This document shows positions 1-64,000 of a stretch of 64,000 nucleotides of DNA, one piece after another. This DNA comes from Robiginitomaculum sp. (lineage in GTDB: Bacteria > Pseudomonadota > Alphaproteobacteria > Caulobacterales > Maricaulaceae), in NCBI GenBank assembly GCA_002733905.1, contig NVXK01000004.1, positions 105,418 through 169,417 of the forward strand. Reading direction: 5' to 3'. Position numbers and translations under genes: made by a program. Position 1 is the first letter of the stretch; each line of letters starts with the position of its first letter. The notes under the pieces are model-generated. The model searched no databases and had not been told where the DNA came from. It worked only from the letters and a program-made list of their open reading frames with translations.

Positions 1-3
1 CGT

Positions 4-1167
4 ATGAATAAACACGATACAGAAGCAAATTCAAAAGCAATCGATAGTCTTCTCAACTATGAAACCGTTAAATATTTCGGCGCAGAAAAGTTTGAAACCA
101 ACCGCTATGATATAGCCATGGAGGGCTACCAAAACGCGGCTATTAAATCACGTAATTCATTGGCAGCCGTAAACATAGGACAGTCGTTTTTGATGAATGC
201 TGGTATTGTGGCCATGATGCTCCTGACCGCGAATGAAATACTTGAAAACCAGATGAGCCTTGGTGATATGACGACAATCACGCTGGTGATGATGAATGTC
301 TATCGACCACTTAACATTCTTGGTTTTGCTTACCGTGAGATTAAACAGGCACTGACAGACATGGAAAAACTGTTTGCCTTGCTCGATATCAGCCCTGAAA
401 TCCAAGACAAAGCCGACGCACATGTTTTGACCAATGTTAAAGGCGATATTGAATTTAAAAACGTAGATTTCCATTATGACCAAGACCGTCCTATCCTCAA
501 AAATGTAAGCTTTTCAATCAAACAGGGCGAGACCGTCGCAATCGTAGGCCCAACTGGGGCAGGCAAGTCGACCTTGTCACGCATTCTGTTTCGTTTTTAC
601 GATATCAATAACGGCAGTGTCACCATTGATGGTCATGATATTCGCGATATTAGCCAAGAAAGCCTACGCGCCGCTATCGGGGTCGTACCACAAGACACGG
701 TTTTGTTTAATGACACGATTGGCTATAATATTGGCTACGCCAAAGGTGGCTCGACCCAAGACGAGATTGAACGGGCCGCGAAATCCGCACAAATTCATGA
801 CTTTATCCTGAAATTACCTGATGGGTATGACACGATGGTGGGAGAGCGCGGCCTTAAACTTTCGGGCGGAGAGAAACAACGCGTTGCAATCGCGAGAACT
901 CTTCTCAAAGACCCTGCAATCCTTATCCTCGACGAAGCCACGTCTGCACTGGACAGTGTGACCGAGAAGCATATCCAAGCCTCTCTCAACGACATTGCCC
1001 AACGCCACACAAGCCTCGTCATCGCCCACAGACTGTCCACAATTATCGACGCTGATAAAATCATCGTCATGGACGACGGCAAAGTCAAAGAAACCGGCAC
1101 TCACAAAGAACTGTTATCTCAAAAAGGGCTTTATCACACCCTGTGGACACAGCAAGAAGACGGGTAA
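4..1167 (+). CDS. ABC transporter ATP-binding/permease, Atm1/HMT-type exporter (C-terminal part; 5' end outside window)
   Basis: NYETVKYFGAE motif typical of Atm1-type exporters, Walker A GPTGAGKST, signature LSGGEKQR, Walker B ILILDEATSALD; ORF starts at window edge. Confidence 0.9.
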   Translation: MNKHDTEANSKAIDSLLNYETVKYFGAEKFETNRYDIAMEGYQNAAIKSRNSLAAVNIGQSFLMNAGIVAMMLLTANEILENQMSLGDMTTITLVMMNVYRPLNILGFAYREIKQALTDMEKLFALLDISPEIQDKADAHVLTNVKGDIEFKNVDFHYDQDRPILKNVSFSIKQGETVAIVGPTGAGKSTLSRILFRFYDINNGSVTIDGHDIRDISQESLRAAIGVVPQDTVLFNDTIGYNIGYAKGGSTQDEIERAAKSAQIHDFILKLPDGYDTMVGERGLKLSGGEKQRVAIARTLLKDPAILILDEATSALDSVTEKHIQASLNDIAQRHTSLVIAHRLSTIIDADKIIVMDDGKVKETGTHKELLSQKGLYHTLWTQQEDG

Positions 1168-1245
1168 TACTCGATTTTTTCCCTGTATGTTTTCCGATAG
1201 ATGTGACAAAAGGCCAAGTTCTAATAGAGAAGAGGCTAGCTCGTC

Positions 1246-2379
1246 ATGACATTTTCGCCAAACGCATCTGAGTTCGAGATATTTCTACCAACACCGCCAG
1301 GGTTGGAGGCTTTGCTGTTGCAAGAAGTCAAACAAGCTGGCTTTAAACGCGCAGAATCGATACGCGGTGGTGTAACGATTTGGGGTGGCTGGCCCGAAGT
1401 ATGGCGTGCGAATTTAACATTGCGCGGTGCGTCTAAAGTTCTTGCGCGTATTGGGACGTTTCGTGCCTTTCATCTTGCTCAACTTGATAAACGGTCTCGA
1501 AAATTCCCTTGGGGTGATATTCTCTCGCCCGGACTGATTGTGAAAGTCGAAGTCGTCACCAACAGAAAAAGTAAAATTTACCATGCTGGCGCCGCCGTAG
1601 AGAGGCTTGAGCGCGCAATCTCGGAAGAATTTGACGCGACCATAGCAAAATCTATGGACGAAGCTCAAATCGTATTCAAAGTCCGCATTGATGATAATAA
1701 TGTATTGATCTCGGTCGATACTTCTGGTGAAGTCTTGCACAAACGTGGCCATAAACAGGCAATGGGCAAAGCGCCAATGCGTGAAACCATGGCGGCGCTG
1801 TTATTACGGGCGTGTCAGTATAACGGCAATGAGCCTGTGCTTGACCCAATGTGTGGCTCTGGAACGTTTTTGATCGAGGCAGCGGAGATTTCGCGTAATA
1901 TGATGGCAGGCCGCGCCCGTGAATTTGCCTTTGAAAAACTTGCTACATATGATTCTGCCGCTGTGCAAAAAATACGTGACAATTGGAAAACACGCGAGAG
2001 CACACAGCATTTCTATGGCTCAGACCGTAATGTCAATGTTATCGGGTTTTCAAATGCCAATGCAGAACGTGCAGGCATTTCTGATATGTGCACATTTACG
2101 CCCGTGCCAATCAGCAAGCTTGAGCGCCCTGACGGCCCCGCTGGCCTTGTGATCGTCAACCCTCCTTATGGAGCGAGAATCGGCAAGAAAAAGGATTTGT
2201 TCGCCCTTTACGGTGCGTTTGGTGACGTCATGCGCGAACAGTTTAGAGGGTGGCGCGTAGGGATGGTGACATCGGACGCGCAATTGGCAAAAGCGACGAA
2301 ACTACCATGGTTGCCAATGGGCGATCCGATTGCTCACGGTGGTCTGAAAATCAATTTGTACCGTACCGATATACTATAG
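1246..2379 (+). CDS. THUMP-domain class I SAM-dependent RNA methyltransferase (RlmL-N/YcbY-like)
   Basis: LDPMCGSGTFLIEAA and IVNPPYGARIG motifs. Confidence 0.88.
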   Translation: MTFSPNASEFEIFLPTPPGLEALLLQEVKQAGFKRAESIRGGVTIWGGWPEVWRANLTLRGASKVLARIGTFRAFHLAQLDKRSRKFPWGDILSPGLIVKVEVVTNRKSKIYHAGAAVERLERAISEEFDATIAKSMDEAQIVFKVRIDDNNVLISVDTSGEVLHKRGHKQAMGKAPMRETMAALLLRACQYNGNEPVLDPMCGSGTFLIEAAEISRNMMAGRAREFAFEKLATYDSAAVQKIRDNWKTRESTQHFYGSDRNVNVIGFSNANAERAGISDMCTFTPVPISKLERPDGPAGLVIVNPPYGARIGKKKDLFALYGAFGDVMREQFRGWRVGMVTSDAQLAKATKLPWLPMGDPIAHGGLKINLYRTDIL

Positions 2380-2509
2380 TTTTATGGGTAATGAGTGGAA
2401 TACGTCGGATGATAAGCGTTGATTGTTGACGGAAAATAGCTAATGCTTCCAAAACGTAATGAGCAGTATTTATATACTGCGCCACAAATTCAATGTTAGG
2501 GCTTGAGTT

Positions 2510-3142
2510 ATGGTTGTTTTGACACAACGTGCGCCGATACAGGTGCCAAAGCAAAAACGTTCGCGTGAGACGTATGAGAATTTACTGTCTGCCGCTGGGA
2601 ATGTATTGCGTGAAGAAGGCTTTGAGAGTCTGACCACAAATACGATTGTTGAGAGGGCGGGCCTGACCCCACCCGCATTTTACCGCTATTTTGTTGATAA
2701 ATTTGATATTCTCACCGTACTCGGCAAACGTTTGATGGATGTGCAAAACACAGTGGTCGAGGATATTCTTGACGCAAGCGACGAGCCAGAGAATTTCGCC
2801 ACCACTGTAGCACAATTAGAAGATATTCTACGCCTGACATTGAAATGCACAGAGGATTTTGTTGGTGGCCCGTGGGTCATGCGGAGCCTACGTGCTGTTC
2901 CGTCTTTGCAAAACATTCGCACAGATTCACATATAAAAATGGCAAATGCGATTTGTGATGGGTATTTGAAATTTCATCCAAAAGCAAAGCGCTCTGAAAT
3001 ATATCACCAAGCGCGGCTTTCTATTGAAATCGGCTATGCGGCTCTAGAGCTTATCTTCGATGAACCAAATATTGATCGTGACTGTATCATCCAAAACACC
3101 GCAATTGCTATTGATGCGTTTTATTTAACCCCACCTTTATAA
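2510..3142 (+). CDS. TetR/AcrR family transcriptional regulator
   Basis: N-terminal TetR HTH: RSRETYENLLSAAGNVLREEGFESLTTNTIVERAGLTPPAFYRYFVDKFDIL. Confidence 0.88.
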   Translation: MVVLTQRAPIQVPKQKRSRETYENLLSAAGNVLREEGFESLTTNTIVERAGLTPPAFYRYFVDKFDILTVLGKRLMDVQNTVVEDILDASDEPENFATTVAQLEDILRLTLKCTEDFVGGPWVMRSLRAVPSLQNIRTDSHIKMANAICDGYLKFHPKAKRSEIYHQARLSIEIGYAALELIFDEPNIDRDCIIQNTAIAIDAFYLTPPL

Positions 3143-3167
3143 CCCGACATTGTTAGGCTGAAATAAA

Positions 3168-3860
3168 TCACTCTGCTATTGTTGCAATTTCAGTCAATGG
3201 TTTCTTATATTTCGCGACTTTCGGAACCGTAGCATGCGGCGCAGGGTGACCCACAGCAATAATCATTGTTGGTTTCTCGGACTTGGGCCTATCAAACAAG
3301 ACGTTGAGGAATTTCATCGGGTTTGGCGTATGTGTCAGCGTTGAAAGCCCTGCATGATGCAGTGCTGCAAGCAAAAATCCCGTCGCGATTCCGACGCTCT
3401 CTGGCACATAGTAGTTTTTATAACGCGTGCCATCATCAAATTCGCCCCATTTTTGAGCAAAGACAAGAATAAGCCAAGGGGCAATATCGAGATGGGGCTT
3501 GTCAGCATTCGTGCCAATAGGCTCCAGTGCTTTAATCCACTCATCACTGGCCCCACCGTCATAAAAACGGCGCTCTTCTTCTTCAGCCGCCAGTCGGATT
3601 TTGTGTTTTAGCTCTGGGTTGGAAACGGCGACAAAATGCCACGGCTGATGATTAGCACCGCTTGGGGCCGTACCCGCCGTTCGAATACAGTCTTCAATCG
3701 TTGATCTTGGGATAGGGCGGTCAATGAAATCACGCACAGTATGGCGCGTTTTCATTCTCTTATAAAATGCTTTGGCCTCTGCAACGACTTGCACGTCCGA
3801 ATAATCAACACGGTCTGGTAAACCTATGGCTTCATAACTGATGTGTTCTTTGGCAAACAT
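3168..3860 (-). CDS. Nitroreductase family protein
   Basis: RHTVRDFIDRPIPRSTIEDCIRTAGTAPSGANHQPWHFV; start set at internal MFAKEHISYE rather than ORF start 3941. Confidence 0.85.
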   Translation of the reverse strand: MFAKEHISYEAIGLPDRVDYSDVQVVAEAKAFYKRMKTRHTVRDFIDRPIPRSTIEDCIRTAGTAPSGANHQPWHFVAVSNPELKHKIRLAAEEEERRFYDGGASDEWIKALEPIGTNADKPHLDIAPWLILVFAQKWGEFDDGTRYKNYYVPESVGIATGFLLAALHHAGLSTLTHTPNPMKFLNVLFDRPKSEKPTMIIAVGHPAPHATVPKVAKYKKPLTEIATIAE

Positions 3861-3980
3861 AGTATATCCCTTGTTCTTTTGGATAAGGCTATCATGTTTT
3901 TGGAGGAATGGCATTGTGTATAAATAGGCAATAGACGGCATATAAATACGGCGAGGCAGTATTCTGAAAGCCCTAAGGGG

Positions 3981-4532
3981 CTATTGCTTGTTTTCGGTTA
4001 GCCTTTTCACGACTAAAGTCGATACAATGATAACGATAATGATGAGGGAAACTCTCGGCATATAGGTTTTCACAGATTCGCCCATAACTTCACCAAGCAT
4101 ATGAAACCCTGCGAAAATCAAACTGATGAAAAGAATTGCCGAAAATGAAATGCTAAGCCAGTATTTAATATAGGGAACGCCAAAAAAACCTGCGGCTAAA
4201 TAAGTGGGGATGCGCGCGAAGGGAATAAACCTCACGCCGACAAGCGTTCTGACGCTATTTTCGACGATTGCTTTCTTTAGTTTTAGTGTACGCGCGTGAT
4301 TTGCATATTTTTTCGCCCATTTATGGTGTTTTGCCGCCCACCCAAGCCAATATTTCCACGAATCACTAGCAATAAGGCCAATGGAAATCGCAATAAAGAT
4401 AGGAATCCAGTGCTGAGATTGCGTAACAGAGAGGCTTGCAGCCCAAATTACAGCGCTATCCTCTTGTACAAATGGCGCGATGATCAGGCCAAAATAAAAC
4501 AGCCACATATGAGGATCAGTGAAAAACTCCAT
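3981..4532 (-). CDS. DedA family / SNARE-associated membrane protein
   Basis: RFIPFARIPTYLAAGFFGVPYIKYWLS motif and hydrophobic profile. Confidence 0.75.
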   Translation of the reverse strand: MEFFTDPHMWLFYFGLIIAPFVQEDSAVIWAASLSVTQSQHWIPIFIAISIGLIASDSWKYWLGWAAKHHKWAKKYANHARTLKLKKAIVENSVRTLVGVRFIPFARIPTYLAAGFFGVPYIKYWLSISFSAILFISLIFAGFHMLGEVMGESVKTYMPRVSLIIIVIIVSTLVVKRLTENKQ

Positions 4533-4736
4533 GTATTTCCCTTTTTAGGCCTTGTTTTGCGTCGTTTTTACCATGAAAGCTTGGCATATGTGAAAGGATT
4601 TGAAAAGCCCGTTGCACAATCGTTTAAGCCGTGACATAAGGCGCGACACAAAGGCCACATTTTATGTGGATATTATGGGTAATTATCGCTGTCATTATAT
4701 GTATATGTGCCAGCCAATTTAAATTTGGACGTGAAA

Positions 4737-6077
4737 ATGCAAGTAAAAGAACTTAAATCAGAAGGCTTAAGCCGCTCTTTCGCTATTACGATTTCTAAAG
4801 AAGATCTCGCGACAAAACTTGAAGCAAAGATCAAAGAAATGCAGCCTCAGGTGAATTTAAAAGGTTTCCGTAAAGGCAAAGTACCTACGAGCCATATCCG
4901 TAAAATGTTTGGTCAATCCATCATGAACGATATTGTGCAAGAATCTGTAACAGAAGCGACACAAAAAACGCTAGAAGATAATAAAATCCGTCCAGCGGGT
5001 CAGCCAGACATCGATCTGCGCGCGAACGGTGAAGACGTAACGAAAGGTAAAGCTGATCTTGAGTACACACTCAGTGTTGAAACTATTCCTGAATTCGAAC
5101 CTGTCGATCCAAAAACATTGAAATTCACACGTTTGGTAACAAAACTCGACGACAAAGCCGTTGACGAGCAACTTGCTGAACTTGCCAAAGGCCAAGTGAA
5201 CTACAAGAAAAAAGCAAAAACTGCGAAATCTAAGAAAGACGACGCTGTATTAATCAACTTTATTGGTCGTGTAGACGGCGAAGCGTTTGACGGCGGCACA
5301 ATGGACGGACATCAACTCGTTCTCGGTTCTGGTACATTTATCCCGGGGTTCGAAGATCAATTGATCGGCGTGAAAGCTGGCGATAAATTGGATGTTGCCG
5401 TTACTTTCCCTGCTGAATACCAAGTTGAAGCCCTTGCAGGCAAAGAAGCTGTGTTCGAAACTGAAGTTCTTGAAGTTCAAGGCGCAAAAGATGCAGAAAT
5501 TGACGATGAATTCGCTAAGAAATTCGGCATGGATGATCTCGCGGCTTTAAGAGAAGCTGTGAGCAAACAGGCTGAGGGTGAATTAGAACAACAAAGTGCA
5601 ATGAAGCTAAAACGCGCAATTCTTGACGAACTCGACAAGAAACATAAATTCGATCTTCCACCAAAAATGGTTGAAGCTGAATTTGCAAACATTTGGGCGC
5701 AAGTCGAAAAAGAAAAAGAAGCGGGTCAGCTTGACGAAGACGACGCTAAGAAATCTGAGAAAAAGCTTAAAGCTGATTATATGAAAATTGCTGAGCGTCG
5801 TGTACGCCTTGGTCTCGTGCTTGCGGAAATCGGCGCCAAAGCTGAAATTCAAATCACGAATGAAGAACTACAGCAATCGATTGTCGCTGAAGCGCGTCGT
5901 TACCCCGGCCAAGAACAGCAAGTTATTGAGTTCTATCAAAAGAACCCAGAAGCTGTCGCGCAAATGCGTGCACCGATCTTTGAAGAAAAATCAGTGGCTT
6001 TCATTATTGAAAATGCAAAAGTCACAGATAAAACAGTCAGCCGTGACGAGTTATTTGAAGACGACGACATGATCTAG
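4737..6077 (+). CDS. tig: Trigger factor (peptidyl-prolyl isomerase)
   Basis: MQVKELKSEGLSRSFAITI start, FRKGKVP motif, FKBP-like domain, upstream of clpP-clpX-lon. Confidence 0.96.
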   Translation: MQVKELKSEGLSRSFAITISKEDLATKLEAKIKEMQPQVNLKGFRKGKVPTSHIRKMFGQSIMNDIVQESVTEATQKTLEDNKIRPAGQPDIDLRANGEDVTKGKADLEYTLSVETIPEFEPVDPKTLKFTRLVTKLDDKAVDEQLAELAKGQVNYKKKAKTAKSKKDDAVLINFIGRVDGEAFDGGTMDGHQLVLGSGTFIPGFEDQLIGVKAGDKLDVAVTFPAEYQVEALAGKEAVFETEVLEVQGAKDAEIDDEFAKKFGMDDLAALREAVSKQAEGELEQQSAMKLKRAILDELDKKHKFDLPPKMVEAEFANIWAQVEKEKEAGQLDEDDAKKSEKKLKADYMKIAERRVRLGLVLAEIGAKAEIQITNEELQQSIVAEARRYPGQEQQVIEFYQKNPEAVAQMRAPIFEEKSVAFIIENAKVTDKTVSRDELFEDDDMI

Positions 6078-6101
6078 GAGGCTAAGCCTCATATTTATAA
6101 A

Positions 6102-6131
6102 AGCCTCGCAATTCTTGCGGGGCTTTTTTTT
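6102..6131 (+). terminator. Rho-independent terminator after tig
   Basis: AGCCTCGCA-attct-TGCGGGGCT stem followed by T-run. Confidence 0.85.
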
Positions 6132-6278
6132 GCCTATTTTTCTTAAATAATAGGGTAGGGTCTTGAAATTTAATTTGGAATGTAAATATAGAAGTAACTT
6201 CTCTACTGGTATGTAGAGATCAAGAGATTCGTTTTGGTGGGCGGCTTGCCCGTACTGTACAGTTTAAGGAATATAAAT

Positions 6279-6899
6279 ATGCAAGATCCTCAAGAATTAT
6301 TGATGGGCCTCGTGCCAATGGTCGTTGAACAGTCATCACGCGGTGAGCGGAGCTATGATATTTTCTCTCGCCTTTTAAAAGACCGTATTATTTTTCTAAC
6401 AGGCCCAGTCGAAGATGGCATGGCGAGTTTGATTACGGCTCAGCTTTTATTCCTCGAATCTGAAAACCCGAAAAAAGAAATTTACATGTATATAAATTCG
6501 CCTGGTGGTCATGTGACGTCTGGCATGGCGATCTATGATACGATGCAGTATATTAAATCCCCAGTTTCGACTGTTTGTATCGGACAGGCAGCTTCTATGG
6601 GATCTCTGCTTTTGTGTGCAGGTGAAAAAGACATGCGCGTGGCACTACCAAATGCGCGCATCATGGTGCATCAACCTTCAGGCGGTTTCCGTGGTCAGGC
6701 ATCAGATATTGAACGTCACGCAGCTGATATTGTTGCTTTGAAAAGACGTCTTAACGAAATTTATGTCAAACATACAGGCAATAAATACGCAATGATCGAA
6801 AAGACATTGGACCGGGATCACTTTATGACAGCCGAAGAAACAAAAGCATTTGGTATAGTCGATCATGTGTACACAACACGCGAGGACGCGAAAACTTAG
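6279..6899 (+). CDS. clpP: ATP-dependent Clp protease proteolytic subunit
   Basis: [11 protein letters not shown] and [17 protein letters not shown] motifs; start chosen at MQDPQELL. Confidence 0.97.
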
Positions 6900-7055
6900 G
6901 CCTATTTTGGCACATATGTGCATAAAGATAGGATTTAATAAGGTTTTTGTAATAAAAAGGCTGTATCAGCACGTTAAAAATAAGCTGTAGGCGGCACGAC
7001 CCTTGCATATTGATTGAAAAGTCAGTCATAATGACGGGGTGAATTGGAGTGGATT

Positions 7056-8321
7056 ATGAGTAAATCAAGCGGAACAGATTCAAAGAACACATTATATTGT
7101 TCTTTCTGTGGTAAAAGTCAGCATGAAGTTAGAAAACTAATTGCTGGGCCAAGCGTGTTTATTTGTGATGAATGTGTCGAGCTTTGCATGGATATCATCC
7201 GTGAAGAAGGCAAGGCAAGTATTTCAAAAGACAGGGAAGGCGTACCAACACCGCAAGAAATTTGTGACACACTCGATGATTATGTTATCGGTCAATATCA
7301 TGCAAAACGTGTATTGTCAGTTGCCGTGCATAATCATTATAAACGCCTGCATCATGCAGGAAGTACAGGTGATGTAGAGCTTGCAAAATCAAACATTTTG
7401 CTCGTAGGGCCAACAGGTTGTGGTAAAACACTTCTTGCCCAAACACTTGCACGTATTTTGGATGTTCCTTTTACAATGGCTGACGCAACAACATTGACCG
7501 AAGCAGGTTATGTTGGTGAAGACGTTGAGAATATCATTCTTAAACTTCTCCAATCTGCGGATTATAATGTTGAGCGCGCGCAACGTGGTATTGTCTATAT
7601 TGATGAAGTTGATAAAATTAGTCGTAAATCTGATAATCCGTCAATTACACGCGATGTTTCAGGTGAGGGCGTGCAACAAGCTTTACTCAAGATTATGGAA
7701 GGTACTGTTGCCTCTGTACCGCCACAAGGCGGTCGTAAGCACCCACAACAAGAATTTTTACAGGTTGATACTACCAATATTTTGTTTGTCGTAGGCGGCG
7801 CATTTGCAGGCCTTGATAAAGTGATCGCAAAACGCGGTAATAAAGCCAGTATTGGTTTTGGTGGTGAGATTAAAGAGGCAGAAGAGCGCCTGACGGGGGA
7901 AATTCTTCAAGGCGTCGAGCCTGAAGATCTCGTGAAATTTGGCCTTATCCCTGAATTTGTAGGTCGTCTACCGGTAATCGCAACGTTGACCGATCTGGAC
8001 GAAGATGCGCTCGTAACTATTCTTAGTCAGCCGAAAAACGCGCTCGTGAAACAATATCAACTTTTGTTTGATATGGAAGGCGTTCGCCTTAGTTTTAACG
8101 AGGAAGCTCTTCGTGCGATTGCCAAAAAAGCGATTGCCCGTAAAACAGGCGCACGTGGATTGCGTTCTATTCTCGAAAATATTTTGCTTGATACAATGTA
8201 TGATCTTCCGACCTATGAAGGCGTAGAAGAGATTGTCATTAATGCTGAGGTTGTCAATGGCAGCGCGAAACCATTATTAATTTATGCAAAAAAACAAAAG
8301 AAGGCTGATAAAGCGTCTTAA
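7056..8321 (+). CDS. clpX: ATP-dependent Clp protease ATP-binding subunit ClpX
   Basis: Zinc-finger [33 protein letters not shown]. Confidence 0.98.
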
Positions 8322-8494
8322 TCGACAGTTTTAAGCCGAATTTCCCCATTTAATGCAGCGCAAAGGCTTGATATTAAGTGGGGGATGCCCATCTTGCTTA
8401 GACACATCTTGTACAAACAGGATGTGCTATTGGATAAGCCGAAATTGCTAAGAACAGTTTGTGAAAACCTATTCTTTTATATGGAAATCGTAAG

Positions 8495-10900
8495 ATGACA
8501 GAAACGCTAAAATTACCAGTTTTACCACTCCGTGATATCGTGGTTTTCCCGCATATGGTCGTGCCTTTATTCGTTGGTCGTGACAAATCTATCAATGCAC
8601 TCGAAGAGGTCATGAAAGCAGACAAAAAAATATTCTTGCTGACCCAAAAAGACCCTGCGATTGAAGACCCTAAGCTTGATGATATTCATGACCGTGGCTG
8701 TATTGCGACTATTTTACAATTGTTGAAATTGCCAGACGGTACAGTGCGAGTTCTTGTCGAGGGCGTTTCACGCGCACGGGTCAAAAAATTCACAGAAAAT
8801 GAAGAGTATTTCGAAGCCGAAGCTGAAATTGCCGAAGATATTGAAGCGAAGACCGATGAGGCTAAGGCCTTACGCCGTAGCGTGTTTGATCAATTTAAGA
8901 AATATGGCAAGCTAAACAGGAAAATCGCAGAAGATATTGTAACGGCGGTTTCTGATATGAAATCACCCGCAAAACTGTCTGATACAGTTTCTGTCCATTT
9001 GAATGTCGGCATAGAGAAAAAACAAGAGCTTTTAGCTGAAACAAGTGTACCAAAACGCCTTGAAGCCTTGTTCACTTTACTCGAAGGCGAACTCAGTGTT
9101 CTTAAAGTCGAAAAGAAAATCCGTGGCCGTGTAAAACGCCAAATGGAAAAGACACAACGTGATTATTACCTCAATGAGCAAATGAAGGCGATTCAGTCCG
9201 AGCTTGGTGGTGGCAATGACGGTAATGAAGAAATGACTGAACTTGCCGATAAAATCAAAGAGACAAAATTCTCCAAAGAAGCACGGAAAAAAGCTGAATC
9301 TGAAATGAAAAAGCTCAGTCAAATGAGCCCGATGTCTGCAGAGGCGAATGTCTCGCGTAATTATCTCGACTGGTTATTATCAGTGCCATGGGGCAAGAAA
9401 AAACGCGTACGTAAAGATCTGAAAGAAGCAAAAGAAATCCTCGACCGTGAACATTATGGTCTCGATAAGGTTAAAGAGCGTATTTTAGAGCATTTGGCAG
9501 TACAAACACGTACCAAAAAACTAAAAGGCCCGATTTTGTGCCTCGTAGGCCCTCCTGGTGTGGGTAAAACGTCACTTGGACGTTCAATCGCAGAAGCAAC
9601 AGGGCGTGATTTTGTACGTGTGTCGCTTGGTGGTATACGTGACGAGTCCGAGATACGTGGGCATCGTCGTACCTATATCGGTTCTATGCCTGGGCGTATT
9701 ATTCAGTCTATGAAAAAAGTTAAGCATTCAAACCCGCTTTTCCTTCTCGACGAGATTGATAAAATGGGTTCTGACATGCGCGGTGATCCGTCATCGGCTT
9801 TGTTAGAAGTTCTCGATCCAGAACAGAATGCAAACTTCAACGATCATTATCTCGAAGTTGATTATGATCTCTCTGATGTGATGTTCATCACGACTGCAAA
9901 TTCGCTTGATATGTCACAGCCACTTATGGACCGTATGGAAATCATCCATATTCCAGGCTATACAGAAGATGAAAAAATTGAAATTGCGAAACGCCATTTA
10001 AGCCCTAAACAGATCAAAGACCACGGTCTACGTACTGGCGAGATTGAAATCACTATTGAAGCAATCCGTGATATTATTCGTTATTATACCCGTGAAGCGG
10101 GCGTTCGGAGCCTTGAGCGCGAACTTGCAAAGCTATCGCGTAAAGTGCTTACCAAAATTGTTGCTGGTGAAGTCGAATCTGTAATTGTGGATTCAAGCAA
10201 TATTGAGGATTTCCTCGGCGTGAAGAAATTCCGCTTTGGGGAAACTGATGAAGTTGATCAGGTCGGTATTGTGACCGGTCTTGCGTGGACACCTGTTGGT
10301 GGAGACATTCTTACGATTGAAGCGATTAGCATGCCGGGTAAGGGTAAAATGACCATTACGGGCAATCTACGCGACGTTATGAAAGAATCAATTTCAGCCG
10401 CAAACTCTTACATACAGGCGAGGGCACCTGAATTTGGCATTAACCCTCGTAAATTCCGTAATACGGACATTCATGTTCATGTACCCGAAGGCGCGACACC
10501 AAAAGATGGTCCGTCTGCTGGTGTTGGCATGGTAACGGCTATGGTTTCTGTCTTGACGGGAATCAAAGTTCGCAATGATATTGCGATGACAGGCGAAATT
10601 ACCTTGCGTGGACGTGTTTTACCGATTGGTGGATTAAAAGAGAAACTCTTGGCGGCGCTTCGTGGCGGTGTGAAGACGGTTTTAATCCCCCTCGATAATG
10701 CAAAAGACCTCGCAGATGTGCCTGAAAACGTCAAATCAGCCCTTGAAATTATACCTGTGGGCACTGTGGACGAAGTTTTATCAAATGCGCTCATTTTACC
10801 TTTGACTCCTATCGAATGGACAGCTAAAGACGAGGCCGAACTCGCGGGAATTCTTTCTCAAACGGGTTCTAATGATCAAGGCGGCATTACGGCGCACTAG
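8495..10900 (+). CDS. lon: Endopeptidase La (Lon protease)
   Basis: Full-length ATPase GPPGVGKTSLGRSIA and catalytic GPSAGVGM... Confidence 0.98.
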   Translation: MTETLKLPVLPLRDIVVFPHMVVPLFVGRDKSINALEEVMKADKKIFLLTQKDPAIEDPKLDDIHDRGCIATILQLLKLPDGTVRVLVEGVSRARVKKFTENEEYFEAEAEIAEDIEAKTDEAKALRRSVFDQFKKYGKLNRKIAEDIVTAVSDMKSPAKLSDTVSVHLNVGIEKKQELLAETSVPKRLEALFTLLEGELSVLKVEKKIRGRVKRQMEKTQRDYYLNEQMKAIQSELGGGNDGNEEMTELADKIKETKFSKEARKKAESEMKKLSQMSPMSAEANVSRNYLDWLLSVPWGKKKRVRKDLKEAKEILDREHYGLDKVKERILEHLAVQTRTKKLKGPILCLVGPPGVGKTSLGRSIAEATGRDFVRVSLGGIRDESEIRGHRRTYIGSMPGRIIQSMKKVKHSNPLFLLDEIDKMGSDMRGDPSSALLEVLDPEQNANFNDHYLEVDYDLSDVMFITTANSLDMSQPLMDRMEIIHIPGYTEDEKIEIAKRHLSPKQIKDHGLRTGEIEITIEAIRDIIRYYTREAGVRSLERELAKLSRKVLTKIVAGEVESVIVDSSNIEDFLGVKKFRFGETDEVDQVGIVTGLAWTPVGGDILTIEAISMPGKGKMTITGNLRDVMKESISAANSYIQARAPEFGINPRKFRNTDIHVHVPEGATPKDGPSAGVGMVTAMVSVLTGIKVRNDIAMTGEITLRGRVLPIGGLKEKLLAALRGGVKTVLIPLDNAKDLADVPENVKSALEIIPVGTVDEVLSNALILPLTPIEWTAKDEAELAGILSQTGSNDQGGITAH

Positions 10901-10917
10901 GTCACGAAAAGAAAAGT

Positions 10918-10993
10918 GGGTGATTAGCTCAGCTGGTAGAGCATTTCGTTTACACCGAAAGGGTCAGCGGTTCGAACCCGTTATCACCCACCA
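10918..10993 (+). tRNA. tRNA-Val (TAC)
   Basis: GGGTGAT/ATCACCC acceptor stem, TTTCG-TTTACAC-CGAAA anticodon arm, GGTTCGAACC T arm, encoded CCA. Confidence 0.97.
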
Positions 10994-11153
10994 TTTTTCT
11001 TTTCCCTTTCACACTTAATAAACCCTGCTATTCCTCCCTATTTTGATTTCGTCAAAATGAGTGTTATCGTGTGACGACTCATTCATAAAGTAAAATGCGG
11101 AACGCGTTTCTTGAATGAGGGAAGTGCAGTAATAAACACTTCCTGATATCTAT

Positions 11154-12929
11154 ATGGTCGGGGGTTCTTTGGGGATAATTTTGAAATTGAATAGCGTTAA
11201 CAAGGCACGGCCCATTCTGGCTATGTTTGTCACAGCTTCAATTACGTTATTGGTTGCGTGTGGAGGAGAGGGCGGTTCCTCACCTTCGTCTCCACCACCA
11301 CCTCCTCCTCCTCCGCCACCGCCAGTTTCAGCAGGGTTTAAAACCGCAGAATCGACTGTACGTTTTCTAAATCGTGCCAGTTTTGGTGCACGTATCAGTG
11401 ACGTAGAGACTTACACAAATACCGAAGTTTCAAATTGGCTTATAAGTGAATTTAACAAACCTGTGACCCTGTATCGCTCTCGAATCACAGTGCTGGTAGA
11501 TGCATTACCACAAGACGAAATGCTGTTTTCCGAGAGTGTCACCAATATTTTTATTGATGAGGCGATTGCGGGAAATGACCAATTACGCCAGCGTATGGTA
11601 TTGGCGCTCTCAGAAATAATCGTTGTTTCATCAAGCAGTGACATTGAGAACTACCCCGAAATGCTCGCTTATTATATAGATATACTATCAAAAAATGCAT
11701 TTGGTAATTATCGGGATTTGCTAGAAGAGATAACCTACTCACCCGCCATGGGCTTATATTTAACCTATCTACAAAACAGAAAAGGCAATGTCGAAAAGGG
11801 GCGTATACCCGACGAAAACTATGCGCGTGAGCTCATGCAACTGTTTAGCATTGGTCTTAATGAATTAAATTTTGATGGCAGTGTGAAGCAAGATAGCGAA
11901 GGCAATGCGATCGAGACCTATGATAATACGGACATTACGGGTTTAGCCAAAGTTTTTACAGGGTTAAGCCTTGAGAATAGTGATTTTTATGATCTTTTCA
12001 ATGATTTAACAGCGCTCTATAAGCCTATGGAAATGTTTGATAATCAACATTCAAAGCTAGAAAAGAAATTCTTGGATATTACGATTCCTGCCAATACGAC
12101 AGGTGAAGACAGCATAGATTTAGCACTGGATGCCATTTTTGAACATCCAAACGTCGCCCCGTTTTTGTCACGCCAGCTCATTCAACGCTTTGTGACATCT
12201 CACCCGCAGCCAGACTATATCCAGCGCGTTTCAACCGCATTCGAAACTGGGCAATATACATTACCGAATGGCGCAAAGGTCGGCACAGGCCAGCGTGGAG
12301 ATTTAAAGGCCACCCTTGCAGCCGTCTTAATGGACGAAAATGCCTTACGGCTGCCCGAAAATATCCCTATAGCATTCGGAAAAATCCGAGAGCCAATGTT
12401 GCGATTTTTTCAGTTCGCACGTGCTTTCAATGTGACAAACCCAGATACATCTGATGAATATGAATTACACGATATGAGCTACGCAATCGGGCAACATCCA
12501 TTTCGTTCTCTCTCTGTGTTTAATTTTTTTAGGCCAGGATATATAGCGCCCAATTCGACGACTGGGGACGCGAAACTTACCGCACCTGAACTGCAAATCA
12601 TAAATGAGAGCAGTTCTATCGGTTATATTAATTTCATCAATTTATTTATTTATGGGTACGCGTCAAATGTCTCTGGAGATACAGATCGCGGTGTCGTTCC
12701 TGATTATAGCAGGCAATATGGACTTGCCCGTGACGCGAGTGCTTTAGTCAATGATCTTGATCTGATCTTAACTGGTAAAATGTTGAGCCAGCAAACCAAG
12801 GATAGCATTATTGCGCTGTTGACAGAAATCCCAATCTATACAGATAGCGCAAATGAAGATATTTATTCACGTGTTGTCGTGGCAATTTCGATGGTCATGA
12901 CATCACCTGAATATCTGGTGCAGAGATAG
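11154..12929 (+). CDS. DUF1800 family lipoprotein
   Basis: Lipobox-like LLVACGG, proline tract, RFLNRASFGARISDVE, ENYARELMQLFSIGL motif; paired with DUF1501 gene. Confidence 0.85.
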   Translation: MVGGSLGIILKLNSVNKARPILAMFVTASITLLVACGGEGGSSPSSPPPPPPPPPPPVSAGFKTAESTVRFLNRASFGARISDVETYTNTEVSNWLISEFNKPVTLYRSRITVLVDALPQDEMLFSESVTNIFIDEAIAGNDQLRQRMVLALSEIIVVSSSSDIENYPEMLAYYIDILSKNAFGNYRDLLEEITYSPAMGLYLTYLQNRKGNVEKGRIPDENYARELMQLFSIGLNELNFDGSVKQDSEGNAIETYDNTDITGLAKVFTGLSLENSDFYDLFNDLTALYKPMEMFDNQHSKLEKKFLDITIPANTTGEDSIDLALDAIFEHPNVAPFLSRQLIQRFVTSHPQPDYIQRVSTAFETGQYTLPNGAKVGTGQRGDLKATLAAVLMDENALRLPENIPIAFGKIREPMLRFFQFARAFNVTNPDTSDEYELHDMSYAIGQHPFRSLSVFNFFRPGYIAPNSTTGDAKLTAPELQIINESSSIGYINFINLFIYGYASNVSGDTDRGVVPDYSRQYGLARDASALVNDLDLILTGKMLSQQTKDSIIALLTEIPIYTDSANEDIYSRVVVAISMVMTSPEYLVQR

Positions 12930-12937
12930 GGGGCCGT

Positions 12938-14395
12938 ATGACAGACCGTAGACATTTCTTAAAAACCTCACTGGGCGCATCACTGGGCGCAGGCGCAATG
13001 TCATTTATAGGCGGTACGAGTATTCTCGGCGCGCTCGGAAGTGCAAAGGCTCATGCGGCCAACGTAGAGGGCTATAAAGCGCTTGTATGCGTGTTTTTGT
13101 TTGGTGGCCAAGATTGCCATGATACTATTCTGCCTTATGACCAAGCGTCCTATGACGGGTACGCAGCATTACGCACGGGGCTTATGTCTAGGTACGCCGC
13201 GCAAAATGGGGGCTCTACACGGGCTCGTGACAGATTGTTGCCCTTAAACCCCACCAATGCATCTCAATTCTCGGGTCGGCAATTTGCCATGCCCGAGCCA
13301 TTGGCACCGCTTAAGTCTTTATTCGACGCAGGGAATGTGGCTATTTTAGGCAATGTGGGGCCGCTTATTCACCCTCTGAACGCCGCGCAATTCGAAGAAA
13401 GTGTCATTGCACAACCAAAGCGGTTATTCTCACACAATGATCAACAATCCACATGGATGAGTTCTGCGCCTGAGGGGGAAATTCTGGGCTGGGGCGGTAA
13501 ATTCTCTGATGCGGCTCTGGCGGCCAAGGCTAATCAACAAGAAACTTTCACAGCCATTTCAACGTCTGGGAATACAGTGTTTTTAGCGGGTGAGAATACA
13601 ACTCAATACAGCATAAGCGCAGGAGGGCCACCACCTGTTGATGGGCTTCGTAATTATGCAAGCGAGCTTTTAGGCTCTGCTTCAGATTCTGAATTAGCAA
13701 TTAGCCTGCTTGAGAAACATTATGCAAGCACAACGCAATCTATGCAAAATTTATATGGACGTGATTTAATTGCAATAAATAAACGCGCCGCTGAATCAAA
13801 TACGATTTTCTCGGAAGCGCTTGAAAATGCACCTACTCTGCAAACTGTTTTCCCCAATACACGCATTGGCCAACAATTACGGGATATTGCAAACACTATT
13901 AATATCAAAAATGCTTTGGGTGTTGGGCGACAGGTTTTTTTCGCGTCACTAGGTGGTTTTGATACTCATGACAATCAAGTCAGAAACCTTAGCCGCAAAC
14001 AAAACCAATACGCTCAAGCGATTGCGGCATTTTACCAAGCGACGGCTGAAATGGGCGCGCAAAATGAGGTAACCTTATTCACTGCGTCCGATTTTGGGCG
14101 GTCGCTTGCTGAAAATGGTGACGGAACTGACCATGGTTGGGGCAGTCATCATTTCATTGTTGGTGGTGCCGTAAATGGCAATAAAATTTACGGCGATATT
14201 CCAAAGTATGAACTGGGCCATGCACAAGATGCAGGCAGTGGGCGCCTGATTCCCCAAACCTCGGTCGAACAATATGCCGCGACCCTTGGAAAATGGTTTG
14301 GATTATCAAATGGGGAGCTTAATGCAGCGCTTCCCGCATTGAAAAATTTTACGCAAAAAGATTTAGGCTTCATGAATGGTCCTGGAATCACCTAA
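12938..14395 (+). CDS. DUF1501 family protein, Tat-type signal
   Basis: MTDRRHFLKTSLGAS signal, LVCVFLFGGQDCHDTILPYD, TASDFGRSLAENGDGTDHGWGSHHFIVGG. Confidence 0.9.
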   Translation: MTDRRHFLKTSLGASLGAGAMSFIGGTSILGALGSAKAHAANVEGYKALVCVFLFGGQDCHDTILPYDQASYDGYAALRTGLMSRYAAQNGGSTRARDRLLPLNPTNASQFSGRQFAMPEPLAPLKSLFDAGNVAILGNVGPLIHPLNAAQFEESVIAQPKRLFSHNDQQSTWMSSAPEGEILGWGGKFSDAALAAKANQQETFTAISTSGNTVFLAGENTTQYSISAGGPPPVDGLRNYASELLGSASDSELAISLLEKHYASTTQSMQNLYGRDLIAINKRAAESNTIFSEALENAPTLQTVFPNTRIGQQLRDIANTINIKNALGVGRQVFFASLGGFDTHDNQVRNLSRKQNQYAQAIAAFYQATAEMGAQNEVTLFTASDFGRSLAENGDGTDHGWGSHHFIVGGAVNGNKIYGDIPKYELGHAQDAGSGRLIPQTSVEQYAATLGKWFGLSNGELNAALPALKNFTQKDLGFMNGPGIT

Positions 14396-14550
14396 TATAC
14401 TGTGAAAGCCTGTAGTTTTCTGCGGAAAAAAGGGAATGTGTCCACACAAATTTTATTGGGTGGAAAAAAAATGAAAAAGAAGGATTAAAAGCGTTGACGC
14501 TTGTGAAAGAGCAGGCTACTAAACGCGCCTTGATAGCGGAAACGTTATAA

Positions 14551-14627
14551 GCGGGTGTAGCTCAGTTGGTTAGAGTGCTGGCCTGTCACGCCAGAGGTCG
14601 CGGGTTCGAGTCCCGTCACTCGCGCCA
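14551..14627 (+). tRNA. tRNA-Asp (GTC)
   Basis: Cloverleaf with CTGTCAC anticodon loop, GGTTCGAGTCC T arm, encoded CCA. Confidence 0.97.
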
Positions 14628-14697
14628 TTCATTAATTTGAATGGCGCGTTGATTTCATTGAAGTTTTTATCTTAATAATGATATTGTTCAAGACTGT

Positions 14698-14955
14698 GGT
14701 GAACAGCCTTCAGGCTCAGGCCCTCCAATATTGATTTTCCCTTCGTCCTTTGCATCGCTAATTTCTGCGTTTTCGTTACTGTAGCTGGTGTGTATGAATC
14801 CTTCCAAAACGAAACCATATGCAAAGCTTTGACGAATATCCTTGCTCTGTTTTCTGCCCTCGGGCCGCCTAGGCGTCTCTACGTTTTCGGTTTGGGAATA
14901 TTCATAAGAAAACGCTTTTCATCATTTTTTAGCTCATCACTGAGTGACGTGCAGC
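14698..14955 (-). pseudogene. Possible frame-disrupted remnant of a small protein gene
   Basis: Minus-strand reading ...CTSLSDELKNDEKRF | SYEYSQTENVETPRRPEGRKQSKDIRQSFAYGFVLEGFIHTSYSNENAEISDAKDEGKINIGGPEPEGCSPQS* in two adjacent frames; no start codon in the second frame. Confidence 0.4.
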
Positions 14956-15213
14956 TAACCCTTTAGGGCAATGTCGCTTAGTATCAATCAACAGAAGTGA
15001 AAAAACTCTCCTTAGTGCAGGCTTAAATCTGACCATTGTATATGAAGTTGGGCAGACGCCTCACTTGAAATATCTGACAGTAGCACAACAAGGTAGGGCG
15101 GTCGTAGTTTAACGTAATTTAATCTATAATTGCGATTGTCGAGATATTCCCATCTATCGTTGAGAGTAAAATGTGTTAGATAATATATGAATAGAAAGTT
15201 CAGGATCTAAACC

Positions 15214-16419
15214 ATGAGTGCCGCACCAGTATCTCCAGCTTGCAAATTTATTCGACGTTTTCGTCATGATGAACCGCTTTGGTCTGGGCGGTTTTCTACT
15301 GATGGCACGCGGATTGTTGTTCAAGATACAAGCTTCACAAAAACTGGCGATGATTATTGTAACCGCGAATATATTTGGGATATTCAAACAGGCGACATGC
15401 TGTATGGCGGCTCCATTGCCCCACGTGGATGCGCGGTAAAATGCGACTATTATGTACCCGAAGCAGCTGATGACGATCTGGTACAACGAGTTTTTAAAGT
15501 TGGGTCATCGCACCCGGTTCTTGAGTTTGAAGGCCGTATTTGGTTCGATGCTTCACCCCATTTAGCTGTTTTACATAAGGAGCCGTATAAGCTTGCAAAT
15601 GGTAGCATTCTTTATAAAAGCCGACAGCTCTACAATTTCGAAAGTGGTAACATCATTTGCGATCTTGATTTTCTCTCCCAAATACAGCTTATAAAAGAAC
15701 TAAGCTATGACGGTGCATATTTGCTTTGCTCAACAGAAAAATCCAATGAAATGTCAGTATGGGATATTATGGCGCGCAAACGCATCGCGCATTTGGCACC
15801 TTCGGATAAACGCGCAATTAAGGGGCATCTAGACTCGATACGAAGGGCTATGTTCCTGCCAGGACGCCGTGACCGCGTTATGACGATCACGAACCCGCGT
15901 GTCTATTCGGACGGGCTTGACCCTATGGCCGCGATTATCTGGGATGTGCCAACAGCGCAACCCATAGCGCAGGTCTTATGTGGCGGTGACCGGACGCTTG
16001 CACCAAGCCCGCATTGTAATGCATGCGATATTGGTAGTTTCGCCTTTGCCAGTAATGGTACATGGATTGCTGCGTTGCGCGCAGATGGGTATACGGGGCC
16101 AACAGAGACGAAGATGCGTGTATTCCACACCCATACTGGTGATGAAGTTGCTCAGTTCGAGATTGGGCAAATGCCACACCATATCGCTGGTGCACCCAAT
16201 GCGCCCTATGTCGCGGCAACAACATTTCAGAGTCCAGTTGTGCGTATATTCGAGATTGGTTCCAATCAGGAGATTGCCCATTGTTCGGCGCCCGCATTTA
16301 TGAGCGATACGCCGACAACCGATGTCGCCTTTGCTCCAAGCTCGCCAGACGGTCAGTATATACTGACAACCCATGAAGATGGTGACGCTGTATTATGGCG
16401 AATGCCCCATTGGGTTTAA
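15214..16419 (+). CDS. WD40-like beta-propeller protein
   Basis: Repeated blades: WSGRFSTDGTRIVVQD, SVWDIMARKRIAHLAP, AIIWDVPTAQPIAQV, SPDGQYILTTHEDGDAVLWRM. Confidence 0.7.
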   Translation: MSAAPVSPACKFIRRFRHDEPLWSGRFSTDGTRIVVQDTSFTKTGDDYCNREYIWDIQTGDMLYGGSIAPRGCAVKCDYYVPEAADDDLVQRVFKVGSSHPVLEFEGRIWFDASPHLAVLHKEPYKLANGSILYKSRQLYNFESGNIICDLDFLSQIQLIKELSYDGAYLLCSTEKSNEMSVWDIMARKRIAHLAPSDKRAIKGHLDSIRRAMFLPGRRDRVMTITNPRVYSDGLDPMAAIIWDVPTAQPIAQVLCGGDRTLAPSPHCNACDIGSFAFASNGTWIAALRADGYTGPTETKMRVFHTHTGDEVAQFEIGQMPHHIAGAPNAPYVAATTFQSPVVRIFEIGSNQEIAHCSAPAFMSDTPTTDVAFAPSSPDGQYILTTHEDGDAVLWRMPHWV

Positions 16420-16445
16420 AGTTGGGTTTAAAGTTGGGTTTGAGG
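16410..16445 (+). repeat. 12-bp tandem repeat, three units (TTGGGTTTAAAG x2 + TTGGGTTTGAGG)
   Basis: Direct reading across the stop codon of the WD40-like gene. Confidence 0.9.
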
Positions 16446-16453
16446 AGGCCATT

Positions 16454-16951
16454 TTGAAACTGACAACGAAAATATACAAGGCGTATTGGCTGTGTCATAG
16501 GCTTTGGAAGAAGGTTCTGGAGAAAATTGGACGAAAGTGCATGCCCGTGCCCGAATTGCTCACGACAACAAAGCGTCATGCGCCGCACGATGTTAAAAAA
16601 ACACGCTCAGTGACGATATTTAAATCGGACTCTTATATCGCATCAGACTCTTGCCATATGTACATTATGCTCGACTATACACAACATCACTATGGAGACA
16701 TTAGCATTAACGATAGTTATGAAGATGGTAGTTTGTCGCGCATTAATATTTTAGCAGATGAACGCTCGAGATTTGTGTCTGCTATATTCACAGCGTGTGA
16801 TTTGAGTGTACCAAAGAATGTAGACGACGACCTTATACTGCATCAGTGCTTGGCTTTGTTCGGACATTTGGAACGAAATCCATATGCGGAGATAAGAATG
16901 TTTTTGAAAGAAAATAATATTGTATTTACGGGTGAATATTGGCAGCCATGA
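16454..16951 (+). CDS. Hypothetical protein (TTG start proposed)
   Basis: Open frame with GAGGAGG Shine-Dalgarno followed by TTG; product MKLTTKIYKAYWLCHRLWKK... Confidence 0.5.
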   Translation: MKLTTKIYKAYWLCHRLWKKVLEKIGRKCMPVPELLTTTKRHAPHDVKKTRSVTIFKSDSYIASDSCHMYIMLDYTQHHYGDISINDSYEDGSLSRINILADERSRFVSAIFTACDLSVPKNVDDDLILHQCLALFGHLERNPYAEIRMFLKENNIVFTGEYWQP

Positions 16952-17268
16952 TGCAAATATGATTAGGCCTGAGAAAATGCGATCATCTGAGTGTCGTTGA
17001 ACAAAGATTTTCCCCTATTATTCTTGAAACATGCAGGCCTATTTTTTTGGGTTTTCTCAGGCTATGAACCTCACCGAAAAGGGGCCTGAATTTGTACATA
17101 TGGTCATATTTTATGAATGGAAAAACCAGCAACGCGGCGGGATGGGGGTTTAACTATATCAATATATCTCAATATGAGTATTATATAAATACAACTTGAG
17201 TGACTGCTTTTTGCATCATCAGCAAATAGTATGTTTGGGGCGCATAGTTAAGTGAGAGTAAATAGTAA

Positions 17269-19044
17269 ATGGTACCGAAAAAAAATATGAAGCTCATGTG
17301 TTTGGCGTTTTTAGCGGCAATGTTTTTCCCATCTACGCTATTGGCGCAAACGAACGATTCTAATTATGTTAAAGTTTGTAACAAAGGAAATGTGAACCTC
17401 GACTATGTTGCCTATGCAACAAAAAAATCCTTTCTGGGTGGCGCACAAGCAAAAGTATCAGGCTGGTATACAATAAAGCCCCGTAAATGTCAGGATGTGA
17501 ATTTGCGAGGATATCAAACCGTCGCTTTGGGATTTTTGCAAACAAACGCTAAAGGAATCCAGGGAAACCTTGTCTATAATGTTCGTAATGCCACTCATGC
17601 GGGCGGTGCTAAGTGGTCACCTCGTGTCATCTGTGTTTCGAAAACAGGAAGAATAAACGCTCAAAATAGTACGGGTGTTATCGCACAAAAATTCAAGCCG
17701 CCTTGCCATGACGGTAAGGTTGAATTGCGAATGTCTTTTGCGGTTAAACCAAATGATGCTTTCCCAACGTTTAATTTAAAACCACGCGGCAGTGATCAGC
17801 TTGTCCCATGGTTGCGTAAGGCGTCGAGTGGGGCACCTTCTTCTTCTTCACAAAATACCGGGATGAATGGTATTGAGGTTGCTGCTAGGATATTGCTGGG
17901 GGCTGCCCAAGGCCTTGAAGACGCGAAAATTAAAAAATTATCCTCAGCTTGTGAAAGCAGTGTGCTTGTATTCGCTTTCACTTTCAGCAAAGAAGGCCCT
18001 GTCGCGGCGTGCAAGTGTTTATCACAACAGATCGTTCGTTTCGAACCAGCCAATGTGGTTTCCGGCATTATATCAAGAATTGATGCAGGGGCTGACTATG
18101 AGACGGCCATGGAGAGTATACCAGAAGCGCATTTCGAAAAATATATGGGGGCTTGCGTTTCTACGTCTAAGCCAAAATCTACTTCGGTAAAAAAAATAGA
18201 ATTAACATTTGAGCAACAAGCGTTGGTGCTGTTTCCTGATCCCTCAAATAGTTTTTACAAAGGCGAACCTGCATTCAATGATCCTAAAAGAACACGTCGC
18301 ATACAAGGATATATGACGCGTTGGGAGCAATTAAGCGGCCTGAACTTCCTAACGGATCATTGGAGCATGAAACACAGAGTAGGGCGCAGTCCGCATGGTG
18401 TTCTCGCGCCAGTTAAGACCCTTTATGATGACTGGCCAAATTTATATACTGCATATGTGTCTGCTGAAGAAACGATTTTGAATAATTACAGGACGGAGTG
18501 GTTTCGGGTGGCAACGATTGCAGAAATGCAACAATGCATCAAACCACCCGCGCCCAAACGCCCTCGTGCATGTAACGACCCAAAACGTGCATTTACGATA
18601 CCTGAATGTTTTCAGTCATCAGATTGGAAGGAGCCAAAATGGTGTTATAATGGCTATGACCGTACGCCCCATATGACCTCGATTGTAAAAACCGCACATG
18701 CGAACCAAAACCTAAATGGTAGTTGTCTGGTGAAAGCAGGGTATTATCAAAGCCCTTTGCGGACAACACGAAATAATGGCAAAGAAATAAAAGGATATTT
18801 TTTTAAAGATAACCTTCTTAAAAATGCTTTTGTCAGTGTTGAATGTGGGCCCGTCTGGCGAGACTTTGCCACAGCTGTTTATAATGCTCGTACGGACCAA
18901 GAGTTCGTCACAGCAAACCCGTTACAAATTATTATATCCAACTTGAATGTGAAAGCCGCAAAAGACATAGCGGCATATAAGGCGCAAATGGTAAGTGTTA
19001 AGCGTCAGCGCATAAATTGGATTGCTTCGCAACGATCAAAATAG
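17269..19044 (+). CDS. Secreted protein with N-terminal DUF1036-like domain and long uncharacterised C-terminus
   Basis: Signal peptide; VKVCNKGNVNLDYVAYAT...GWYTIKPRKCQDV resembles DUF1036. Confidence 0.6.
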   Translation: MVPKKNMKLMCLAFLAAMFFPSTLLAQTNDSNYVKVCNKGNVNLDYVAYATKKSFLGGAQAKVSGWYTIKPRKCQDVNLRGYQTVALGFLQTNAKGIQGNLVYNVRNATHAGGAKWSPRVICVSKTGRINAQNSTGVIAQKFKPPCHDGKVELRMSFAVKPNDAFPTFNLKPRGSDQLVPWLRKASSGAPSSSSQNTGMNGIEVAARILLGAAQGLEDAKIKKLSSACESSVLVFAFTFSKEGPVAACKCLSQQIVRFEPANVVSGIISRIDAGADYETAMESIPEAHFEKYMGACVSTSKPKSTSVKKIELTFEQQALVLFPDPSNSFYKGEPAFNDPKRTRRIQGYMTRWEQLSGLNFLTDHWSMKHRVGRSPHGVLAPVKTLYDDWPNLYTAYVSAEETILNNYRTEWFRVATIAEMQQCIKPPAPKRPRACNDPKRAFTIPECFQSSDWKEPKWCYNGYDRTPHMTSIVKTAHANQNLNGSCLVKAGYYQSPLRTTRNNGKEIKGYFFKDNLLKNAFVSVECGPVWRDFATAVYNARTDQEFVTANPLQIIISNLNVKAAKDIAAYKAQMVSVKRQRINWIASQRSK

Positions 19045-19337
19045 GCTGTAGCGCTATTAGAGAGATAATGGCTTGGGGTGTGCGTTACTATATTTCTATG
19101 CTTAGACAAACCACAATGATAACCAGATTGGTTGCTTTACAAAGTGGCATATTTCCTTTTGACCTTGAAACAAACTTGCTCGCTCATCAAACGATGTATA
19201 GGCATCCATTTGCGCTTTTGTTTCTTTTTACCCAATATGGTTCTATTTCCTGACACGCAAATAAGCCAAAAAGTATTATTGAAATCAACAATTTCACACG
19301 AGCTAATTCCAGATGAACATTTACAAACAGGGCGAAA

Positions 19338-20365
19338 CTATCTCTTTCCCTTTAATTTGGCTAATTGAGTGAGCGCTGCGTTCACATCTTTGCCATAAGG
19401 TGGATGTTTTGCGGAGAGCTCGAACCAGTATCTAGCTTTTTCATAATCTCTTTTTACGCCGTGGCCATCTCTATATCTTTGCCCTAATATGTATTGGCCG
19501 AGATTATGTCCTGCTATAGCCGCGCGTTCATATGATTTTGCGGCGTGGGTATAATTTTGTTCTTTATCAGCGATTTTTGCTAATGCAAACATAGCCATGC
19601 TATCGCCCTTGGATGCTGTTAGTTCATAGAGCATTTTGGCTGAGCTTAAACTTTTTTGCACGCCCCATCCATTCTCAAAGCAGACTGCTGCTTTTGTCAT
19701 CGCCTTAACATGGTTTTTTTCTGCTGCGCGGCGAAAATACTCAAAAGCTTGCGCGTAATATTGATCTGCTTTTTGACCCGTAACGTATATTTTCGCTTTT
19801 CTGTCAAAGAGCAGTCCTAATTGATATAAAGCTCCGACATGCCCTTCATTTGCCGCGTACTTGAAATTTTGCTCTGCATTCTCCGCCCACTTATATCCTT
19901 TGTGTTTTTTTGTTCCAACCCATTCTGATATAGACGTTCTGCGTGTTGCTTAACTATGGACGCAGGAGACGTTTTGCGTTGAATTGGCGAAGAATTGGGT
20001 TTTACCGTTGTTTCTTTTTTTTGTTCAGATTTAGCGTATTTAGCATACAAAATTTTTCTTACCCGTAGCTCATCGTTTTTTTGTATGCGTACATATTTTT
20101 TATCAATCTCGCATATTTTAAAGAGGTTGTTTTTATGCGTGTTGAGGCTCGCTAAAGCTTTATTGACGAGTTCAGTTTTGCTGGATACGGTTTGGTAATT
20201 ATGATTACCCGGGGTGTTAAGTTTGCATCCCCTCAATCCGTTCTCAGCGTTGACGAACAAAACGATATAGGTGAATTTGAGTTTCCGTTTATCTTCTTTG
20301 ATCATCGCCAAGGTTTTTTCCACACCAAATATTTTTTCCAAATGTTCAGTAATACTTTCGAGCAA
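19338..20365 (-). CDS. Sel1/TPR-repeat protein, split into two frames (20365-19817 and downstream frame ending 19338) at A AAA AAC heptamer
   Basis: Frame 0 ...AERLYQNGLEQKN; -1 frame HKGYKWAENAEQNFKYAANEGHVGALYQLGLLFD...GQYILGQRYRDGHGVKRDYEKARYWFELSA; both halves belong to one Sel1 repeat series. Confidence 0.65.
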
Positions 20366-20909
20366 GGCTAGAGTCAGGTGATTACGTTGAATCGAACTGT
20401 CTGACTGCTTAGGTAAAGTGTATTTGATGTAATTTATGCGGCCACGTTTCTTATGTGTGCTCTTCCATACGTCATATCTAGCGTAGTGGTGATAGGTAAT
20501 AAATATGGGTCTTCGTTATTGCCACCTGATTATTTAAACTAGGGAAATGTCTGCCTTTAAACATCAGCCTTATTCCCATTTCGCAATAGCTAATGCCAAT
20601 AATTGGGGGATACCATTTTTGGCATCAGCGATTAAGAGTAATCTTGGTATTGGGAAATTGACGAACCAGCGGAAAGTTTTATTCATGAGGCGTTGTTGAA
20701 ATGTGCCTATGTCGTGATGAAGCCATCATTTCAATTAAATATATGTGGTTTAGATATGCCATCGGGCTTGTGCTGGCGGATTTGATTTGGTACGAGTGAA
20801 AAAATGATGATAACACAACAATATCAGCGTTACGCCCTTGATATATGACGAAAATACGGTTTGAAACATTGCTTGTGGGAATAGAATTGCAGAAAACGGA
20901 GCCTAAATC

Positions 20910-21869
20910 ATGATTTGGTTATTAATGGGCATATTGGTTTTTGCCGTTCTCTTATTTATTACTAAACCGCTATATATGAAAAAGACACCGACACTGGTCG
21001 AAGATCGTGAAGTCGTCGATTATCTTGCACAAATAGACTTGCTTGATACACAAATTGCGGCCCAAAGCTCGAATAATAGCGGTGATGTAGAGGCGCTTAC
21101 AGCAAGTAAAAATACATTACAACGCGCACTCTTAAAGCATAAAGAGAATACGATTGCAAAACCGAGCGCCCCTTCTTCTTTAGTCTTGTCTTCAATATTT
21201 TTGCTCTTTGGATTCTTGACCCTTGGTATTTACACAATGATTGGACGTCCTGAATTGACCAAACAAGGCGCGCTAGAACGACCAACACTCGCGGCGGCGC
21301 AAAAATTAAGTCAAAACTCTGATCCTCGGCGCGGGAACAATCAATCCCTTAGCGAATTACTTACCCAACTTGAACAAAAATTAACGGGGGATGGTAATAC
21401 TGAGGAGGGATGGACACTATATGCGCGGACATTGATGAATCTTGGTCGTTATGACGAAGCCCTTATAGCCTATGAAAAAGTTGTAACGCTAACGGACGGC
21501 AAAGAAACAGTTTTGATAGAACAGCAGCAAGCCAAAGATTATATTGCACAGCGCCGTGGGGAGGCGAATGCCACTGTAGGAATGCCTGTACAACGCCCTA
21601 AAGGCCCCAATCAAGAGCAGATAAATGCGGCCGCGCAAATGAGTTCGCAAGACCGTGCGGCGATGATAGAGGGCATGGTCGCGCAGCTAGCGCAAAAACT
21701 TGAAGATAATTCTGACAACCCTGAAGGCTGGGTACGGTTATTACGCGCACGAAAAGTCCTTGCTCAAACAGATCAAGCACAGGCAGATATAATAACAGTG
21801 CGTGAAATTTATAAAGACAAACCTGAAATTATCTCGCAAATTTTGAATGCGAGTGGTTGGGGGGAATAG
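20910..21869 (+). CDS. ccmI: c-type cytochrome biogenesis protein CcmI (TPR)
   Basis: N-terminal TM helix, second TM, SELLTQLEQKLTGDGNTEEGWTLYARTLMNLGRYDEALIAYEKV and LAQKLEDNSDNPEGWVRLLRA. Confidence 0.75.
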   Translation: MIWLLMGILVFAVLLFITKPLYMKKTPTLVEDREVVDYLAQIDLLDTQIAAQSSNNSGDVEALTASKNTLQRALLKHKENTIAKPSAPSSLVLSSIFLLFGFLTLGIYTMIGRPELTKQGALERPTLAAAQKLSQNSDPRRGNNQSLSELLTQLEQKLTGDGNTEEGWTLYARTLMNLGRYDEALIAYEKVVTLTDGKETVLIEQQQAKDYIAQRRGEANATVGMPVQRPKGPNQEQINAAAQMSSQDRAAMIEGMVAQLAQKLEDNSDNPEGWVRLLRARKVLAQTDQAQADIITVREIYKDKPEIISQILNASGWGE

Positions 21870-22010
21870 ATAATAAAATATTTCCCTAAACAGGGTTGAT
21901 GTGTTTTCATCCTGTAAGGGCTCAGGCCACAATGACAATACGTGCCGCGCAGAGTTGACACTCCTCATAAATTTACCATACAATTTGCATACATAATATT
22001 TTGGAGTTTT

Positions 22011-22394
22011 ATGGCTATGAGTGCCTCATCACTGCGATCAGCTCTTTTTACCAATGCGGTTTTTTCCACATTGACAGGATTGTCGCTTTTATTTTTTCCC
22101 AAAAATGTATCTGGTATACTTGGCTTTGATCATCCCGGCATCTTTCGTCTATTAGGTATATCGCTTTTGTTTCATGCGGTCATGTTGGCATGGATGAGAA
22201 ATAGACCGACTATTCGAGGTTGGACAAAAATCAACCTTGGCATCATTACGCCTTATCCTATCATTATACTGACGCTCATATCTTTCGGACATATTATAGG
22301 CACGGCGGGCATCGTCTTGGCCGGAACCGACGGATTGGTCGTGGGCCTTATCGCGGTTTGGCAATATCACGCATTAAAGAAAAACATGCTGTAG
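22011..22394 (+). CDS. Small integral membrane protein (~4 TM), unknown
   Basis: Hydrophobic segments; start placed at MAMSASSL. Confidence 0.6.
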   Translation: MAMSASSLRSALFTNAVFSTLTGLSLLFFPKNVSGILGFDHPGIFRLLGISLLFHAVMLAWMRNRPTIRGWTKINLGIITPYPIIILTLISFGHIIGTAGIVLAGTDGLVVGLIAVWQYHALKKNML

Positions 22395-22412
22395 GTCTGA
22401 CATACTATTTTT

Positions 22413-23411
22413 TTATTTACGTGTATCAACCTCATTGATTTTTTCGCTAGCATAAATACGACTAATGAAAACAATGCGGTTTTTGGCACTATCAATCATG
22501 GCGATAACCCCGTCACTAAAAGCCGCACCGCCAAAATTTGCGCTTGTGGCATGTACATAGTCGGTTTTGTCCATGCCTTGTATGCTCAGCCCATCATTGA
22601 TTGTGTAGCTTAGGCTTGTATTGGGGGCAGAGGTATGCGGTGTCATTTTTTGCAAGCTTTGATGCCCATTGCCTGAAATAGCAATATAGCTGTCTTCAGC
22701 GAAGTCTATGGCATTAATATGAATGCTGTTGTTCGTGTTCGCGATTGTTTTCCATTTCCCATCTATGAGGGTTTTAACAGCCGATTGTGATTTCGCATTC
22801 TGGATGAGAACGGTGAGGGTGTCACCGCTAAACACACACGCAATAGTATTTTTAGGAATGCTTTGGCTGTCCTGTGACAATATTTCCACAAGGTCGTCCT
22901 TCACCTCTACGGACAGGCTCACAATTTTATTGGCTGTCATCAAAAGTTTTAGGCTGTTTTTTGCAGGTTCAGTGCTCTGGCAAAATACCAGTGGCGCGAG
23001 GAGAGGGGCGGTAACTGTTATGGGCGTAAAACTACCATCATCATCGGATTCAACAAAACTGACAAGTTTGTTATCCTCTGTAACCGCTAGAAACACCCCC
23101 GGCGCATTGTCACGTGAAAGACCAAGTGTATCCCGATAGGTGTTCGTATCAATTGCAATAGGGCTACGCCCTTCAATGTCCGTAGAGAAAATTTTTCCGT
23201 CTGTACCCATAAGAATCACGCGACCTAACCACGGCGCAACATTGTTAGGAACATAGCTTAACGATTGAACCTGCATATCCGTATCAAATGCATGGGTTGT
23301 CACCATTGAGATCTTCATTTGGGGCTCAGCGTTTTCGTCTGAGTTATCAGCACACGCGTAAAGGCTGAGAACAGCCGTCGAAACGCATAGAGATTTAAGA
23401 ATTGAGCGCAT
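22413..23411 (-). CDS. Hypothetical lipoprotein
   Basis: Signal with lipobox-like SLYACAD; ~330 aa open frame. Confidence 0.65.
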   Translation of the reverse strand: MRSILKSLCVSTAVLSLYACADNSDENAEPQMKISMVTTHAFDTDMQVQSLSYVPNNVAPWLGRVILMGTDGKIFSTDIEGRSPIAIDTNTYRDTLGLSRDNAPGVFLAVTEDNKLVSFVESDDDGSFTPITVTAPLLAPLVFCQSTEPAKNSLKLLMTANKIVSLSVEVKDDLVEILSQDSQSIPKNTIACVFSGDTLTVLIQNAKSQSAVKTLIDGKWKTIANTNNSIHINAIDFAEDSYIAISGNGHQSLQKMTPHTSAPNTSLSYTINDGLSIQGMDKTDYVHATSANFGGAAFSDGVIAMIDSAKNRIVFISRIYASEKINEVDTRK

Positions 23412-23644
23412 ATTTTATCCATTTCGTATCTGTATTTTTCCTGCTAATTCACCCTGTGGATAAATGCCAGTGAATAATGCCGCATTTTGGCGGTATTATA
23501 ATACCTCTCTCTTAACGCATTGTTTTTATGAGGAAAATAGATAAAGTACAGAAAAGAGTTGACCAAGCCCTTACACGCTCCTAAGAGAACCAAGTTATTC
23601 CATATAGGCGTGAATTTTTTCGTCTATGATCACAAGGTTAAGTC

Positions 23645-24115
23645 ATGAAAACTACAAAATTTCTAACGACGGCTGAGATTGAAAAGAAATGGATCATTAT
23701 CGACGCTGAAAACGTTGTTACTGGTCGTCTTGCTTCTTTTATCGCAATGCGTCTTCGCGGCAAGCATTTGCCAACATATACTCCACATAATGATTGCGGT
23801 GACCATGTTGTCGTTATCAATGCTGAAAAAGTGCATCTCACAGGTAAAAAGCTTAAAAACAAAGTTTATTATCGCCATACTGGTTATCCAGGTGGTTTGA
23901 AAGAAACAACAGCAGGTAAAATTCTTGAAGGTCGTTTCCCAGAGCGCGTTATGCGTAAAGCGGTACAACGTATGTTGCCAAAAGAAAGCCCACTTGCACG
24001 CCAACAGCTTTCAAATTTACATGTATATGCGGGACCAGATCACAAGCATACGGCACAACAGCCAGAGCTTATCGATTTCGCGTCACATAATCCTAAAAAC
24101 GTACGTAGAAACTAG
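23645..24115 (+). CDS. rplM: 50S ribosomal protein L13
   Basis: [38 protein letters not shown]. Confidence 0.97.
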
Positions 24116-24126
24116 GGGACACAGAT

Positions 24127-24630
24127 ATGTCTGAAACAAAAACACTAGAAGACTTAAAAGAAGTCATGGGCGACGCACCTGTCGTAACTGCGGACGGTAC
24201 AGTCGTAGAAGCTGCTGCACTTCCAGAGCCAAAGATCGATGATCTTGGTCGTGCATATGCAACAGGTAAACGTAAAAACTCAATTGCTCGCGTTTGGATC
24301 AAACCAGGTAGCGGCAAAATCATCATCAATGGCCGTGAACAAGAAGTTTACTTCGCGCGTCCAGTGCTTCGTCTTATCATTCGTCAGCCTTTCGAAGCTG
24401 CGGAACGTGTAGACAGCTATGACGTTATGGCAACAGTAAAAGGCGGCGGTTTGTCTGGCCAAGCTGGTGCAGTTCGTCACGGCATTTCTAAAGCACTTAC
24501 ATATTACGAGCCAGCGCTGCGTACAGCGTTGAAAGCCGGTGGCTTTATGACACGCGATAGTCGTGTTGTTGAACGTAAAAAATACGGTCGTGCTAAGGCG
24601 CGTAAGAGCTTCCAGTTCTCGAAACGTTAA
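24127..24630 (+). CDS. rpsI: 30S ribosomal protein S9
   Basis: [26 protein letters not shown] ... [23 protein letters not shown]. Confidence 0.97.
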
Positions 24631-24662
24631 GCAAAAAGACAGACATTTATGTCTATTTATTG

Positions 24663-24692
24663 TGGACGCTCTTCGGGGCGTCCATTTTTTTT
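24663..24692 (+). terminator. Rho-independent terminator after rpsI
   Basis: TGGACGC-tcttcggg-GCGTCCA followed by T8. Confidence 0.9.
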
Positions 24693-24717
24693 GGAATTTT
24701 ATACAATTGGGTGAGTC

Positions 24718-25755
24718 ATGCAGAAACTAAAAACCGCAATTCTTGGCGCGTCAGGCTATACAGGCGCCGAAGCCGTTCGCCTGATCAACAATCATCCAAA
24801 GCTGACGATTTCCGCACTCACTGCTAACCGCCATGCGGGTAAAGCCTACGGCGAAGTTTACCCTCATCTTGCCCATTCAGGCTATCCAAAGCTTGCCAAA
24901 TGGGAAGATGTGAAATGGGACGAGATCGATGTTGTCTTCGCCTGCCTGCCACACGGCGCAAGCGAAGAAACAATTGCAATCGTCTCTAACAATGTCTCCA
25001 AAATCGTTGATTTATCAGCAGATTTCCGCCTCAAGGACGCAGACCTTTACGCCCGTACTTATGGCCGTACACATACTGCGCCCAAATTACTCGACAAAGC
25101 AATCTATGGCCTGAGCGAATACGCACGCGACGACCTTGCAGGTGCGAGCCTTACGGCCTGTCCGGGGTGTTATCCAACGGCGAGCCTGCTCGCGCTCTTG
25201 CCTGCCATGCCGCATATCGACCCGTCCAACATCATTATTGACGCGAAAACAGGAATTAGTGGCGCAGGGCGCAAAGAAAACCTCGCATTCCTCTACCCTG
25301 AAAGCGCAGAGGGCGCACATGCTTACGCCATAGGCAATCACCGTCACGGCCCCGAAATTGACCAAATGCTCACCAATGCGATTGGCCAAAATGTCGAAGT
25401 CAGCTTCACCCCCCATCTTGTCCCGATGAATAGAGGCATGATCGCCACATGTTATGTGAAACTCAACGACGGCATGAACCTCGCCGATCTCCGCGCTGTC
25501 TATGAAACACGCTACAAGGATGAACCCTTCGTCCATGTCGAAGCAGAGGGCATTGTACCGCACACACGCCATGTTCGCGCCTCAAACCAGTGTCGCATAG
25601 GCATATTCGCAGATCGCCGCGCAGGGCACGCTATCATCATCTCTGTCATAGACAATTTGACCAAGGGCAGCTCTGGCCAAGCCCTCCAAAACCTCAACCT
25701 GATGATGGAGTGGGACGAAACCCTCGGCCTCGACATGGTACCTGTATTCCCATAG
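24718..25755 (+). CDS. argC: N-acetyl-gamma-glutamyl-phosphate reductase
   Basis: ILGASGYTGAEAVRLINNHP, CPGCYPTASLLAL, SGAGRK. Confidence 0.97.
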   Translation: MQKLKTAILGASGYTGAEAVRLINNHPKLTISALTANRHAGKAYGEVYPHLAHSGYPKLAKWEDVKWDEIDVVFACLPHGASEETIAIVSNNVSKIVDLSADFRLKDADLYARTYGRTHTAPKLLDKAIYGLSEYARDDLAGASLTACPGCYPTASLLALLPAMPHIDPSNIIIDAKTGISGAGRKENLAFLYPESAEGAHAYAIGNHRHGPEIDQMLTNAIGQNVEVSFTPHLVPMNRGMIATCYVKLNDGMNLADLRAVYETRYKDEPFVHVEAEGIVPHTRHVRASNQCRIGIFADRRAGHAIIISVIDNLTKGSSGQALQNLNLMMEWDETLGLDMVPVFP

Positions 25756-25764
25756 TCTTTGGCT

Positions 25765-25944
25765 ATGAAATTCACGCACTGCATAGCCACGCTCGACGAT
25801 GCCTCGGCGATTAAAACGCTCATGGCGCTCTCAATGGCAAAGCTCTTGCCTGATGTGCTGAGTAAAGAACAAGCGGAGAAATCCGAAGCCTCTATGGGCG
25901 CAACGCCGTCAAAGTCCCCACAATTTTCATGCGGAAAACGCTAA
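25765..25944 (+). pseudogene. Truncated GNAT-family acetyltransferase N-terminus
   Basis: MKFTHCIATLDDASAIKTLMALSMAKLLPDVLSKEQAEKSEASMG resembles GNAT N-terminus, then stops. Confidence 0.55.
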
Positions 25945-26349
25945 TTACGCCGAATAAATATCAAGATGTGCCTTAGGCGGCGTAGCAGACATTTTTGTCA
26001 ACGCAGCAAATAACCGTTCCGCGTTCACGCCATCGTCTTTAAGTTTACGTGCGATAGGTTTCGGTAGAAAACCAATGTGGAAAGTCGAGACAACACTCGG
26101 ATTGCCAATGATTTCAATATAGCCCATGACCTTAATCGCGTTCGGATCATAATCATTATTGAGGTCTTTGACTAATCTAAGCCCGATAATGTCTTCTTCT
26201 GTCTCAACTTTGTCAATCGCGTCAAGAAACTCTTTGAAATTATCAGCGCGAAATTTAAGCCCCGCAATAAGAACATTAGACTCCATAAGGCGCGCAGATC
26301 GCTCAGCCTGTTCAGTAGGTTTTAATGTATACATTGATCGACACTCCAC
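25945..26349 (-). CDS. HIRAN-domain-like protein
   Basis: NVLIAGLKFR...IGLRLVKDLNNDYDPNAIKVMGYIE...HIGFLPKPIARKL. Confidence 0.7.
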   Translation of the reverse strand: MECRSMYTLKPTEQAERSARLMESNVLIAGLKFRADNFKEFLDAIDKVETEEDIIGLRLVKDLNNDYDPNAIKVMGYIEIIGNPSVVSTFHIGFLPKPIARKLKDDGVNAERLFAALTKMSATPPKAHLDIYSA

Positions 26350-26612
26350 GTTAACGATGAACGCACGCTATAACGCCTAAGATTACCAAGTCAATCTAAG
26401 TTAGTCAGAAGGGCACAAATGAAATTTGGGGGCAAGACGATCGAATTAACTAACTGTAGATATATTGGCTAAAGGCTATCGCCCCATATCCCAACCCCAC
26501 ATTTGCCAACTGTTCTAAGTAAAGTTTCATATCAGTTTGTCAAAATAATTGTTGCACCTTATAAAGGCTATGCCAAGTTAGTTTAAAATATCTATCCTTA
26601 TTTTCCAGCGAC

Positions 26613-27047
26613 CTATGGCGCGGAGGGATGATCAAACGCAGGCACTAGGACCATGTTTCCGCCGTCTGTTAATTCATTTCTGATCTCAATATAGGGCTTA
26701 TATTCTTCTGAAGAATACCATTCTTTCACCACAGACATAGACGGAAACTTAATGATTACTGTTGACTTGTGATCCCATTTCCCTTCCAAAACTTGCGGAT
26801 CGGGAGATATAGCCACAATATTTGCGCCGATACTCTGCAAATGCTCTACTACTGGGATCGCGTACTGGGTTGTATAGGGGGCAGAATCTGGGATGGTAAG
26901 TTGTACGATTAAATATACGGGACTCTGTGGGTTGGCCCTTTCCACGGTCTCAGATTCGTTATGTTGTTGTGCAGTCAATTTATGGTTGTTTTCAGCACAC
27001 CCAAACAACGGAATAAAAATACAGGCCGTTAATAATAATGTTTTCAT
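26613..27047 (-). CDS. DUF1330-like lipoprotein
   Basis: Lipobox IPLFGCAEN; VLEGKWDHKSTVIIKFPSMSVVKEWYSSEEYKPYIEIRNE. Confidence 0.75.
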   Translation of the reverse strand: MKTLLLTACIFIPLFGCAENNHKLTAQQHNESETVERANPQSPVYLIVQLTIPDSAPYTTQYAIPVVEHLQSIGANIVAISPDPQVLEGKWDHKSTVIIKFPSMSVVKEWYSSEEYKPYIEIRNELTDGGNMVLVPAFDHPSAP

Positions 27048-27404
27048 GAATTAAATCCCTCTGTTTTATTTATTACACCACATATATGCGAATGAATTCA
27101 ATATACATTTTCAAGCTCTTCACGCTATTATTACATTTCCATTTTTGTATTGATATTGGCAATGTTAAATTTTAAACTGTGGTAATTTGCAAATGTTTGG
27201 ATGGTTTTGTACCATTGTGTTTTTCGTTTTTACGGAAAATTTACTGGTGTCATGAAGGCTCCCTTTTGTGACGTATACAATAGAGGCCTACCCGTAAAAA
27301 GCAAGAGAGATGATTTGCAGTGTTTTGGTCTAGACCCGTATCGTGGCAATGTGTATATGCCTAAGTAAATATAAGTATGTGAATATGACGAAGGCTAGAA
27401 AAAC

Positions 27405-27683
27405 ATGGTTTGGAATAGGAATAGGGCGGTTGCGCTAAATGATGATCTCGATATTTTATTGGGGGATTTGTTTAATGAGTGGGGGCTGGAGAATTTGCCC
27501 GACGGCGAAGCCATGCTTAAAAAATATCTGCCCTTGCGTTCACTGGATTTCACCAATGAAATTGTTGTATGTGCAGGCATGAAAGTAGAAGACGAAACCA
27601 ATTTGGCGCGCCGCATTAAACGCAAATTCGTGCAACGCTATGGCCAAACCGTCTCGACCGCCAGTTATGGGCGCGAATATTAG
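27405..27683 (+). CDS. Hypothetical 92-aa protein
   Basis: Open frame in otherwise ORF-poor region. Confidence 0.45.
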   Translation: MVWNRNRAVALNDDLDILLGDLFNEWGLENLPDGEAMLKKYLPLRSLDFTNEIVVCAGMKVEDETNLARRIKRKFVQRYGQTVSTASYGREY

Positions 27684-27839
27684 GCGCATATTTACGCGTC
27701 CTTATTAATTAATCCACGTTTTGCCAAACACCCCTATATTACAAATGTTCCTTCATTAAAGGCATCAATCGTACGTTAGTTTGAGGTGAAGGAAAATGTC
27801 AGCATATGTGTTGTGGAATGTGACGTCCCACACATATTA

Positions 27840-28130
27840 TGTCGCGGCACCCCAAGGGCACTTCCTCGCTATGCTCAGGGCGCGTGTGCTAAGAGTTGGC
27901 CGTCGCGCTTGAGGTGAGAGCGAAGTTTCGTAATCTTGCTAAGAGGAACGTATAAAAAATGACATTTCCGTACCCCAAGGGTATTCCGTCGTGCATGTGG
28001 TTTTAGCTATCACGAAACATTTATACACTCCCACGGTATCCGGTGAAGGTCGGAGCCACGCGGACAGGCCTTGCTAAAAGGTTGAGAATACAAGCAAAAC
28101 GTCGAAGGGAGACCTTGTGGCGATAATTGT
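27840..28130. other. ORF-poor intergenic segment with internal repeated motifs; candidate structured RNA or degenerate element
   Basis: ACCCCAAGGG at 27849 and 27972; TGCTAARAG at 27887, 27937, 28072; no convincing coding frame. Confidence 0.3.
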
Positions 28131-28234
28131 GTTGGCGCGTTCGTATAAAAGTTTAATGCAAATTTCACGTGACCGAGTGCAAGATTTCGCGCATATTCAA
28201 ATTTCTTTAAAATATGCGAATCTAGCAGGGTGTT

Positions 28235-28585
28235 ATGAAACCAAAAATCGGCCTTAAAATTTTATGTCTCAGCATGGTTGTCGCACTGTCTGCTTGTACG
28301 ACGGTAAAGCAAAAGATTTCTGACTTGGATTTCATCAAATTACCAGAATTTCGCGAAGACGCCGAAAATATTGGCAATTATCTCAGCGTAGCAAATGCGC
28401 CGCAAACGCCGACAGATGTGCGTTCGGATGCGGCTTGGGATAATTCTGTACGCGAACTCATAGCCGTTGGGAATTCATTTAAGGTACCAGACGGCGAACC
28501 TGTCCTCAGCGAAACCGAGATTGAACAAAAAATGCAAATGCTACGTGCCCAAGTCGACGAATATAAGCGCGACGACCCGCAATAA
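28235..28585 (+). CDS. Hypothetical lipoprotein
   Basis: Lipobox ALSACTT, immediately upstream of recJ. Confidence 0.65.
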   Translation: MKPKIGLKILCLSMVVALSACTTVKQKISDLDFIKLPEFREDAENIGNYLSVANAPQTPTDVRSDAAWDNSVRELIAVGNSFKVPDGEPVLSETEIEQKMQMLRAQVDEYKRDDPQ

Positions 28586-28587
28586 AA

Positions 28588-30363
28588 GTGACAAACTTTG
28601 TATCAAATGCGCCACTGCTCGATGTGCAAGATTCTGTACGTGGGCGGAAATGGGTTTTGCGCTGTGGTGATGACGATAAAATCATCGCCCTTACACGCAC
28701 TGGCCTTTCACAAACAAGCGCGCAGCTCTTGGCAGGGCGAGGGATAACACCGCAAGACGCGCAGAATTTCCTCAACCCAACACTTCGCAATCTCTTGCCA
28801 GATCCGTCGTCTCTCCAAGACATGGACAAAGCCGCGAAACATATTCTGGACGCAGTCCAAGCCCGTAAAAAAATCACAGTCTTCGCCGACTATGACGTTG
28901 ACGGCGGCACAAGCGCCGCCCAACTCATCCGCTGGGCAAGAGCGATTGGCATAACATTCGGCCTCTATGTACCAGACCGTATCAAAGAAGGTTATGGGCC
29001 AAGCGAACAGGCCTTTCGCCAACTTAAGGACGAGGGCAATGACCTCGTCATAACAGTAGATTGCGGCGCGTCCGCGACACAGGCATTACACACAGCCGCC
29101 GAAATCGAACTGCCCGTCATCGTCATTGATCACCATATGATGGTCGGCGATTTACCGCCGACATTGGCGCTCGTAAATCCAAACCGCGCAGACGACACAT
29201 CGGGGCTAGGGCATTTGGCGGCGGCAGGCGTGACATTCGTTCTGCTCGTGGCGCTGAACAGAGAAGCCAAGGCGAGGGGAATGCAAAACACGCCCAACTT
29301 GCTCGACTTTCTTGACTTGACCGCGCTTGGGACGATTTGTGACGTTGTACCGCTCAAAGGCCTTAACCGCGCATTTGTGGCGCAAGGGCTAAAAGTCCTA
29401 ACGGCCAACCCAAATTTCGGTTTAGCGGCTTTAGCCGATGTAGCAGGGGTAAGCGCGCCGTTCACGACCTATCACGGCGGCTTTATACTCGGGCCACGCA
29501 TCAATGCGGGTGGACGTATTGGGCAGGCCGATATGGGCGCAAAACTATTGTCCAGTGATGACGAGGCAGAAGTCATTGGCTACGCGCAAGAACTTGATAA
29601 AATTAACGCCGAGCGCAAATTGCTCCAAGACCGTATTTTGGAAGAAGCAAAGGCAAAAGCCGCAAGCCTCCCCAAAGACCACAAGGTGACGATTGTGGCT
29701 ATGGAGGGCTGGCACGCAGGGGTTATCGGCATTGTGGCAGGACGGCTGAAAGATTTGTATGGACGGCCTGCGATTGTCATTGGCGTTGATGAATATGGAG
29801 CAGGTAAAGGCTCTGGACGGTCATTATCCGGGGTTAACCTTGGCGCGGCTATTCATTTGGCCAAAGAGAAGGGGCTGATTGAGGCTGGCGGCGGTCACGA
29901 GATGGCGGCAGGGCTGACGGTTCATAAAGATAAAATTGAGGCTTTTAGTCAATTCATGGAAATGCATTTGGCGGCTGAAGTCGAGCAAGCCCGTAAAAAC
30001 TCGACGTTCAAAGTCGATGTGCTTTTGCATCCATCTGCGGTGAATGCCGCACTGATAGAAGAAATAGAATCCGTAGGGCCGTATGGTGCCAATATGCCAG
30101 AACCCGTTTTCGCATTTGCCAATATGCGTATCAGCTACGCAAAACGGTTGAATGGGGGACATGTGAGATGTGCTTTTGAAGATAATTCAGGGGTGCGTTT
30201 ATCGGGAATCGCTTTTCGCGCAGAGGAAAACGGCATGGCGGACATACTTTTAACGCCCAACCCACCAATCGTGCATGTGGCTGCGCGACTTAAACAAGAT
30301 AGTTGGCAAGGTAGGACACGTATAGATGTACAATTAGTGGACTTAGCGCTTGTGGATAAATAA
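28588..30363 (+). CDS. recJ: Single-stranded-DNA-specific exonuclease RecJ (GTG start)
   Basis: FADYDVDGGTSAAQLIRW, DHHMMVGDLPPTLALVNPNR, GPRINAGGRIGQAD. Confidence 0.96.
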   Translation: MTNFVSNAPLLDVQDSVRGRKWVLRCGDDDKIIALTRTGLSQTSAQLLAGRGITPQDAQNFLNPTLRNLLPDPSSLQDMDKAAKHILDAVQARKKITVFADYDVDGGTSAAQLIRWARAIGITFGLYVPDRIKEGYGPSEQAFRQLKDEGNDLVITVDCGASATQALHTAAEIELPVIVIDHHMMVGDLPPTLALVNPNRADDTSGLGHLAAAGVTFVLLVALNREAKARGMQNTPNLLDFLDLTALGTICDVVPLKGLNRAFVAQGLKVLTANPNFGLAALADVAGVSAPFTTYHGGFILGPRINAGGRIGQADMGAKLLSSDDEAEVIGYAQELDKINAERKLLQDRILEEAKAKAASLPKDHKVTIVAMEGWHAGVIGIVAGRLKDLYGRPAIVIGVDEYGAGKGSGRSLSGVNLGAAIHLAKEKGLIEAGGGHEMAAGLTVHKDKIEAFSQFMEMHLAAEVEQARKNSTFKVDVLLHPSAVNAALIEEIESVGPYGANMPEPVFAFANMRISYAKRLNGGHVRCAFEDNSGVRLSGIAFRAEENGMADILLTPNPPIVHVAARLKQDSWQGRTRIDVQLVDLALVDK

Positions 30364-30447
30364 AGGAGCGAAATAATTTGGCGTTTCTTACGTTTTGCTC
30401 TTGCAAGCACAAGAATACGCCTATATATCCTCATTTCGCAAAGCAGT

Positions 30448-30522
30448 GCGCCCTTCGTCTATCGGTTAGGACGCCAGGTTTTCAACCTGGAAAGAGGGGT
30501 TCGATTCCCCTAGGGCGTACCA
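30448..30522 (+). tRNA. tRNA-Glu (TTC)
   Basis: Cloverleaf GCGCCCT/AGGGCGT, TTTTCAA anticodon loop, encoded CCA. Confidence 0.96.
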
Positions 30523-30624
30523 TTTAGCTCGCGACCAAACACTTCCACGATATGAACTGCAAAAACTGGTGGAAATGCCTATCAATGAATTGCATCTGCG
30601 GAAGGGTTCGGTTACATACTGATT

Positions 30625-31104
30625 ATGAAAAAAATATACACAACACTGACATCTCTCCTTGTTCTTGCGAGCGCGCATATTGCGAATGCTGATGAAATGC
30701 CGTCAGCAATGAATTTTGGCCCACGAGAAACACTCACAATCGTTTCTGGTGACAAAACACACAGCTTTAATATCGAAGTAGCAGACACACGTGCCGAGCG
30801 TGCGCGCGGCTATATGTTCCGTGATACAGTCGCTGTAGATGAAGGCATGTTATTTGAATTTGAAGAGGTTGAAGTCGCTTCAATTTGGATGAAAAACACA
30901 AGTGTATTTCTGGATGTGCTATTCGTACAGCCCAATGGCAGTATTTTGAAAATTGAACATTCCGCCAAGCCGTATTCGCTACGGTCTATGACATCCGAAG
31001 CCCCTGTTGCCGCTGTTCTAGAACTCGCGGGCGGTCAAACAAATGCGCGTGGGATCAAAGCCGGCGATATTGTTCAGCACGAATTCTTTACGTCTAAAAA
31101 ATAA
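30625..31104 (+). CDS. DUF192 family protein
   Basis: FNIEVADTRAERARGYMFRDTVAVDEGMLFEFEE...SIWMKNTSVFLDVLFV. Confidence 0.88.
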   Translation: MKKIYTTLTSLLVLASAHIANADEMPSAMNFGPRETLTIVSGDKTHSFNIEVADTRAERARGYMFRDTVAVDEGMLFEFEEVEVASIWMKNTSVFLDVLFVQPNGSILKIEHSAKPYSLRSMTSEAPVAAVLELAGGQTNARGIKAGDIVQHEFFTSKK

Positions 31105-31220
31105 AATAAATTAATTGCGATTTTGTGCAAACTTTCTTCTTTTGGGGCTTGCGTAATCTGAATTAGCAGTTAAAACACCAATTCCCAAACGGCAATGCTT
31201 CACAGCTTTGTCACTCGTGT

Positions 31221-31300
<80 letters not shown>

Positions 31301-31426
31301 TCTCTTTAAATATCAATATCATTGTCTTTAAGCGTAACATTGTTAGCGATGTTTCGTGGAATTCATATGGAATAAGGTTTTGGTAAGTATTTAGAACCAT
31401 GATCAAGGTAATAGAGAATCAGAGTA

Positions 31427-33460
31427 ATGTGGGACTTTGAAATGACGCCTGAACATATCGTGGACCAAGAAAACATGCAAAACCAAGTTGCAAATAACAC
31501 GCTTACAAGAGCGGAAAGACCAATTGAGGTTGGTCGTGTTATTTCTGTTGGTTCGTCAATGGTGAAAGTGTTTGTTAACAAGACGATTATTGGGCGCAAT
31601 CAACTACATCTCGTGCAATTGGGAACGATTTTAAATGTTATCACTAATGATTCTGTCGTCGTGGCAATGGTCTCCTCATTAGAACTTGGTGGAAAAGATG
31701 AGGAAGGTTTTCGTGATGGCTGTGTCGCCCAGCTAAATATCCTCGGTGAAATAACCACAAACGCAACAACACGTGAAACTAAATTTTTTAGAGGAGTACG
31801 AACATTTCCTGTTTTAAATCAACCAGTGCTCACAATGTTGCCAAAAGACTTAGGGCTTATTTTTTCAATCGGGCAAGCACCCCGCATCTCAATCGGGCGT
31901 TTACAACAAGACAATTCAATTGTTGCTCAAGTAAAGACCAATGATCTTCTCTCTAAACATTTTGCGATCATAGGGTCTACGGGTTCAGGGAAATCATGTA
32001 CAGTAGCATTGATACTTCAGGCTATTTTGGACGAGAATCCAGACGCCCACGTAGTTTTATTCGATCCTCATAATGAATATTCAAAAAGCTTTGGAGACTT
32101 GGCCGCTGTCATCACGCAAAATGATTTGGATTTACCTGTTTGGTTATTTGACTTTGATGAGGCCATCGAATTGCTAACATCAGACATTCATGATCATAAA
32201 CACGAAGAAATTGAATTATTATCAAATTTGATTGTAAAGGCAAAACAGCTTTATGACCGTGCGATGAAAGACGTAAATGTAAGTACGCAAGTGAAACTGG
32301 AAGATGTGGAAAAAGATTTACATCGGGCAGCGTCTCATATTTCCCTAGACTCGCCTGTCCCTTATCGTATGCGCGATGTCTTGCGTTTAATAAATTATTA
32401 TATGGGGCTCCTTGATAATGCTAATAATTTAGAACCATATAAACGTTTGAAACGCCGCATTGAAGTTTTAATGGCTGATCAACGGTATAATTTCATCTTT
32501 AAAAATCAAGCCTCTGCAAGGTCAATCAAAGATATTACGGGTGAAATTTTTAGAATACCTGTGGCAGGGAAACCGATTTGTATTCTCGATTTTTCTGGCA
32601 TTCCATCGGAAGCCTTGAATATTGTCGTCTCGGTAGTCAGTCGCTTGGCGTTTGAATTGGCCATGTGGAGTAAACGTAAAATTCCAATTTTACTGGTTTG
32701 CGAAGAAGCTCATAGATATATTCCGGCGGATAAAACCCTTGGCTTCCACGCGACACGACGTTCTATTTCACGTATCGCAAAAGAGGGGCGCAAATACGGC
32801 GTATCTTTAGCAATTATTTCGCAAAGACCTTCTGAATTGGAACCCTCAACATTATCACAATGTAGTACGATATTTTCTATGCGTCTCAGTAATGAACGTG
32901 ACCAAAATTTCGTTCGTGCCGCGATTCCTGACGGAAGTGCTGAACTACTTTCCTTTTTGCCGTCTTTAGGTACGGCCGAAGCAATGGTGTTCGGTGAAAG
33001 TGTGAATTTGCCTATGCGTGTTGTACTCAACACACTGGCAGTAGAACGTCGACCGCATAGCTCAAGTGCTGAGTTTACAGAGTTGTGGAATGCAGGTGAG
33101 GTATCGGATCAATTTATGGACGAGGTCATAACAAATTGGCGCAACCGCAGTCATCATGGCTCTACGACGCCGTCTCATACACAAGATGTTCAGCAGGGCC
33201 AGAGCCCTTCAATGCTAAGACAGGCGCACGCCCCACAAACACAAGTTCCACCAATGCAAGCGGCTTCAAATTTTACACCGGGAATTAGGCGTTCTATGCA
33301 AGAGGCTGGCGTTCGCGCTGCAACTCAAGCCTCCGCGCACGCAAATTCGGTTGCAAGTGCTGTCGCCTTACAGGCGCAAAACGCCCACGCAAAGTCAAAA
33401 TCAGGGTCACTTCCCGATGTGAAGCGCATGTTAAATGCTGCTTTTCACAAAAATATCTAA
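31427..33460 (+). CDS. HerA-like (DUF87) ATPase
   Basis: FAIIGSTGSGKSCTVALIL Walker A, VVLFDPHNEYSKSF, ILLVCEEAHRYIP Walker B. Confidence 0.85.
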   Translation: MWDFEMTPEHIVDQENMQNQVANNTLTRAERPIEVGRVISVGSSMVKVFVNKTIIGRNQLHLVQLGTILNVITNDSVVVAMVSSLELGGKDEEGFRDGCVAQLNILGEITTNATTRETKFFRGVRTFPVLNQPVLTMLPKDLGLIFSIGQAPRISIGRLQQDNSIVAQVKTNDLLSKHFAIIGSTGSGKSCTVALILQAILDENPDAHVVLFDPHNEYSKSFGDLAAVITQNDLDLPVWLFDFDEAIELLTSDIHDHKHEEIELLSNLIVKAKQLYDRAMKDVNVSTQVKLEDVEKDLHRAASHISLDSPVPYRMRDVLRLINYYMGLLDNANNLEPYKRLKRRIEVLMADQRYNFIFKNQASARSIKDITGEIFRIPVAGKPICILDFSGIPSEALNIVVSVVSRLAFELAMWSKRKIPILLVCEEAHRYIPADKTLGFHATRRSISRIAKEGRKYGVSLAIISQRPSELEPSTLSQCSTIFSMRLSNERDQNFVRAAIPDGSAELLSFLPSLGTAEAMVFGESVNLPMRVVLNTLAVERRPHSSSAEFTELWNAGEVSDQFMDEVITNWRNRSHHGSTTPSHTQDVQQGQSPSMLRQAHAPQTQVPPMQAASNFTPGIRRSMQEAGVRAATQASAHANSVASAVALQAQNAHAKSKSGSLPDVKRMLNAAFHKNI

Positions 33461-33556
33461 TGTTGCAACACATTCGAATTTACACATGCACTTGTCCAAA
33501 GTAGAGTGCAAAGAACTTAGCGAGTCCCGTAGGGATAAAAGAGTCAAGAGGTCAAC

Positions 33557-33862
33557 ATGTTTGCACTAATTCATCAACCTGCGCCTAATGCAATGCAGTC
33601 AGGTAGTCATGGTTATAATAAGTGGGTTATTGATTTTCCTAAAAGCATGAAGACAGCAACTGATCCGTTAACGGGTACGGCCAGTAGCATTGATATGCTC
33701 AAAGAATTAAACTTGCATTTTGAAACCAAAGAGGCCGCAATAGCTTATGCTAAGAGCAAAGGCATGGCATACCGTGTTGTTGAAAAACCTGCTCATAAAC
33801 CTGTCGGTCGAAGTTACGCCGATAATTTTTCATATGGCCGTAAATTCCCTTGGACGCATTAA
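33557..33862 (+). CDS. ETC complex I subunit, NDUFS4-like
   Basis: HGYNKWVIDFPKS...HFETKEAAIAYAKSKGMAYRVVEK...SYADNFSYGRKFPWTH. Confidence 0.88.
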   Translation: MFALIHQPAPNAMQSGSHGYNKWVIDFPKSMKTATDPLTGTASSIDMLKELNLHFETKEAAIAYAKSKGMAYRVVEKPAHKPVGRSYADNFSYGRKFPWTH

Positions 33863-33959
33863 TCTTACCTATAATCACCGCTAAACAATAGCCTATTATA
33901 TCAGTGGACATGCGTGAGTGGGGCGTTATAAGCCATATCATCATTGCATCTAAGCGAAT

Positions 33960-34036
<77 letters not shown>

Positions 34037-34423
34037 TTTCATCAACAATAACAATGAGTTATGAGGTTTTTTGACTAAAGGACTTTTTGAAATTAGTGTG
34101 ATGTACCTATGTCACACTTTACACGTGATAAAACAATTGAGCTTGAGACGTGGGGGAGTGCCGACTCATAGCTATTCAGTAGGGACTGTGAACCTCCACA
34201 AATGCGATAGAAGCCGTTTTTGGCCGCGCGTGAGTTTGCCGAAAATTGGCTATTGGAAACTGCGCGGCAAACATATTCTAGCTAGGAGCAACGACATTCC
34301 AAGCGGATGATCGCATGTTTTCTCTTCTTTAGATATGAACTTGTCAGGAACCGGACATCAGAAAACCACTTCCAGTGGAGGCATATTTAACTCCAACAAT
34401 AATTTCACTCTCCTGAAGTGAAC

Positions 34424-35626
34424 CTATTCCGGAATGATATTTCCTGAGCTGTCTGAAAGGCGATAGCTAATTGTTGTCGCAATGTTTTTTCTGTTCTTGG
34501 GGGCGACATTTGGTTCAAGCTTTGAATATTTCCATTTTCCGACGGATTGAATGGCAGATTTCTCAAACATAGAATTTGAAGAACTTACAACATGTATGTT
34601 CTCAGGCTTTCCCTCGTCATTAACATCAAACTTTACATAGACATGTCCGGATCTACGGGCCGAGGATGGCATTTTAGGTGGCACGCGTTTGAGCGGGACA
34701 GCCTTGTCTTTATAATTCTCATATGGCCAACACTCGCACAGTCCGGCATTTTCAGCTTTTTCCAACATATCCGCGTTTGCAATATCTGAACGTATTTTCA
34801 TCCAGCTTACAAATGCTGAACGGACGAATGGGTGCTTTGCAGGAAGTAGCCCCTGTAAATTTTGCATAACGATTTGAAACTCAAGGGCAGCTTTAATTTT
34901 TTCATCGATATCATTTGTTTTAACCGACAGATCGTAATGACTATTGCCTTTATAAAGGTAGATTAAATACGCATATTTTGTGAAATAATCATCTGTTCGA
35001 CTTTCATAAACACGGATCGCTTTTTCAGCATGCTCAATTGCTCTTTTGGGGTTATCATTGAGCTGATAATACCGTGTAAATAGGACCTGTAGATCACCAT
35101 CAAACGTGGAGCCTTGCAGGCTGTGGGTTTTGATGGCTCTTTCAACTTGATCTATCGTGTTTAAATTACCGGTTTTCTTTCTATTTGATATATGACTGCC
35201 GGTACGACTATATTTGAACCGGGCTACTGTAAGATCCAGATCAGCAAGGGCTATGCGTCGCTCGACCTCTATTACCCCGGATTCTTCTTTGTAAAAGCTT
35301 GATAGTTTTATGCCCCTATGAAATGCCTTTTCCCGTTGCACATAATTTTTGTATGGGTTTTTCTCTTTGCCCGTCGGATTTATATTTGCGTAGTTAATGG
35401 CTAGGTCACCGGTCGTTTTATGATCCCCTAAATGCTTTTCTGCCGCTTTCCATGCTTTGAGGGCATTTTCTTTGGCGGCGATATTGTCATCCTCTTTGAG
35501 AGCTGCTCTATAGGCTTTGTAAGGCGTGAGTACTTCATCGGGCAACTTAGCAAACGTGTCAGGGGACAATAGAAAAGAGAGCAAACCCGTCAAAACAAGT
35601 AGTTTTATCATCCTAAACATGGTCAC
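34424..35626 (-). CDS. Energy transducer TonB-like protein with TonB C-terminal domain
   Basis: C-terminal PPKMPSSARRSGHVYVKFDVNDEGKPENIHVVSSSNSMFEKSAIQSVGKWKY. Confidence 0.75.
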   Translation of the reverse strand: MTMFRMIKLLVLTGLLSFLLSPDTFAKLPDEVLTPYKAYRAALKEDDNIAAKENALKAWKAAEKHLGDHKTTGDLAINYANINPTGKEKNPYKNYVQREKAFHRGIKLSSFYKEESGVIEVERRIALADLDLTVARFKYSRTGSHISNRKKTGNLNTIDQVERAIKTHSLQGSTFDGDLQVLFTRYYQLNDNPKRAIEHAEKAIRVYESRTDDYFTKYAYLIYLYKGNSHYDLSVKTNDIDEKIKAALEFQIVMQNLQGLLPAKHPFVRSAFVSWMKIRSDIANADMLEKAENAGLCECWPYENYKDKAVPLKRVPPKMPSSARRSGHVYVKFDVNDEGKPENIHVVSSSNSMFEKSAIQSVGKWKYSKLEPNVAPKNRKNIATTISYRLSDSSGNIIPE

Positions 35627-36173
35627 CTCTATCAGTTTAAAGTTGTTCCACTTATAGTAGAAGTTATTCGACCCGTGTCAAACTAACATTAACCCTTGAA
35701 TTTAATTCCAATAACAATTGTTTCGTCACACGTCGCCGCAACACCTTAACGTTTGAGACATGGTAGCTTTTACAAGCTGTTCTTGGTTGGTGTCACGTGT
35801 ATATCTACCAACCTCGGATGATGTTTATGTCCTGTAATATACATGATTTGTTTGTTGGTTACGTACAATCAGCCAAGCACCAAGAAGAAGTTTTTCTAAG
35901 CCTATGTGTGGTGAATCCTATAAGTCCTTCGATACGTGCCGACTTGGCAAATGCTGAAAGCCTTTGGTAGAGCAGGTGGCTTTGTCACGACTTGCTACAA
36001 AGGTTAAATTGGTTTTCCATTTATCCAATTCATTTCGCAAGGTGTCTACATTATCTAGGGGCATATCAAATTTTGTCTGGATTGTGACGTTTAAGAATGT
36101 CCTCTGGTGTTACAAGTGAGTTTATCGTATGTTAGATTTTCGATAAATTCGCAAACAAAATAACAGTTGGTAA

Positions 36174-37226
36174 ATGAATACGAAGCAGAAACAACAAAGT
36201 CGCGATATATTTAGTGTATCGCAACGAGATATTAAACCGCTTTTGGATATGAATCCTGTGGCGTCTTCTGCTAAATTGTTTCACAAATACGCCGACAATA
36301 AAAAAAGAATGTCACATAATCAACTCATGCCTTTGTCGGATTATTTTCGAATTTTGAGGGAGTTGTCTGTTGCCTTACAAGACGAAACTATACATTTGTC
36401 GCCTCGCCATTTAATTCCAGGTACGACTGGTTATATCATTTCAAACATTGCGAACTGCCAAAACCTTGAGACCGCGATGCGGTTGATTGCGAAATCTTAT
36501 AATGTGCTTCATGGCGGTTCTTATAATCGTGTGGAAATCAAGAATGGGTATTTATTATATATCATTGATGATACAATGTTCCCTTATGTGATGAAAAGTG
36601 AAGATTATATCCATATCACAATGGAGTGTGTTTTAATCTATTTGCAGGGACTTTTATCATACAGTACGTCATGTGATTTATTGCCATTATTACGCAAGGT
36701 TTACACAAAACGTACAAGAGGGCCGTTAAATAGCAATCACATGTCCTATTGGAATGTCCCCATACGGTATCAGGCTGGCAAATACGCACTCATGTATGAT
36801 CTATCTGCGGCAAAGCTGCCGATCACTATTGACCCCGATCATGTGTCATCCTCGGCGGACATATATGAACATGTGATTACCATGATTTCTCAAATCGATG
36901 ATACTCACAAAACAATGGTGGATATTAAGGGGCGTATATCTTTGGCACTAGAGCAGGGCATTGTTAAACAAGATGAGGTGGCAAAATATCTGGGGTATAG
37001 TGTCGCGACCCTAAAGCGACGATTAGCTGTTGAGAACACTACATTTAGGCAACACGTTGCTGATGTTCTTAATGAAAAGGCTAAAGTGTTAATGTCTCAA
37101 GGCATGCATATAAATGATGTTGCGGACGAGTTAGGGTTTTCAGACTTTAGAAGTTTTATTCGTGCGTTTAAAAACTGGAATACGATTACACCCACAATGT
37201 ATTTGAAAACCATAGACATAAAATAA
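36174..37226 (+). CDS. AraC family transcriptional regulator
   Basis: C-terminal HTH: VAKYLGYSVATLKRRLAVENTTFRQHVADVLNEKA...INDVADELGFSDFRSFIRAFKNWNTITPTMY. Confidence 0.85.
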   Translation: MNTKQKQQSRDIFSVSQRDIKPLLDMNPVASSAKLFHKYADNKKRMSHNQLMPLSDYFRILRELSVALQDETIHLSPRHLIPGTTGYIISNIANCQNLETAMRLIAKSYNVLHGGSYNRVEIKNGYLLYIIDDTMFPYVMKSEDYIHITMECVLIYLQGLLSYSTSCDLLPLLRKVYTKRTRGPLNSNHMSYWNVPIRYQAGKYALMYDLSAAKLPITIDPDHVSSSADIYEHVITMISQIDDTHKTMVDIKGRISLALEQGIVKQDEVAKYLGYSVATLKRRLAVENTTFRQHVADVLNEKAKVLMSQGMHINDVADELGFSDFRSFIRAFKNWNTITPTMYLKTIDIK

Positions 37227-37371
37227 TATTATACATATGGATGAGCTATATTGTACACTAAAATTGATCTTAAACATCATATCGTATTGGCTTCATTTTC
37301 TTCTATTATGATAAACTAGGGGAATAATAATGTCTCCGAAAATTTATCAAAGATAATAAGAGGGGATCAAA

Positions 37372-39609
37372 ATGAATAATAAAATTATACGCCATATGGT
37401 CAACGCATCTAGTCTGACTGCGCTTGTCATTAGTTTGTCGGCAATTCCTAGCTTTGCACAGGAGACTTCCGAAAAAGTGAGCCTAGATGAAGTGATCGTT
37501 ACCGCACGTCGACAAAGCGAAAATTTACAAACGACGCCTCTTGCAGTGAGTACATTCAGCGCCGATGAACTTTTCAGTGACAGAATAGAGAACTTAGGAA
37601 ATTTGCAGGCCCATGTGCCGAATTTAAGCTTACATGTAGGAGACGCTGCGAATGCGGTTATTTACCTACGTGGGGTGGGGCAGATAGATTCAATCTCGTT
37701 TAATGATCCTGGCGTAGGCGTGTATGTTGACGATGTTTATATGGGGCGTGCACAAGGATCATTTCTTGATGTAATGGACCCAGAGCGCATTGAAGTATTA
37801 CGGGGGCCACAAGGAACGCTGTACGGGCGCAATACGATTGGCGGGGCGATAAAATTTGTTAGTGCGCGTCCAACAAATGAGCAAGAAGGGTATATTGAAG
37901 CGGGATACGGAAATTATAACGACTTCCGCATTAAAGCCTCAATGAGCGGCGCTCTTGTTGAAGATGTATTGATGGTTAAGGCGGCAGTGGCGCATAGTTC
38001 TCGTGATGGATATTCACAAAACCTGTTTGATGGGGAAGATGATTTTGATAAAGAAACCCTGAGTTGGCGCGCAAGCGCATTGCTGACGCCGGATGAAAAT
38101 CTGTCCTTTTATTTAGTCCTTGATGGTTCAGAGAATAGCCCTGATCATTCGCGAACTCCACATAAAGAGACACCAATTTTTTCAGTGCCGAGCAATGGTT
38201 TTATTAATCCAAGCAATGATCCCTTTATTGTAAATGCGAATTTTAACACGCTGGAAAACTTGAAGACTTTTGGCGTTGCGCTGACATCGGAATATAGTGT
38301 CGACAAGTTGACATTTAAGTCGATTACCTCTTTTCGAGAAATGGATTATCGCACCAAGATCGATCTTGATGGGACGGTAGACTCATCTTTTGGTATCTAT
38401 GATTTTGAGGATCAGCAGCAATTCAGCCAGGAATTGCAATTCATATATTCAGGCGATAAAGTCTCTCTCGTAAGTGGTCTCTATTATTTCAAAGAAGACG
38501 ATGTGACATTTGCTGGTGCTATTGCCCCTGACTTTTTTGTCGTACTGCCTGTTATTGGCGTATTTCCTTTTCCGATTGTTAATGCGGGTCGTAGGGATCA
38601 AACGAACATTAGCAAGGCTGCCTATGCTCAATTTAAATATGCGGCAAGTAGTGATTTGAATCTCACATTAGGACTGCGCTATACGGAAGAAACCAAAGAT
38701 GTAAAAAGTGAAGGCGAAGATTTTTTTGGCACTGGTATTACCACACCCGAAGAAATGGAAGCCGCCTTTGGCACTGGGGTTGGATATGGACTCACAAGTT
38801 TTACGGCTGATGACAAGTGGAAAAGTTTCTCACCAAGATTTGGATTGGACTATATCGTTAATGATGATGTGATGGTTTACGCCAGCGCGAGTAGGGGGTT
38901 CAAAAGTGGAGGGTTTAACGGGCGTTTGACCAATCGCGCGCAATCCTTCGATCCTGAAACCTTGTGGAGCTATGAAGCTGGCTTCAAGTCAACATGGAAT
39001 GATAGTCGGGTGCGTTTAAATGTAGCTGCATTTTACAATGATTATAAGAATTTCCAATTAAGCCGTTTCTCGGCTAACCCAGACACGGGTGCCTTTGAAT
39101 CTGTATTTGAAAACGCGGGTAAAGCGACTATTTGGGGCGCGGAAATGGAATTGACGGCCTTGCTTACGGATTCCCTAACATTGGACATGAATGCGGGCTA
39201 CTTAAACAGTGGTTACGACGAATTCTTTGGTGATTTTGGTATTGATGTTAGCGAGAGCAGACATTTGGTCAATGCACCTGATTTTACTTCTCGTGCGAGC
39301 TTGAATTATAGCCATGATCTTGTCAATTCGGGAACACTCAACTTTAATGGTGCGGTGAGTTATAGATCCAAAACCTATCTCACTGTATCAAGCAGTGAAG
39401 TCTTGGCGCAGGACGGTTATGGCCTTCTCGAAGCTTCAATCCATTTTGCATCGGCTGATGAACATTGGAATGTAATTTTGGCAGGACAGAATTTGACAGA
39501 CAAACAATACCGTGAACATGGGTTTGATTTAAGCGCGGCACCGGGCGTGCAATTGGGATATTATGGGACCCCGCGCACCTATAGTTTGACTGTACGGTAT
39601 AATTTTTAA
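37372..39609 (+). CDS. TonB-dependent receptor
   Basis: TonB box-like LDEVIVTARRQSENLQTTPLAVS, plug RGPQGTLYGRNTIGGAI, C-terminal YGTPRTYSLTVRYNF. Confidence 0.95.
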   Translation: MNNKIIRHMVNASSLTALVISLSAIPSFAQETSEKVSLDEVIVTARRQSENLQTTPLAVSTFSADELFSDRIENLGNLQAHVPNLSLHVGDAANAVIYLRGVGQIDSISFNDPGVGVYVDDVYMGRAQGSFLDVMDPERIEVLRGPQGTLYGRNTIGGAIKFVSARPTNEQEGYIEAGYGNYNDFRIKASMSGALVEDVLMVKAAVAHSSRDGYSQNLFDGEDDFDKETLSWRASALLTPDENLSFYLVLDGSENSPDHSRTPHKETPIFSVPSNGFINPSNDPFIVNANFNTLENLKTFGVALTSEYSVDKLTFKSITSFREMDYRTKIDLDGTVDSSFGIYDFEDQQQFSQELQFIYSGDKVSLVSGLYYFKEDDVTFAGAIAPDFFVVLPVIGVFPFPIVNAGRRDQTNISKAAYAQFKYAASSDLNLTLGLRYTEETKDVKSEGEDFFGTGITTPEEMEAAFGTGVGYGLTSFTADDKWKSFSPRFGLDYIVNDDVMVYASASRGFKSGGFNGRLTNRAQSFDPETLWSYEAGFKSTWNDSRVRLNVAAFYNDYKNFQLSRFSANPDTGAFESVFENAGKATIWGAEMELTALLTDSLTLDMNAGYLNSGYDEFFGDFGIDVSESRHLVNAPDFTSRASLNYSHDLVNSGTLNFNGAVSYRSKTYLTVSSSEVLAQDGYGLLEASIHFASADEHWNVILAGQNLTDKQYREHGFDLSAAPGVQLGYYGTPRTYSLTVRYNF

Positions 39610-39632
39610 TCTAAGCGTTAGAGAGTCTATTA

Positions 39633-40595
39633 ATGGCAATTGATGAGGAGACGGCTGCCCTCTTGGGGCAGCTTAATAGCCCTGAGGTATTGCTTAATGA
39701 GGCATTGCCTAATGAGGCGAGCCCTATTGTGAATGCTAGGGCTGGTGCAGATATATTTTTTTCAAAATTTGCAGGGGAAAACAAACGTAAGTGTTCGGTA
39801 GAGGATCTGGAGGTTAATCGATCATCTCATAGAGTACCTATTCGGATTTATCATCCTAAAACAACAAAAACGTCCTCCTTACTGCCAATCATAGTCTTCT
39901 TTCATGGTGGCGGCTGGTCTCTGGGCGATGTGAAATCGTATGATAGTCTTGTGAGTTCTTTATGTGACCTTAGCGAAGTCATATATATTAGTGTTGATTA
40001 CAGGCTTGCTCCCGAATGCAAATTCCCGACGGGTCTCAATGATTGTCTGGCTGTAACGGAGTGGGCATTAGCGCATGGTGCGGAGTTTGGCGGTGACACA
40101 TCAAGAATCGCGGTAATGGGAGACAGCGCAGGCGGAAATTTCGCAGCTGTGATTGCTTATAAACTCAATGTTGAAAAGCCTAATCAGATAAAAGCACAAT
40201 TTTTGCTCTATCCTGTGATGGATAATTCACATCCTCATGACCACTATAATTCGCGCATGGTTTTTGGAAATGGCGAATACCTTCTTTCTCGGGACGGGAT
40301 TGACGCTGCCGTTGAATGGCATCTGAACCCAAGTGATGATCGTGCGGACCCAACTATATCACCTGGCTTGCAGAATGACTTAAACGTTTTGCCGCCAACG
40401 GTAATTATCGTCGGTGGGTATGATCCTTTATTGGACGAAGTGAAAAAATACCATTCAGACCTAAAGGCATCAGGTGTCAGCTCTATTTTGAACGTGTATG
40501 AAACAACCATTCATGCGTTTTTATCCTTTGGGGTTTTGGGGGTTGCTAAAGAAGCGCGCCGTTATTTAGCAGATCAAGTCCGACGCTTACTCTAA
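39633..40595 (+). CDS. Alpha/beta hydrolase (HSL family)
   Basis: FFHGGGWSLGD oxyanion HGGG, GDSAGGNFAA nucleophile elbow. Confidence 0.92.
   Translation: MAIDEETAALLGQLNSPEVLLNEALPNEASPIVNARAGADIFFSKFAGENKRKCSVEDLEVNRSSHRVPIRIYHPKTTKTSSLLPIIVFFHGGGWSLGDVKSYDSLVSSLCDLSEVIYISVDYRLAPECKFPTGLNDCLAVTEWALAHGAEFGGDTSRIAVMGDSAGGNFAAVIAYKLNVEKPNQIKAQFLLYPVMDNSHPHDHYNSRMVFGNGEYLLSRDGIDAAVEWHLNPSDDRADPTISPGLQNDLNVLPPTVIIVGGYDPLLDEVKKYHSDLKASGVSSILNVYETTIHAFLSFGVLGVAKEARRYLADQVRRLL
39690..39719 (+). repeat. Two-copy 15-bp tandem repeat inside hydrolase N-terminus
   Basis: TTGCTTAATGAGGCA / TTGCCTAATGAGGCG, coding LLNEA/LPNEA. Confidence 0.85.
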
Positions 40596-40699
40596 CTTTG
40601 TAATTATTTTCTGTGCCATCATATTTTGTCGCGATTGTTCAAGATCACTTTCTCGCAAGCTTCTATATTCGAAAAATATTTTGAACTTAGGAGATAAAA

Positions 40700-41086
40700 A
40701 TGATTCTTAGATACACGATTTTATATGTCGAAAATGTTCCTGCAACACTCGCGTTTTTCAACCAAGCTTTTGGAGTTGAAACAGAATTTTTGACTGAGTC
40801 CCATGATTATGGAAATCTGAAAACGGGAGATATGAAGTTGGCTTTTTCGTCTGTTTCCCTGATGAAATCGCTTGGTAAAAACCCTAGCCCCGCAGATGCA
40901 GACGCACCAACATTTGAGATTGCGTTCGAAACGGATGATGTTGCGGCGGCTTTCCAACGTGCCAAGAATGCGGGCGCAAAAGTTATACAAGAACCCCGTG
41001 ACGAACCTTGGGGACAAACAACTGCATATGTGTCGGATATTAATGGCTATTTAGTCGAGATATGCTCAGCTGTTGCAGGTGCCTAA
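40700..41086 (+). CDS. VOC family (glyoxalase-like) protein
   Basis: RYTILYVENVPATLAFFNQAFG...EPWGQTTAYVSDINGYLVEI. Confidence 0.88.
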   Translation: MILRYTILYVENVPATLAFFNQAFGVETEFLTESHDYGNLKTGDMKLAFSSVSLMKSLGKNPSPADADAPTFEIAFETDDVAAAFQRAKNAGAKVIQEPRDEPWGQTTAYVSDINGYLVEICSAVAGA

Positions 41087-41719
41087 CCCTGATTGGATGA
41101 TGTTTTCGTGAGCAGAATTGCTTTGCCGTAAATGCCCTGGTGTGAGTTGAAACCATCGCTGAAATTCTCGCGTCATATGGGCCTGATCCGCGTAACCTTC
41201 AAGATAAGCTATTTCTGCGAGCTGTGTTGTGCTTCGCACATGACAGGCCGCGCGCCGTGCCCGTGCCAAAAGCAACCAAAATTCAGGTGGTTCAATACGC
41301 CAGTTTTGAAAACTTCTTTGCAGGGTGCGCTGGCTTACCCCAAGCATTGCTGCCGCCGCAGATACCGACTTAATTCTGCCCGACAGACATTGTATTGCGT
41401 CATGCACGGCATTTGAATGTGTGCTGTGCTCTTCAATAATGCCCTCTATATCTGCAATGTTTTCAAGGGTGTTGTTGAGGTGTTTTATAATGGATGTCTT
41501 ATTGGAAATCACGCCAGGCTGAAGTCTGTATCCGGTCAATGTTACACCCGCCTCTAAATCAACTTGATATGACATATGGTCAATATCGGAAATGAAACAG
41601 TGGGGTTTTCTTTTTGGATGATATGCGAGAATGACATCATAACACCCATCTGGGAAAACAATAGCTGTAGAGACATTATCAGAATAATGTGTCCATTTTT
41701 CCAATATGGAATTCATCAA
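41066..41719 (-). CDS. AraC-type helix-turn-helix regulator
   Basis: SVSAAAAMLGVSQRTLQRSFQ...IAYLEGYADQAHMTREFQRWFQLTPGHLR. Confidence 0.85.
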   Translation of the reverse strand: MMNSILEKWTHYSDNVSTAIVFPDGCYDVILAYHPKRKPHCFISDIDHMSYQVDLEAGVTLTGYRLQPGVISNKTSIIKHLNNTLENIADIEGIIEEHSTHSNAVHDAIQCLSGRIKSVSAAAAMLGVSQRTLQRSFQNWRIEPPEFWLLLARARRAACHVRSTTQLAEIAYLEGYADQAHMTREFQRWFQLTPGHLRQSNSAHENIIQSGLGTCNS

Positions 41720-41742
41720 AACATACCTTTTACCAGATGTAT

Positions 41743-43119
41743 TTATATCATCACTATGCTGGCGATAACATAGAGCACGATTGTTATGGCGCCTGCCAAA
41801 AGGGCATAGGGGAGTTGGGTTTTGACGTGTTCAAGCAAGTCACAGCCGCTGGCAATTGCTGAGACTGCGGTCGTGTCTGAAATCGGAGAGCAATGGTCGC
41901 CAAATACGCCGCCGCCTAAAATGGCTGACAAGACGAGTGAAGGCGGTAAGCCTAAATTGTGAATGAGCGGAACGCCAATCGGGATAAGGATCGCAAATGT
42001 TCCCCATGAAGTTCCCGTGGTAAATGACATCAAACCACCCGCGATAAATAGAATGGGGACGACGAGGACCAAGGGCAAATAATCGCTTACCATGCCTGCA
42101 ATGAAGAGACCCGTTCCGAGTTCTTTTAGGCTTGCGCCAAGTGCGAGTGAAAACAAAACAATTGTGACGAGCGGTAATAATTCCCCCATGCCTTTAAAGC
42201 CCGTTTCTACGAGTTGAACATGGCTGAATTTTCGGCTCATAAGCATCATAATATAGGCGACCAAGCAGGCAAGTGCCGTTGCATATAGAACTGATTTGGA
42301 GCCACTGCCTTTGGCCATGTCGCCGCCGCCTGTCCACAACATAAACCCAATCATTCCCAGCACCATCGTTGCCAAGGGAAGAACCATATATATGGATTTT
42401 GTCGGTGGGTATTCGTGTACATAATCTTCTGTAACGGGGGCCGCTTTGATTTCTGCATGTTTTAAAGGGCCATGAACCTTGGTGGTGATAACTGTATAAA
42501 AAACAATGATCAATGTTACGATGGCGTAGAAGTTTAGCGGCACTGTGCCCCATAATATTTGTGCAGCAGATTGTTCAAGTTCATAATCACTGAGCAAAGC
42601 CAATACATATGCACCCCACCCGTTGAGCAAAATCAAGATGCAAATAGGGGCGCTTGTACTATCAATAATATAGGCAAGGCGCGCGCGGCTCATGCCGTAT
42701 TTATCAAAAAGCCCTCGTGCTAAAATTCCAGATGTGAGCACGCTTAAGTTTGATTCTATGAAGATAATGATCCCTGTTAACATTGTGAGGAGGCCAACTG
42801 AAACGCGGCCCTTTGCAAGCCCGCTGCGTATTAGTTTTTCGACCATAGCCGTTACGCCGCCTGAAACGCGAATAAAGGCGAGCAGTGCGCCGACCATTAG
42901 AGAAAAGATCAATATCCGAGCATTGCCAGCATCGGTGAAGACTGCTGTTATCCGCTCCAAGCTGTTGATAAAACCAGTTAAAGGAAGCGAGACACTTGGT
43001 TGAGAAATTAAAAGTAACTCCGAGGTCAAAATTGCTAGAAATAGTGCGAGTATCACTTCTTTGCGCCATAATACGATTATGATCGCTACAATCGGTGGTA
43101 ATATCGTGAGCCAACTCAT
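41743..43119 (-). CDS. Na+/H+ antiporter NhaC family transporter
   Basis: Polytopic; GTSWGTFAILIPIGVPL and GGGVFGDHCSPISDTTAVSAIASGCDLLEHV motifs. Confidence 0.85.
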   Translation of the reverse strand: MSWLTILPPIVAIIIVLWRKEVILALFLAILTSELLLISQPSVSLPLTGFINSLERITAVFTDAGNARILIFSLMVGALLAFIRVSGGVTAMVEKLIRSGLAKGRVSVGLLTMLTGIIIFIESNLSVLTSGILARGLFDKYGMSRARLAYIIDSTSAPICILILLNGWGAYVLALLSDYELEQSAAQILWGTVPLNFYAIVTLIIVFYTVITTKVHGPLKHAEIKAAPVTEDYVHEYPPTKSIYMVLPLATMVLGMIGFMLWTGGGDMAKGSGSKSVLYATALACLVAYIMMLMSRKFSHVQLVETGFKGMGELLPLVTIVLFSLALGASLKELGTGLFIAGMVSDYLPLVLVVPILFIAGGLMSFTTGTSWGTFAILIPIGVPLIHNLGLPPSLVLSAILGGGVFGDHCSPISDTTAVSAIASGCDLLEHVKTQLPYALLAGAITIVLYVIASIVMI

Positions 43120-43211
43120 CTCTGCATTCCCCTTTAATCGTATTCTCAAAATAGCGCATTCAATGGCGCGTAAGAGTATTAGATTGCTATAATGATAAGG
43201 GCTTTATTGCA

Positions 43212-43231
43212 ATACCAATTTGAATTGGTAT
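43212..43231. promoter_or_regulatory. Perfect inverted repeat ATACCAATT-TG-AATTGGTAT between divergent transporter genes
   Basis: Direct reading; contains two ATTGGTAT octamers head to head. Confidence 0.75.
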
Positions 43232-43281
43232 ATATACAAGTCATAAAAGTATAAATGTTTTTAAGCGTATGAATTTGGGGA

Positions 43282-44862
43282 ATGATAAGAATGGCCGAGA
43301 GCTTTACATTATTAGATTGGATTATAATAGGCGGTTATGTGGGACTGCTCTTTGCTGTGGGGTGGCTGTTCTCTCGGCGGAAGTCTGAGAATGCGCGAGA
43401 TTATTTTTTAGGCGGGAATACGATGCCGTATTGGGTTGTGGCCATTTCTGTTTTGGCGACGTCTCAATCCGCAGCCACATTTTTAGGAGGGCCAGACCAA
43501 GGGTATCGTGGAAATTATACGTATTTAGCAACAAATATTGGTACGATTATTGCTGCACTTTTCGTTGCTAAAATACTCATCCCAAAATTTTATCAGCTTA
43601 AAGTGACAACAGTTTATGAGCTTCTCGCAGACAGGTTTAATGAAAACACCAAACGGGCCGCAGGAGGGATGTATTTAATCGGGCGTGTATTTGCCAGTGG
43701 TTCCAGATTGTACTTGGCAGCGATTGCGGTTTCTATGATTTTGTTTTCAAATATTGATGCCAGTAGCATCGTTATTTCCGCATTCCTTATGATGGTTTTA
43801 GGGTTTCTGATAACATTTTCAGGGGGCATAAAATCTGTTATCTGGAGCGATTTAATCCAGTTTGTTATTTATGGCGGTACGGCGCTGGCTGTTTTAATTA
43901 TCCTTTGGAATTCTATTCCTGCGAGTGGAACTGAAATTCTCAATGGATTAAAACATGCACCAGACGGGCAAAATAAACTTAAGTTTTTTGATTTTAGTTT
44001 CGATTTTTCAAAACCTTTTGCGCTGATGTCCATTCTGACGGGTATGACCTTATTGTCGATTGCAAGTTTTGGCATGGATCAAGATATGACCCAACGTGTG
44101 CTGAGTTGTAAAAATGAAAAAGAAGGTGGACGGGCTCTGTTGATCGCGGCCTTTATTACAATCCCCGTGGTTTGGGTGTTTGTGTCTATTGGTCAGCTTT
44201 TGCATGTATTTTATGAACGCCCTGATTTGATGGGCGAGGGTATTACCAGTGCAGCGGGGCGCACGTTTGAGGGCGAAAAAATTACGGTTTTCATGCACTA
44301 TATTCTTGGTGAGCTTCCTGCTGGAATGAGGGGACTTGTCACGGTCGGTGTTATCGCGGCGGCGGTTTCAACCATTAATTCAGGGCTGAATTCCATGTCA
44401 TCGGTTATTGTTGAAGATTTTTACCGCCCGTGGCGGAATAGACGCGGTATAGATACGGCAGAAAAACATTTTGTACGCGCAGGGCAAGTGTCTATGGGCG
44501 TGGTAGGCTTAGCTCTATTCCTTATGTCCGTTTTGTGCTTTTATTGGCAAAGGTATTCAGAAATGCCGCTCCTCGATTTTGCACTCTCTGTGATGGTATT
44601 CTCTTATTCTGGGCTTTTAGGCGTTTATTTCACCGTGATTTTTACAAAACGAGGCTCGCATTTGTCTGTGCTTTTAGCTTTGGCGGTAGGTTTTTTGGTG
44701 ACGCTTCTCTTGCAAGATTACATCATTGATACGCTGCACCTGCCCGAGAGTTGGAAGCATTTGGCTTTCTCATGGAAGCTTTGTATCGGTACGCTTATCG
44801 CGTTTTTGGTATGTGTGGCTGGTAATGATCAGCAAGTGAAGAGTTTGGGGGATGTAAAATGA
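43282..44862 (+). CDS. Sodium:solute symporter (SSS) family transporter
   Basis: ARDYFLGGNTMPYWVVAISVLATSQSAATFLGGPDQGY; ~13 TM. Confidence 0.9.
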   Translation: MIRMAESFTLLDWIIIGGYVGLLFAVGWLFSRRKSENARDYFLGGNTMPYWVVAISVLATSQSAATFLGGPDQGYRGNYTYLATNIGTIIAALFVAKILIPKFYQLKVTTVYELLADRFNENTKRAAGGMYLIGRVFASGSRLYLAAIAVSMILFSNIDASSIVISAFLMMVLGFLITFSGGIKSVIWSDLIQFVIYGGTALAVLIILWNSIPASGTEILNGLKHAPDGQNKLKFFDFSFDFSKPFALMSILTGMTLLSIASFGMDQDMTQRVLSCKNEKEGGRALLIAAFITIPVVWVFVSIGQLLHVFYERPDLMGEGITSAAGRTFEGEKITVFMHYILGELPAGMRGLVTVGVIAAAVSTINSGLNSMSSVIVEDFYRPWRNRRGIDTAEKHFVRAGQVSMGVVGLALFLMSVLCFYWQRYSEMPLLDFALSVMVFSYSGLLGVYFTVIFTKRGSHLSVLLALAVGFLVTLLLQDYIIDTLHLPESWKHLAFSWKLCIGTLIAFLVCVAGNDQQVKSLGDVK

Positions 44863-46493
44863 GACAGTATATAGGTTTTCGCCATTTCATTACTTTGCTC
44901 GCCTTCGGCGGCGCTGTGACGGGCGTGTCTGCATATGCACAGCTCGCACAACCTGTAGAATCTCCGCCTAAATCAATTTCGGGATTAAGTGACGCGAAGC
45001 TTAGGGCGATTGCGAATGGCGCGGTGCAGGCATTTGACACGCCTGGCTTGGCGCTTGGGATTGTGCAAGGGGGGCAGGTTAGGTTTGTTGATGGTTTTGG
45101 TCAGCGTGATATTGAACATAACAAATCGGTCGACGCAGATACATTGTTTCGTATTGCCTCAACCACCAAAGCATTCACATCTGCGGCCTTGGCGATTTTG
45201 GTTGATGAGGGTATTTTGCATTGGGATGATAAAGTCATCGATTTCCTGCCGGGGTTTCGGATGTCCGATGCATGGGTAACGCGAGAATTTACGATACGTG
45301 ATTTGCTTACGCATCGCAGTGGACTTGGGCGCGGAGCGGGCGATCTTATGCTTTGGCCAGAACCATCAGGATTTACGCGCGATGAAATCATATTTAATTT
45401 GCGTTACCTTAAACCTGTGACAAGTTTTCGGAGCCGATATGCCTATGATAATTTATTGTATATTGTCGCGGGTGAAGTCGTGGCAAAGGCCAGTAAAAGC
45501 ACATGGGAAGAATTTGTGCAGACACGAATTTTAGATCCCTTGCATATGAAGTGTTTTTCGGGAAAAATTCGAAAGTCAAAGCTTGAAAATGTGGCTATAC
45601 CTTATGGATTTATTGAAGAGAAAATTCAATCTATACCCCGTAATAAAATTGATGGGTCAGTGACAGCCTCTGCTCCTGCGGGCGGGTTGGTTTGCAATGT
45701 ACGTGGCATGAATACATGGATGCTTACTATGCTTGGGGGCGGGGCTGGGCCTAATGGCCAACGTATCTTTAGCAAAGCCGTTCGTGATGAAATGTGGAAA
45801 TCTCAAACGATACTGAGTGTATCTGCCTCTGAGAGAAAGTTGGATAACACCCATTTCAAAACCTATGCTTTGGGATGGCGTAAAGAAGACATGCATGGCT
45901 ATGAGGTCATATCACACACAGGTACATTATCGGGTATGCAGGCCTATTTGGCTCTGGTGCCAGAGCTTGATTTAGGGGTGATTATTTTAAATAATGGTTC
46001 CAATTATGGTGCGCGTAATTCTGTTATGCAAAGCGTGTTGAAAGCTTATATGGGGCAAGAAAAGCAAGATTGGGTTGACTATTATGCTACGCGTCAGAAA
46101 GACGCCGCTGAACGCCGCAAACTGGTCGCAAGTAATGATAATGCTTCTGACGGAGGTAGTTGGAAAGGTTCTGGAAAAGTCCTGCGGCCACTTACTGACT
46201 ATAGTGGTCTTTATCAAGATGCGTGGTTTGGTAAAGTTGACATAAAAAACGGGGCAAATGGTTTACGTTTTCGTTCTCACAAGTCAAAAAACATGGTGGG
46301 TAGGCTTGAGCCTTTCGATCAAAATACATTCATTGTACGCTGGGATAACAGAGGGTTTGGCGCGGATGCCTATGCACGGTTTGAGACGAATTTTAAAGGT
46401 GTGATTTCTGGTATCACGATGCGCCATGTTGATCCAAATGCAGACTTTAGCTTTGACTTTCAAGATTTGAATTTCGAGCGACTTAGTGAATGA
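44859..46493 (+). CDS. Serine hydrolase, beta-lactamase class C-like
   Basis: RIASTTKAFTSAALAILVDEG (SxxK), RYAYDNLLYIVAGEV (YxN), ISHTGTLSG. Confidence 0.9.
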   Translation: MRQYIGFRHFITLLAFGGAVTGVSAYAQLAQPVESPPKSISGLSDAKLRAIANGAVQAFDTPGLALGIVQGGQVRFVDGFGQRDIEHNKSVDADTLFRIASTTKAFTSAALAILVDEGILHWDDKVIDFLPGFRMSDAWVTREFTIRDLLTHRSGLGRGAGDLMLWPEPSGFTRDEIIFNLRYLKPVTSFRSRYAYDNLLYIVAGEVVAKASKSTWEEFVQTRILDPLHMKCFSGKIRKSKLENVAIPYGFIEEKIQSIPRNKIDGSVTASAPAGGLVCNVRGMNTWMLTMLGGGAGPNGQRIFSKAVRDEMWKSQTILSVSASERKLDNTHFKTYALGWRKEDMHGYEVISHTGTLSGMQAYLALVPELDLGVIILNNGSNYGARNSVMQSVLKAYMGQEKQDWVDYYATRQKDAAERRKLVASNDNASDGGSWKGSGKVLRPLTDYSGLYQDAWFGKVDIKNGANGLRFRSHKSKNMVGRLEPFDQNTFIVRWDNRGFGADAYARFETNFKGVISGITMRHVDPNADFSFDFQDLNFERLSE

Positions 46494-46511
46494 TCTAAGT
46501 CAGATCGAGTG

Positions 46512-48080
46512 TCAGTCATTCCTATGTTTTCGCAAACTACGCCCATAATTGGGGGTTGTGGATTTTTCGGATGTATCGGCAATTTTCCCATTGACGATTA
46601 CGGCGTCAAAGCCTGAAGGTTGCGCGTAAATATCTGTCCAATTAGTGCCTGCTTTTACATGCTTAAGGTCGATCACTAAAATATCTGCGGCCAAACCTGC
46701 TTTTAAAATTCCGCGCGATTTTAGCCCGAATGTTTGCGCTGTAAGGCTGCTCATTTTATGTATGGCCAATTCGATAGAGAGGAGCTTGTCGCGCACGACA
46801 TATTCTTCGAGTATTTTGGGAAATGATCCAAATGAACGCGGATGACGCATGGTTGGGCTGCCATCTGAGGAAATGGAAATATCGGGCGCTGTAATAAATG
46901 CATTTTGTGTTTCTTTGGTCATAATGAAATGTGCCGTTGATGGGCCGCTATGTCCAAAATCTATGATAAGCTCTTCTGGGCGCTTTCCTGTAATGTTCGC
47001 AACATCTTGCAGGGTTTTTCCTGCGTATTGACCTCTGGAAATGAGAATGGCGTCAGGGCCGTTACGGCGTTTGATTTTTGCGCGTAGGAAAAGTTCAAAC
47101 TCTTCACGACGGTTTTTTACGGCCTCGTTAAATTCGCTCTTTCGTTTGGCCCATTCAGGGTAGAGGTAAATCATACTGCCAAAGCTTGCGAGATAAGGAT
47201 AGACATCAGCGCTAACGGTCATGCCGTCTTGTCTTGCATCTCTAATTTGCTTTAGAATATCCTCCCCCTGTGTACGGGTTTTACCGTATACGACTTTAAT
47301 ATGGGTGATGTTTACACGTGCAAAACGGCCTTGTTTAATGACTTCCTCAACAGATTGCGCGACTTTGTCATCATCTTCGTTACGTATATGGCTTGAGATA
47401 ATTCCGTCATATGCGCCTACAATTTTTGCTAAACCATTTAGCTCGTTTTCGTCTGCATAGCGGCCTGGTAAATATTCAAGCCCTGTGCTCAACCCATAGG
47501 CGCCTTGCTCCATCGCGCTCTTGAGTAGTGCTTCCATCTTGCCTTGTTCTTGCTGGGTGACTTTGTTTTTTTCGCCACCACCAGACCGTAGCCGAAGTGA
47601 TCCATGCCCAACTAAAGCTGCAATATTGGGCCCCGTGCCATGGTTGTCTATGGCAGCAAGCCAGTTCGTAAAGCTCATTTCGTTGTTCGGGCTAGAACCG
47701 TCTTGGCCTAAAATAACGGTCGTGACGCCTTGGCGTAAAAAGTTCTTTAAGTAATCATTGTTGTCTTGCAAAGGGGCCCCGTGGGCGTGAGCATCGATAA
47801 ACCCAGGTGTGACAATTTTATGTTTGGCGTCTAATATCTGTATGGCTCGGGTTTTAGTTTGATCCGTTTTACCTACAAATGCGATCTGGCTATCGCGTAC
47901 AAGCACATCGCCTTTATATGGAGGTTTTCCTGTACCGTCTACAATCATACCACCATGAATGTAGAGGTCATATTCAAGCGCGTAATTGGGCGTGTTTCGC
48001 TCTACTGCTATGTCCTTTTGACTACATGAGCTGAGGGAAAATAATCCTAAAAATACCAGAGTTTGAAGTATGAATTTCAT
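46512..48080 (-). CDS. D-aminoacylase / N-acyl-D-amino-acid deacylase family lipoprotein
   Basis: Lipobox LFSLSSCS; DLYIHGGMIVDGTGKPPYKGDVLV, VTPGFIDAHAHGAP, GLSTGLEYLPGRYA, ISSHIRNEDD. Confidence 0.88.
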   Translation of the reverse strand: MKFILQTLVFLGLFSLSSCSQKDIAVERNTPNYALEYDLYIHGGMIVDGTGKPPYKGDVLVRDSQIAFVGKTDQTKTRAIQILDAKHKIVTPGFIDAHAHGAPLQDNNDYLKNFLRQGVTTVILGQDGSSPNNEMSFTNWLAAIDNHGTGPNIAALVGHGSLRLRSGGGEKNKVTQQEQGKMEALLKSAMEQGAYGLSTGLEYLPGRYADENELNGLAKIVGAYDGIISSHIRNEDDDKVAQSVEEVIKQGRFARVNITHIKVVYGKTRTQGEDILKQIRDARQDGMTVSADVYPYLASFGSMIYLYPEWAKRKSEFNEAVKNRREEFELFLRAKIKRRNGPDAILISRGQYAGKTLQDVANITGKRPEELIIDFGHSGPSTAHFIMTKETQNAFITAPDISISSDGSPTMRHPRSFGSFPKILEEYVVRDKLLSIELAIHKMSSLTAQTFGLKSRGILKAGLAADILVIDLKHVKAGTNWTDIYAQPSGFDAVIVNGKIADTSEKSTTPNYGRSLRKHRND

Positions 48081-48105
48081 GAATAAACTCTCTCGTCATG
48101 CAAAA

Positions 48106-49521
48106 TTATTTTATGGTCTTAATTGTAGAGGCGCGGTCTAAATATGAGTGTTCTGGATTACTCTGTAAGGGGAGTAGCGGTGTGACAGATACGCCGTTCA
48201 ATATCCCTTTATAGAGTGTGCCGTCAGCTTGCAAATACCCCATCCCATGTACATCGTGAATGACATAGGGCTTTCCATCCGAATGCCCCAATAGCATCAT
48301 AACATGGCCAGGAATGTAAATCAGATCACCAGGTTGGCCTTGTTTTAATCTGTCAATTTTGTCTTGGCGTAGAGCGTCTTTGTCATAGCGCGCATTGATG
48401 CCAATTTCGCTACGGCCTTGGTCACCAGAGTTTCGGGGGAGTTTTATCCCAAATGATTTGTAAACTTCGGAAACGAACCCTGTGCAATCACGGCCATTAA
48501 AGCGGTGTCCCCAACCATAACGCTCCCCTAGGAATTTGAATGATTGTTTGAGGATATTTTCTTGTGTAAAGGGTAAATAGCCTACATGCACATCGTCTTT
48601 GCGGGCAATCAGTGCGTGTTTAAAATCCAAACTTCCATCGTCATTGCGTATAGGCAGAAGTACCATATGGCTTAGATACGGATTTTGGCCATATAGGTTA
48701 TGTTGTAAACTCTCTGGGCGTGATAAAGGAATTTTTGTTCCCATATCCAACTGTAATTCCGAAACTTTGGCGACTTCAGGGTTGTAAACTGTCGAGACTT
48801 TATCACCCGTGATGATGAGGAATGTATCGGAATTTGCATATTTGAAAACCTGTTCACGTGAACCCATAGCAATGTCTTCGACGGGGGCCCAAGCAATATA
48901 ATTATAGGATTGAACAAGAACCCATTTCCCGTCGTTGCTTTCATGCAATACGGCAAGGGCGTCTCCGGGGAAAAGAACGCTTTCTTGAAAGCGCTCAATG
49001 TCACGGTCATCTGCATTTTCGCTAAATAACAAATCAGACGTGGGGTAGGTACGAATGGAGGTACGCCGTACTGTCAAAGCAAATTTGACGGGGTTGGTGG
49101 GGTGAATGGCGTCCAAATTTAATGCGTCTTCGTAACGTGCAAAATCAATGTCGGTTACAGGTGTGCCATCTGTGAAAATACGGGGAAATTTCGGGACGTT
49201 ACTGATAGAGCGTATGCGCGATATGAGTTCGTCTTTTGAGAGCGTGCTTGGTTGGGATTCAATGTCATATAATGATGGGTCTTGCGCCGTGTTGGTTTCG
49301 TTGAACGTTTGGATGTCCTGTGCACTCATGATCACATTTCGTATAGTGAGCTTGTCAATCCAATAATCTGCTGACAGATGTTTTTCAGAGACGCCAATGA
49401 CGTCTGACACAAAGCTATCTTCAAAACCTAAATCACTTGTTTGGGGGTGATGGGAAGAGGGCGCACATGACGTCATTAGCATAGCCATAGTCCCGCACAG
49501 AAAACCGATTTTTATGTTCAT
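48106..49521 (-). CDS. SH3-domain, C40 (NlpC/P60) family peptidase, YkfC-like
   Basis: Lipobox MLMTSCAP; LGERYGWGHRFNGRDCTGFVSEVYKSFGIKLPRNSGDQ, PGDLIYIPGHVMMLLG; start set at MNIKIGF. Confidence 0.88.
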   Translation of the reverse strand: MNIKIGFLCGTMAMLMTSCAPSSHHPQTSDLGFEDSFVSDVIGVSEKHLSADYWIDKLTIRNVIMSAQDIQTFNETNTAQDPSLYDIESQPSTLSKDELISRIRSISNVPKFPRIFTDGTPVTDIDFARYEDALNLDAIHPTNPVKFALTVRRTSIRTYPTSDLLFSENADDRDIERFQESVLFPGDALAVLHESNDGKWVLVQSYNYIAWAPVEDIAMGSREQVFKYANSDTFLIITGDKVSTVYNPEVAKVSELQLDMGTKIPLSRPESLQHNLYGQNPYLSHMVLLPIRNDDGSLDFKHALIARKDDVHVGYLPFTQENILKQSFKFLGERYGWGHRFNGRDCTGFVSEVYKSFGIKLPRNSGDQGRSEIGINARYDKDALRQDKIDRLKQGQPGDLIYIPGHVMMLLGHSDGKPYVIHDVHGMGYLQADGTLYKGILNGVSVTPLLPLQSNPEHSYLDRASTIKTIK

Positions 49522-49529
49522 AATAGGCC

Positions 49530-50693
49530 TCATGATAATGATAGTAATATTTTGCCAATCAACAAACCGCCACCAGTACCAATAATATATCCCAACATCG
49601 CCATCAGTACGCCAATCGGGATGAGGGCGCGTGAATAGGCTGCCGCAAGAATGGGCGCGGACGCAACGCCGCCTATATTCGCCAGTGAAGCCACGCCACA
49701 TGAAAACAAATCAAGCTTGAAGAGTTTGGCCGCAATAAGCATAACGATCCCGTGGATCGTTAAAATCATGAAACCTGCCATAATAAACAAGGGTGCTTGA
49801 CCAAGCTCTGCAAAATTTGCGCGTGACGCTATAAGGGCGATAATTCCGTATAACAATATATTGCCGAGTTCACTTGATCCTGCCACGCTGCCAATGCGGG
49901 TCATGGCCGCGAGCGAGCCAAGTATTGTGACAATCAATACGGTCCATGTGGTTTTAGAAAAGAATTCGGTTACAGGTAAGAAATTTGCAAAGTATTGGGC
50001 GAGTGCAGAAACGCCGAGTGCGAGCCCAATCAAAAACAAAAGCGAAGATGTTGTGATGTTCGCAGGCGTTCCTTGCGAATCCGCCTCTAATTTTGCGCCG
50101 ATTTCATCAATAAGTTTAGTATTGCTCTTCGTCCATTTATTGAACTTCGGTGCCAGTGGAACGAATGAGAGAAGTAAAACCACCCATATGGCATAATCAA
50201 TAGAATCCATGAGTAGGGAATATCCCATGCTCGCATCGGGGATATTAAGTGCGCCTTGCACGGCAACCATATTGCCCGTTCCCCCCATCCAACTCCCACT
50301 TAGCGCTGCAAATGTCATCCAACTTCCTTCAGGAAGCCATGTTTTGAGCACTAAAAATGTAATGATAAACCCTAGGCCGATACTCAAACTGGCCGTAATG
50401 AAGGCAATGAGCATTTTGGGGCCAAGAGCCGCAATTTTTCGAATGTCGCCTTTGAGTAAAAGGAGAAAAATCATTGAGGGAAGTAGATTGCCCTTGAGGC
50501 TGCTATACGCTGTATTAACACTGTCCGTTTTTGTCCATGCCCCAAATGTGGAGAGAAGCATGATGACGAAATATAGAATAACAATACCGGGTATGATTTT
50601 GAAAATTCTATATTTTTGCGTAGATTCCAGCGCACTTAAGCCGCCGCAAATCGCAAATAAAATGGCAATATATGCAAATCCACTCGTAATCAT
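49530..50693 (-). CDS. DUF819 family membrane protein (putative transporter)
   Basis: Polytopic; LSGSWMGGTGNMVAVQGALNIPDASMGYSLLMDS, LANIGGVASAPILAAAYSRALIPIGVLMAMLGYIIGTGGG. Confidence 0.82.
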   Translation of the reverse strand: MITSGFAYIAILFAICGGLSALESTQKYRIFKIIPGIVILYFVIMLLSTFGAWTKTDSVNTAYSSLKGNLLPSMIFLLLLKGDIRKIAALGPKMLIAFITASLSIGLGFIITFLVLKTWLPEGSWMTFAALSGSWMGGTGNMVAVQGALNIPDASMGYSLLMDSIDYAIWVVLLLSFVPLAPKFNKWTKSNTKLIDEIGAKLEADSQGTPANITTSSLLFLIGLALGVSALAQYFANFLPVTEFFSKTTWTVLIVTILGSLAAMTRIGSVAGSSELGNILLYGIIALIASRANFAELGQAPLFIMAGFMILTIHGIVMLIAAKLFKLDLFSCGVASLANIGGVASAPILAAAYSRALIPIGVLMAMLGYIIGTGGGLLIGKILLSLS

Positions 50694-50779
50694 AATGTTG
50701 CCTTGTATACTTAAATTGGGTTCGGTATTTTTCTTCGCAAATACACTTCAGTCAAAAACCTTCACGACCAGAGTGATGC

Positions 50780-52024
50780 TTATTTATGTGCGTAGGCTTG
50801 TGTTTTTTCTAAAACGCGCAGTATATTACCACCCCATATTTTCCCGATGTCTTCTTGGCTATAGCCGCGTTTTATGAGTTCATTTGTAACATTCATCGTT
50901 TCAGAGGCATCCATCCATCCCTCGATTTTACCGCCACCATCAAAGTCAGAAGAAATGCCGACATAGTCAATGCCAACAGTTTTAACCACATGGTCAATGT
51001 GGTGAACAAGGTCGGATACATTCGCTGCGGGGGATAATTTGTTAGCAGCTTCCATTTTCTTGTCATAGGCGTTTTCTGTCGCGCTATCCATTGATAAGAA
51101 TGCCATATCATCTAATAGCCCCATCTCGTCACGTACTTTCGCTTTAAAGGCCTCTTGTTCAGGTGTCAGGTTTTTAAGGTATGGGCCGTAAGCGACAATC
51201 TGGACGACACCACCCGTTTTTGCCAATGCATGTAATTGTTCATCATCGAGGTTTCGCACATTATCAGCGACACCTCGCGCACCAGAATGAGAGGCGATGA
51301 CAGGCACTTTAGACAGAGCCACAGCCTGCATCATTGTCTCTTTTCCTGCGTGTGATACATCAACCATGATACCGGCTTCATTCATTGCGATAATTAAGTT
51401 CTTTCCAAGTGGCGATAATCCGCCGTGTTGGCTTTGCGTTTCGCCTTTACTATAGCTTGGGTTAGAACTGTCACCGAATTGATTGTGGCCTACATGGGTG
51501 ATGCCCATATAGCGTACGCCGCGTTTAGCCCACATATCAACATCAGCAACAGAGTGACCAAGGGGGAAGGCGTTTTCTAACCCGATAAAAGCAATGCGTT
51601 TTCCTGATTTGTGTATGCGGCGCGCATCTTCAGCGGTCAAAGCCAACTCGATTTCATTACTATATTTCTCAGTGAGGCGTTTTATGGCGTGATAGCGTGT
51701 TTCGGCAATGTCTGCGGCCTTGGCAATGGCGTCTTTGGTATCGTCACCTTGTGGAGAAAATACAATGAGAAATGCGCCGTCCATGCCGCCAGATTTCATT
51801 TTTGCTAAATCGACACGGCTCTTTCCACTTGCCCATGGATCCATGTCTTCTGCTATCAAGTCTAGTTCCAAATCAATATGGCTATCTAGAACGAGTGTGG
51901 TTTCATGAATGGATTGCGGGGTAGGTGGCTGAGAAACGCTGGCGTCATTCTCTTGCGGGGCACAGGATTCGAGCGCCAATATAAGGGTAAGTATAGCGAC
52001 ACTTGTTTTGAATTTATGAGTATA
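50780..52024 (-). CDS. Membrane dipeptidase, peptidase M19 family
   Basis: TLVLDSHIDLELDL, VRYMGITHVGHNQFGDSS, MVDVSHAGKETM, PVIASHSGARGV, GISSDFDGGG. Confidence 0.93.
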   Translation of the reverse strand, partial: YTHKFKTSVAILTLILALESCAPQENDASVSQPPTPQSIHETTLVLDSHIDLELDLIAEDMDPWASGKSRVDLAKMKSGGMDGAFLIVFSPQGDDTKDAIAKAADIAETRYHAIKRLTEKYSNEIELALTAEDARRIHKSGKRIAFIGLENAFPLGHSVADVDMWAKRGVRYMGITHVGHNQFGDSSNPSYSKGETQSQHGGLSPLGKNLIIAMNEAGIMVDVSHAGKETMMQAVALSKVPVIASHSGARGVADNVRNLDDEQLHALAKTGGVVQIVAYGPYLKNLTPEQEAFKAKVRDEMGLLDDMAFLSMDSATENAYDKKMEAANKLSPAANVSDLVHHIDHVVKTVGIDYVGISSDFDGGGKIEGWMDASETMNVTNELIKRGYSQEDIGKIWGGNILRVLEKTQAYAHK

Positions 52025-52073
52025 CATAATATATTTCCTTAACGCGATATTTGATCTCTTGTTCAGATTGATA

Positions 52074-53129
52074 TTAGCCGCCAATTTTCAAAAGCTTATT
52101 GAGTTGGTTCGGGTGGTATTTTTCTATGAGCGCGAATAATATCGCCGTACTTTCGAGCGTGGGTTCGCCGTTCACGTTTAATGGTCTGAAATGCAGTTGA
52201 AACGCTCGTAAAACATTGCGAGTTTGCGCGTCTACTATGCCTGTTGGCTCAATTTTGTAACCGTAGGTGCCGAGTGCTCTTTGGATGTTAATAATCGGCA
52301 TGGGTTTGATGGTGAACTCTTCCCAATATTTCACAACTGTATCATTATCAAACCATGCACCAATGCCAAGCTGATAAAGGCGTTCCCATGGAAAGCGGGG
52401 GCCTGGGTCGATTTTACGGCTAGGGGCAATGTCTGAATGGCCAATAATATTGGTGGGTTTTATATGTGGGTGCCGCTCTAAAATTCCATCAAGTAGTTTT
52501 ATGAGGATCTCCATTTGGGATTCTGCAAAATCCGGGTAAAAACATAAGCGTGGCGGTTTGTTATGGGTGACACTTGACGTTTTGCAATATGTTTGATTCA
52601 CGACTTCTATGCCAATGGATTGATCGTTTAATCCACTTTTCCCTGCCCAATAACTGCGCCCTGCATGCCATGCACGCTCTGATTCTGGTACAAGTTCAAA
52701 TACTTTTAGTTTTTTGTGTGGGTATGATTTGTCACTTGGGTCAGGGACGAGGTAATGAGAGCTTACTGGCCGAGAAGATTTTTTTGTGAGAATGTCTACA
52801 GAGTCTTTAAAATTCGCAGAGGTGTGATGAATGACAATAATGCTGACGCGGCTATTATAGTTTACCGAAGGGAGTGTGTTTGTTTTTCCTATGTTGTTCA
52901 TCGTGCTACAGGCGGAAATACTCAGTAATCCGAGCATTAAAATACTATAGCGAGCTGAGTGACGGAGTATTGCGCTTGTAAAGCCTTTGGCCTGTGAAAT
53001 TTGGGCCAGTGAATCTTTGGCCAGTGAATCTTGGGCACTTGAAGCTTTGGCCCGTAAACCTTGGACTCTTGAAGATCGTTGGAACGCAGTAAATACTGTC
53101 ATACAAAAGCCTGAGTTGGTAAGATTCAT
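52074..53129 (-). CDS. N-acetylmuramoyl-L-alanine amidase (Amidase_2, AmiD-like) with C-terminal peptidoglycan-binding domain; true start uncertain
   Basis: SIIVIHHTSANFKDS, SYWAGKSGLNDQSIGIEVVN, NIIGHSDIAPSRKIDPGPRFPWERLY. Confidence 0.9.
   Translation of the reverse strand: MNLTNSGFCMTVFTAFQRSSRVQGLRAKASSAQDSLAKDSLAQISQAKGFTSAILRHSARYSILMLGLLSISACSTMNNIGKTNTLPSVNYNSRVSIIVIHHTSANFKDSVDILTKKSSRPVSSHYLVPDPSDKSYPHKKLKVFELVPESERAWHAGRSYWAGKSGLNDQSIGIEVVNQTYCKTSSVTHNKPPRLCFYPDFAESQMEILIKLLDGILERHPHIKPTNIIGHSDIAPSRKIDPGPRFPWERLYQLGIGAWFDNDTVVKYWEEFTIKPMPIINIQRALGTYGYKIEPTGIVDAQTRNVLRAFQLHFRPLNVNGEPTLESTAILFALIEKYHPNQLNKLLKIGG
52986..53075. repeat. 15-bp tandem minisatellite, six degenerate units
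   Basis: tttggcctgtgaaat/ttgggccagtgaatc/tttggccagtgaatc/ttgggcacttgaagc/tttggcccgtaaacc/ttggactcttgaaga. Confidence 0.9.
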
Positions 53130-53250
53130 CGTTCAAATCATTTTATGTGTCGCGTTGTTTCGTGAGTTTGTTGATTCACACTCTTTCTGTCTAGCAAAAA
53201 CGTGAAATAAAACAAGTGTAAACACGTCCGATTTTTCAAAGAGGTAATGC

Positions 53251-53320
53251 ATTGGTATTAGTATTTTTCGTAATTGTGGCAAAAATGTCGCTAAATTGCG
53301 AAAAAAACTTCGAATTGGTA
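53251..53320 (+). promoter_or_regulatory. Two ATTGGTAT octamers upstream of TonB receptor
   Basis: ATTGGTAT at 53251-53258 and 53314-53321 in the amidase/receptor divergent intergenic region. Confidence 0.55.
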
Positions 53321-53369
53321 TTTGACTTTGCAAATAGGTTGGAAGTATCGTATTTGTAATTCTGATGTA

Positions 53370-53395
53370 CAGGCACGTCTTGCAGGCACGCCTTG
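53370..53395 (+). repeat. 13-bp tandem direct repeat in receptor leader region
   Basis: CAGGCACGTCTTG / CAGGCACGCCTTG. Confidence 0.9.
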
Positions 53396-53434
53396 TTGCA
53401 GATAATTATAAATAAAAAGAGGGTATACACACAA

Positions 53435-56404
53435 ATGGCAAATATTTCGCATAAATCGAGAAAAGCTTATCTTAAATACAATAAGATATTAACTGGCGCC
53501 GTTCTGGCCGCCAGTATGAGCGTAATAGCAGTTCCTGCTGTTGCTCAACAGGTAGGTGGTGTCACTGGCCATGTTGTTAATGACACAGGCGCGGCGATAT
53601 CTGGCGTAACAGTAGAAGCACGAAGTCCAGTTTTGCCTGGCGTAAGAACAGCAGTTTCTTCTGCAAATGGCCGTTATCAATTGCCATTACTCCCACCAGG
53701 TGAATACGAATTAACGTTTAAGAACCCTGACGGTACTGTTCTCAAACGTAATGCATTTGTTTTGTTACAACAAAAAATAAAAGTGAATGTAGCTTTTAAC
53801 AGCGCGATAGATGAGATTGTTGTTGTTGGTAGAAAAATGTATGTGGATTCAGGGAAAGCATCCTTGAAGAGCACAATCAACTCTGATGCTATCGAGGGTG
53901 TTCCTGTCGGGCAAGAATACCGTGATTTAATTAAGCTTATTCCTGGTGTTCAATATTCAGAAGACACAGTACGTGGGCCAAGTGCAGGCGGTAGTGGTCA
54001 GGATAATAATTATCAATTTGACGGCGTGGATGTATCTCTCCCTTTATTCGGTACGCTCTCAGCTGAACCATCAACGCATGATATTGATCAAGTTTCAGTC
54101 GTTCGCGGTGGCGCAACCGCTATTGGGTTTAACAGATCAGCTGGTTTTACTGTCAATACAATCAGTAAACGCGGGACGAATGAAGTTCACGGCGAAATTG
54201 GTTATAAATTGGAAACACCAAAGCTGACATCTGACCGTGATAGTGCGAGTTCAGTTGTGGATTTTGATGAAAATAAACGTTGGATTACAGCAAATCTTGG
54301 TGGCCCTATCATCAAAGATAAATTGTTTGCCTATGCATCTTATTACCGTCCAACGATTACGCGTGAAAACCGTAGTAATGCACTTGGTACGGTTCCTGAT
54401 TTTAAAAGCGAGCGTAATGAATATTTTGGCAAGCTAACATATGCGCCAGCTAGCAATCTTTTACTTGATGTGAGTTACCGTACATCTGACCGTACATTCC
54501 AAGGGTCCGGTGTTGGTGCATTTGACTCACCTACTTTAGCTACAGGCGGAAACGCTAGCCAAGATATTATTATTGCTGAAGGTTCGTGGATTATTGATGA
54601 TAAAAGTTCGTTTAATTTTAAATTTACTAACTTTAATAATAAGACATTCTCTGGCCCTGACACACTCTTTGATGTTCCTGTCACATTTGGCGGTGCGCTT
54701 CCTGTTGGGATGCTTGATCAGGTCGGACGTCTTTCTGTCCCAACTCTTCGTACTGGGGAAACAGCCTACAATGCCTTTGTTCAACCAATTATTGATCAAT
54801 ATGGGTTTTCAGAAAACGGTGTGCAAACTGGTGGCGGCACAGTAGGTGGCAACAACCAAATAAACAGACAGGACTTTACTCGTACTGCTTTTGAAGTCGG
54901 TTATGACCGCACCTTTATTACAGGTGATTCTTCTCATGATATTCATATTGGTTATCAATACCAAGAAATCGGTGAAGATCTTGAACGTACATCAAATGGC
55001 TTTGGTCGTATTTCAGTCATCGGCGGTCGTTCTTTCGCTGACGATGGTGTTACGCCAGTGTTTTATGAAGCACGTGTTTACCAAACAGGTATTGTCGACG
55101 GAAATGGCTCTACGATCGTTCCGCAGTCAATTGATACCTCATCAACACAACAAAGTTTTGAGATTAATGATACGTATGAAAATGGCGATTGGACATTTAA
55201 TCTAGGCCTATTGATTAGTAATGACGTATTGTACGGCCAAGGTTTACGTGAAAAATCTGGTACGATTTCTGGGTTCGAAACTGCGCCTGGTAATAAATAC
55301 AAAATGTATGAGGTTGATTGGAAAGACATGATCCAGCCGCGTTTTGGTGTGAATTGGGATTATTCAGATACAGCTGCTGTGTATGCAAATTTTGCACGAT
55401 ACACCCCGTCTACGTCATCTTTGTCACGTGCCGCGTCTTGGGACAGAAACCTTTCTCGTGAACTTAGATTGCGTTATGACGCGAACGGTAATTTTATTGA
55501 AAGTTCTGCTGTTAGATCATCTTCTGGTAAGTTTTTTGCAGACAATTTAAAACCACGCCAAATCAAAGAATATTTGGTCGGGTGGAATAAACAAGTGAAC
55601 GACCAATTGACCGTTCGTGCCCATGCGCGTCATCGTGCTGGTTCTAATTTCTGGGAAGATACGAACAATACGGCGCGTTTATTTGCGACTGCACCAGCTG
55701 AAATTCAAGCGCTAGGTCTATATATTCCAAATTTAGCCGATGTGCGTGCGGAAATCGGCGGATCTTCTTATGTGATTGCTCAGCTTGATACAGCCCATAC
55801 AGAGTATTATGAAGCTGGACTTGAGGCCGAATACTTTGGCGATAATTTCTTTATTTCCGGTTCATATACTTGGTCACGTTACACAGGTAATTTTGACCAA
55901 GACAATACGACAACGACTAATGATGGGAACCGCTTTATTGGGTCTTCTTTCATTGCCGATGGTATTGGTCGTCAGGTTTGGGATAATAGAGAAGGTACAT
56001 TACGTGGCGATAAACCTCATCAGTTGAAGGTTTTTGGCTATTATGAAATGCCTTGGAAGGGCCGTGTTGGCGCCTATGCAAATTACCAATCTGGTCAACC
56101 ATGGGAAGCTTGGGACGTCGAAGTTTATCGTGCCTTCACGGGAAGTAGCAGTGATACAAGCCGTTTTGCTGAGGCCGCTGGTTCTCGTAGAACGAAAGCG
56201 CATTTTCAGTTTGACTTGAATTACTCTCAAGAGTTTAAAGTTGTGAGTGGATATAATATCGAATTACGGGCTGAATTGTTCAATGTATTTAATAGCCAAA
56301 CTGGTTATAATATACAGAACAAGGTCAATAGCGCAGGTTTCGGTACCGCTCGTACTCTTTACAACCCACGTAGACTTCAATTGTCTGGAAAAGTTAAGTT
56401 CTAA
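53435..56404 (+). CDS. TonB-dependent receptor with N-terminal carboxypeptidase-regulatory-like domain (Oar-like)
   Basis: GGVTGHVVNDTGAAISGVTVEARSPVLPGVRTAVSSANGRYQLPLLPPGEYELTF, DEIVVVGRK, plug and C-terminal barrel. Confidence 0.93.
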   Translation: MANISHKSRKAYLKYNKILTGAVLAASMSVIAVPAVAQQVGGVTGHVVNDTGAAISGVTVEARSPVLPGVRTAVSSANGRYQLPLLPPGEYELTFKNPDGTVLKRNAFVLLQQKIKVNVAFNSAIDEIVVVGRKMYVDSGKASLKSTINSDAIEGVPVGQEYRDLIKLIPGVQYSEDTVRGPSAGGSGQDNNYQFDGVDVSLPLFGTLSAEPSTHDIDQVSVVRGGATAIGFNRSAGFTVNTISKRGTNEVHGEIGYKLETPKLTSDRDSASSVVDFDENKRWITANLGGPIIKDKLFAYASYYRPTITRENRSNALGTVPDFKSERNEYFGKLTYAPASNLLLDVSYRTSDRTFQGSGVGAFDSPTLATGGNASQDIIIAEGSWIIDDKSSFNFKFTNFNNKTFSGPDTLFDVPVTFGGALPVGMLDQVGRLSVPTLRTGETAYNAFVQPIIDQYGFSENGVQTGGGTVGGNNQINRQDFTRTAFEVGYDRTFITGDSSHDIHIGYQYQEIGEDLERTSNGFGRISVIGGRSFADDGVTPVFYEARVYQTGIVDGNGSTIVPQSIDTSSTQQSFEINDTYENGDWTFNLGLLISNDVLYGQGLREKSGTISGFETAPGNKYKMYEVDWKDMIQPRFGVNWDYSDTAAVYANFARYTPSTSSLSRAASWDRNLSRELRLRYDANGNFIESSAVRSSSGKFFADNLKPRQIKEYLVGWNKQVNDQLTVRAHARHRAGSNFWEDTNNTARLFATAPAEIQALGLYIPNLADVRAEIGGSSYVIAQLDTAHTEYYEAGLEAEYFGDNFFISGSYTWSRYTGNFDQDNTTTTNDGNRFIGSSFIADGIGRQVWDNREGTLRGDKPHQLKVFGYYEMPWKGRVGAYANYQSGQPWEAWDVEVYRAFTGSSSDTSRFAEAAGSRRTKAHFQFDLNYSQEFKVVSGYNIELRAELFNVFNSQTGYNIQNKVNSAGFGTARTLYNPRRLQLSGKVKF

Positions 56405-56426
56405 AATAGAGCGCTAAAATGATATT

Positions 56427-56464
56427 AAAAAGGCCTGTTCTCAATTCGAGAGCAGGCCTTTTTG
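56427..56464. terminator. Bidirectional rho-independent terminator
   Basis: AAAAAGGCCTGTTCTC-aattc-GAGAGCAGGCCTTTTT. Confidence 0.92.
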
Positions 56465-56484
56465 TTATCTAAATATAATGGGGT

Positions 56485-58047
56485 TTATTGGGCTGTTTTC
56501 CCTAATTCAGCCCTTAGTGCATCAAGCTTATGGCCATATTTCTTCCAACGCCCAATCGAACCGCTATAGAGTGGTTGACGAACTTGGACTGAGCTTGCTG
56601 TTGCGGTAGGGGATGTGTTTTCGTGAAAACGCATACAACTTTCATCCCATTCAAGTTCACAGAACGATAAAAGCTTGCGAGTTTGGTTTTTTTGATCATG
56701 GATAATGTCTTCATAGGCGATTTCCATGAATCTGTTAGGCGGTATGTTCTTGCGCCAATGTGACATCAGCCCATCGAATTCATTGTAGAAAATCGCTGTA
56801 TCTTCTAAGTCGAAAGCGTAATCATGATTATTATTATGGGACGCGAAAAGCTGGCGGTAATTAGACAGGCAGCTATCCATCGCCCCGCGACGAAGCACGA
56901 TAATTCTGGCATTGGGGAGGGCGCGATGTATCAGGCCTGCATAAAGAAAGTTGAAGGGCATTTTGTCGATCAAATGATCCGCGCCTTGCATGAGGGTTTG
57001 TGTCGTGGCGATATAGTTTTTACCTATATCCGATAAATTAATTTGGTTTGTTTTTAGGAATGTATCGCAATCTAATTGCGTATCTATTGGTAGAGCAGAT
57101 GCTGCCTTTATCAGTTTGGAAAAAACCGTGAGTTCACCTGCTGAGTGAACGCGTGGGTGCGATGATAGAATTCGGTCTACAAGGGTTGTTCCTGTACGCG
57201 GTAATCCCACAATGAATATTGGCGCAGCATTTGAAAATTTATCTGCGTCACTATGCTTATCCAACATGTCCAGCGTTATGGTCGTTTTAGCAGCGTCGAA
57301 GACCTTTGCCATGGCTTGCCTGTTGTATTGGATTTGTTTTCGCTTGGTGCTTTTCGCCTTTTTTAGCCAATCAAAACTATCTTCATATTCGCCTAAGTCT
57401 TCAAGTGTTTTGGCAATCGTATGCCCAAGAAGCAAATGCGAATCTGTTGTGTCTACTGCCCCGTTAACAGTGAGCTCATTAAAAAGAGTTTTCAGTTTCT
57501 CGAGATGATTGTTACCTGATGTTTGTTTTTCGAGTGCCACCAATGAAAACCAAGCTAGGTAAAATTTGGGATTTATAGAGAGGGTGTTTGTATAGGCAGA
57601 TTTTGCTTTTGCAAAATCACCGATAAATTCTGCGGACGCACCAAGGTTGAAGTGAAACTTCGCCCATTTTGGATTTTTCTTTACTGCCTGTTCGAAAAAA
57701 GGGATGGCAAGGTTATGATGCTCTGTACGGCTATAGATAACACCAATCATGTCGGATAAAAGGGCGTCATTTGTGCCAATTGTTGCAGCTATGTCGGCTC
57801 GGGCCTTAGCCTGGTTGTGATCTCCTAATGCCATAAGTGTATTGGCGTGATATGTTTGGTAACGCACATTCTTTGGGGCGTGTTCAGTTGCTTTTGCAAA
57901 GAACTCTAATGCCTTGACCGTATTGCCTGTGTCTGAGGCGAGAACGCCTAACAGGAAAAAGGGAAGGGGGTTCGTCTCGTTCTGCCGCAAAGCTTCGATC
58001 GACTGTTTGTAAACCGTTTCATACGCTCTTGATCTGAGGAGCTTCAT
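56485..58047 (-). CDS. TPR-repeat sulfotransferase family protein
   Basis: TPR N-terminus; PIFIVGLPRTGTTLVDRILSSHPRVHSAGEL 5'-PSB motif; start set at MKLLRSRAYE. Confidence 0.88.
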   Translation of the reverse strand: MKLLRSRAYETVYKQSIEALRQNETNPLPFFLLGVLASDTGNTVKALEFFAKATEHAPKNVRYQTYHANTLMALGDHNQAKARADIAATIGTNDALLSDMIGVIYSRTEHHNLAIPFFEQAVKKNPKWAKFHFNLGASAEFIGDFAKAKSAYTNTLSINPKFYLAWFSLVALEKQTSGNNHLEKLKTLFNELTVNGAVDTTDSHLLLGHTIAKTLEDLGEYEDSFDWLKKAKSTKRKQIQYNRQAMAKVFDAAKTTITLDMLDKHSDADKFSNAAPIFIVGLPRTGTTLVDRILSSHPRVHSAGELTVFSKLIKAASALPIDTQLDCDTFLKTNQINLSDIGKNYIATTQTLMQGADHLIDKMPFNFLYAGLIHRALPNARIIVLRRGAMDSCLSNYRQLFASHNNNHDYAFDLEDTAIFYNEFDGLMSHWRKNIPPNRFMEIAYEDIIHDQKNQTRKLLSFCELEWDESCMRFHENTSPTATASSVQVRQPLYSGSIGRWKKYGHKLDALRAELGKTAQ

Positions 58048-58081
58048 ACCTGTCGTCAGTGTTATGATGGTCAATCCCCGT

Positions 58082-58945
58082 TTATTGGTCAGTTTGTTGA
58101 CGTGCAAGCAGGAGTGCTCCTTCAAGAGCGTCACCATCAGGAGGAACGATTTCTGCGCGAATGTCGGGAGCAAGCCAAGGTTCAATACTTGCGGCCAGCC
58201 CACCTAATAAAGAACACCGTGGCACACCTGAATTATAAAGGCTGCGTACCATAGAATCGATATGGTTTGCTGAATGCCGTGTAATGAGACGCCCATGCCT
58301 GTCACCCGTTTCTGCGGCTTGTAGGACGATTGGGGCTAATGATGCGTAATCAGGCGCTGTCGCCTTGTCCATCCAACTCACTATTTCGTGGGTCTGGCAA
58401 TTAAATTTTTCGAAAAGGTGGCGGGTGAGATCCGAATGGCTTATGCGACCATCGGAAGTGCGTAATGTAATTCGGATTGCCTGCAATCCAATATAGGCGC
58501 CACTTCCTTCGTCAGAGATAGGGAAGCCATAGCCGCCAACCCGTACATCTTTACCTTTTATACGTCCAATCGCAATACTGCCTGTGCCGACGATAACAAT
58601 GCCGCCATCTTGGCCTGAATGTGCTCCTACATTGGCAATAAAAGCATCGTTGTAAATATGTGTAGAGTGAAACGGGAATGGTTGCGCCAGTAATTCTTCT
58701 TTTGCCCCTTCACGACCAATGCCGGCAATTCCCATGCTTGCTCGAATGGATGAAATATCTTGAGCCTCTAACTTGGCAGCCGTAATCGCTTGTTGATATG
58801 CGTCTTGGATAGCGGCAAAGACATTTGATATGCCTGTATTCGCATTGGCAGAACCAGATAAGCCCTGTCCAATAATGCGTCCCGACTTATCCGTAAGTCG
58901 CGCTCTACATTTCGTACCACCTGCATCAATTCCTAAAAAATACAT
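58082..58945 (-). CDS. BadF/BadG/BcrA/BcrD-type ATPase, N-acetyl-amino-sugar kinase
   Basis: YFLGIDAGGTKCRARLTD, IVIVGTGSIAIGR, GYGFPISDEGSGAYIGLQAI. Confidence 0.85.
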   Translation of the reverse strand: MYFLGIDAGGTKCRARLTDKSGRIIGQGLSGSANANTGISNVFAAIQDAYQQAITAAKLEAQDISSIRASMGIAGIGREGAKEELLAQPFPFHSTHIYNDAFIANVGAHSGQDGGIVIVGTGSIAIGRIKGKDVRVGGYGFPISDEGSGAYIGLQAIRITLRTSDGRISHSDLTRHLFEKFNCQTHEIVSWMDKATAPDYASLAPIVLQAAETGDRHGRLITRHSANHIDSMVRSLYNSGVPRCSLLGGLAASIEPWLAPDIRAEIVPPDGDALEGALLLARQQTDQ

Positions 58946-59121
58946 AAACTAGCCCTATGAACTGGTTTCTACTTAATGAGAGGGAATTGGTAGCTTTGTT
59001 AAAACTGGCTATAAATGCCTTCTAATTATTGTTCAGCCCTTAAAATATAGACATTACTTGTATCTAAATGAATTTCAAGCCGCTTGTAAAGCTATAGCAA
59101 GAATAATGAAATTGTCTATAT

Positions 59122-59129
59122 TGGTATTA
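59122..59129 (+). promoter_or_regulatory. ATTGGTAT octamer between sugar kinase and SIS/NagB-II genes
   Basis: tATTGGTATTacatAGGTATTg; same octamer as other promoters of the locus. Confidence 0.5.
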
Positions 59130-59193
59130 CATAGGTATTGTTTAATTTGTTGGTGGTGTTATATCCTTTGGTGTTAATATAAAGGAAGGCATA

Positions 59194-60234
59194 ATGAAGT
59201 CGCGAAGTGAGCCGCAGACCTTGATGTACGCAGAAGCGCGAGAGGCTCCTGATCGCGTTTGCAAACAATTGAAAGCTAATAAAGTACTGATTGAAGAACT
59301 GGCCGTGCGCTTGCGCAAAAACCCGCCAAACCTGATTGTGACATGTGCACGTGGGAGTTCTAATAATGTGGCGACTTATGCTAAATATCTAATTGAAACC
59401 CATATTGGTACGCCGGTTCTCTCATCTGCGCCTTCTGTAAGCTCGGTATATATGGCACCGCAAAAAATTAAGGGTGCGTTGTTTTTAGCGATTTCTCAAT
59501 CAGGTCAAAGTCCAGACCTCCTTATGACCGCGCGTGCAGCTAAAGAGAGCGGCGCCTTTATCGTTTCTATTGTGAATGACAGTACGTCGCCTCTAGCGAA
59601 TATGTCGGATTTTGTGATTCCTATTCATGCTGGTGCAGAAAAAAGTGTTGCTGCAACCAAGACCTTTATTTGCTCTCTGAGTGCGGTCATACATTTGGTC
59701 GCCGTGTGGAAGCAGAATGATGCTTTGATGGCAGGCCTTGAAAACATGCCTTCATTACTTGAATCTGCGTGTGAGCTGGATTGGCCTTCGGGTTTGGAGA
59801 AATTGATACCTGTTCATAACCTTTTTGTTGTTAGCCGTGGTTTAGGGCTTGGTATTGCACAAGAAGCAGCATTAAAGCTGAAAGAAACCTGTGGAATTCA
59901 TGCAGAGGCCTTTAGTGCGGCTGAAGTCAAACATGGGCCTATGACGATCGTGCAAAAGGGAAGCCCTGTGTTCATGTATTCTCCACAAGATCAAACACAA
60001 GAGAGCATGAATGATGTTGTCTCAGATTTTTTATCAAGGGGGGCGCAAGTGCTCTCGGCTGGTCACTCTTATGATCAGGCACTTAATCTCGACACCGCAT
60101 TTTGCCCCTTCAAAGAATTGCGGCCACTTTTATTTATCCAGTCTTTTTATATTTTCGTTAATGCGCTTTCCGTATTACGCGGTTATGATCCCGATAGGCC
60201 ACCCTATTTAAGTAAGGTAACGGAGACCGTATAA
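59194..60234 (+). CDS. SIS-domain protein, glucosamine-6-phosphate deaminase (NagB-II/AgaS-type)
   Basis: VTCARGSSNNVATYAKYLIE, ISQSGQSPDLL, VVSRGLGLGIAQEAALKLKETCGIHAEAFSAAEVKHGPM; followed by nagA. Confidence 0.88.
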   Translation: MKSRSEPQTLMYAEAREAPDRVCKQLKANKVLIEELAVRLRKNPPNLIVTCARGSSNNVATYAKYLIETHIGTPVLSSAPSVSSVYMAPQKIKGALFLAISQSGQSPDLLMTARAAKESGAFIVSIVNDSTSPLANMSDFVIPIHAGAEKSVAATKTFICSLSAVIHLVAVWKQNDALMAGLENMPSLLESACELDWPSGLEKLIPVHNLFVVSRGLGLGIAQEAALKLKETCGIHAEAFSAAEVKHGPMTIVQKGSPVFMYSPQDQTQESMNDVVSDFLSRGAQVLSAGHSYDQALNLDTAFCPFKELRPLLFIQSFYIFVNALSVLRGYDPDRPPYLSKVTETV

Positions 60235-61373
60235 TGCAAGCTCTTGTCAACGCACGTGTCTTAACGCCTAAGGGGTATAAAGATAAGCAAAGTGTCGTGT
60301 TTAAAGACGGTGTAATTGTTGCTGTATGCGATGATGAAGTGCGTTCTGCAAATGCCACGATCCTACAAGACCTTGGTGGGGGAGAATTAATTCCCGGCTT
60401 TGTTGATGTACAGGTAAACGGTGGCGGCGGTGTTTTGTTTAATGACTACCCTACTGTCGAGGGAATAAAAACCATTGGGGAAGCGCACCGAAAATTCGGC
60501 ACGACTGGGTTTTTTCCTACTTTAATTAGTGATGATTTGGATGTTATGGCGCGTGCAATCGAGGCGGTTGATATGGCCATTCAGCAAGGCGTACCCGGTG
60601 TTCTTGGAATCCATTTGGAAGGTCCATTCTTGAATGTAGAAAAAAAAGGGGTGCATGATCCGTCAAAAATTAAAACAATTGGCGCAAATGAATTAGCGCT
60701 AATGTCTAGTCTTAAAGCTGGGAAAACGATCATTACGCTCGCGCCAGAAAAAACAACGCCAGATATTATCAGTGCTTTGCATGCACGAGGTATTATTGTT
60801 TGCGCGGGTCATACGCAGGCAAGTTATGACGAAACGATGATTGCAATGGATGCTGGTTTGACTGGATTTACGCATTTGTTTAATGCGATGCGGGCAATGG
60901 AAAGTCGGCGACCGGGTATTATTGCGGCTGCATTAGAGGACAAGCGTGGTTGGTGTGGTATTATTGCAGATGGCCATCATGTACACTGGGCAATGTTACG
61001 TTTAGCTCTACGGGCAAAAGTCGGAGACCAAGTTTTTCTTGTCACAGATGCCATGCCAAGTGTTGGGGCCATGCAAAAGGAATTTTCTATCGGTGGGGAC
61101 GCTATTATTGTGAATGATGGAAAATGCATGACTGTTGATGGTCGACTTGCAGGGTCAGATTTGGATATGATCGGCGCTGTATTGAATGCTGTTGACCATT
61201 TGAACGTCGATTTCCCTCAAGCTGTACGCATGGCCAGTATCTTGCCCGCCCGATTTGTTAATATGCAAGATAGGTTAGGGGAGATACGCGTGGGGCTTCA
61301 GGCCGATCTCATACTTCTTTCTGTAGACCAGAAGGTTGAGAAAACATGGATTAAGGGGCAGGCTATAAGCTAG
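60234..61373 (+). CDS. nagA: N-acetylglucosamine-6-phosphate deacetylase
   Basis: IPGFVDVQVNGGGGVLFND, GIHLEGPFLN, AGHTQASYDE, THLFNAMRAM, LVTDAMPSVG; TAATG overlap with upstream gene. Confidence 0.95.
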   Translation: MQALVNARVLTPKGYKDKQSVVFKDGVIVAVCDDEVRSANATILQDLGGGELIPGFVDVQVNGGGGVLFNDYPTVEGIKTIGEAHRKFGTTGFFPTLISDDLDVMARAIEAVDMAIQQGVPGVLGIHLEGPFLNVEKKGVHDPSKIKTIGANELALMSSLKAGKTIITLAPEKTTPDIISALHARGIIVCAGHTQASYDETMIAMDAGLTGFTHLFNAMRAMESRRPGIIAAALEDKRGWCGIIADGHHVHWAMLRLALRAKVGDQVFLVTDAMPSVGAMQKEFSIGGDAIIVNDGKCMTVDGRLAGSDLDMIGAVLNAVDHLNVDFPQAVRMASILPARFVNMQDRLGEIRVGLQADLILLSVDQKVEKTWIKGQAIS

Positions 61374-61388
61374 AATGTAATTTGACGG

Positions 61389-62132
61389 TTAATCCAGCTC
61401 GTTGATATCTAGGTTCATAACAATGTCATAGCAATCACCGCGGTACGCTGATCTGGTAAGCTCCACGGGGGTGCCATCTTGCAGGGTTGATCGCCGTTCG
61501 ATACGCAGTATTTCGCTATTTACGTCAATGGCTAAAAGACCTGCTTCTGTCGGGTTTGCCAGTGAGGCACGGACTTTTTGTGTTCCTTTAACAGGATTGT
61601 TACCCTTTGTTTTTAGGGCCTCGTACAGAGATTGTGTTATCTCGGAAATGTCAGGCAATAATGATGCAGGAATGACGGCATGTTCAATCGCTAGAGGCTG
61701 GCCATCTGATAAGCGAACGCGCCCAAGCCGCACGACCTTGTCTGTTTGGCTAATGTTTAAAATTTCAGCTTCTTCCGTTGTTGGTGTACCGTAAGCTTTC
61801 ATAATCCAAATGGCCTGCGGGTTGTGACCATGGGTGTGCATATTGCTCGTGAAGCCGCGTAAACCAGACCCCAGATGGGAAATTGGAGGCAGTACAAATG
61901 TGCCAGACCCATGCTTACGCTGAACGATTTTGTCTTCTGAAAGAATGTTTAGGGCCTTACGAATAGTTACCCGTGAAGCGCCTGTCATTAGGCAAAGCTC
62001 ACGCTCGGAAGGTAGGGCCTCTCCCGCGTCGACATTGTTTTCAAAAATATAGGTGCGTATGTTTTTTGCAATTAGCATGTAATGAGGCATTGATGAAGTT
62101 TTATCCCTGCTAATCTTGTCTAACTTCATCAT
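61389..62132 (-). CDS. GntR family regulator with UTRA domain (HutC subfamily)
   Basis: ALPSERELCLMTGASRVTIRKALNILSEDKIVQRKHGSGTFV; C-terminal UTRA-like region. Confidence 0.92.
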   Translation of the reverse strand: MMKLDKISRDKTSSMPHYMLIAKNIRTYIFENNVDAGEALPSERELCLMTGASRVTIRKALNILSEDKIVQRKHGSGTFVLPPISHLGSGLRGFTSNMHTHGHNPQAIWIMKAYGTPTTEEAEILNISQTDKVVRLGRVRLSDGQPLAIEHAVIPASLLPDISEITQSLYEALKTKGNNPVKGTQKVRASLANPTEAGLLAIDVNSEILRIERRSTLQDGTPVELTRSAYRGDCYDIVMNLDINELD

Positions 62133-62291
62133 GATATTCCTGTAAATAAACCGTATGTTTTGTGGTCGCTTTTCCTAATCACTGTTTTGATTATATTATC
62201 ATACTTTTATACAGAGTATTTAATTAATATGTGGAAATAAAGCGTATGATCTTCGTTTCGATTTTATGAGGGTAATGTATACGACAAGCCG

Positions 62292-63668
62292 TTAGTCAAT
62301 AACAACACCCGGGTTTAATATCTTACGCGGATCGAGAGTGTTTTTTAACAATTTCATCAAAGCAATTTCTTCGGCGCTTCTTGTTTGAGAAAGCCATTTT
62401 TTTTTCTCATGCCCAATGCCGTGTTCTGCTGATACCGAACCGTTATATGCTTGCAAAGGTTCATATATGGTGCAGTCAGAAAGATGCCGAGTGTTGTTCG
62501 CGCTCGACCCCGGTTGAACAAAAAAATGTAAGTTCCCGTCTCCAATATGGCCGAGGACATAACATTTGGATTGTGGCAAGAGCCGATTTAGTTGCTCTTG
62601 AACGTTTTTAACATAATCATCCATTGAGGAAATAGGGAGGCTCACATCATAGAGGTAGACAGGTTTTGGGTGAAGAATAGGCTCGAAATCGTCTCGGATA
62701 GCCCATAGCGCTTGCCGTTCATTTTCAGATTTTGGTAGTACAGCGTCTACAATTAACCCCTTTGTATATACGGTTTCGATAACTTCCATAAACCGTTCAT
62801 CATCACGTATTGGGTCATTACCATCGCATTCAAAAAGGACATAGAATGGATAGGTATTTTTAAAGGGCGCGCGGTGAGCCCCTGGCTGTGTAACTGCTGA
62901 AACATATTCTCCCCACATGACTTCATACGCAGAAAGATTTGTACCTATATTGGCTTTTAAATATGTGAGCAATTTTATTACGGATTGAAAGTCAGGAAGG
63001 GCAACAAGTGCTGTGTTCTTGGTGGTTGATAAAGGCATTAATTTAACTACGGCGCGGGTGATAATACCTAGTGTACCTTCCGAGCCAATGAATAATTGTT
63101 TTAAATCATAGCCTGCATTATCTTTTAGCACTTTATTTAATGAAGAAATGATAGTCCCATCGGGCAATACGGCCTCAAGGCCAAGTACCATGGATCGTGC
63201 CATGCCGTAACGCAGAACATTTACGCCGCCAGCATTGGTGGCTAAATTACCCCCAATTGTACAAGATCCACGGGCCCCAAGGTCAAGGGGGAGAAATAGG
63301 CCTTTTGCTTTTACCGTCGTTTGTACGGTTTCCAAAATAGCGCCAGCTTCTATCATGGCGGTACCTGTGACGGGGTCAATTTCAGTAATGGCGGTCATGC
63401 GCTCCAGAGAAATGATGATATCATTATCCGTACTGCGCGTGCCTTGAACACAGGTCGTATTCCCGCCGTGTACGATAACCGTTTGGTTGTGCTCATGGCA
63501 TAGTTTTAAAATTTTAGAAATTTGCAACGTCGTCGTTGGTCGTAAAAGTGCTTTGGCGTGTAGAGGGGAGCTGTCCCAATAGCTCACAGCCCTCATTGCG
63601 ATGTCCGCATGGGGGAGCATTACGTCTTCGCCAATGTTTTGCTTTAAAATATCAATAATGTTTGGCAT
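62292..63668 (-). CDS. FAD-linked oxidase (GlcD / D-lactate dehydrogenase-type)
   Basis: TVIVHGGNTTCVQGTRS, DLGARGSCTIGGNLATNAGGVNVLRYG, GSEGTLGIITRAVVKL, GSVSAEHGIGHEKK. Confidence 0.93.
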   Translation of the reverse strand: MPNIIDILKQNIGEDVMLPHADIAMRAVSYWDSSPLHAKALLRPTTTLQISKILKLCHEHNQTVIVHGGNTTCVQGTRSTDNDIIISLERMTAITEIDPVTGTAMIEAGAILETVQTTVKAKGLFLPLDLGARGSCTIGGNLATNAGGVNVLRYGMARSMVLGLEAVLPDGTIISSLNKVLKDNAGYDLKQLFIGSEGTLGIITRAVVKLMPLSTTKNTALVALPDFQSVIKLLTYLKANIGTNLSAYEVMWGEYVSAVTQPGAHRAPFKNTYPFYVLFECDGNDPIRDDERFMEVIETVYTKGLIVDAVLPKSENERQALWAIRDDFEPILHPKPVYLYDVSLPISSMDDYVKNVQEQLNRLLPQSKCYVLGHIGDGNLHFFVQPGSSANNTRHLSDCTIYEPLQAYNGSVSAEHGIGHEKKKWLSQTRSAEEIALMKLLKNTLDPRKILNPGVVID

Positions 63669-63685
63669 ATTTTATCACCCAGAAT

Positions 63686-63700
63686 CATACTAATAGTATG
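63686..63700. promoter_or_regulatory. Perfect palindrome CATACTA-A-TAGTATG upstream of FAD-linked oxidase
   Basis: Direct reading, 18 bp upstream of the oxidase start codon. Confidence 0.6.
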
Positions 63701-63713
63701 CAACATTGCTATA

Positions 63714-64000
63714 TTAATCAGTCTTGGCTTTAAGCAGGGTGAACGCGGCTCGTAGGTTGCCATTTGCTTGATTTATGATGCGTTCTGCGCTTTCGAGGTC
63801 ATGCCCTAATGCAATTAAGGTCGCTGTTTTTATGTTTTCATTTGCACTCTTGAGAGACGCGCGCGCTGTTGCGGTTGAGCACTGGGTAATGTCGCAAATC
63901 ATATTTAGGGCGCGGCCTTCCAGTTTTTTATTAGACACAACCATGTCAACCATAAAGCCTTTATAGACATGCCCGAGCCGTGTCATAATCGCGGTAGAGA
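63714..64000 (-). CDS. murQ: N-acetylmuramic acid 6-phosphate etherase, C-terminal part (gene continues past window end)
   Basis: STAIMTRLGHVYKGFMVDMVVSNKKLEGRALNMICDITQCSTATARASLKSANENIKTATLIAL matches MurQ C-terminal pattern. Confidence 0.88.
   Translation of the reverse strand, partial: STAIMTRLGHVYKGFMVDMVVSNKKLEGRALNMICDITQCSTATARASLKSANENIKTATLIALGHDLESAERIINQANGNLRAAFTLLKAKTD

Follow-up and report, generated by a model that had tools for sequence, protein, structure and literature searches.

Can a single locus take the cell wall of other bacteria up through the outer membrane and on into central metabolism? A large pool of organic carbon and nitrogen in the sea consists of peptidoglycan, and to our knowledge few Gram-negative loci have been described which handle it along this whole route. 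The question is raised by a stretch of 64,000 nucleotides (the window) from a Robiginitomaculum-like marine alphaproteobacterium. It carries a cluster of about 17 genes which appears to serve for taking in cell-wall fragments of other bacteria and burning their sugars and peptides. We find it probable (about 0.82) that this is a peptidoglycan (muropeptide) utilisation locus run as one regulon; data on growth, transport, expression and binding are lacking. The direct observations are gene identities, co-conservation, shared operator-like sites and phyletic coupling; all substrates, directions and the induction of the locus are inferred from these.

Gene content of the locus

Each gene named in the initial annotation was recovered as an intact open reading frame at its place and in the expected family, and only murQ crosses the window edge (Table 1). 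The statement that no AmpG, LdcA or Ala-Glu epimerase gene lies in the window was also correct. The grouping of the genes is far above chance.

Table 1. Genes and operator-like sites of the locus (positions in the window; those above 64000 are continued coordinates)
Feature	Position	Strand	Basis or remark
NhaC-type inner-membrane transporter	41743..43149	-	PF03553 E 4e-43
Inverted repeat ATACCAATTTGAATTGGTAT, candidate NagQ-type operator	43212..43231		NhaC/SSS divergent promoter; no binding data
Sodium:solute symporter (SSS)	43282..44862	+	PF00474 E 8e-27; PDB 5nv9 E 1e-37
Secreted AmpH/class-C beta-lactamase-like serine hydrolase	44859..46493	+	PF00144 and DUF3471
D-aminoacylase/N-acyl-D-glutamate deacylase-type lipoprotein	46512..48080	-	lipobox LSSC
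NlpC/P60 lipoprotein with SH3b1	48106..~49521	-	Pfam; start is internal ATG before lipobox MTSC
DUF819 transporter	49530..50693	-	PF05684 E 1.5e-95
M19 (renal dipeptidase family) lipoprotein	50780..52084	-	Pfam E 1e-95; PDB 3b40 E 4e-71
AmiD/AmpDh3-type periplasmic N-acetylmuramoyl-L-alanine amidase, lipoprotein	52074..53129	-	peptidoglycan-binding domain
Two ATTGGTAT sites, 63 bp apart	53251..53321	+	amidase/receptor divergent promoter
TonB-dependent outer-membrane receptor with CarboxypepD_reg domain	53393..56404	+	profile match
TPR-sulfotransferase	56485..58203	-	Sulfotransfer_3 E 9e-47
BadF-type N-acetylglucosamine kinase (NagK)	58082..58945	-	NF046058 E 4e-75, below its cut-off
TTGGTATTACATAGGTATTG, NagQ-type direct repeat	59121..59140	+	published TGGTATT motif; no binding data
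Glucosamine-6-phosphate deaminase NagB-II	59194..60234	+	NF046059 E 2e-107, below equivalog cut-off
N-acetylglucosamine-6-phosphate deacetylase NagA	60234..61373	+	TIGR00221 above cut-off
GntR/UTRA (HutC-type) regulator, probable NagQ	61389..62132	-	Pfam; context and operator
GlcD-like FAD-linked oxidase	62292..63668	-	family match; adjoins murQ in relatives
MurQ, MurNAc-6-phosphate etherase	63714..64604	-	604 bases past window end (64000); complete in L001
NamZ (exo-beta-N-acetylmuramidase)	64839-66164		outside window; next gene past MurQ

Five hydrolases have lipoprotein-like N-termini, four of them found by regular expression and the M19 protein by eye. The amidase matches PDB 4bxd (E 5e-59), and the nearest structure to the D-aminoacylase-like protein is 3gip, an N-acyl-D-glutamate deacylase (E 2e-56). 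For the NlpC/P60 lipoprotein it is 3m1u, a gamma-D-Glu-diamino acid endopeptidase (E 6e-18). Its active-site motifs are YGWG...RDCTGF...PRNS, with Thr in place of Ser239, and it fulfils the criterion for a gamma-D-Glu-specific enzyme (Tyr226, Trp228, Asp237, Cys238 and a small residue at 257). It is predicted to be a gamma-D-Glu–DAP endopeptidase, and the M19 lipoprotein is predicted to be an L,D-dipeptidase. The YkfC type of NlpC/P60, which needs a free N-terminal L-Ala, is marked by Asp256 of BcYkfC (PMC2954226). This subfamily label was dropped for the present gene, as Asn stands in place of Asp256 not only in the window but also in each of the 35 motif matches from related loci. The AmpH-like hydrolase is suggested, by inference, to be a D-Ala-removing or crosslink-cleaving peptidase.

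The functions of the membrane proteins are likewise suggested by inference: a muropeptide receptor for the TonB protein, uptake of a released amino acid such as diaminopimelate for the NhaC-type transporter, which adjoins DAP decarboxylase in four g18 genomes, and import of MurNAc and/or GlcNAc for the SSS, whose homologues in Paraglaciecola and Alteromonas are same-strand neighbours of MurQ/NamZ homologues. No SusD-like gene accompanies the receptor, and the criterion for a Sus-type SusC/SusD pair is not met. The TPR-sulfotransferase, the true start of which is probably inside the open reading frame, is kept in most versions of the locus.

In the sugar half, MurQ scores 357.8 bits with NF003915 (cut-off 168) and 293.2 with TIGR00274, slightly under its 302, and keeps the catalytic Glu motif GAELGPTFG. 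Beside it NamZ has both its domains over the Pfam cut-off (PF07075 270.8 bits, E 7e-81; PF20732 98.9 bits) and matches PDB 4jja with E 1e-111; its position next to MurQ strengthens the peptidoglycan reading. The FAD oxidase adjoins murQ also in G108, G115, G117, G123 and G135, and we suggest, again as an inference, that it is a D-lactate dehydrogenase for the MurQ product.

The kinase is the only BadF kinase of the genome. It matches PDB 8zo3, a MurNAc/GlcNAc kinase, with E 4e-20; with 253 bits over its full length it does not reach the NagK_SO3507 equivalog criterion (>370 bits) and is only a family relative. In the numbering of MurK, a MurNAc kinase of that type should carry Thr at position 94 and no bulky residue at 133-135. 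A hand alignment places Gly-Gly-Tyr and Asn at these positions, and the MurK structure paper ties Asn in place of Thr94 to poor MurNAc binding. The supply of MurNAc-6P is therefore unproven, and a MurK-type MurNAc activity of this kinase stays no more than possible.

Operator-like sites

The GntR/UTRA gene lies beside nagA/nagB and thus meets the criterion for a NagQ regulon, the published operator motif of which consists of TGGTATT direct repeats (PMC4494728). Such repeats are found upstream of NagB-II in the window and in relatives, with single or inverted TGGTAT at the other two promoters. All five ATTGGTAT octamers of the window fall inside 643 bp made up by the three divergent promoters which join the blocks. 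It should be noted that five copies against 3.3 expected from shuffles is not above chance, and that only placement and conservation carry weight. As to conservation, the inverted repeat between NhaC and SSS recurs at the equivalent position in G108 (L038 3542/3554) and, in G117, upstream of SSS (L041 1129/1141), and the 63 bp spacing at the receptor promoter is seen in seven genomes, the window's own and G108, G005, G118, G119, G123 and G135. In the window no such motif was seen to precede namZ or murQ. The classical HutC palindrome (GGTNTANACC type) was also considered; its sole occurrence, at 27327, is unrelated to the locus.

Conservation and the source of the substrate

The initial annotation had proposed one integrated locus for uptake and catabolism of muropeptides, to be refuted if the blocks at 41.7-46.5, 46.5-56.4 and 58-64 kb were never co-located in related genomes. 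The blocks occur together in nine more genomes, which belong to five genera, frequently on a single contig and in changed orders. Robiginitomaculum antarcticum DSM 21748 (L056, L163) is a carrier which is in culture. In G123 a single contig reads NamZ-amidase-receptor-NagK-sulfotransferase-NagB-NagA-NagQ-FAD-MurQ-SSS-AmpH-NlpC-DUF819-NhaC-LysA-M19. With the common operator motif, and with MurQ and NamZ tracking the locus, this supports the proposal. Among the family genomes MurQ occurs in 12/12 that have the DUF819 clade and in 1/125 that lack it (Fisher p 2e-16, relatedness ignored), and NamZ in 10/10 genomes with the locus and 0/5 without. The versions in relatives add DAP decarboxylase (LysA), epimerase (inside the locus in G117 and G119) or LdcA, which strengthens the reading of an integrated locus.

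The sugar genes alone could be read otherwise. NagK, NagB-II, NagA and GntR with a TonB receptor are a known GlcNAc arrangement, two such clusters exist in Caulobacter (PMC13046382), nagA/nagB together with transport form the core of NagQ regulons (PMC5343134), and the receptor and the SSS could serve chitin-derived GlcNAc instead. The locus would then be a chitin/GlcNAc cluster lying by accident beside cell-wall hydrolases of unrelated purpose. We regard this as improbable: chitinase and hexosaminidase are absent from the stretch, neither MurQ nor NamZ takes part in the use of chitin, and the linkage between hydrolases and nag genes, which have the operator sites in common, survives rearrangements in five genera.

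That peptidoglycan is the probable substrate does not by itself tell whose peptidoglycan it is, since the cell's own muropeptides are also substrates for all of the enzymes, and the locus might recycle products of its own wall turnover. NagZ, AnmK and an AmpG-like permease are present elsewhere in the genome; no LdcA and no close epimerase turned up in it (assembly 96.9% complete), and such genome-wide absences rest on single-family searches. AnmK occurs in 15/15 genomes tested, carriers and non-carriers of the locus alike, whereas the locus is patchy (12/137 family genomes). Furthermore the outer-membrane receptor points to a supply from outside, MurQ and NagB lead to catabolism, and Caulobacter recycles without MurQ and LdcA (PMC13046382). 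Recycling is thus given little credence. With AmpG, NagZ and AnmK located elsewhere, we read the locus as an accessory module that deals with peptidoglycan from outside.

In the proposed pathway the TonB receptor would carry soluble muropeptides into the periplasm. In the cytoplasm the sugars would pass through kinase, MurQ, NagA and NagB-II and end as fructose-6-phosphate; D-lactate, set free by MurQ, would be turned into pyruvate by the FAD oxidase. NagQ would occupy the divergent promoters which join the blocks and let go as amino-sugar phosphate rises. If true, the locus is a genetic marker for peptidoglycan scavenging.

The DUF819 transporter

DUF819, listed initially as one of three transporter candidates and confirmed by its Pfam match, is the most informative gene of the locus because its linkage to epimerase crosses phyla. 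The clade is present in seven phyla. Its commonest neighbour is a dipeptide epimerase, and an L-Ala-D/L-Glu epimerase is near in 52/80 loci (48 within about 2 kb); NlpC/P60 is second. The structure model in use, built from 63 sequences, is CitS-like (Na+/citrate symporter), with pLDDT 89.6, best E 2e-5 and TM up to 0.70; an earlier model from 12 sequences (pLDDT 61.6) was set aside. From context and fold we propose that the clade is a Na+-coupled importer of L-Ala-gamma-D-Glu; transport itself is inferred.

It remains possible, and cannot be dismissed lightly, that DUF819 carries another substrate (free D-Glu/L-Glu, diaminopimelate or a tripeptide) or is an exporter. The family is kin to glutamate symporters of the CPA/AT clan (PMC8396727), neither epimerase nor NlpC is near in 8 of the 67 loci (out of 80) with at least 3 kb downstream, and without a close epimerase in the window's genome the dipeptide could be used only if M19 or some other dipeptidase acted on it in the cytoplasm. 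Against this, L-Ala-D-Glu is the substrate of the most frequent neighbour and is made outside the cytoplasm by the second, and divergent paralogues (about 25-30% identity) are also paired with epimerases in six family genomes. A paralogue in the window's own genome, at C10, adjoins DUF2817 and an ornithine-cyclodeaminase-like gene; no epimerase was seen there.

If the clade does import the dipeptide, a DUF family spread over many phyla gains a testable function, and there is a candidate for the L-Ala-gamma-D-Glu permease of B. subtilis, which is described as unidentified (PMC2954226).

Comparison with known systems

The ykfABC(D) operons of B. subtilis and B. cereus resemble the peptide half in having NlpC/P60 with SH3b and a peptide transporter nearby, and for B. 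cereus cleavage on the outside followed by import of L-Ala-gamma-D-Glu has been proposed (PMC2954226). An L-Ala-D/L-Glu epimerase in the locus, the criterion for a ykf-type operon, is found only in relatives and not in the window, which also lacks LdcA, has DUF819 instead of a Dpp/Opp-type ABC system, and has Asn rather than the subfamily-defining Asp256 in NlpC. The present locus also holds the sugar half and the outer-membrane receptor.

The murTKQ cluster of Tannerella forsythia likewise scavenges MurNAc from outside with a transporter, a kinase and MurQ, and NamZ is present in the organism (PMC7670621, PMC10465942). That cluster goes with AmpG and NamZ enzymes, whereas the present locus has no AmpG or MurT-type carrier but has NagQ control and the NlpC/DUF819/M19 peptide half, and its hosts are Alphaproteobacteria which make their own MurNAc.

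A contig of the mussel symbiont Urechidicola carries two SusCD pairs, epimerase, MurQ, NagB and AmpG, and thus also links outer-membrane uptake with MurQ, deaminase and epimerase (PMC10199937). It differs in being a Bacteroidota SusCD system with AmpG; its authors leave the substrate open, and their passage on it does not mention DUF819.

The GlcNAc clusters of Caulobacter and the NagQ regulons of Proteobacteria share TonB receptor, NagA, NagB, GntR and the TGGTATT-repeat operator (PMC13046382, PMC5343134, PMC4494728). Unlike these, the present locus has no PTS and adds MurQ, NamZ and cell-wall hydrolases. The NagQ regulon appears to be extended here to peptide catabolism, which would mean, if true, that a sugar regulon has recruited peptide catabolism.

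Gene content and conservation of the locus

The window spans bases 105418-169417 of a contig of 200 kb, part of a draft genome of 3.48 Mb. All genes listed for the locus in the initial annotation were found intact and in the expected families. The amidase resembles periplasmic AmpDh3/AmiD enzymes, unlike cytoplasmic AmpD, and the nearest match to the D-aminoacylase is N-acyl-D-glutamate deacylase. For the NlpC/P60 protein the nearest match is 3m1u, a gamma-D-Glu-diamino acid endopeptidase. Its gamma-D-Glu pocket is conserved, but Asn replaces the Asp256 of the YkfC subfamily, as it does in every NlpC protein that a motif scan found adjoining DUF819. Five hydrolases have lipoprotein-like N-termini, that of M19 (LESC) being assigned by eye.

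Features of the locus, its surroundings and related stretches of DNA (L-numbers; L001 continues the window to the right)
Feature	Stretch	Positions	Remark
DUF1800 protein	window	11154-12929	PF08811, E 3e-84; left part
AraC regulator, siderophore-type TonB receptor, alpha/beta hydrolase, glyoxalase, second AraC	window	36174-41719	separate unit left of locus; MATE-like gene at this place in G108
TPR-sulfotransferase	window	56485-58203	also L034-L042, L161-L172
MurQ	window	63714-64604	runs across window end
NamZ, exo-beta-N-acetylmuramidase lipoprotein	past window	64839-66164	next gene after MurQ
Di-haem cytochrome c peroxidase family protein	L001	7264-8787	right of locus; RoxA-like motif
ABC importer and TonB receptor	L001	9713-14231	looks like vitamin B12 uptake
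lysA within locus	L041	11018-12301	DAP decarboxylase
lysA within locus	L034	3160-4449	DAP decarboxylase
lysA within locus	L037	12629-13918	DAP decarboxylase
TetR regulator, divergent DUF819, dipeptide-epimerase-like gene, AmpH-like DUF3471 hydrolase	L052 (G108:C14)	8019-16222	second cluster; 1017-codon frame in between

DUF819 was searched for in 137 genomes of the family and the gene surroundings were examined. The proposal of one integrated locus is supported: the blocks are co-located, often with rearranged order, in nine relatives (G108, G117, G099, G005, G059, G118, G119, G123 and G135), the gene set occurring in five genera, the window's own included. Gene order in G108 is identical throughout, and G123 carries on one contig all genes except that for D-aminoacylase, plus a DAP decarboxylase, in another block order, so the linkage outlasts rearrangement. 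Several compared genomes are draft or metagenome assemblies, and in G119 and G135 (drafts) the set is divided between two contigs. MurQ and NamZ track the locus: MurQ is present in 12/12 genomes with the locus DUF819 clade versus 1/125 others (Fisher p 2e-16, ignoring relatedness), NamZ in 10/10 locus-bearing genomes versus 0/5 of the same genus without it.

The TPR-sulfotransferase gene is found in nearly every locus version at shifting positions, with no evident role in peptidoglycan use. Its role, like the kinase acting on MurNAc, the substrates of receptor and carriers, and D-lactate oxidation, is inferred or unknown.

Genes filling the gaps

The reported absence of LdcA and epimerase genes holds for the window, but both occur in locus versions of relatives: G117 and G119 have an epimerase of the YkfB type (1jpm, E 2e-95), and G059 has LdcA near NamZ. 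DAP decarboxylase is present in those of G117, G118, G119, G123, G135 and G115; the window, G108 and G099 have D-aminoacylase and M19 in place of these genes. The locus lysA is the only close lysA found in G117 and G119, as if lysine synthesis were tied to wall scavenging.

A candidate NagQ-type operator

The window has five ATTGGTAT octamers, all of them within three divergent promoters (NhaC|SSS, amidase|receptor and NagK|NagB-II) that together make up 643 bp, or 1% of its length. It should be noted that the octamer was picked after inspection of the sequence and that its number is ordinary by itself. Independent evidence supports it: TGGTATT direct repeats are the published operator of NagQ (PMC4494728), a GntR/UTRA regulator gene adjoins nagA, and relatives have the sites too. 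G118, G119 and G123 carry TTGGTATTATAGTGGTATTG upstream of NagB-II, and a site pair with a spacing of exactly 63 bp is found in the receptor promoter of the window, G108, G005, G118, G119, G123 and G135. Because the promoter-proximal receptor site reads TGGTATTTGAC, it may, in our own reading, overlap a -35 box.

DUF819 across phyla

Searching 85,462 species genomes with the DUF819 clade of the locus yielded 80 best loci, by record titles from Pseudomonadota, Campylobacterota, Bacillota, Desulfobacterota, Spirochaetota, Fusobacteriota and Riflebacteria. In 52 of these 80 a homologue of the dipeptide epimerase (43-68% identity, the query's own record excluded) is nearby, within about 2 kb in 48 and on the same strand in 50. 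Where at least 3 kb downstream was available the epimerase was found in 49/67, and epimerase or NlpC in 59/67. The counts are not independent, and beyond G117 epimerase calls rest on tblastn identity, not activity. Among 69 neighbours from 14 loci, Pfam placed the epimerase family on top (11), followed by NlpC/P60 (6). Paraglaciecola and Alteromonas have homologues of DUF819-NlpC-SSS-MurQ-NamZ all on one strand, most with a kinase-like match, and in six family genomes epimerases also stand beside divergent DUF819 paralogues.

The predicted structure of DUF819 (pLDDT 89.6) has CitS as nearest fold, in line with its placement in CPA/AT (PMC8396727). No assigned function was found in the literature, subscription papers being outside the search. 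In Neisseria meningitidis an M15 metallopeptidase-DUF819 pair supplants other genes in the methylcitrate cluster of many strains (PMC12671195); a link to peptidoglycan peptides would fit.

Comparison with known pathways

A review of the murein-peptide (L-Ala-gamma-D-Glu) pathway of B. subtilis terms its permease unidentified (PMC2954226). Endogenous recycling appears separate: AnmK was found in 15/15 genomes tested, in the window's genome the one NagZ and an AmpG-like permease are encoded on other contigs, and Caulobacter recycles with AmpG, AmiR and NagZ, without MurQ and LdcA (PMC13046382). The best reading of the locus is accordingly that of an accessory module for catabolism.
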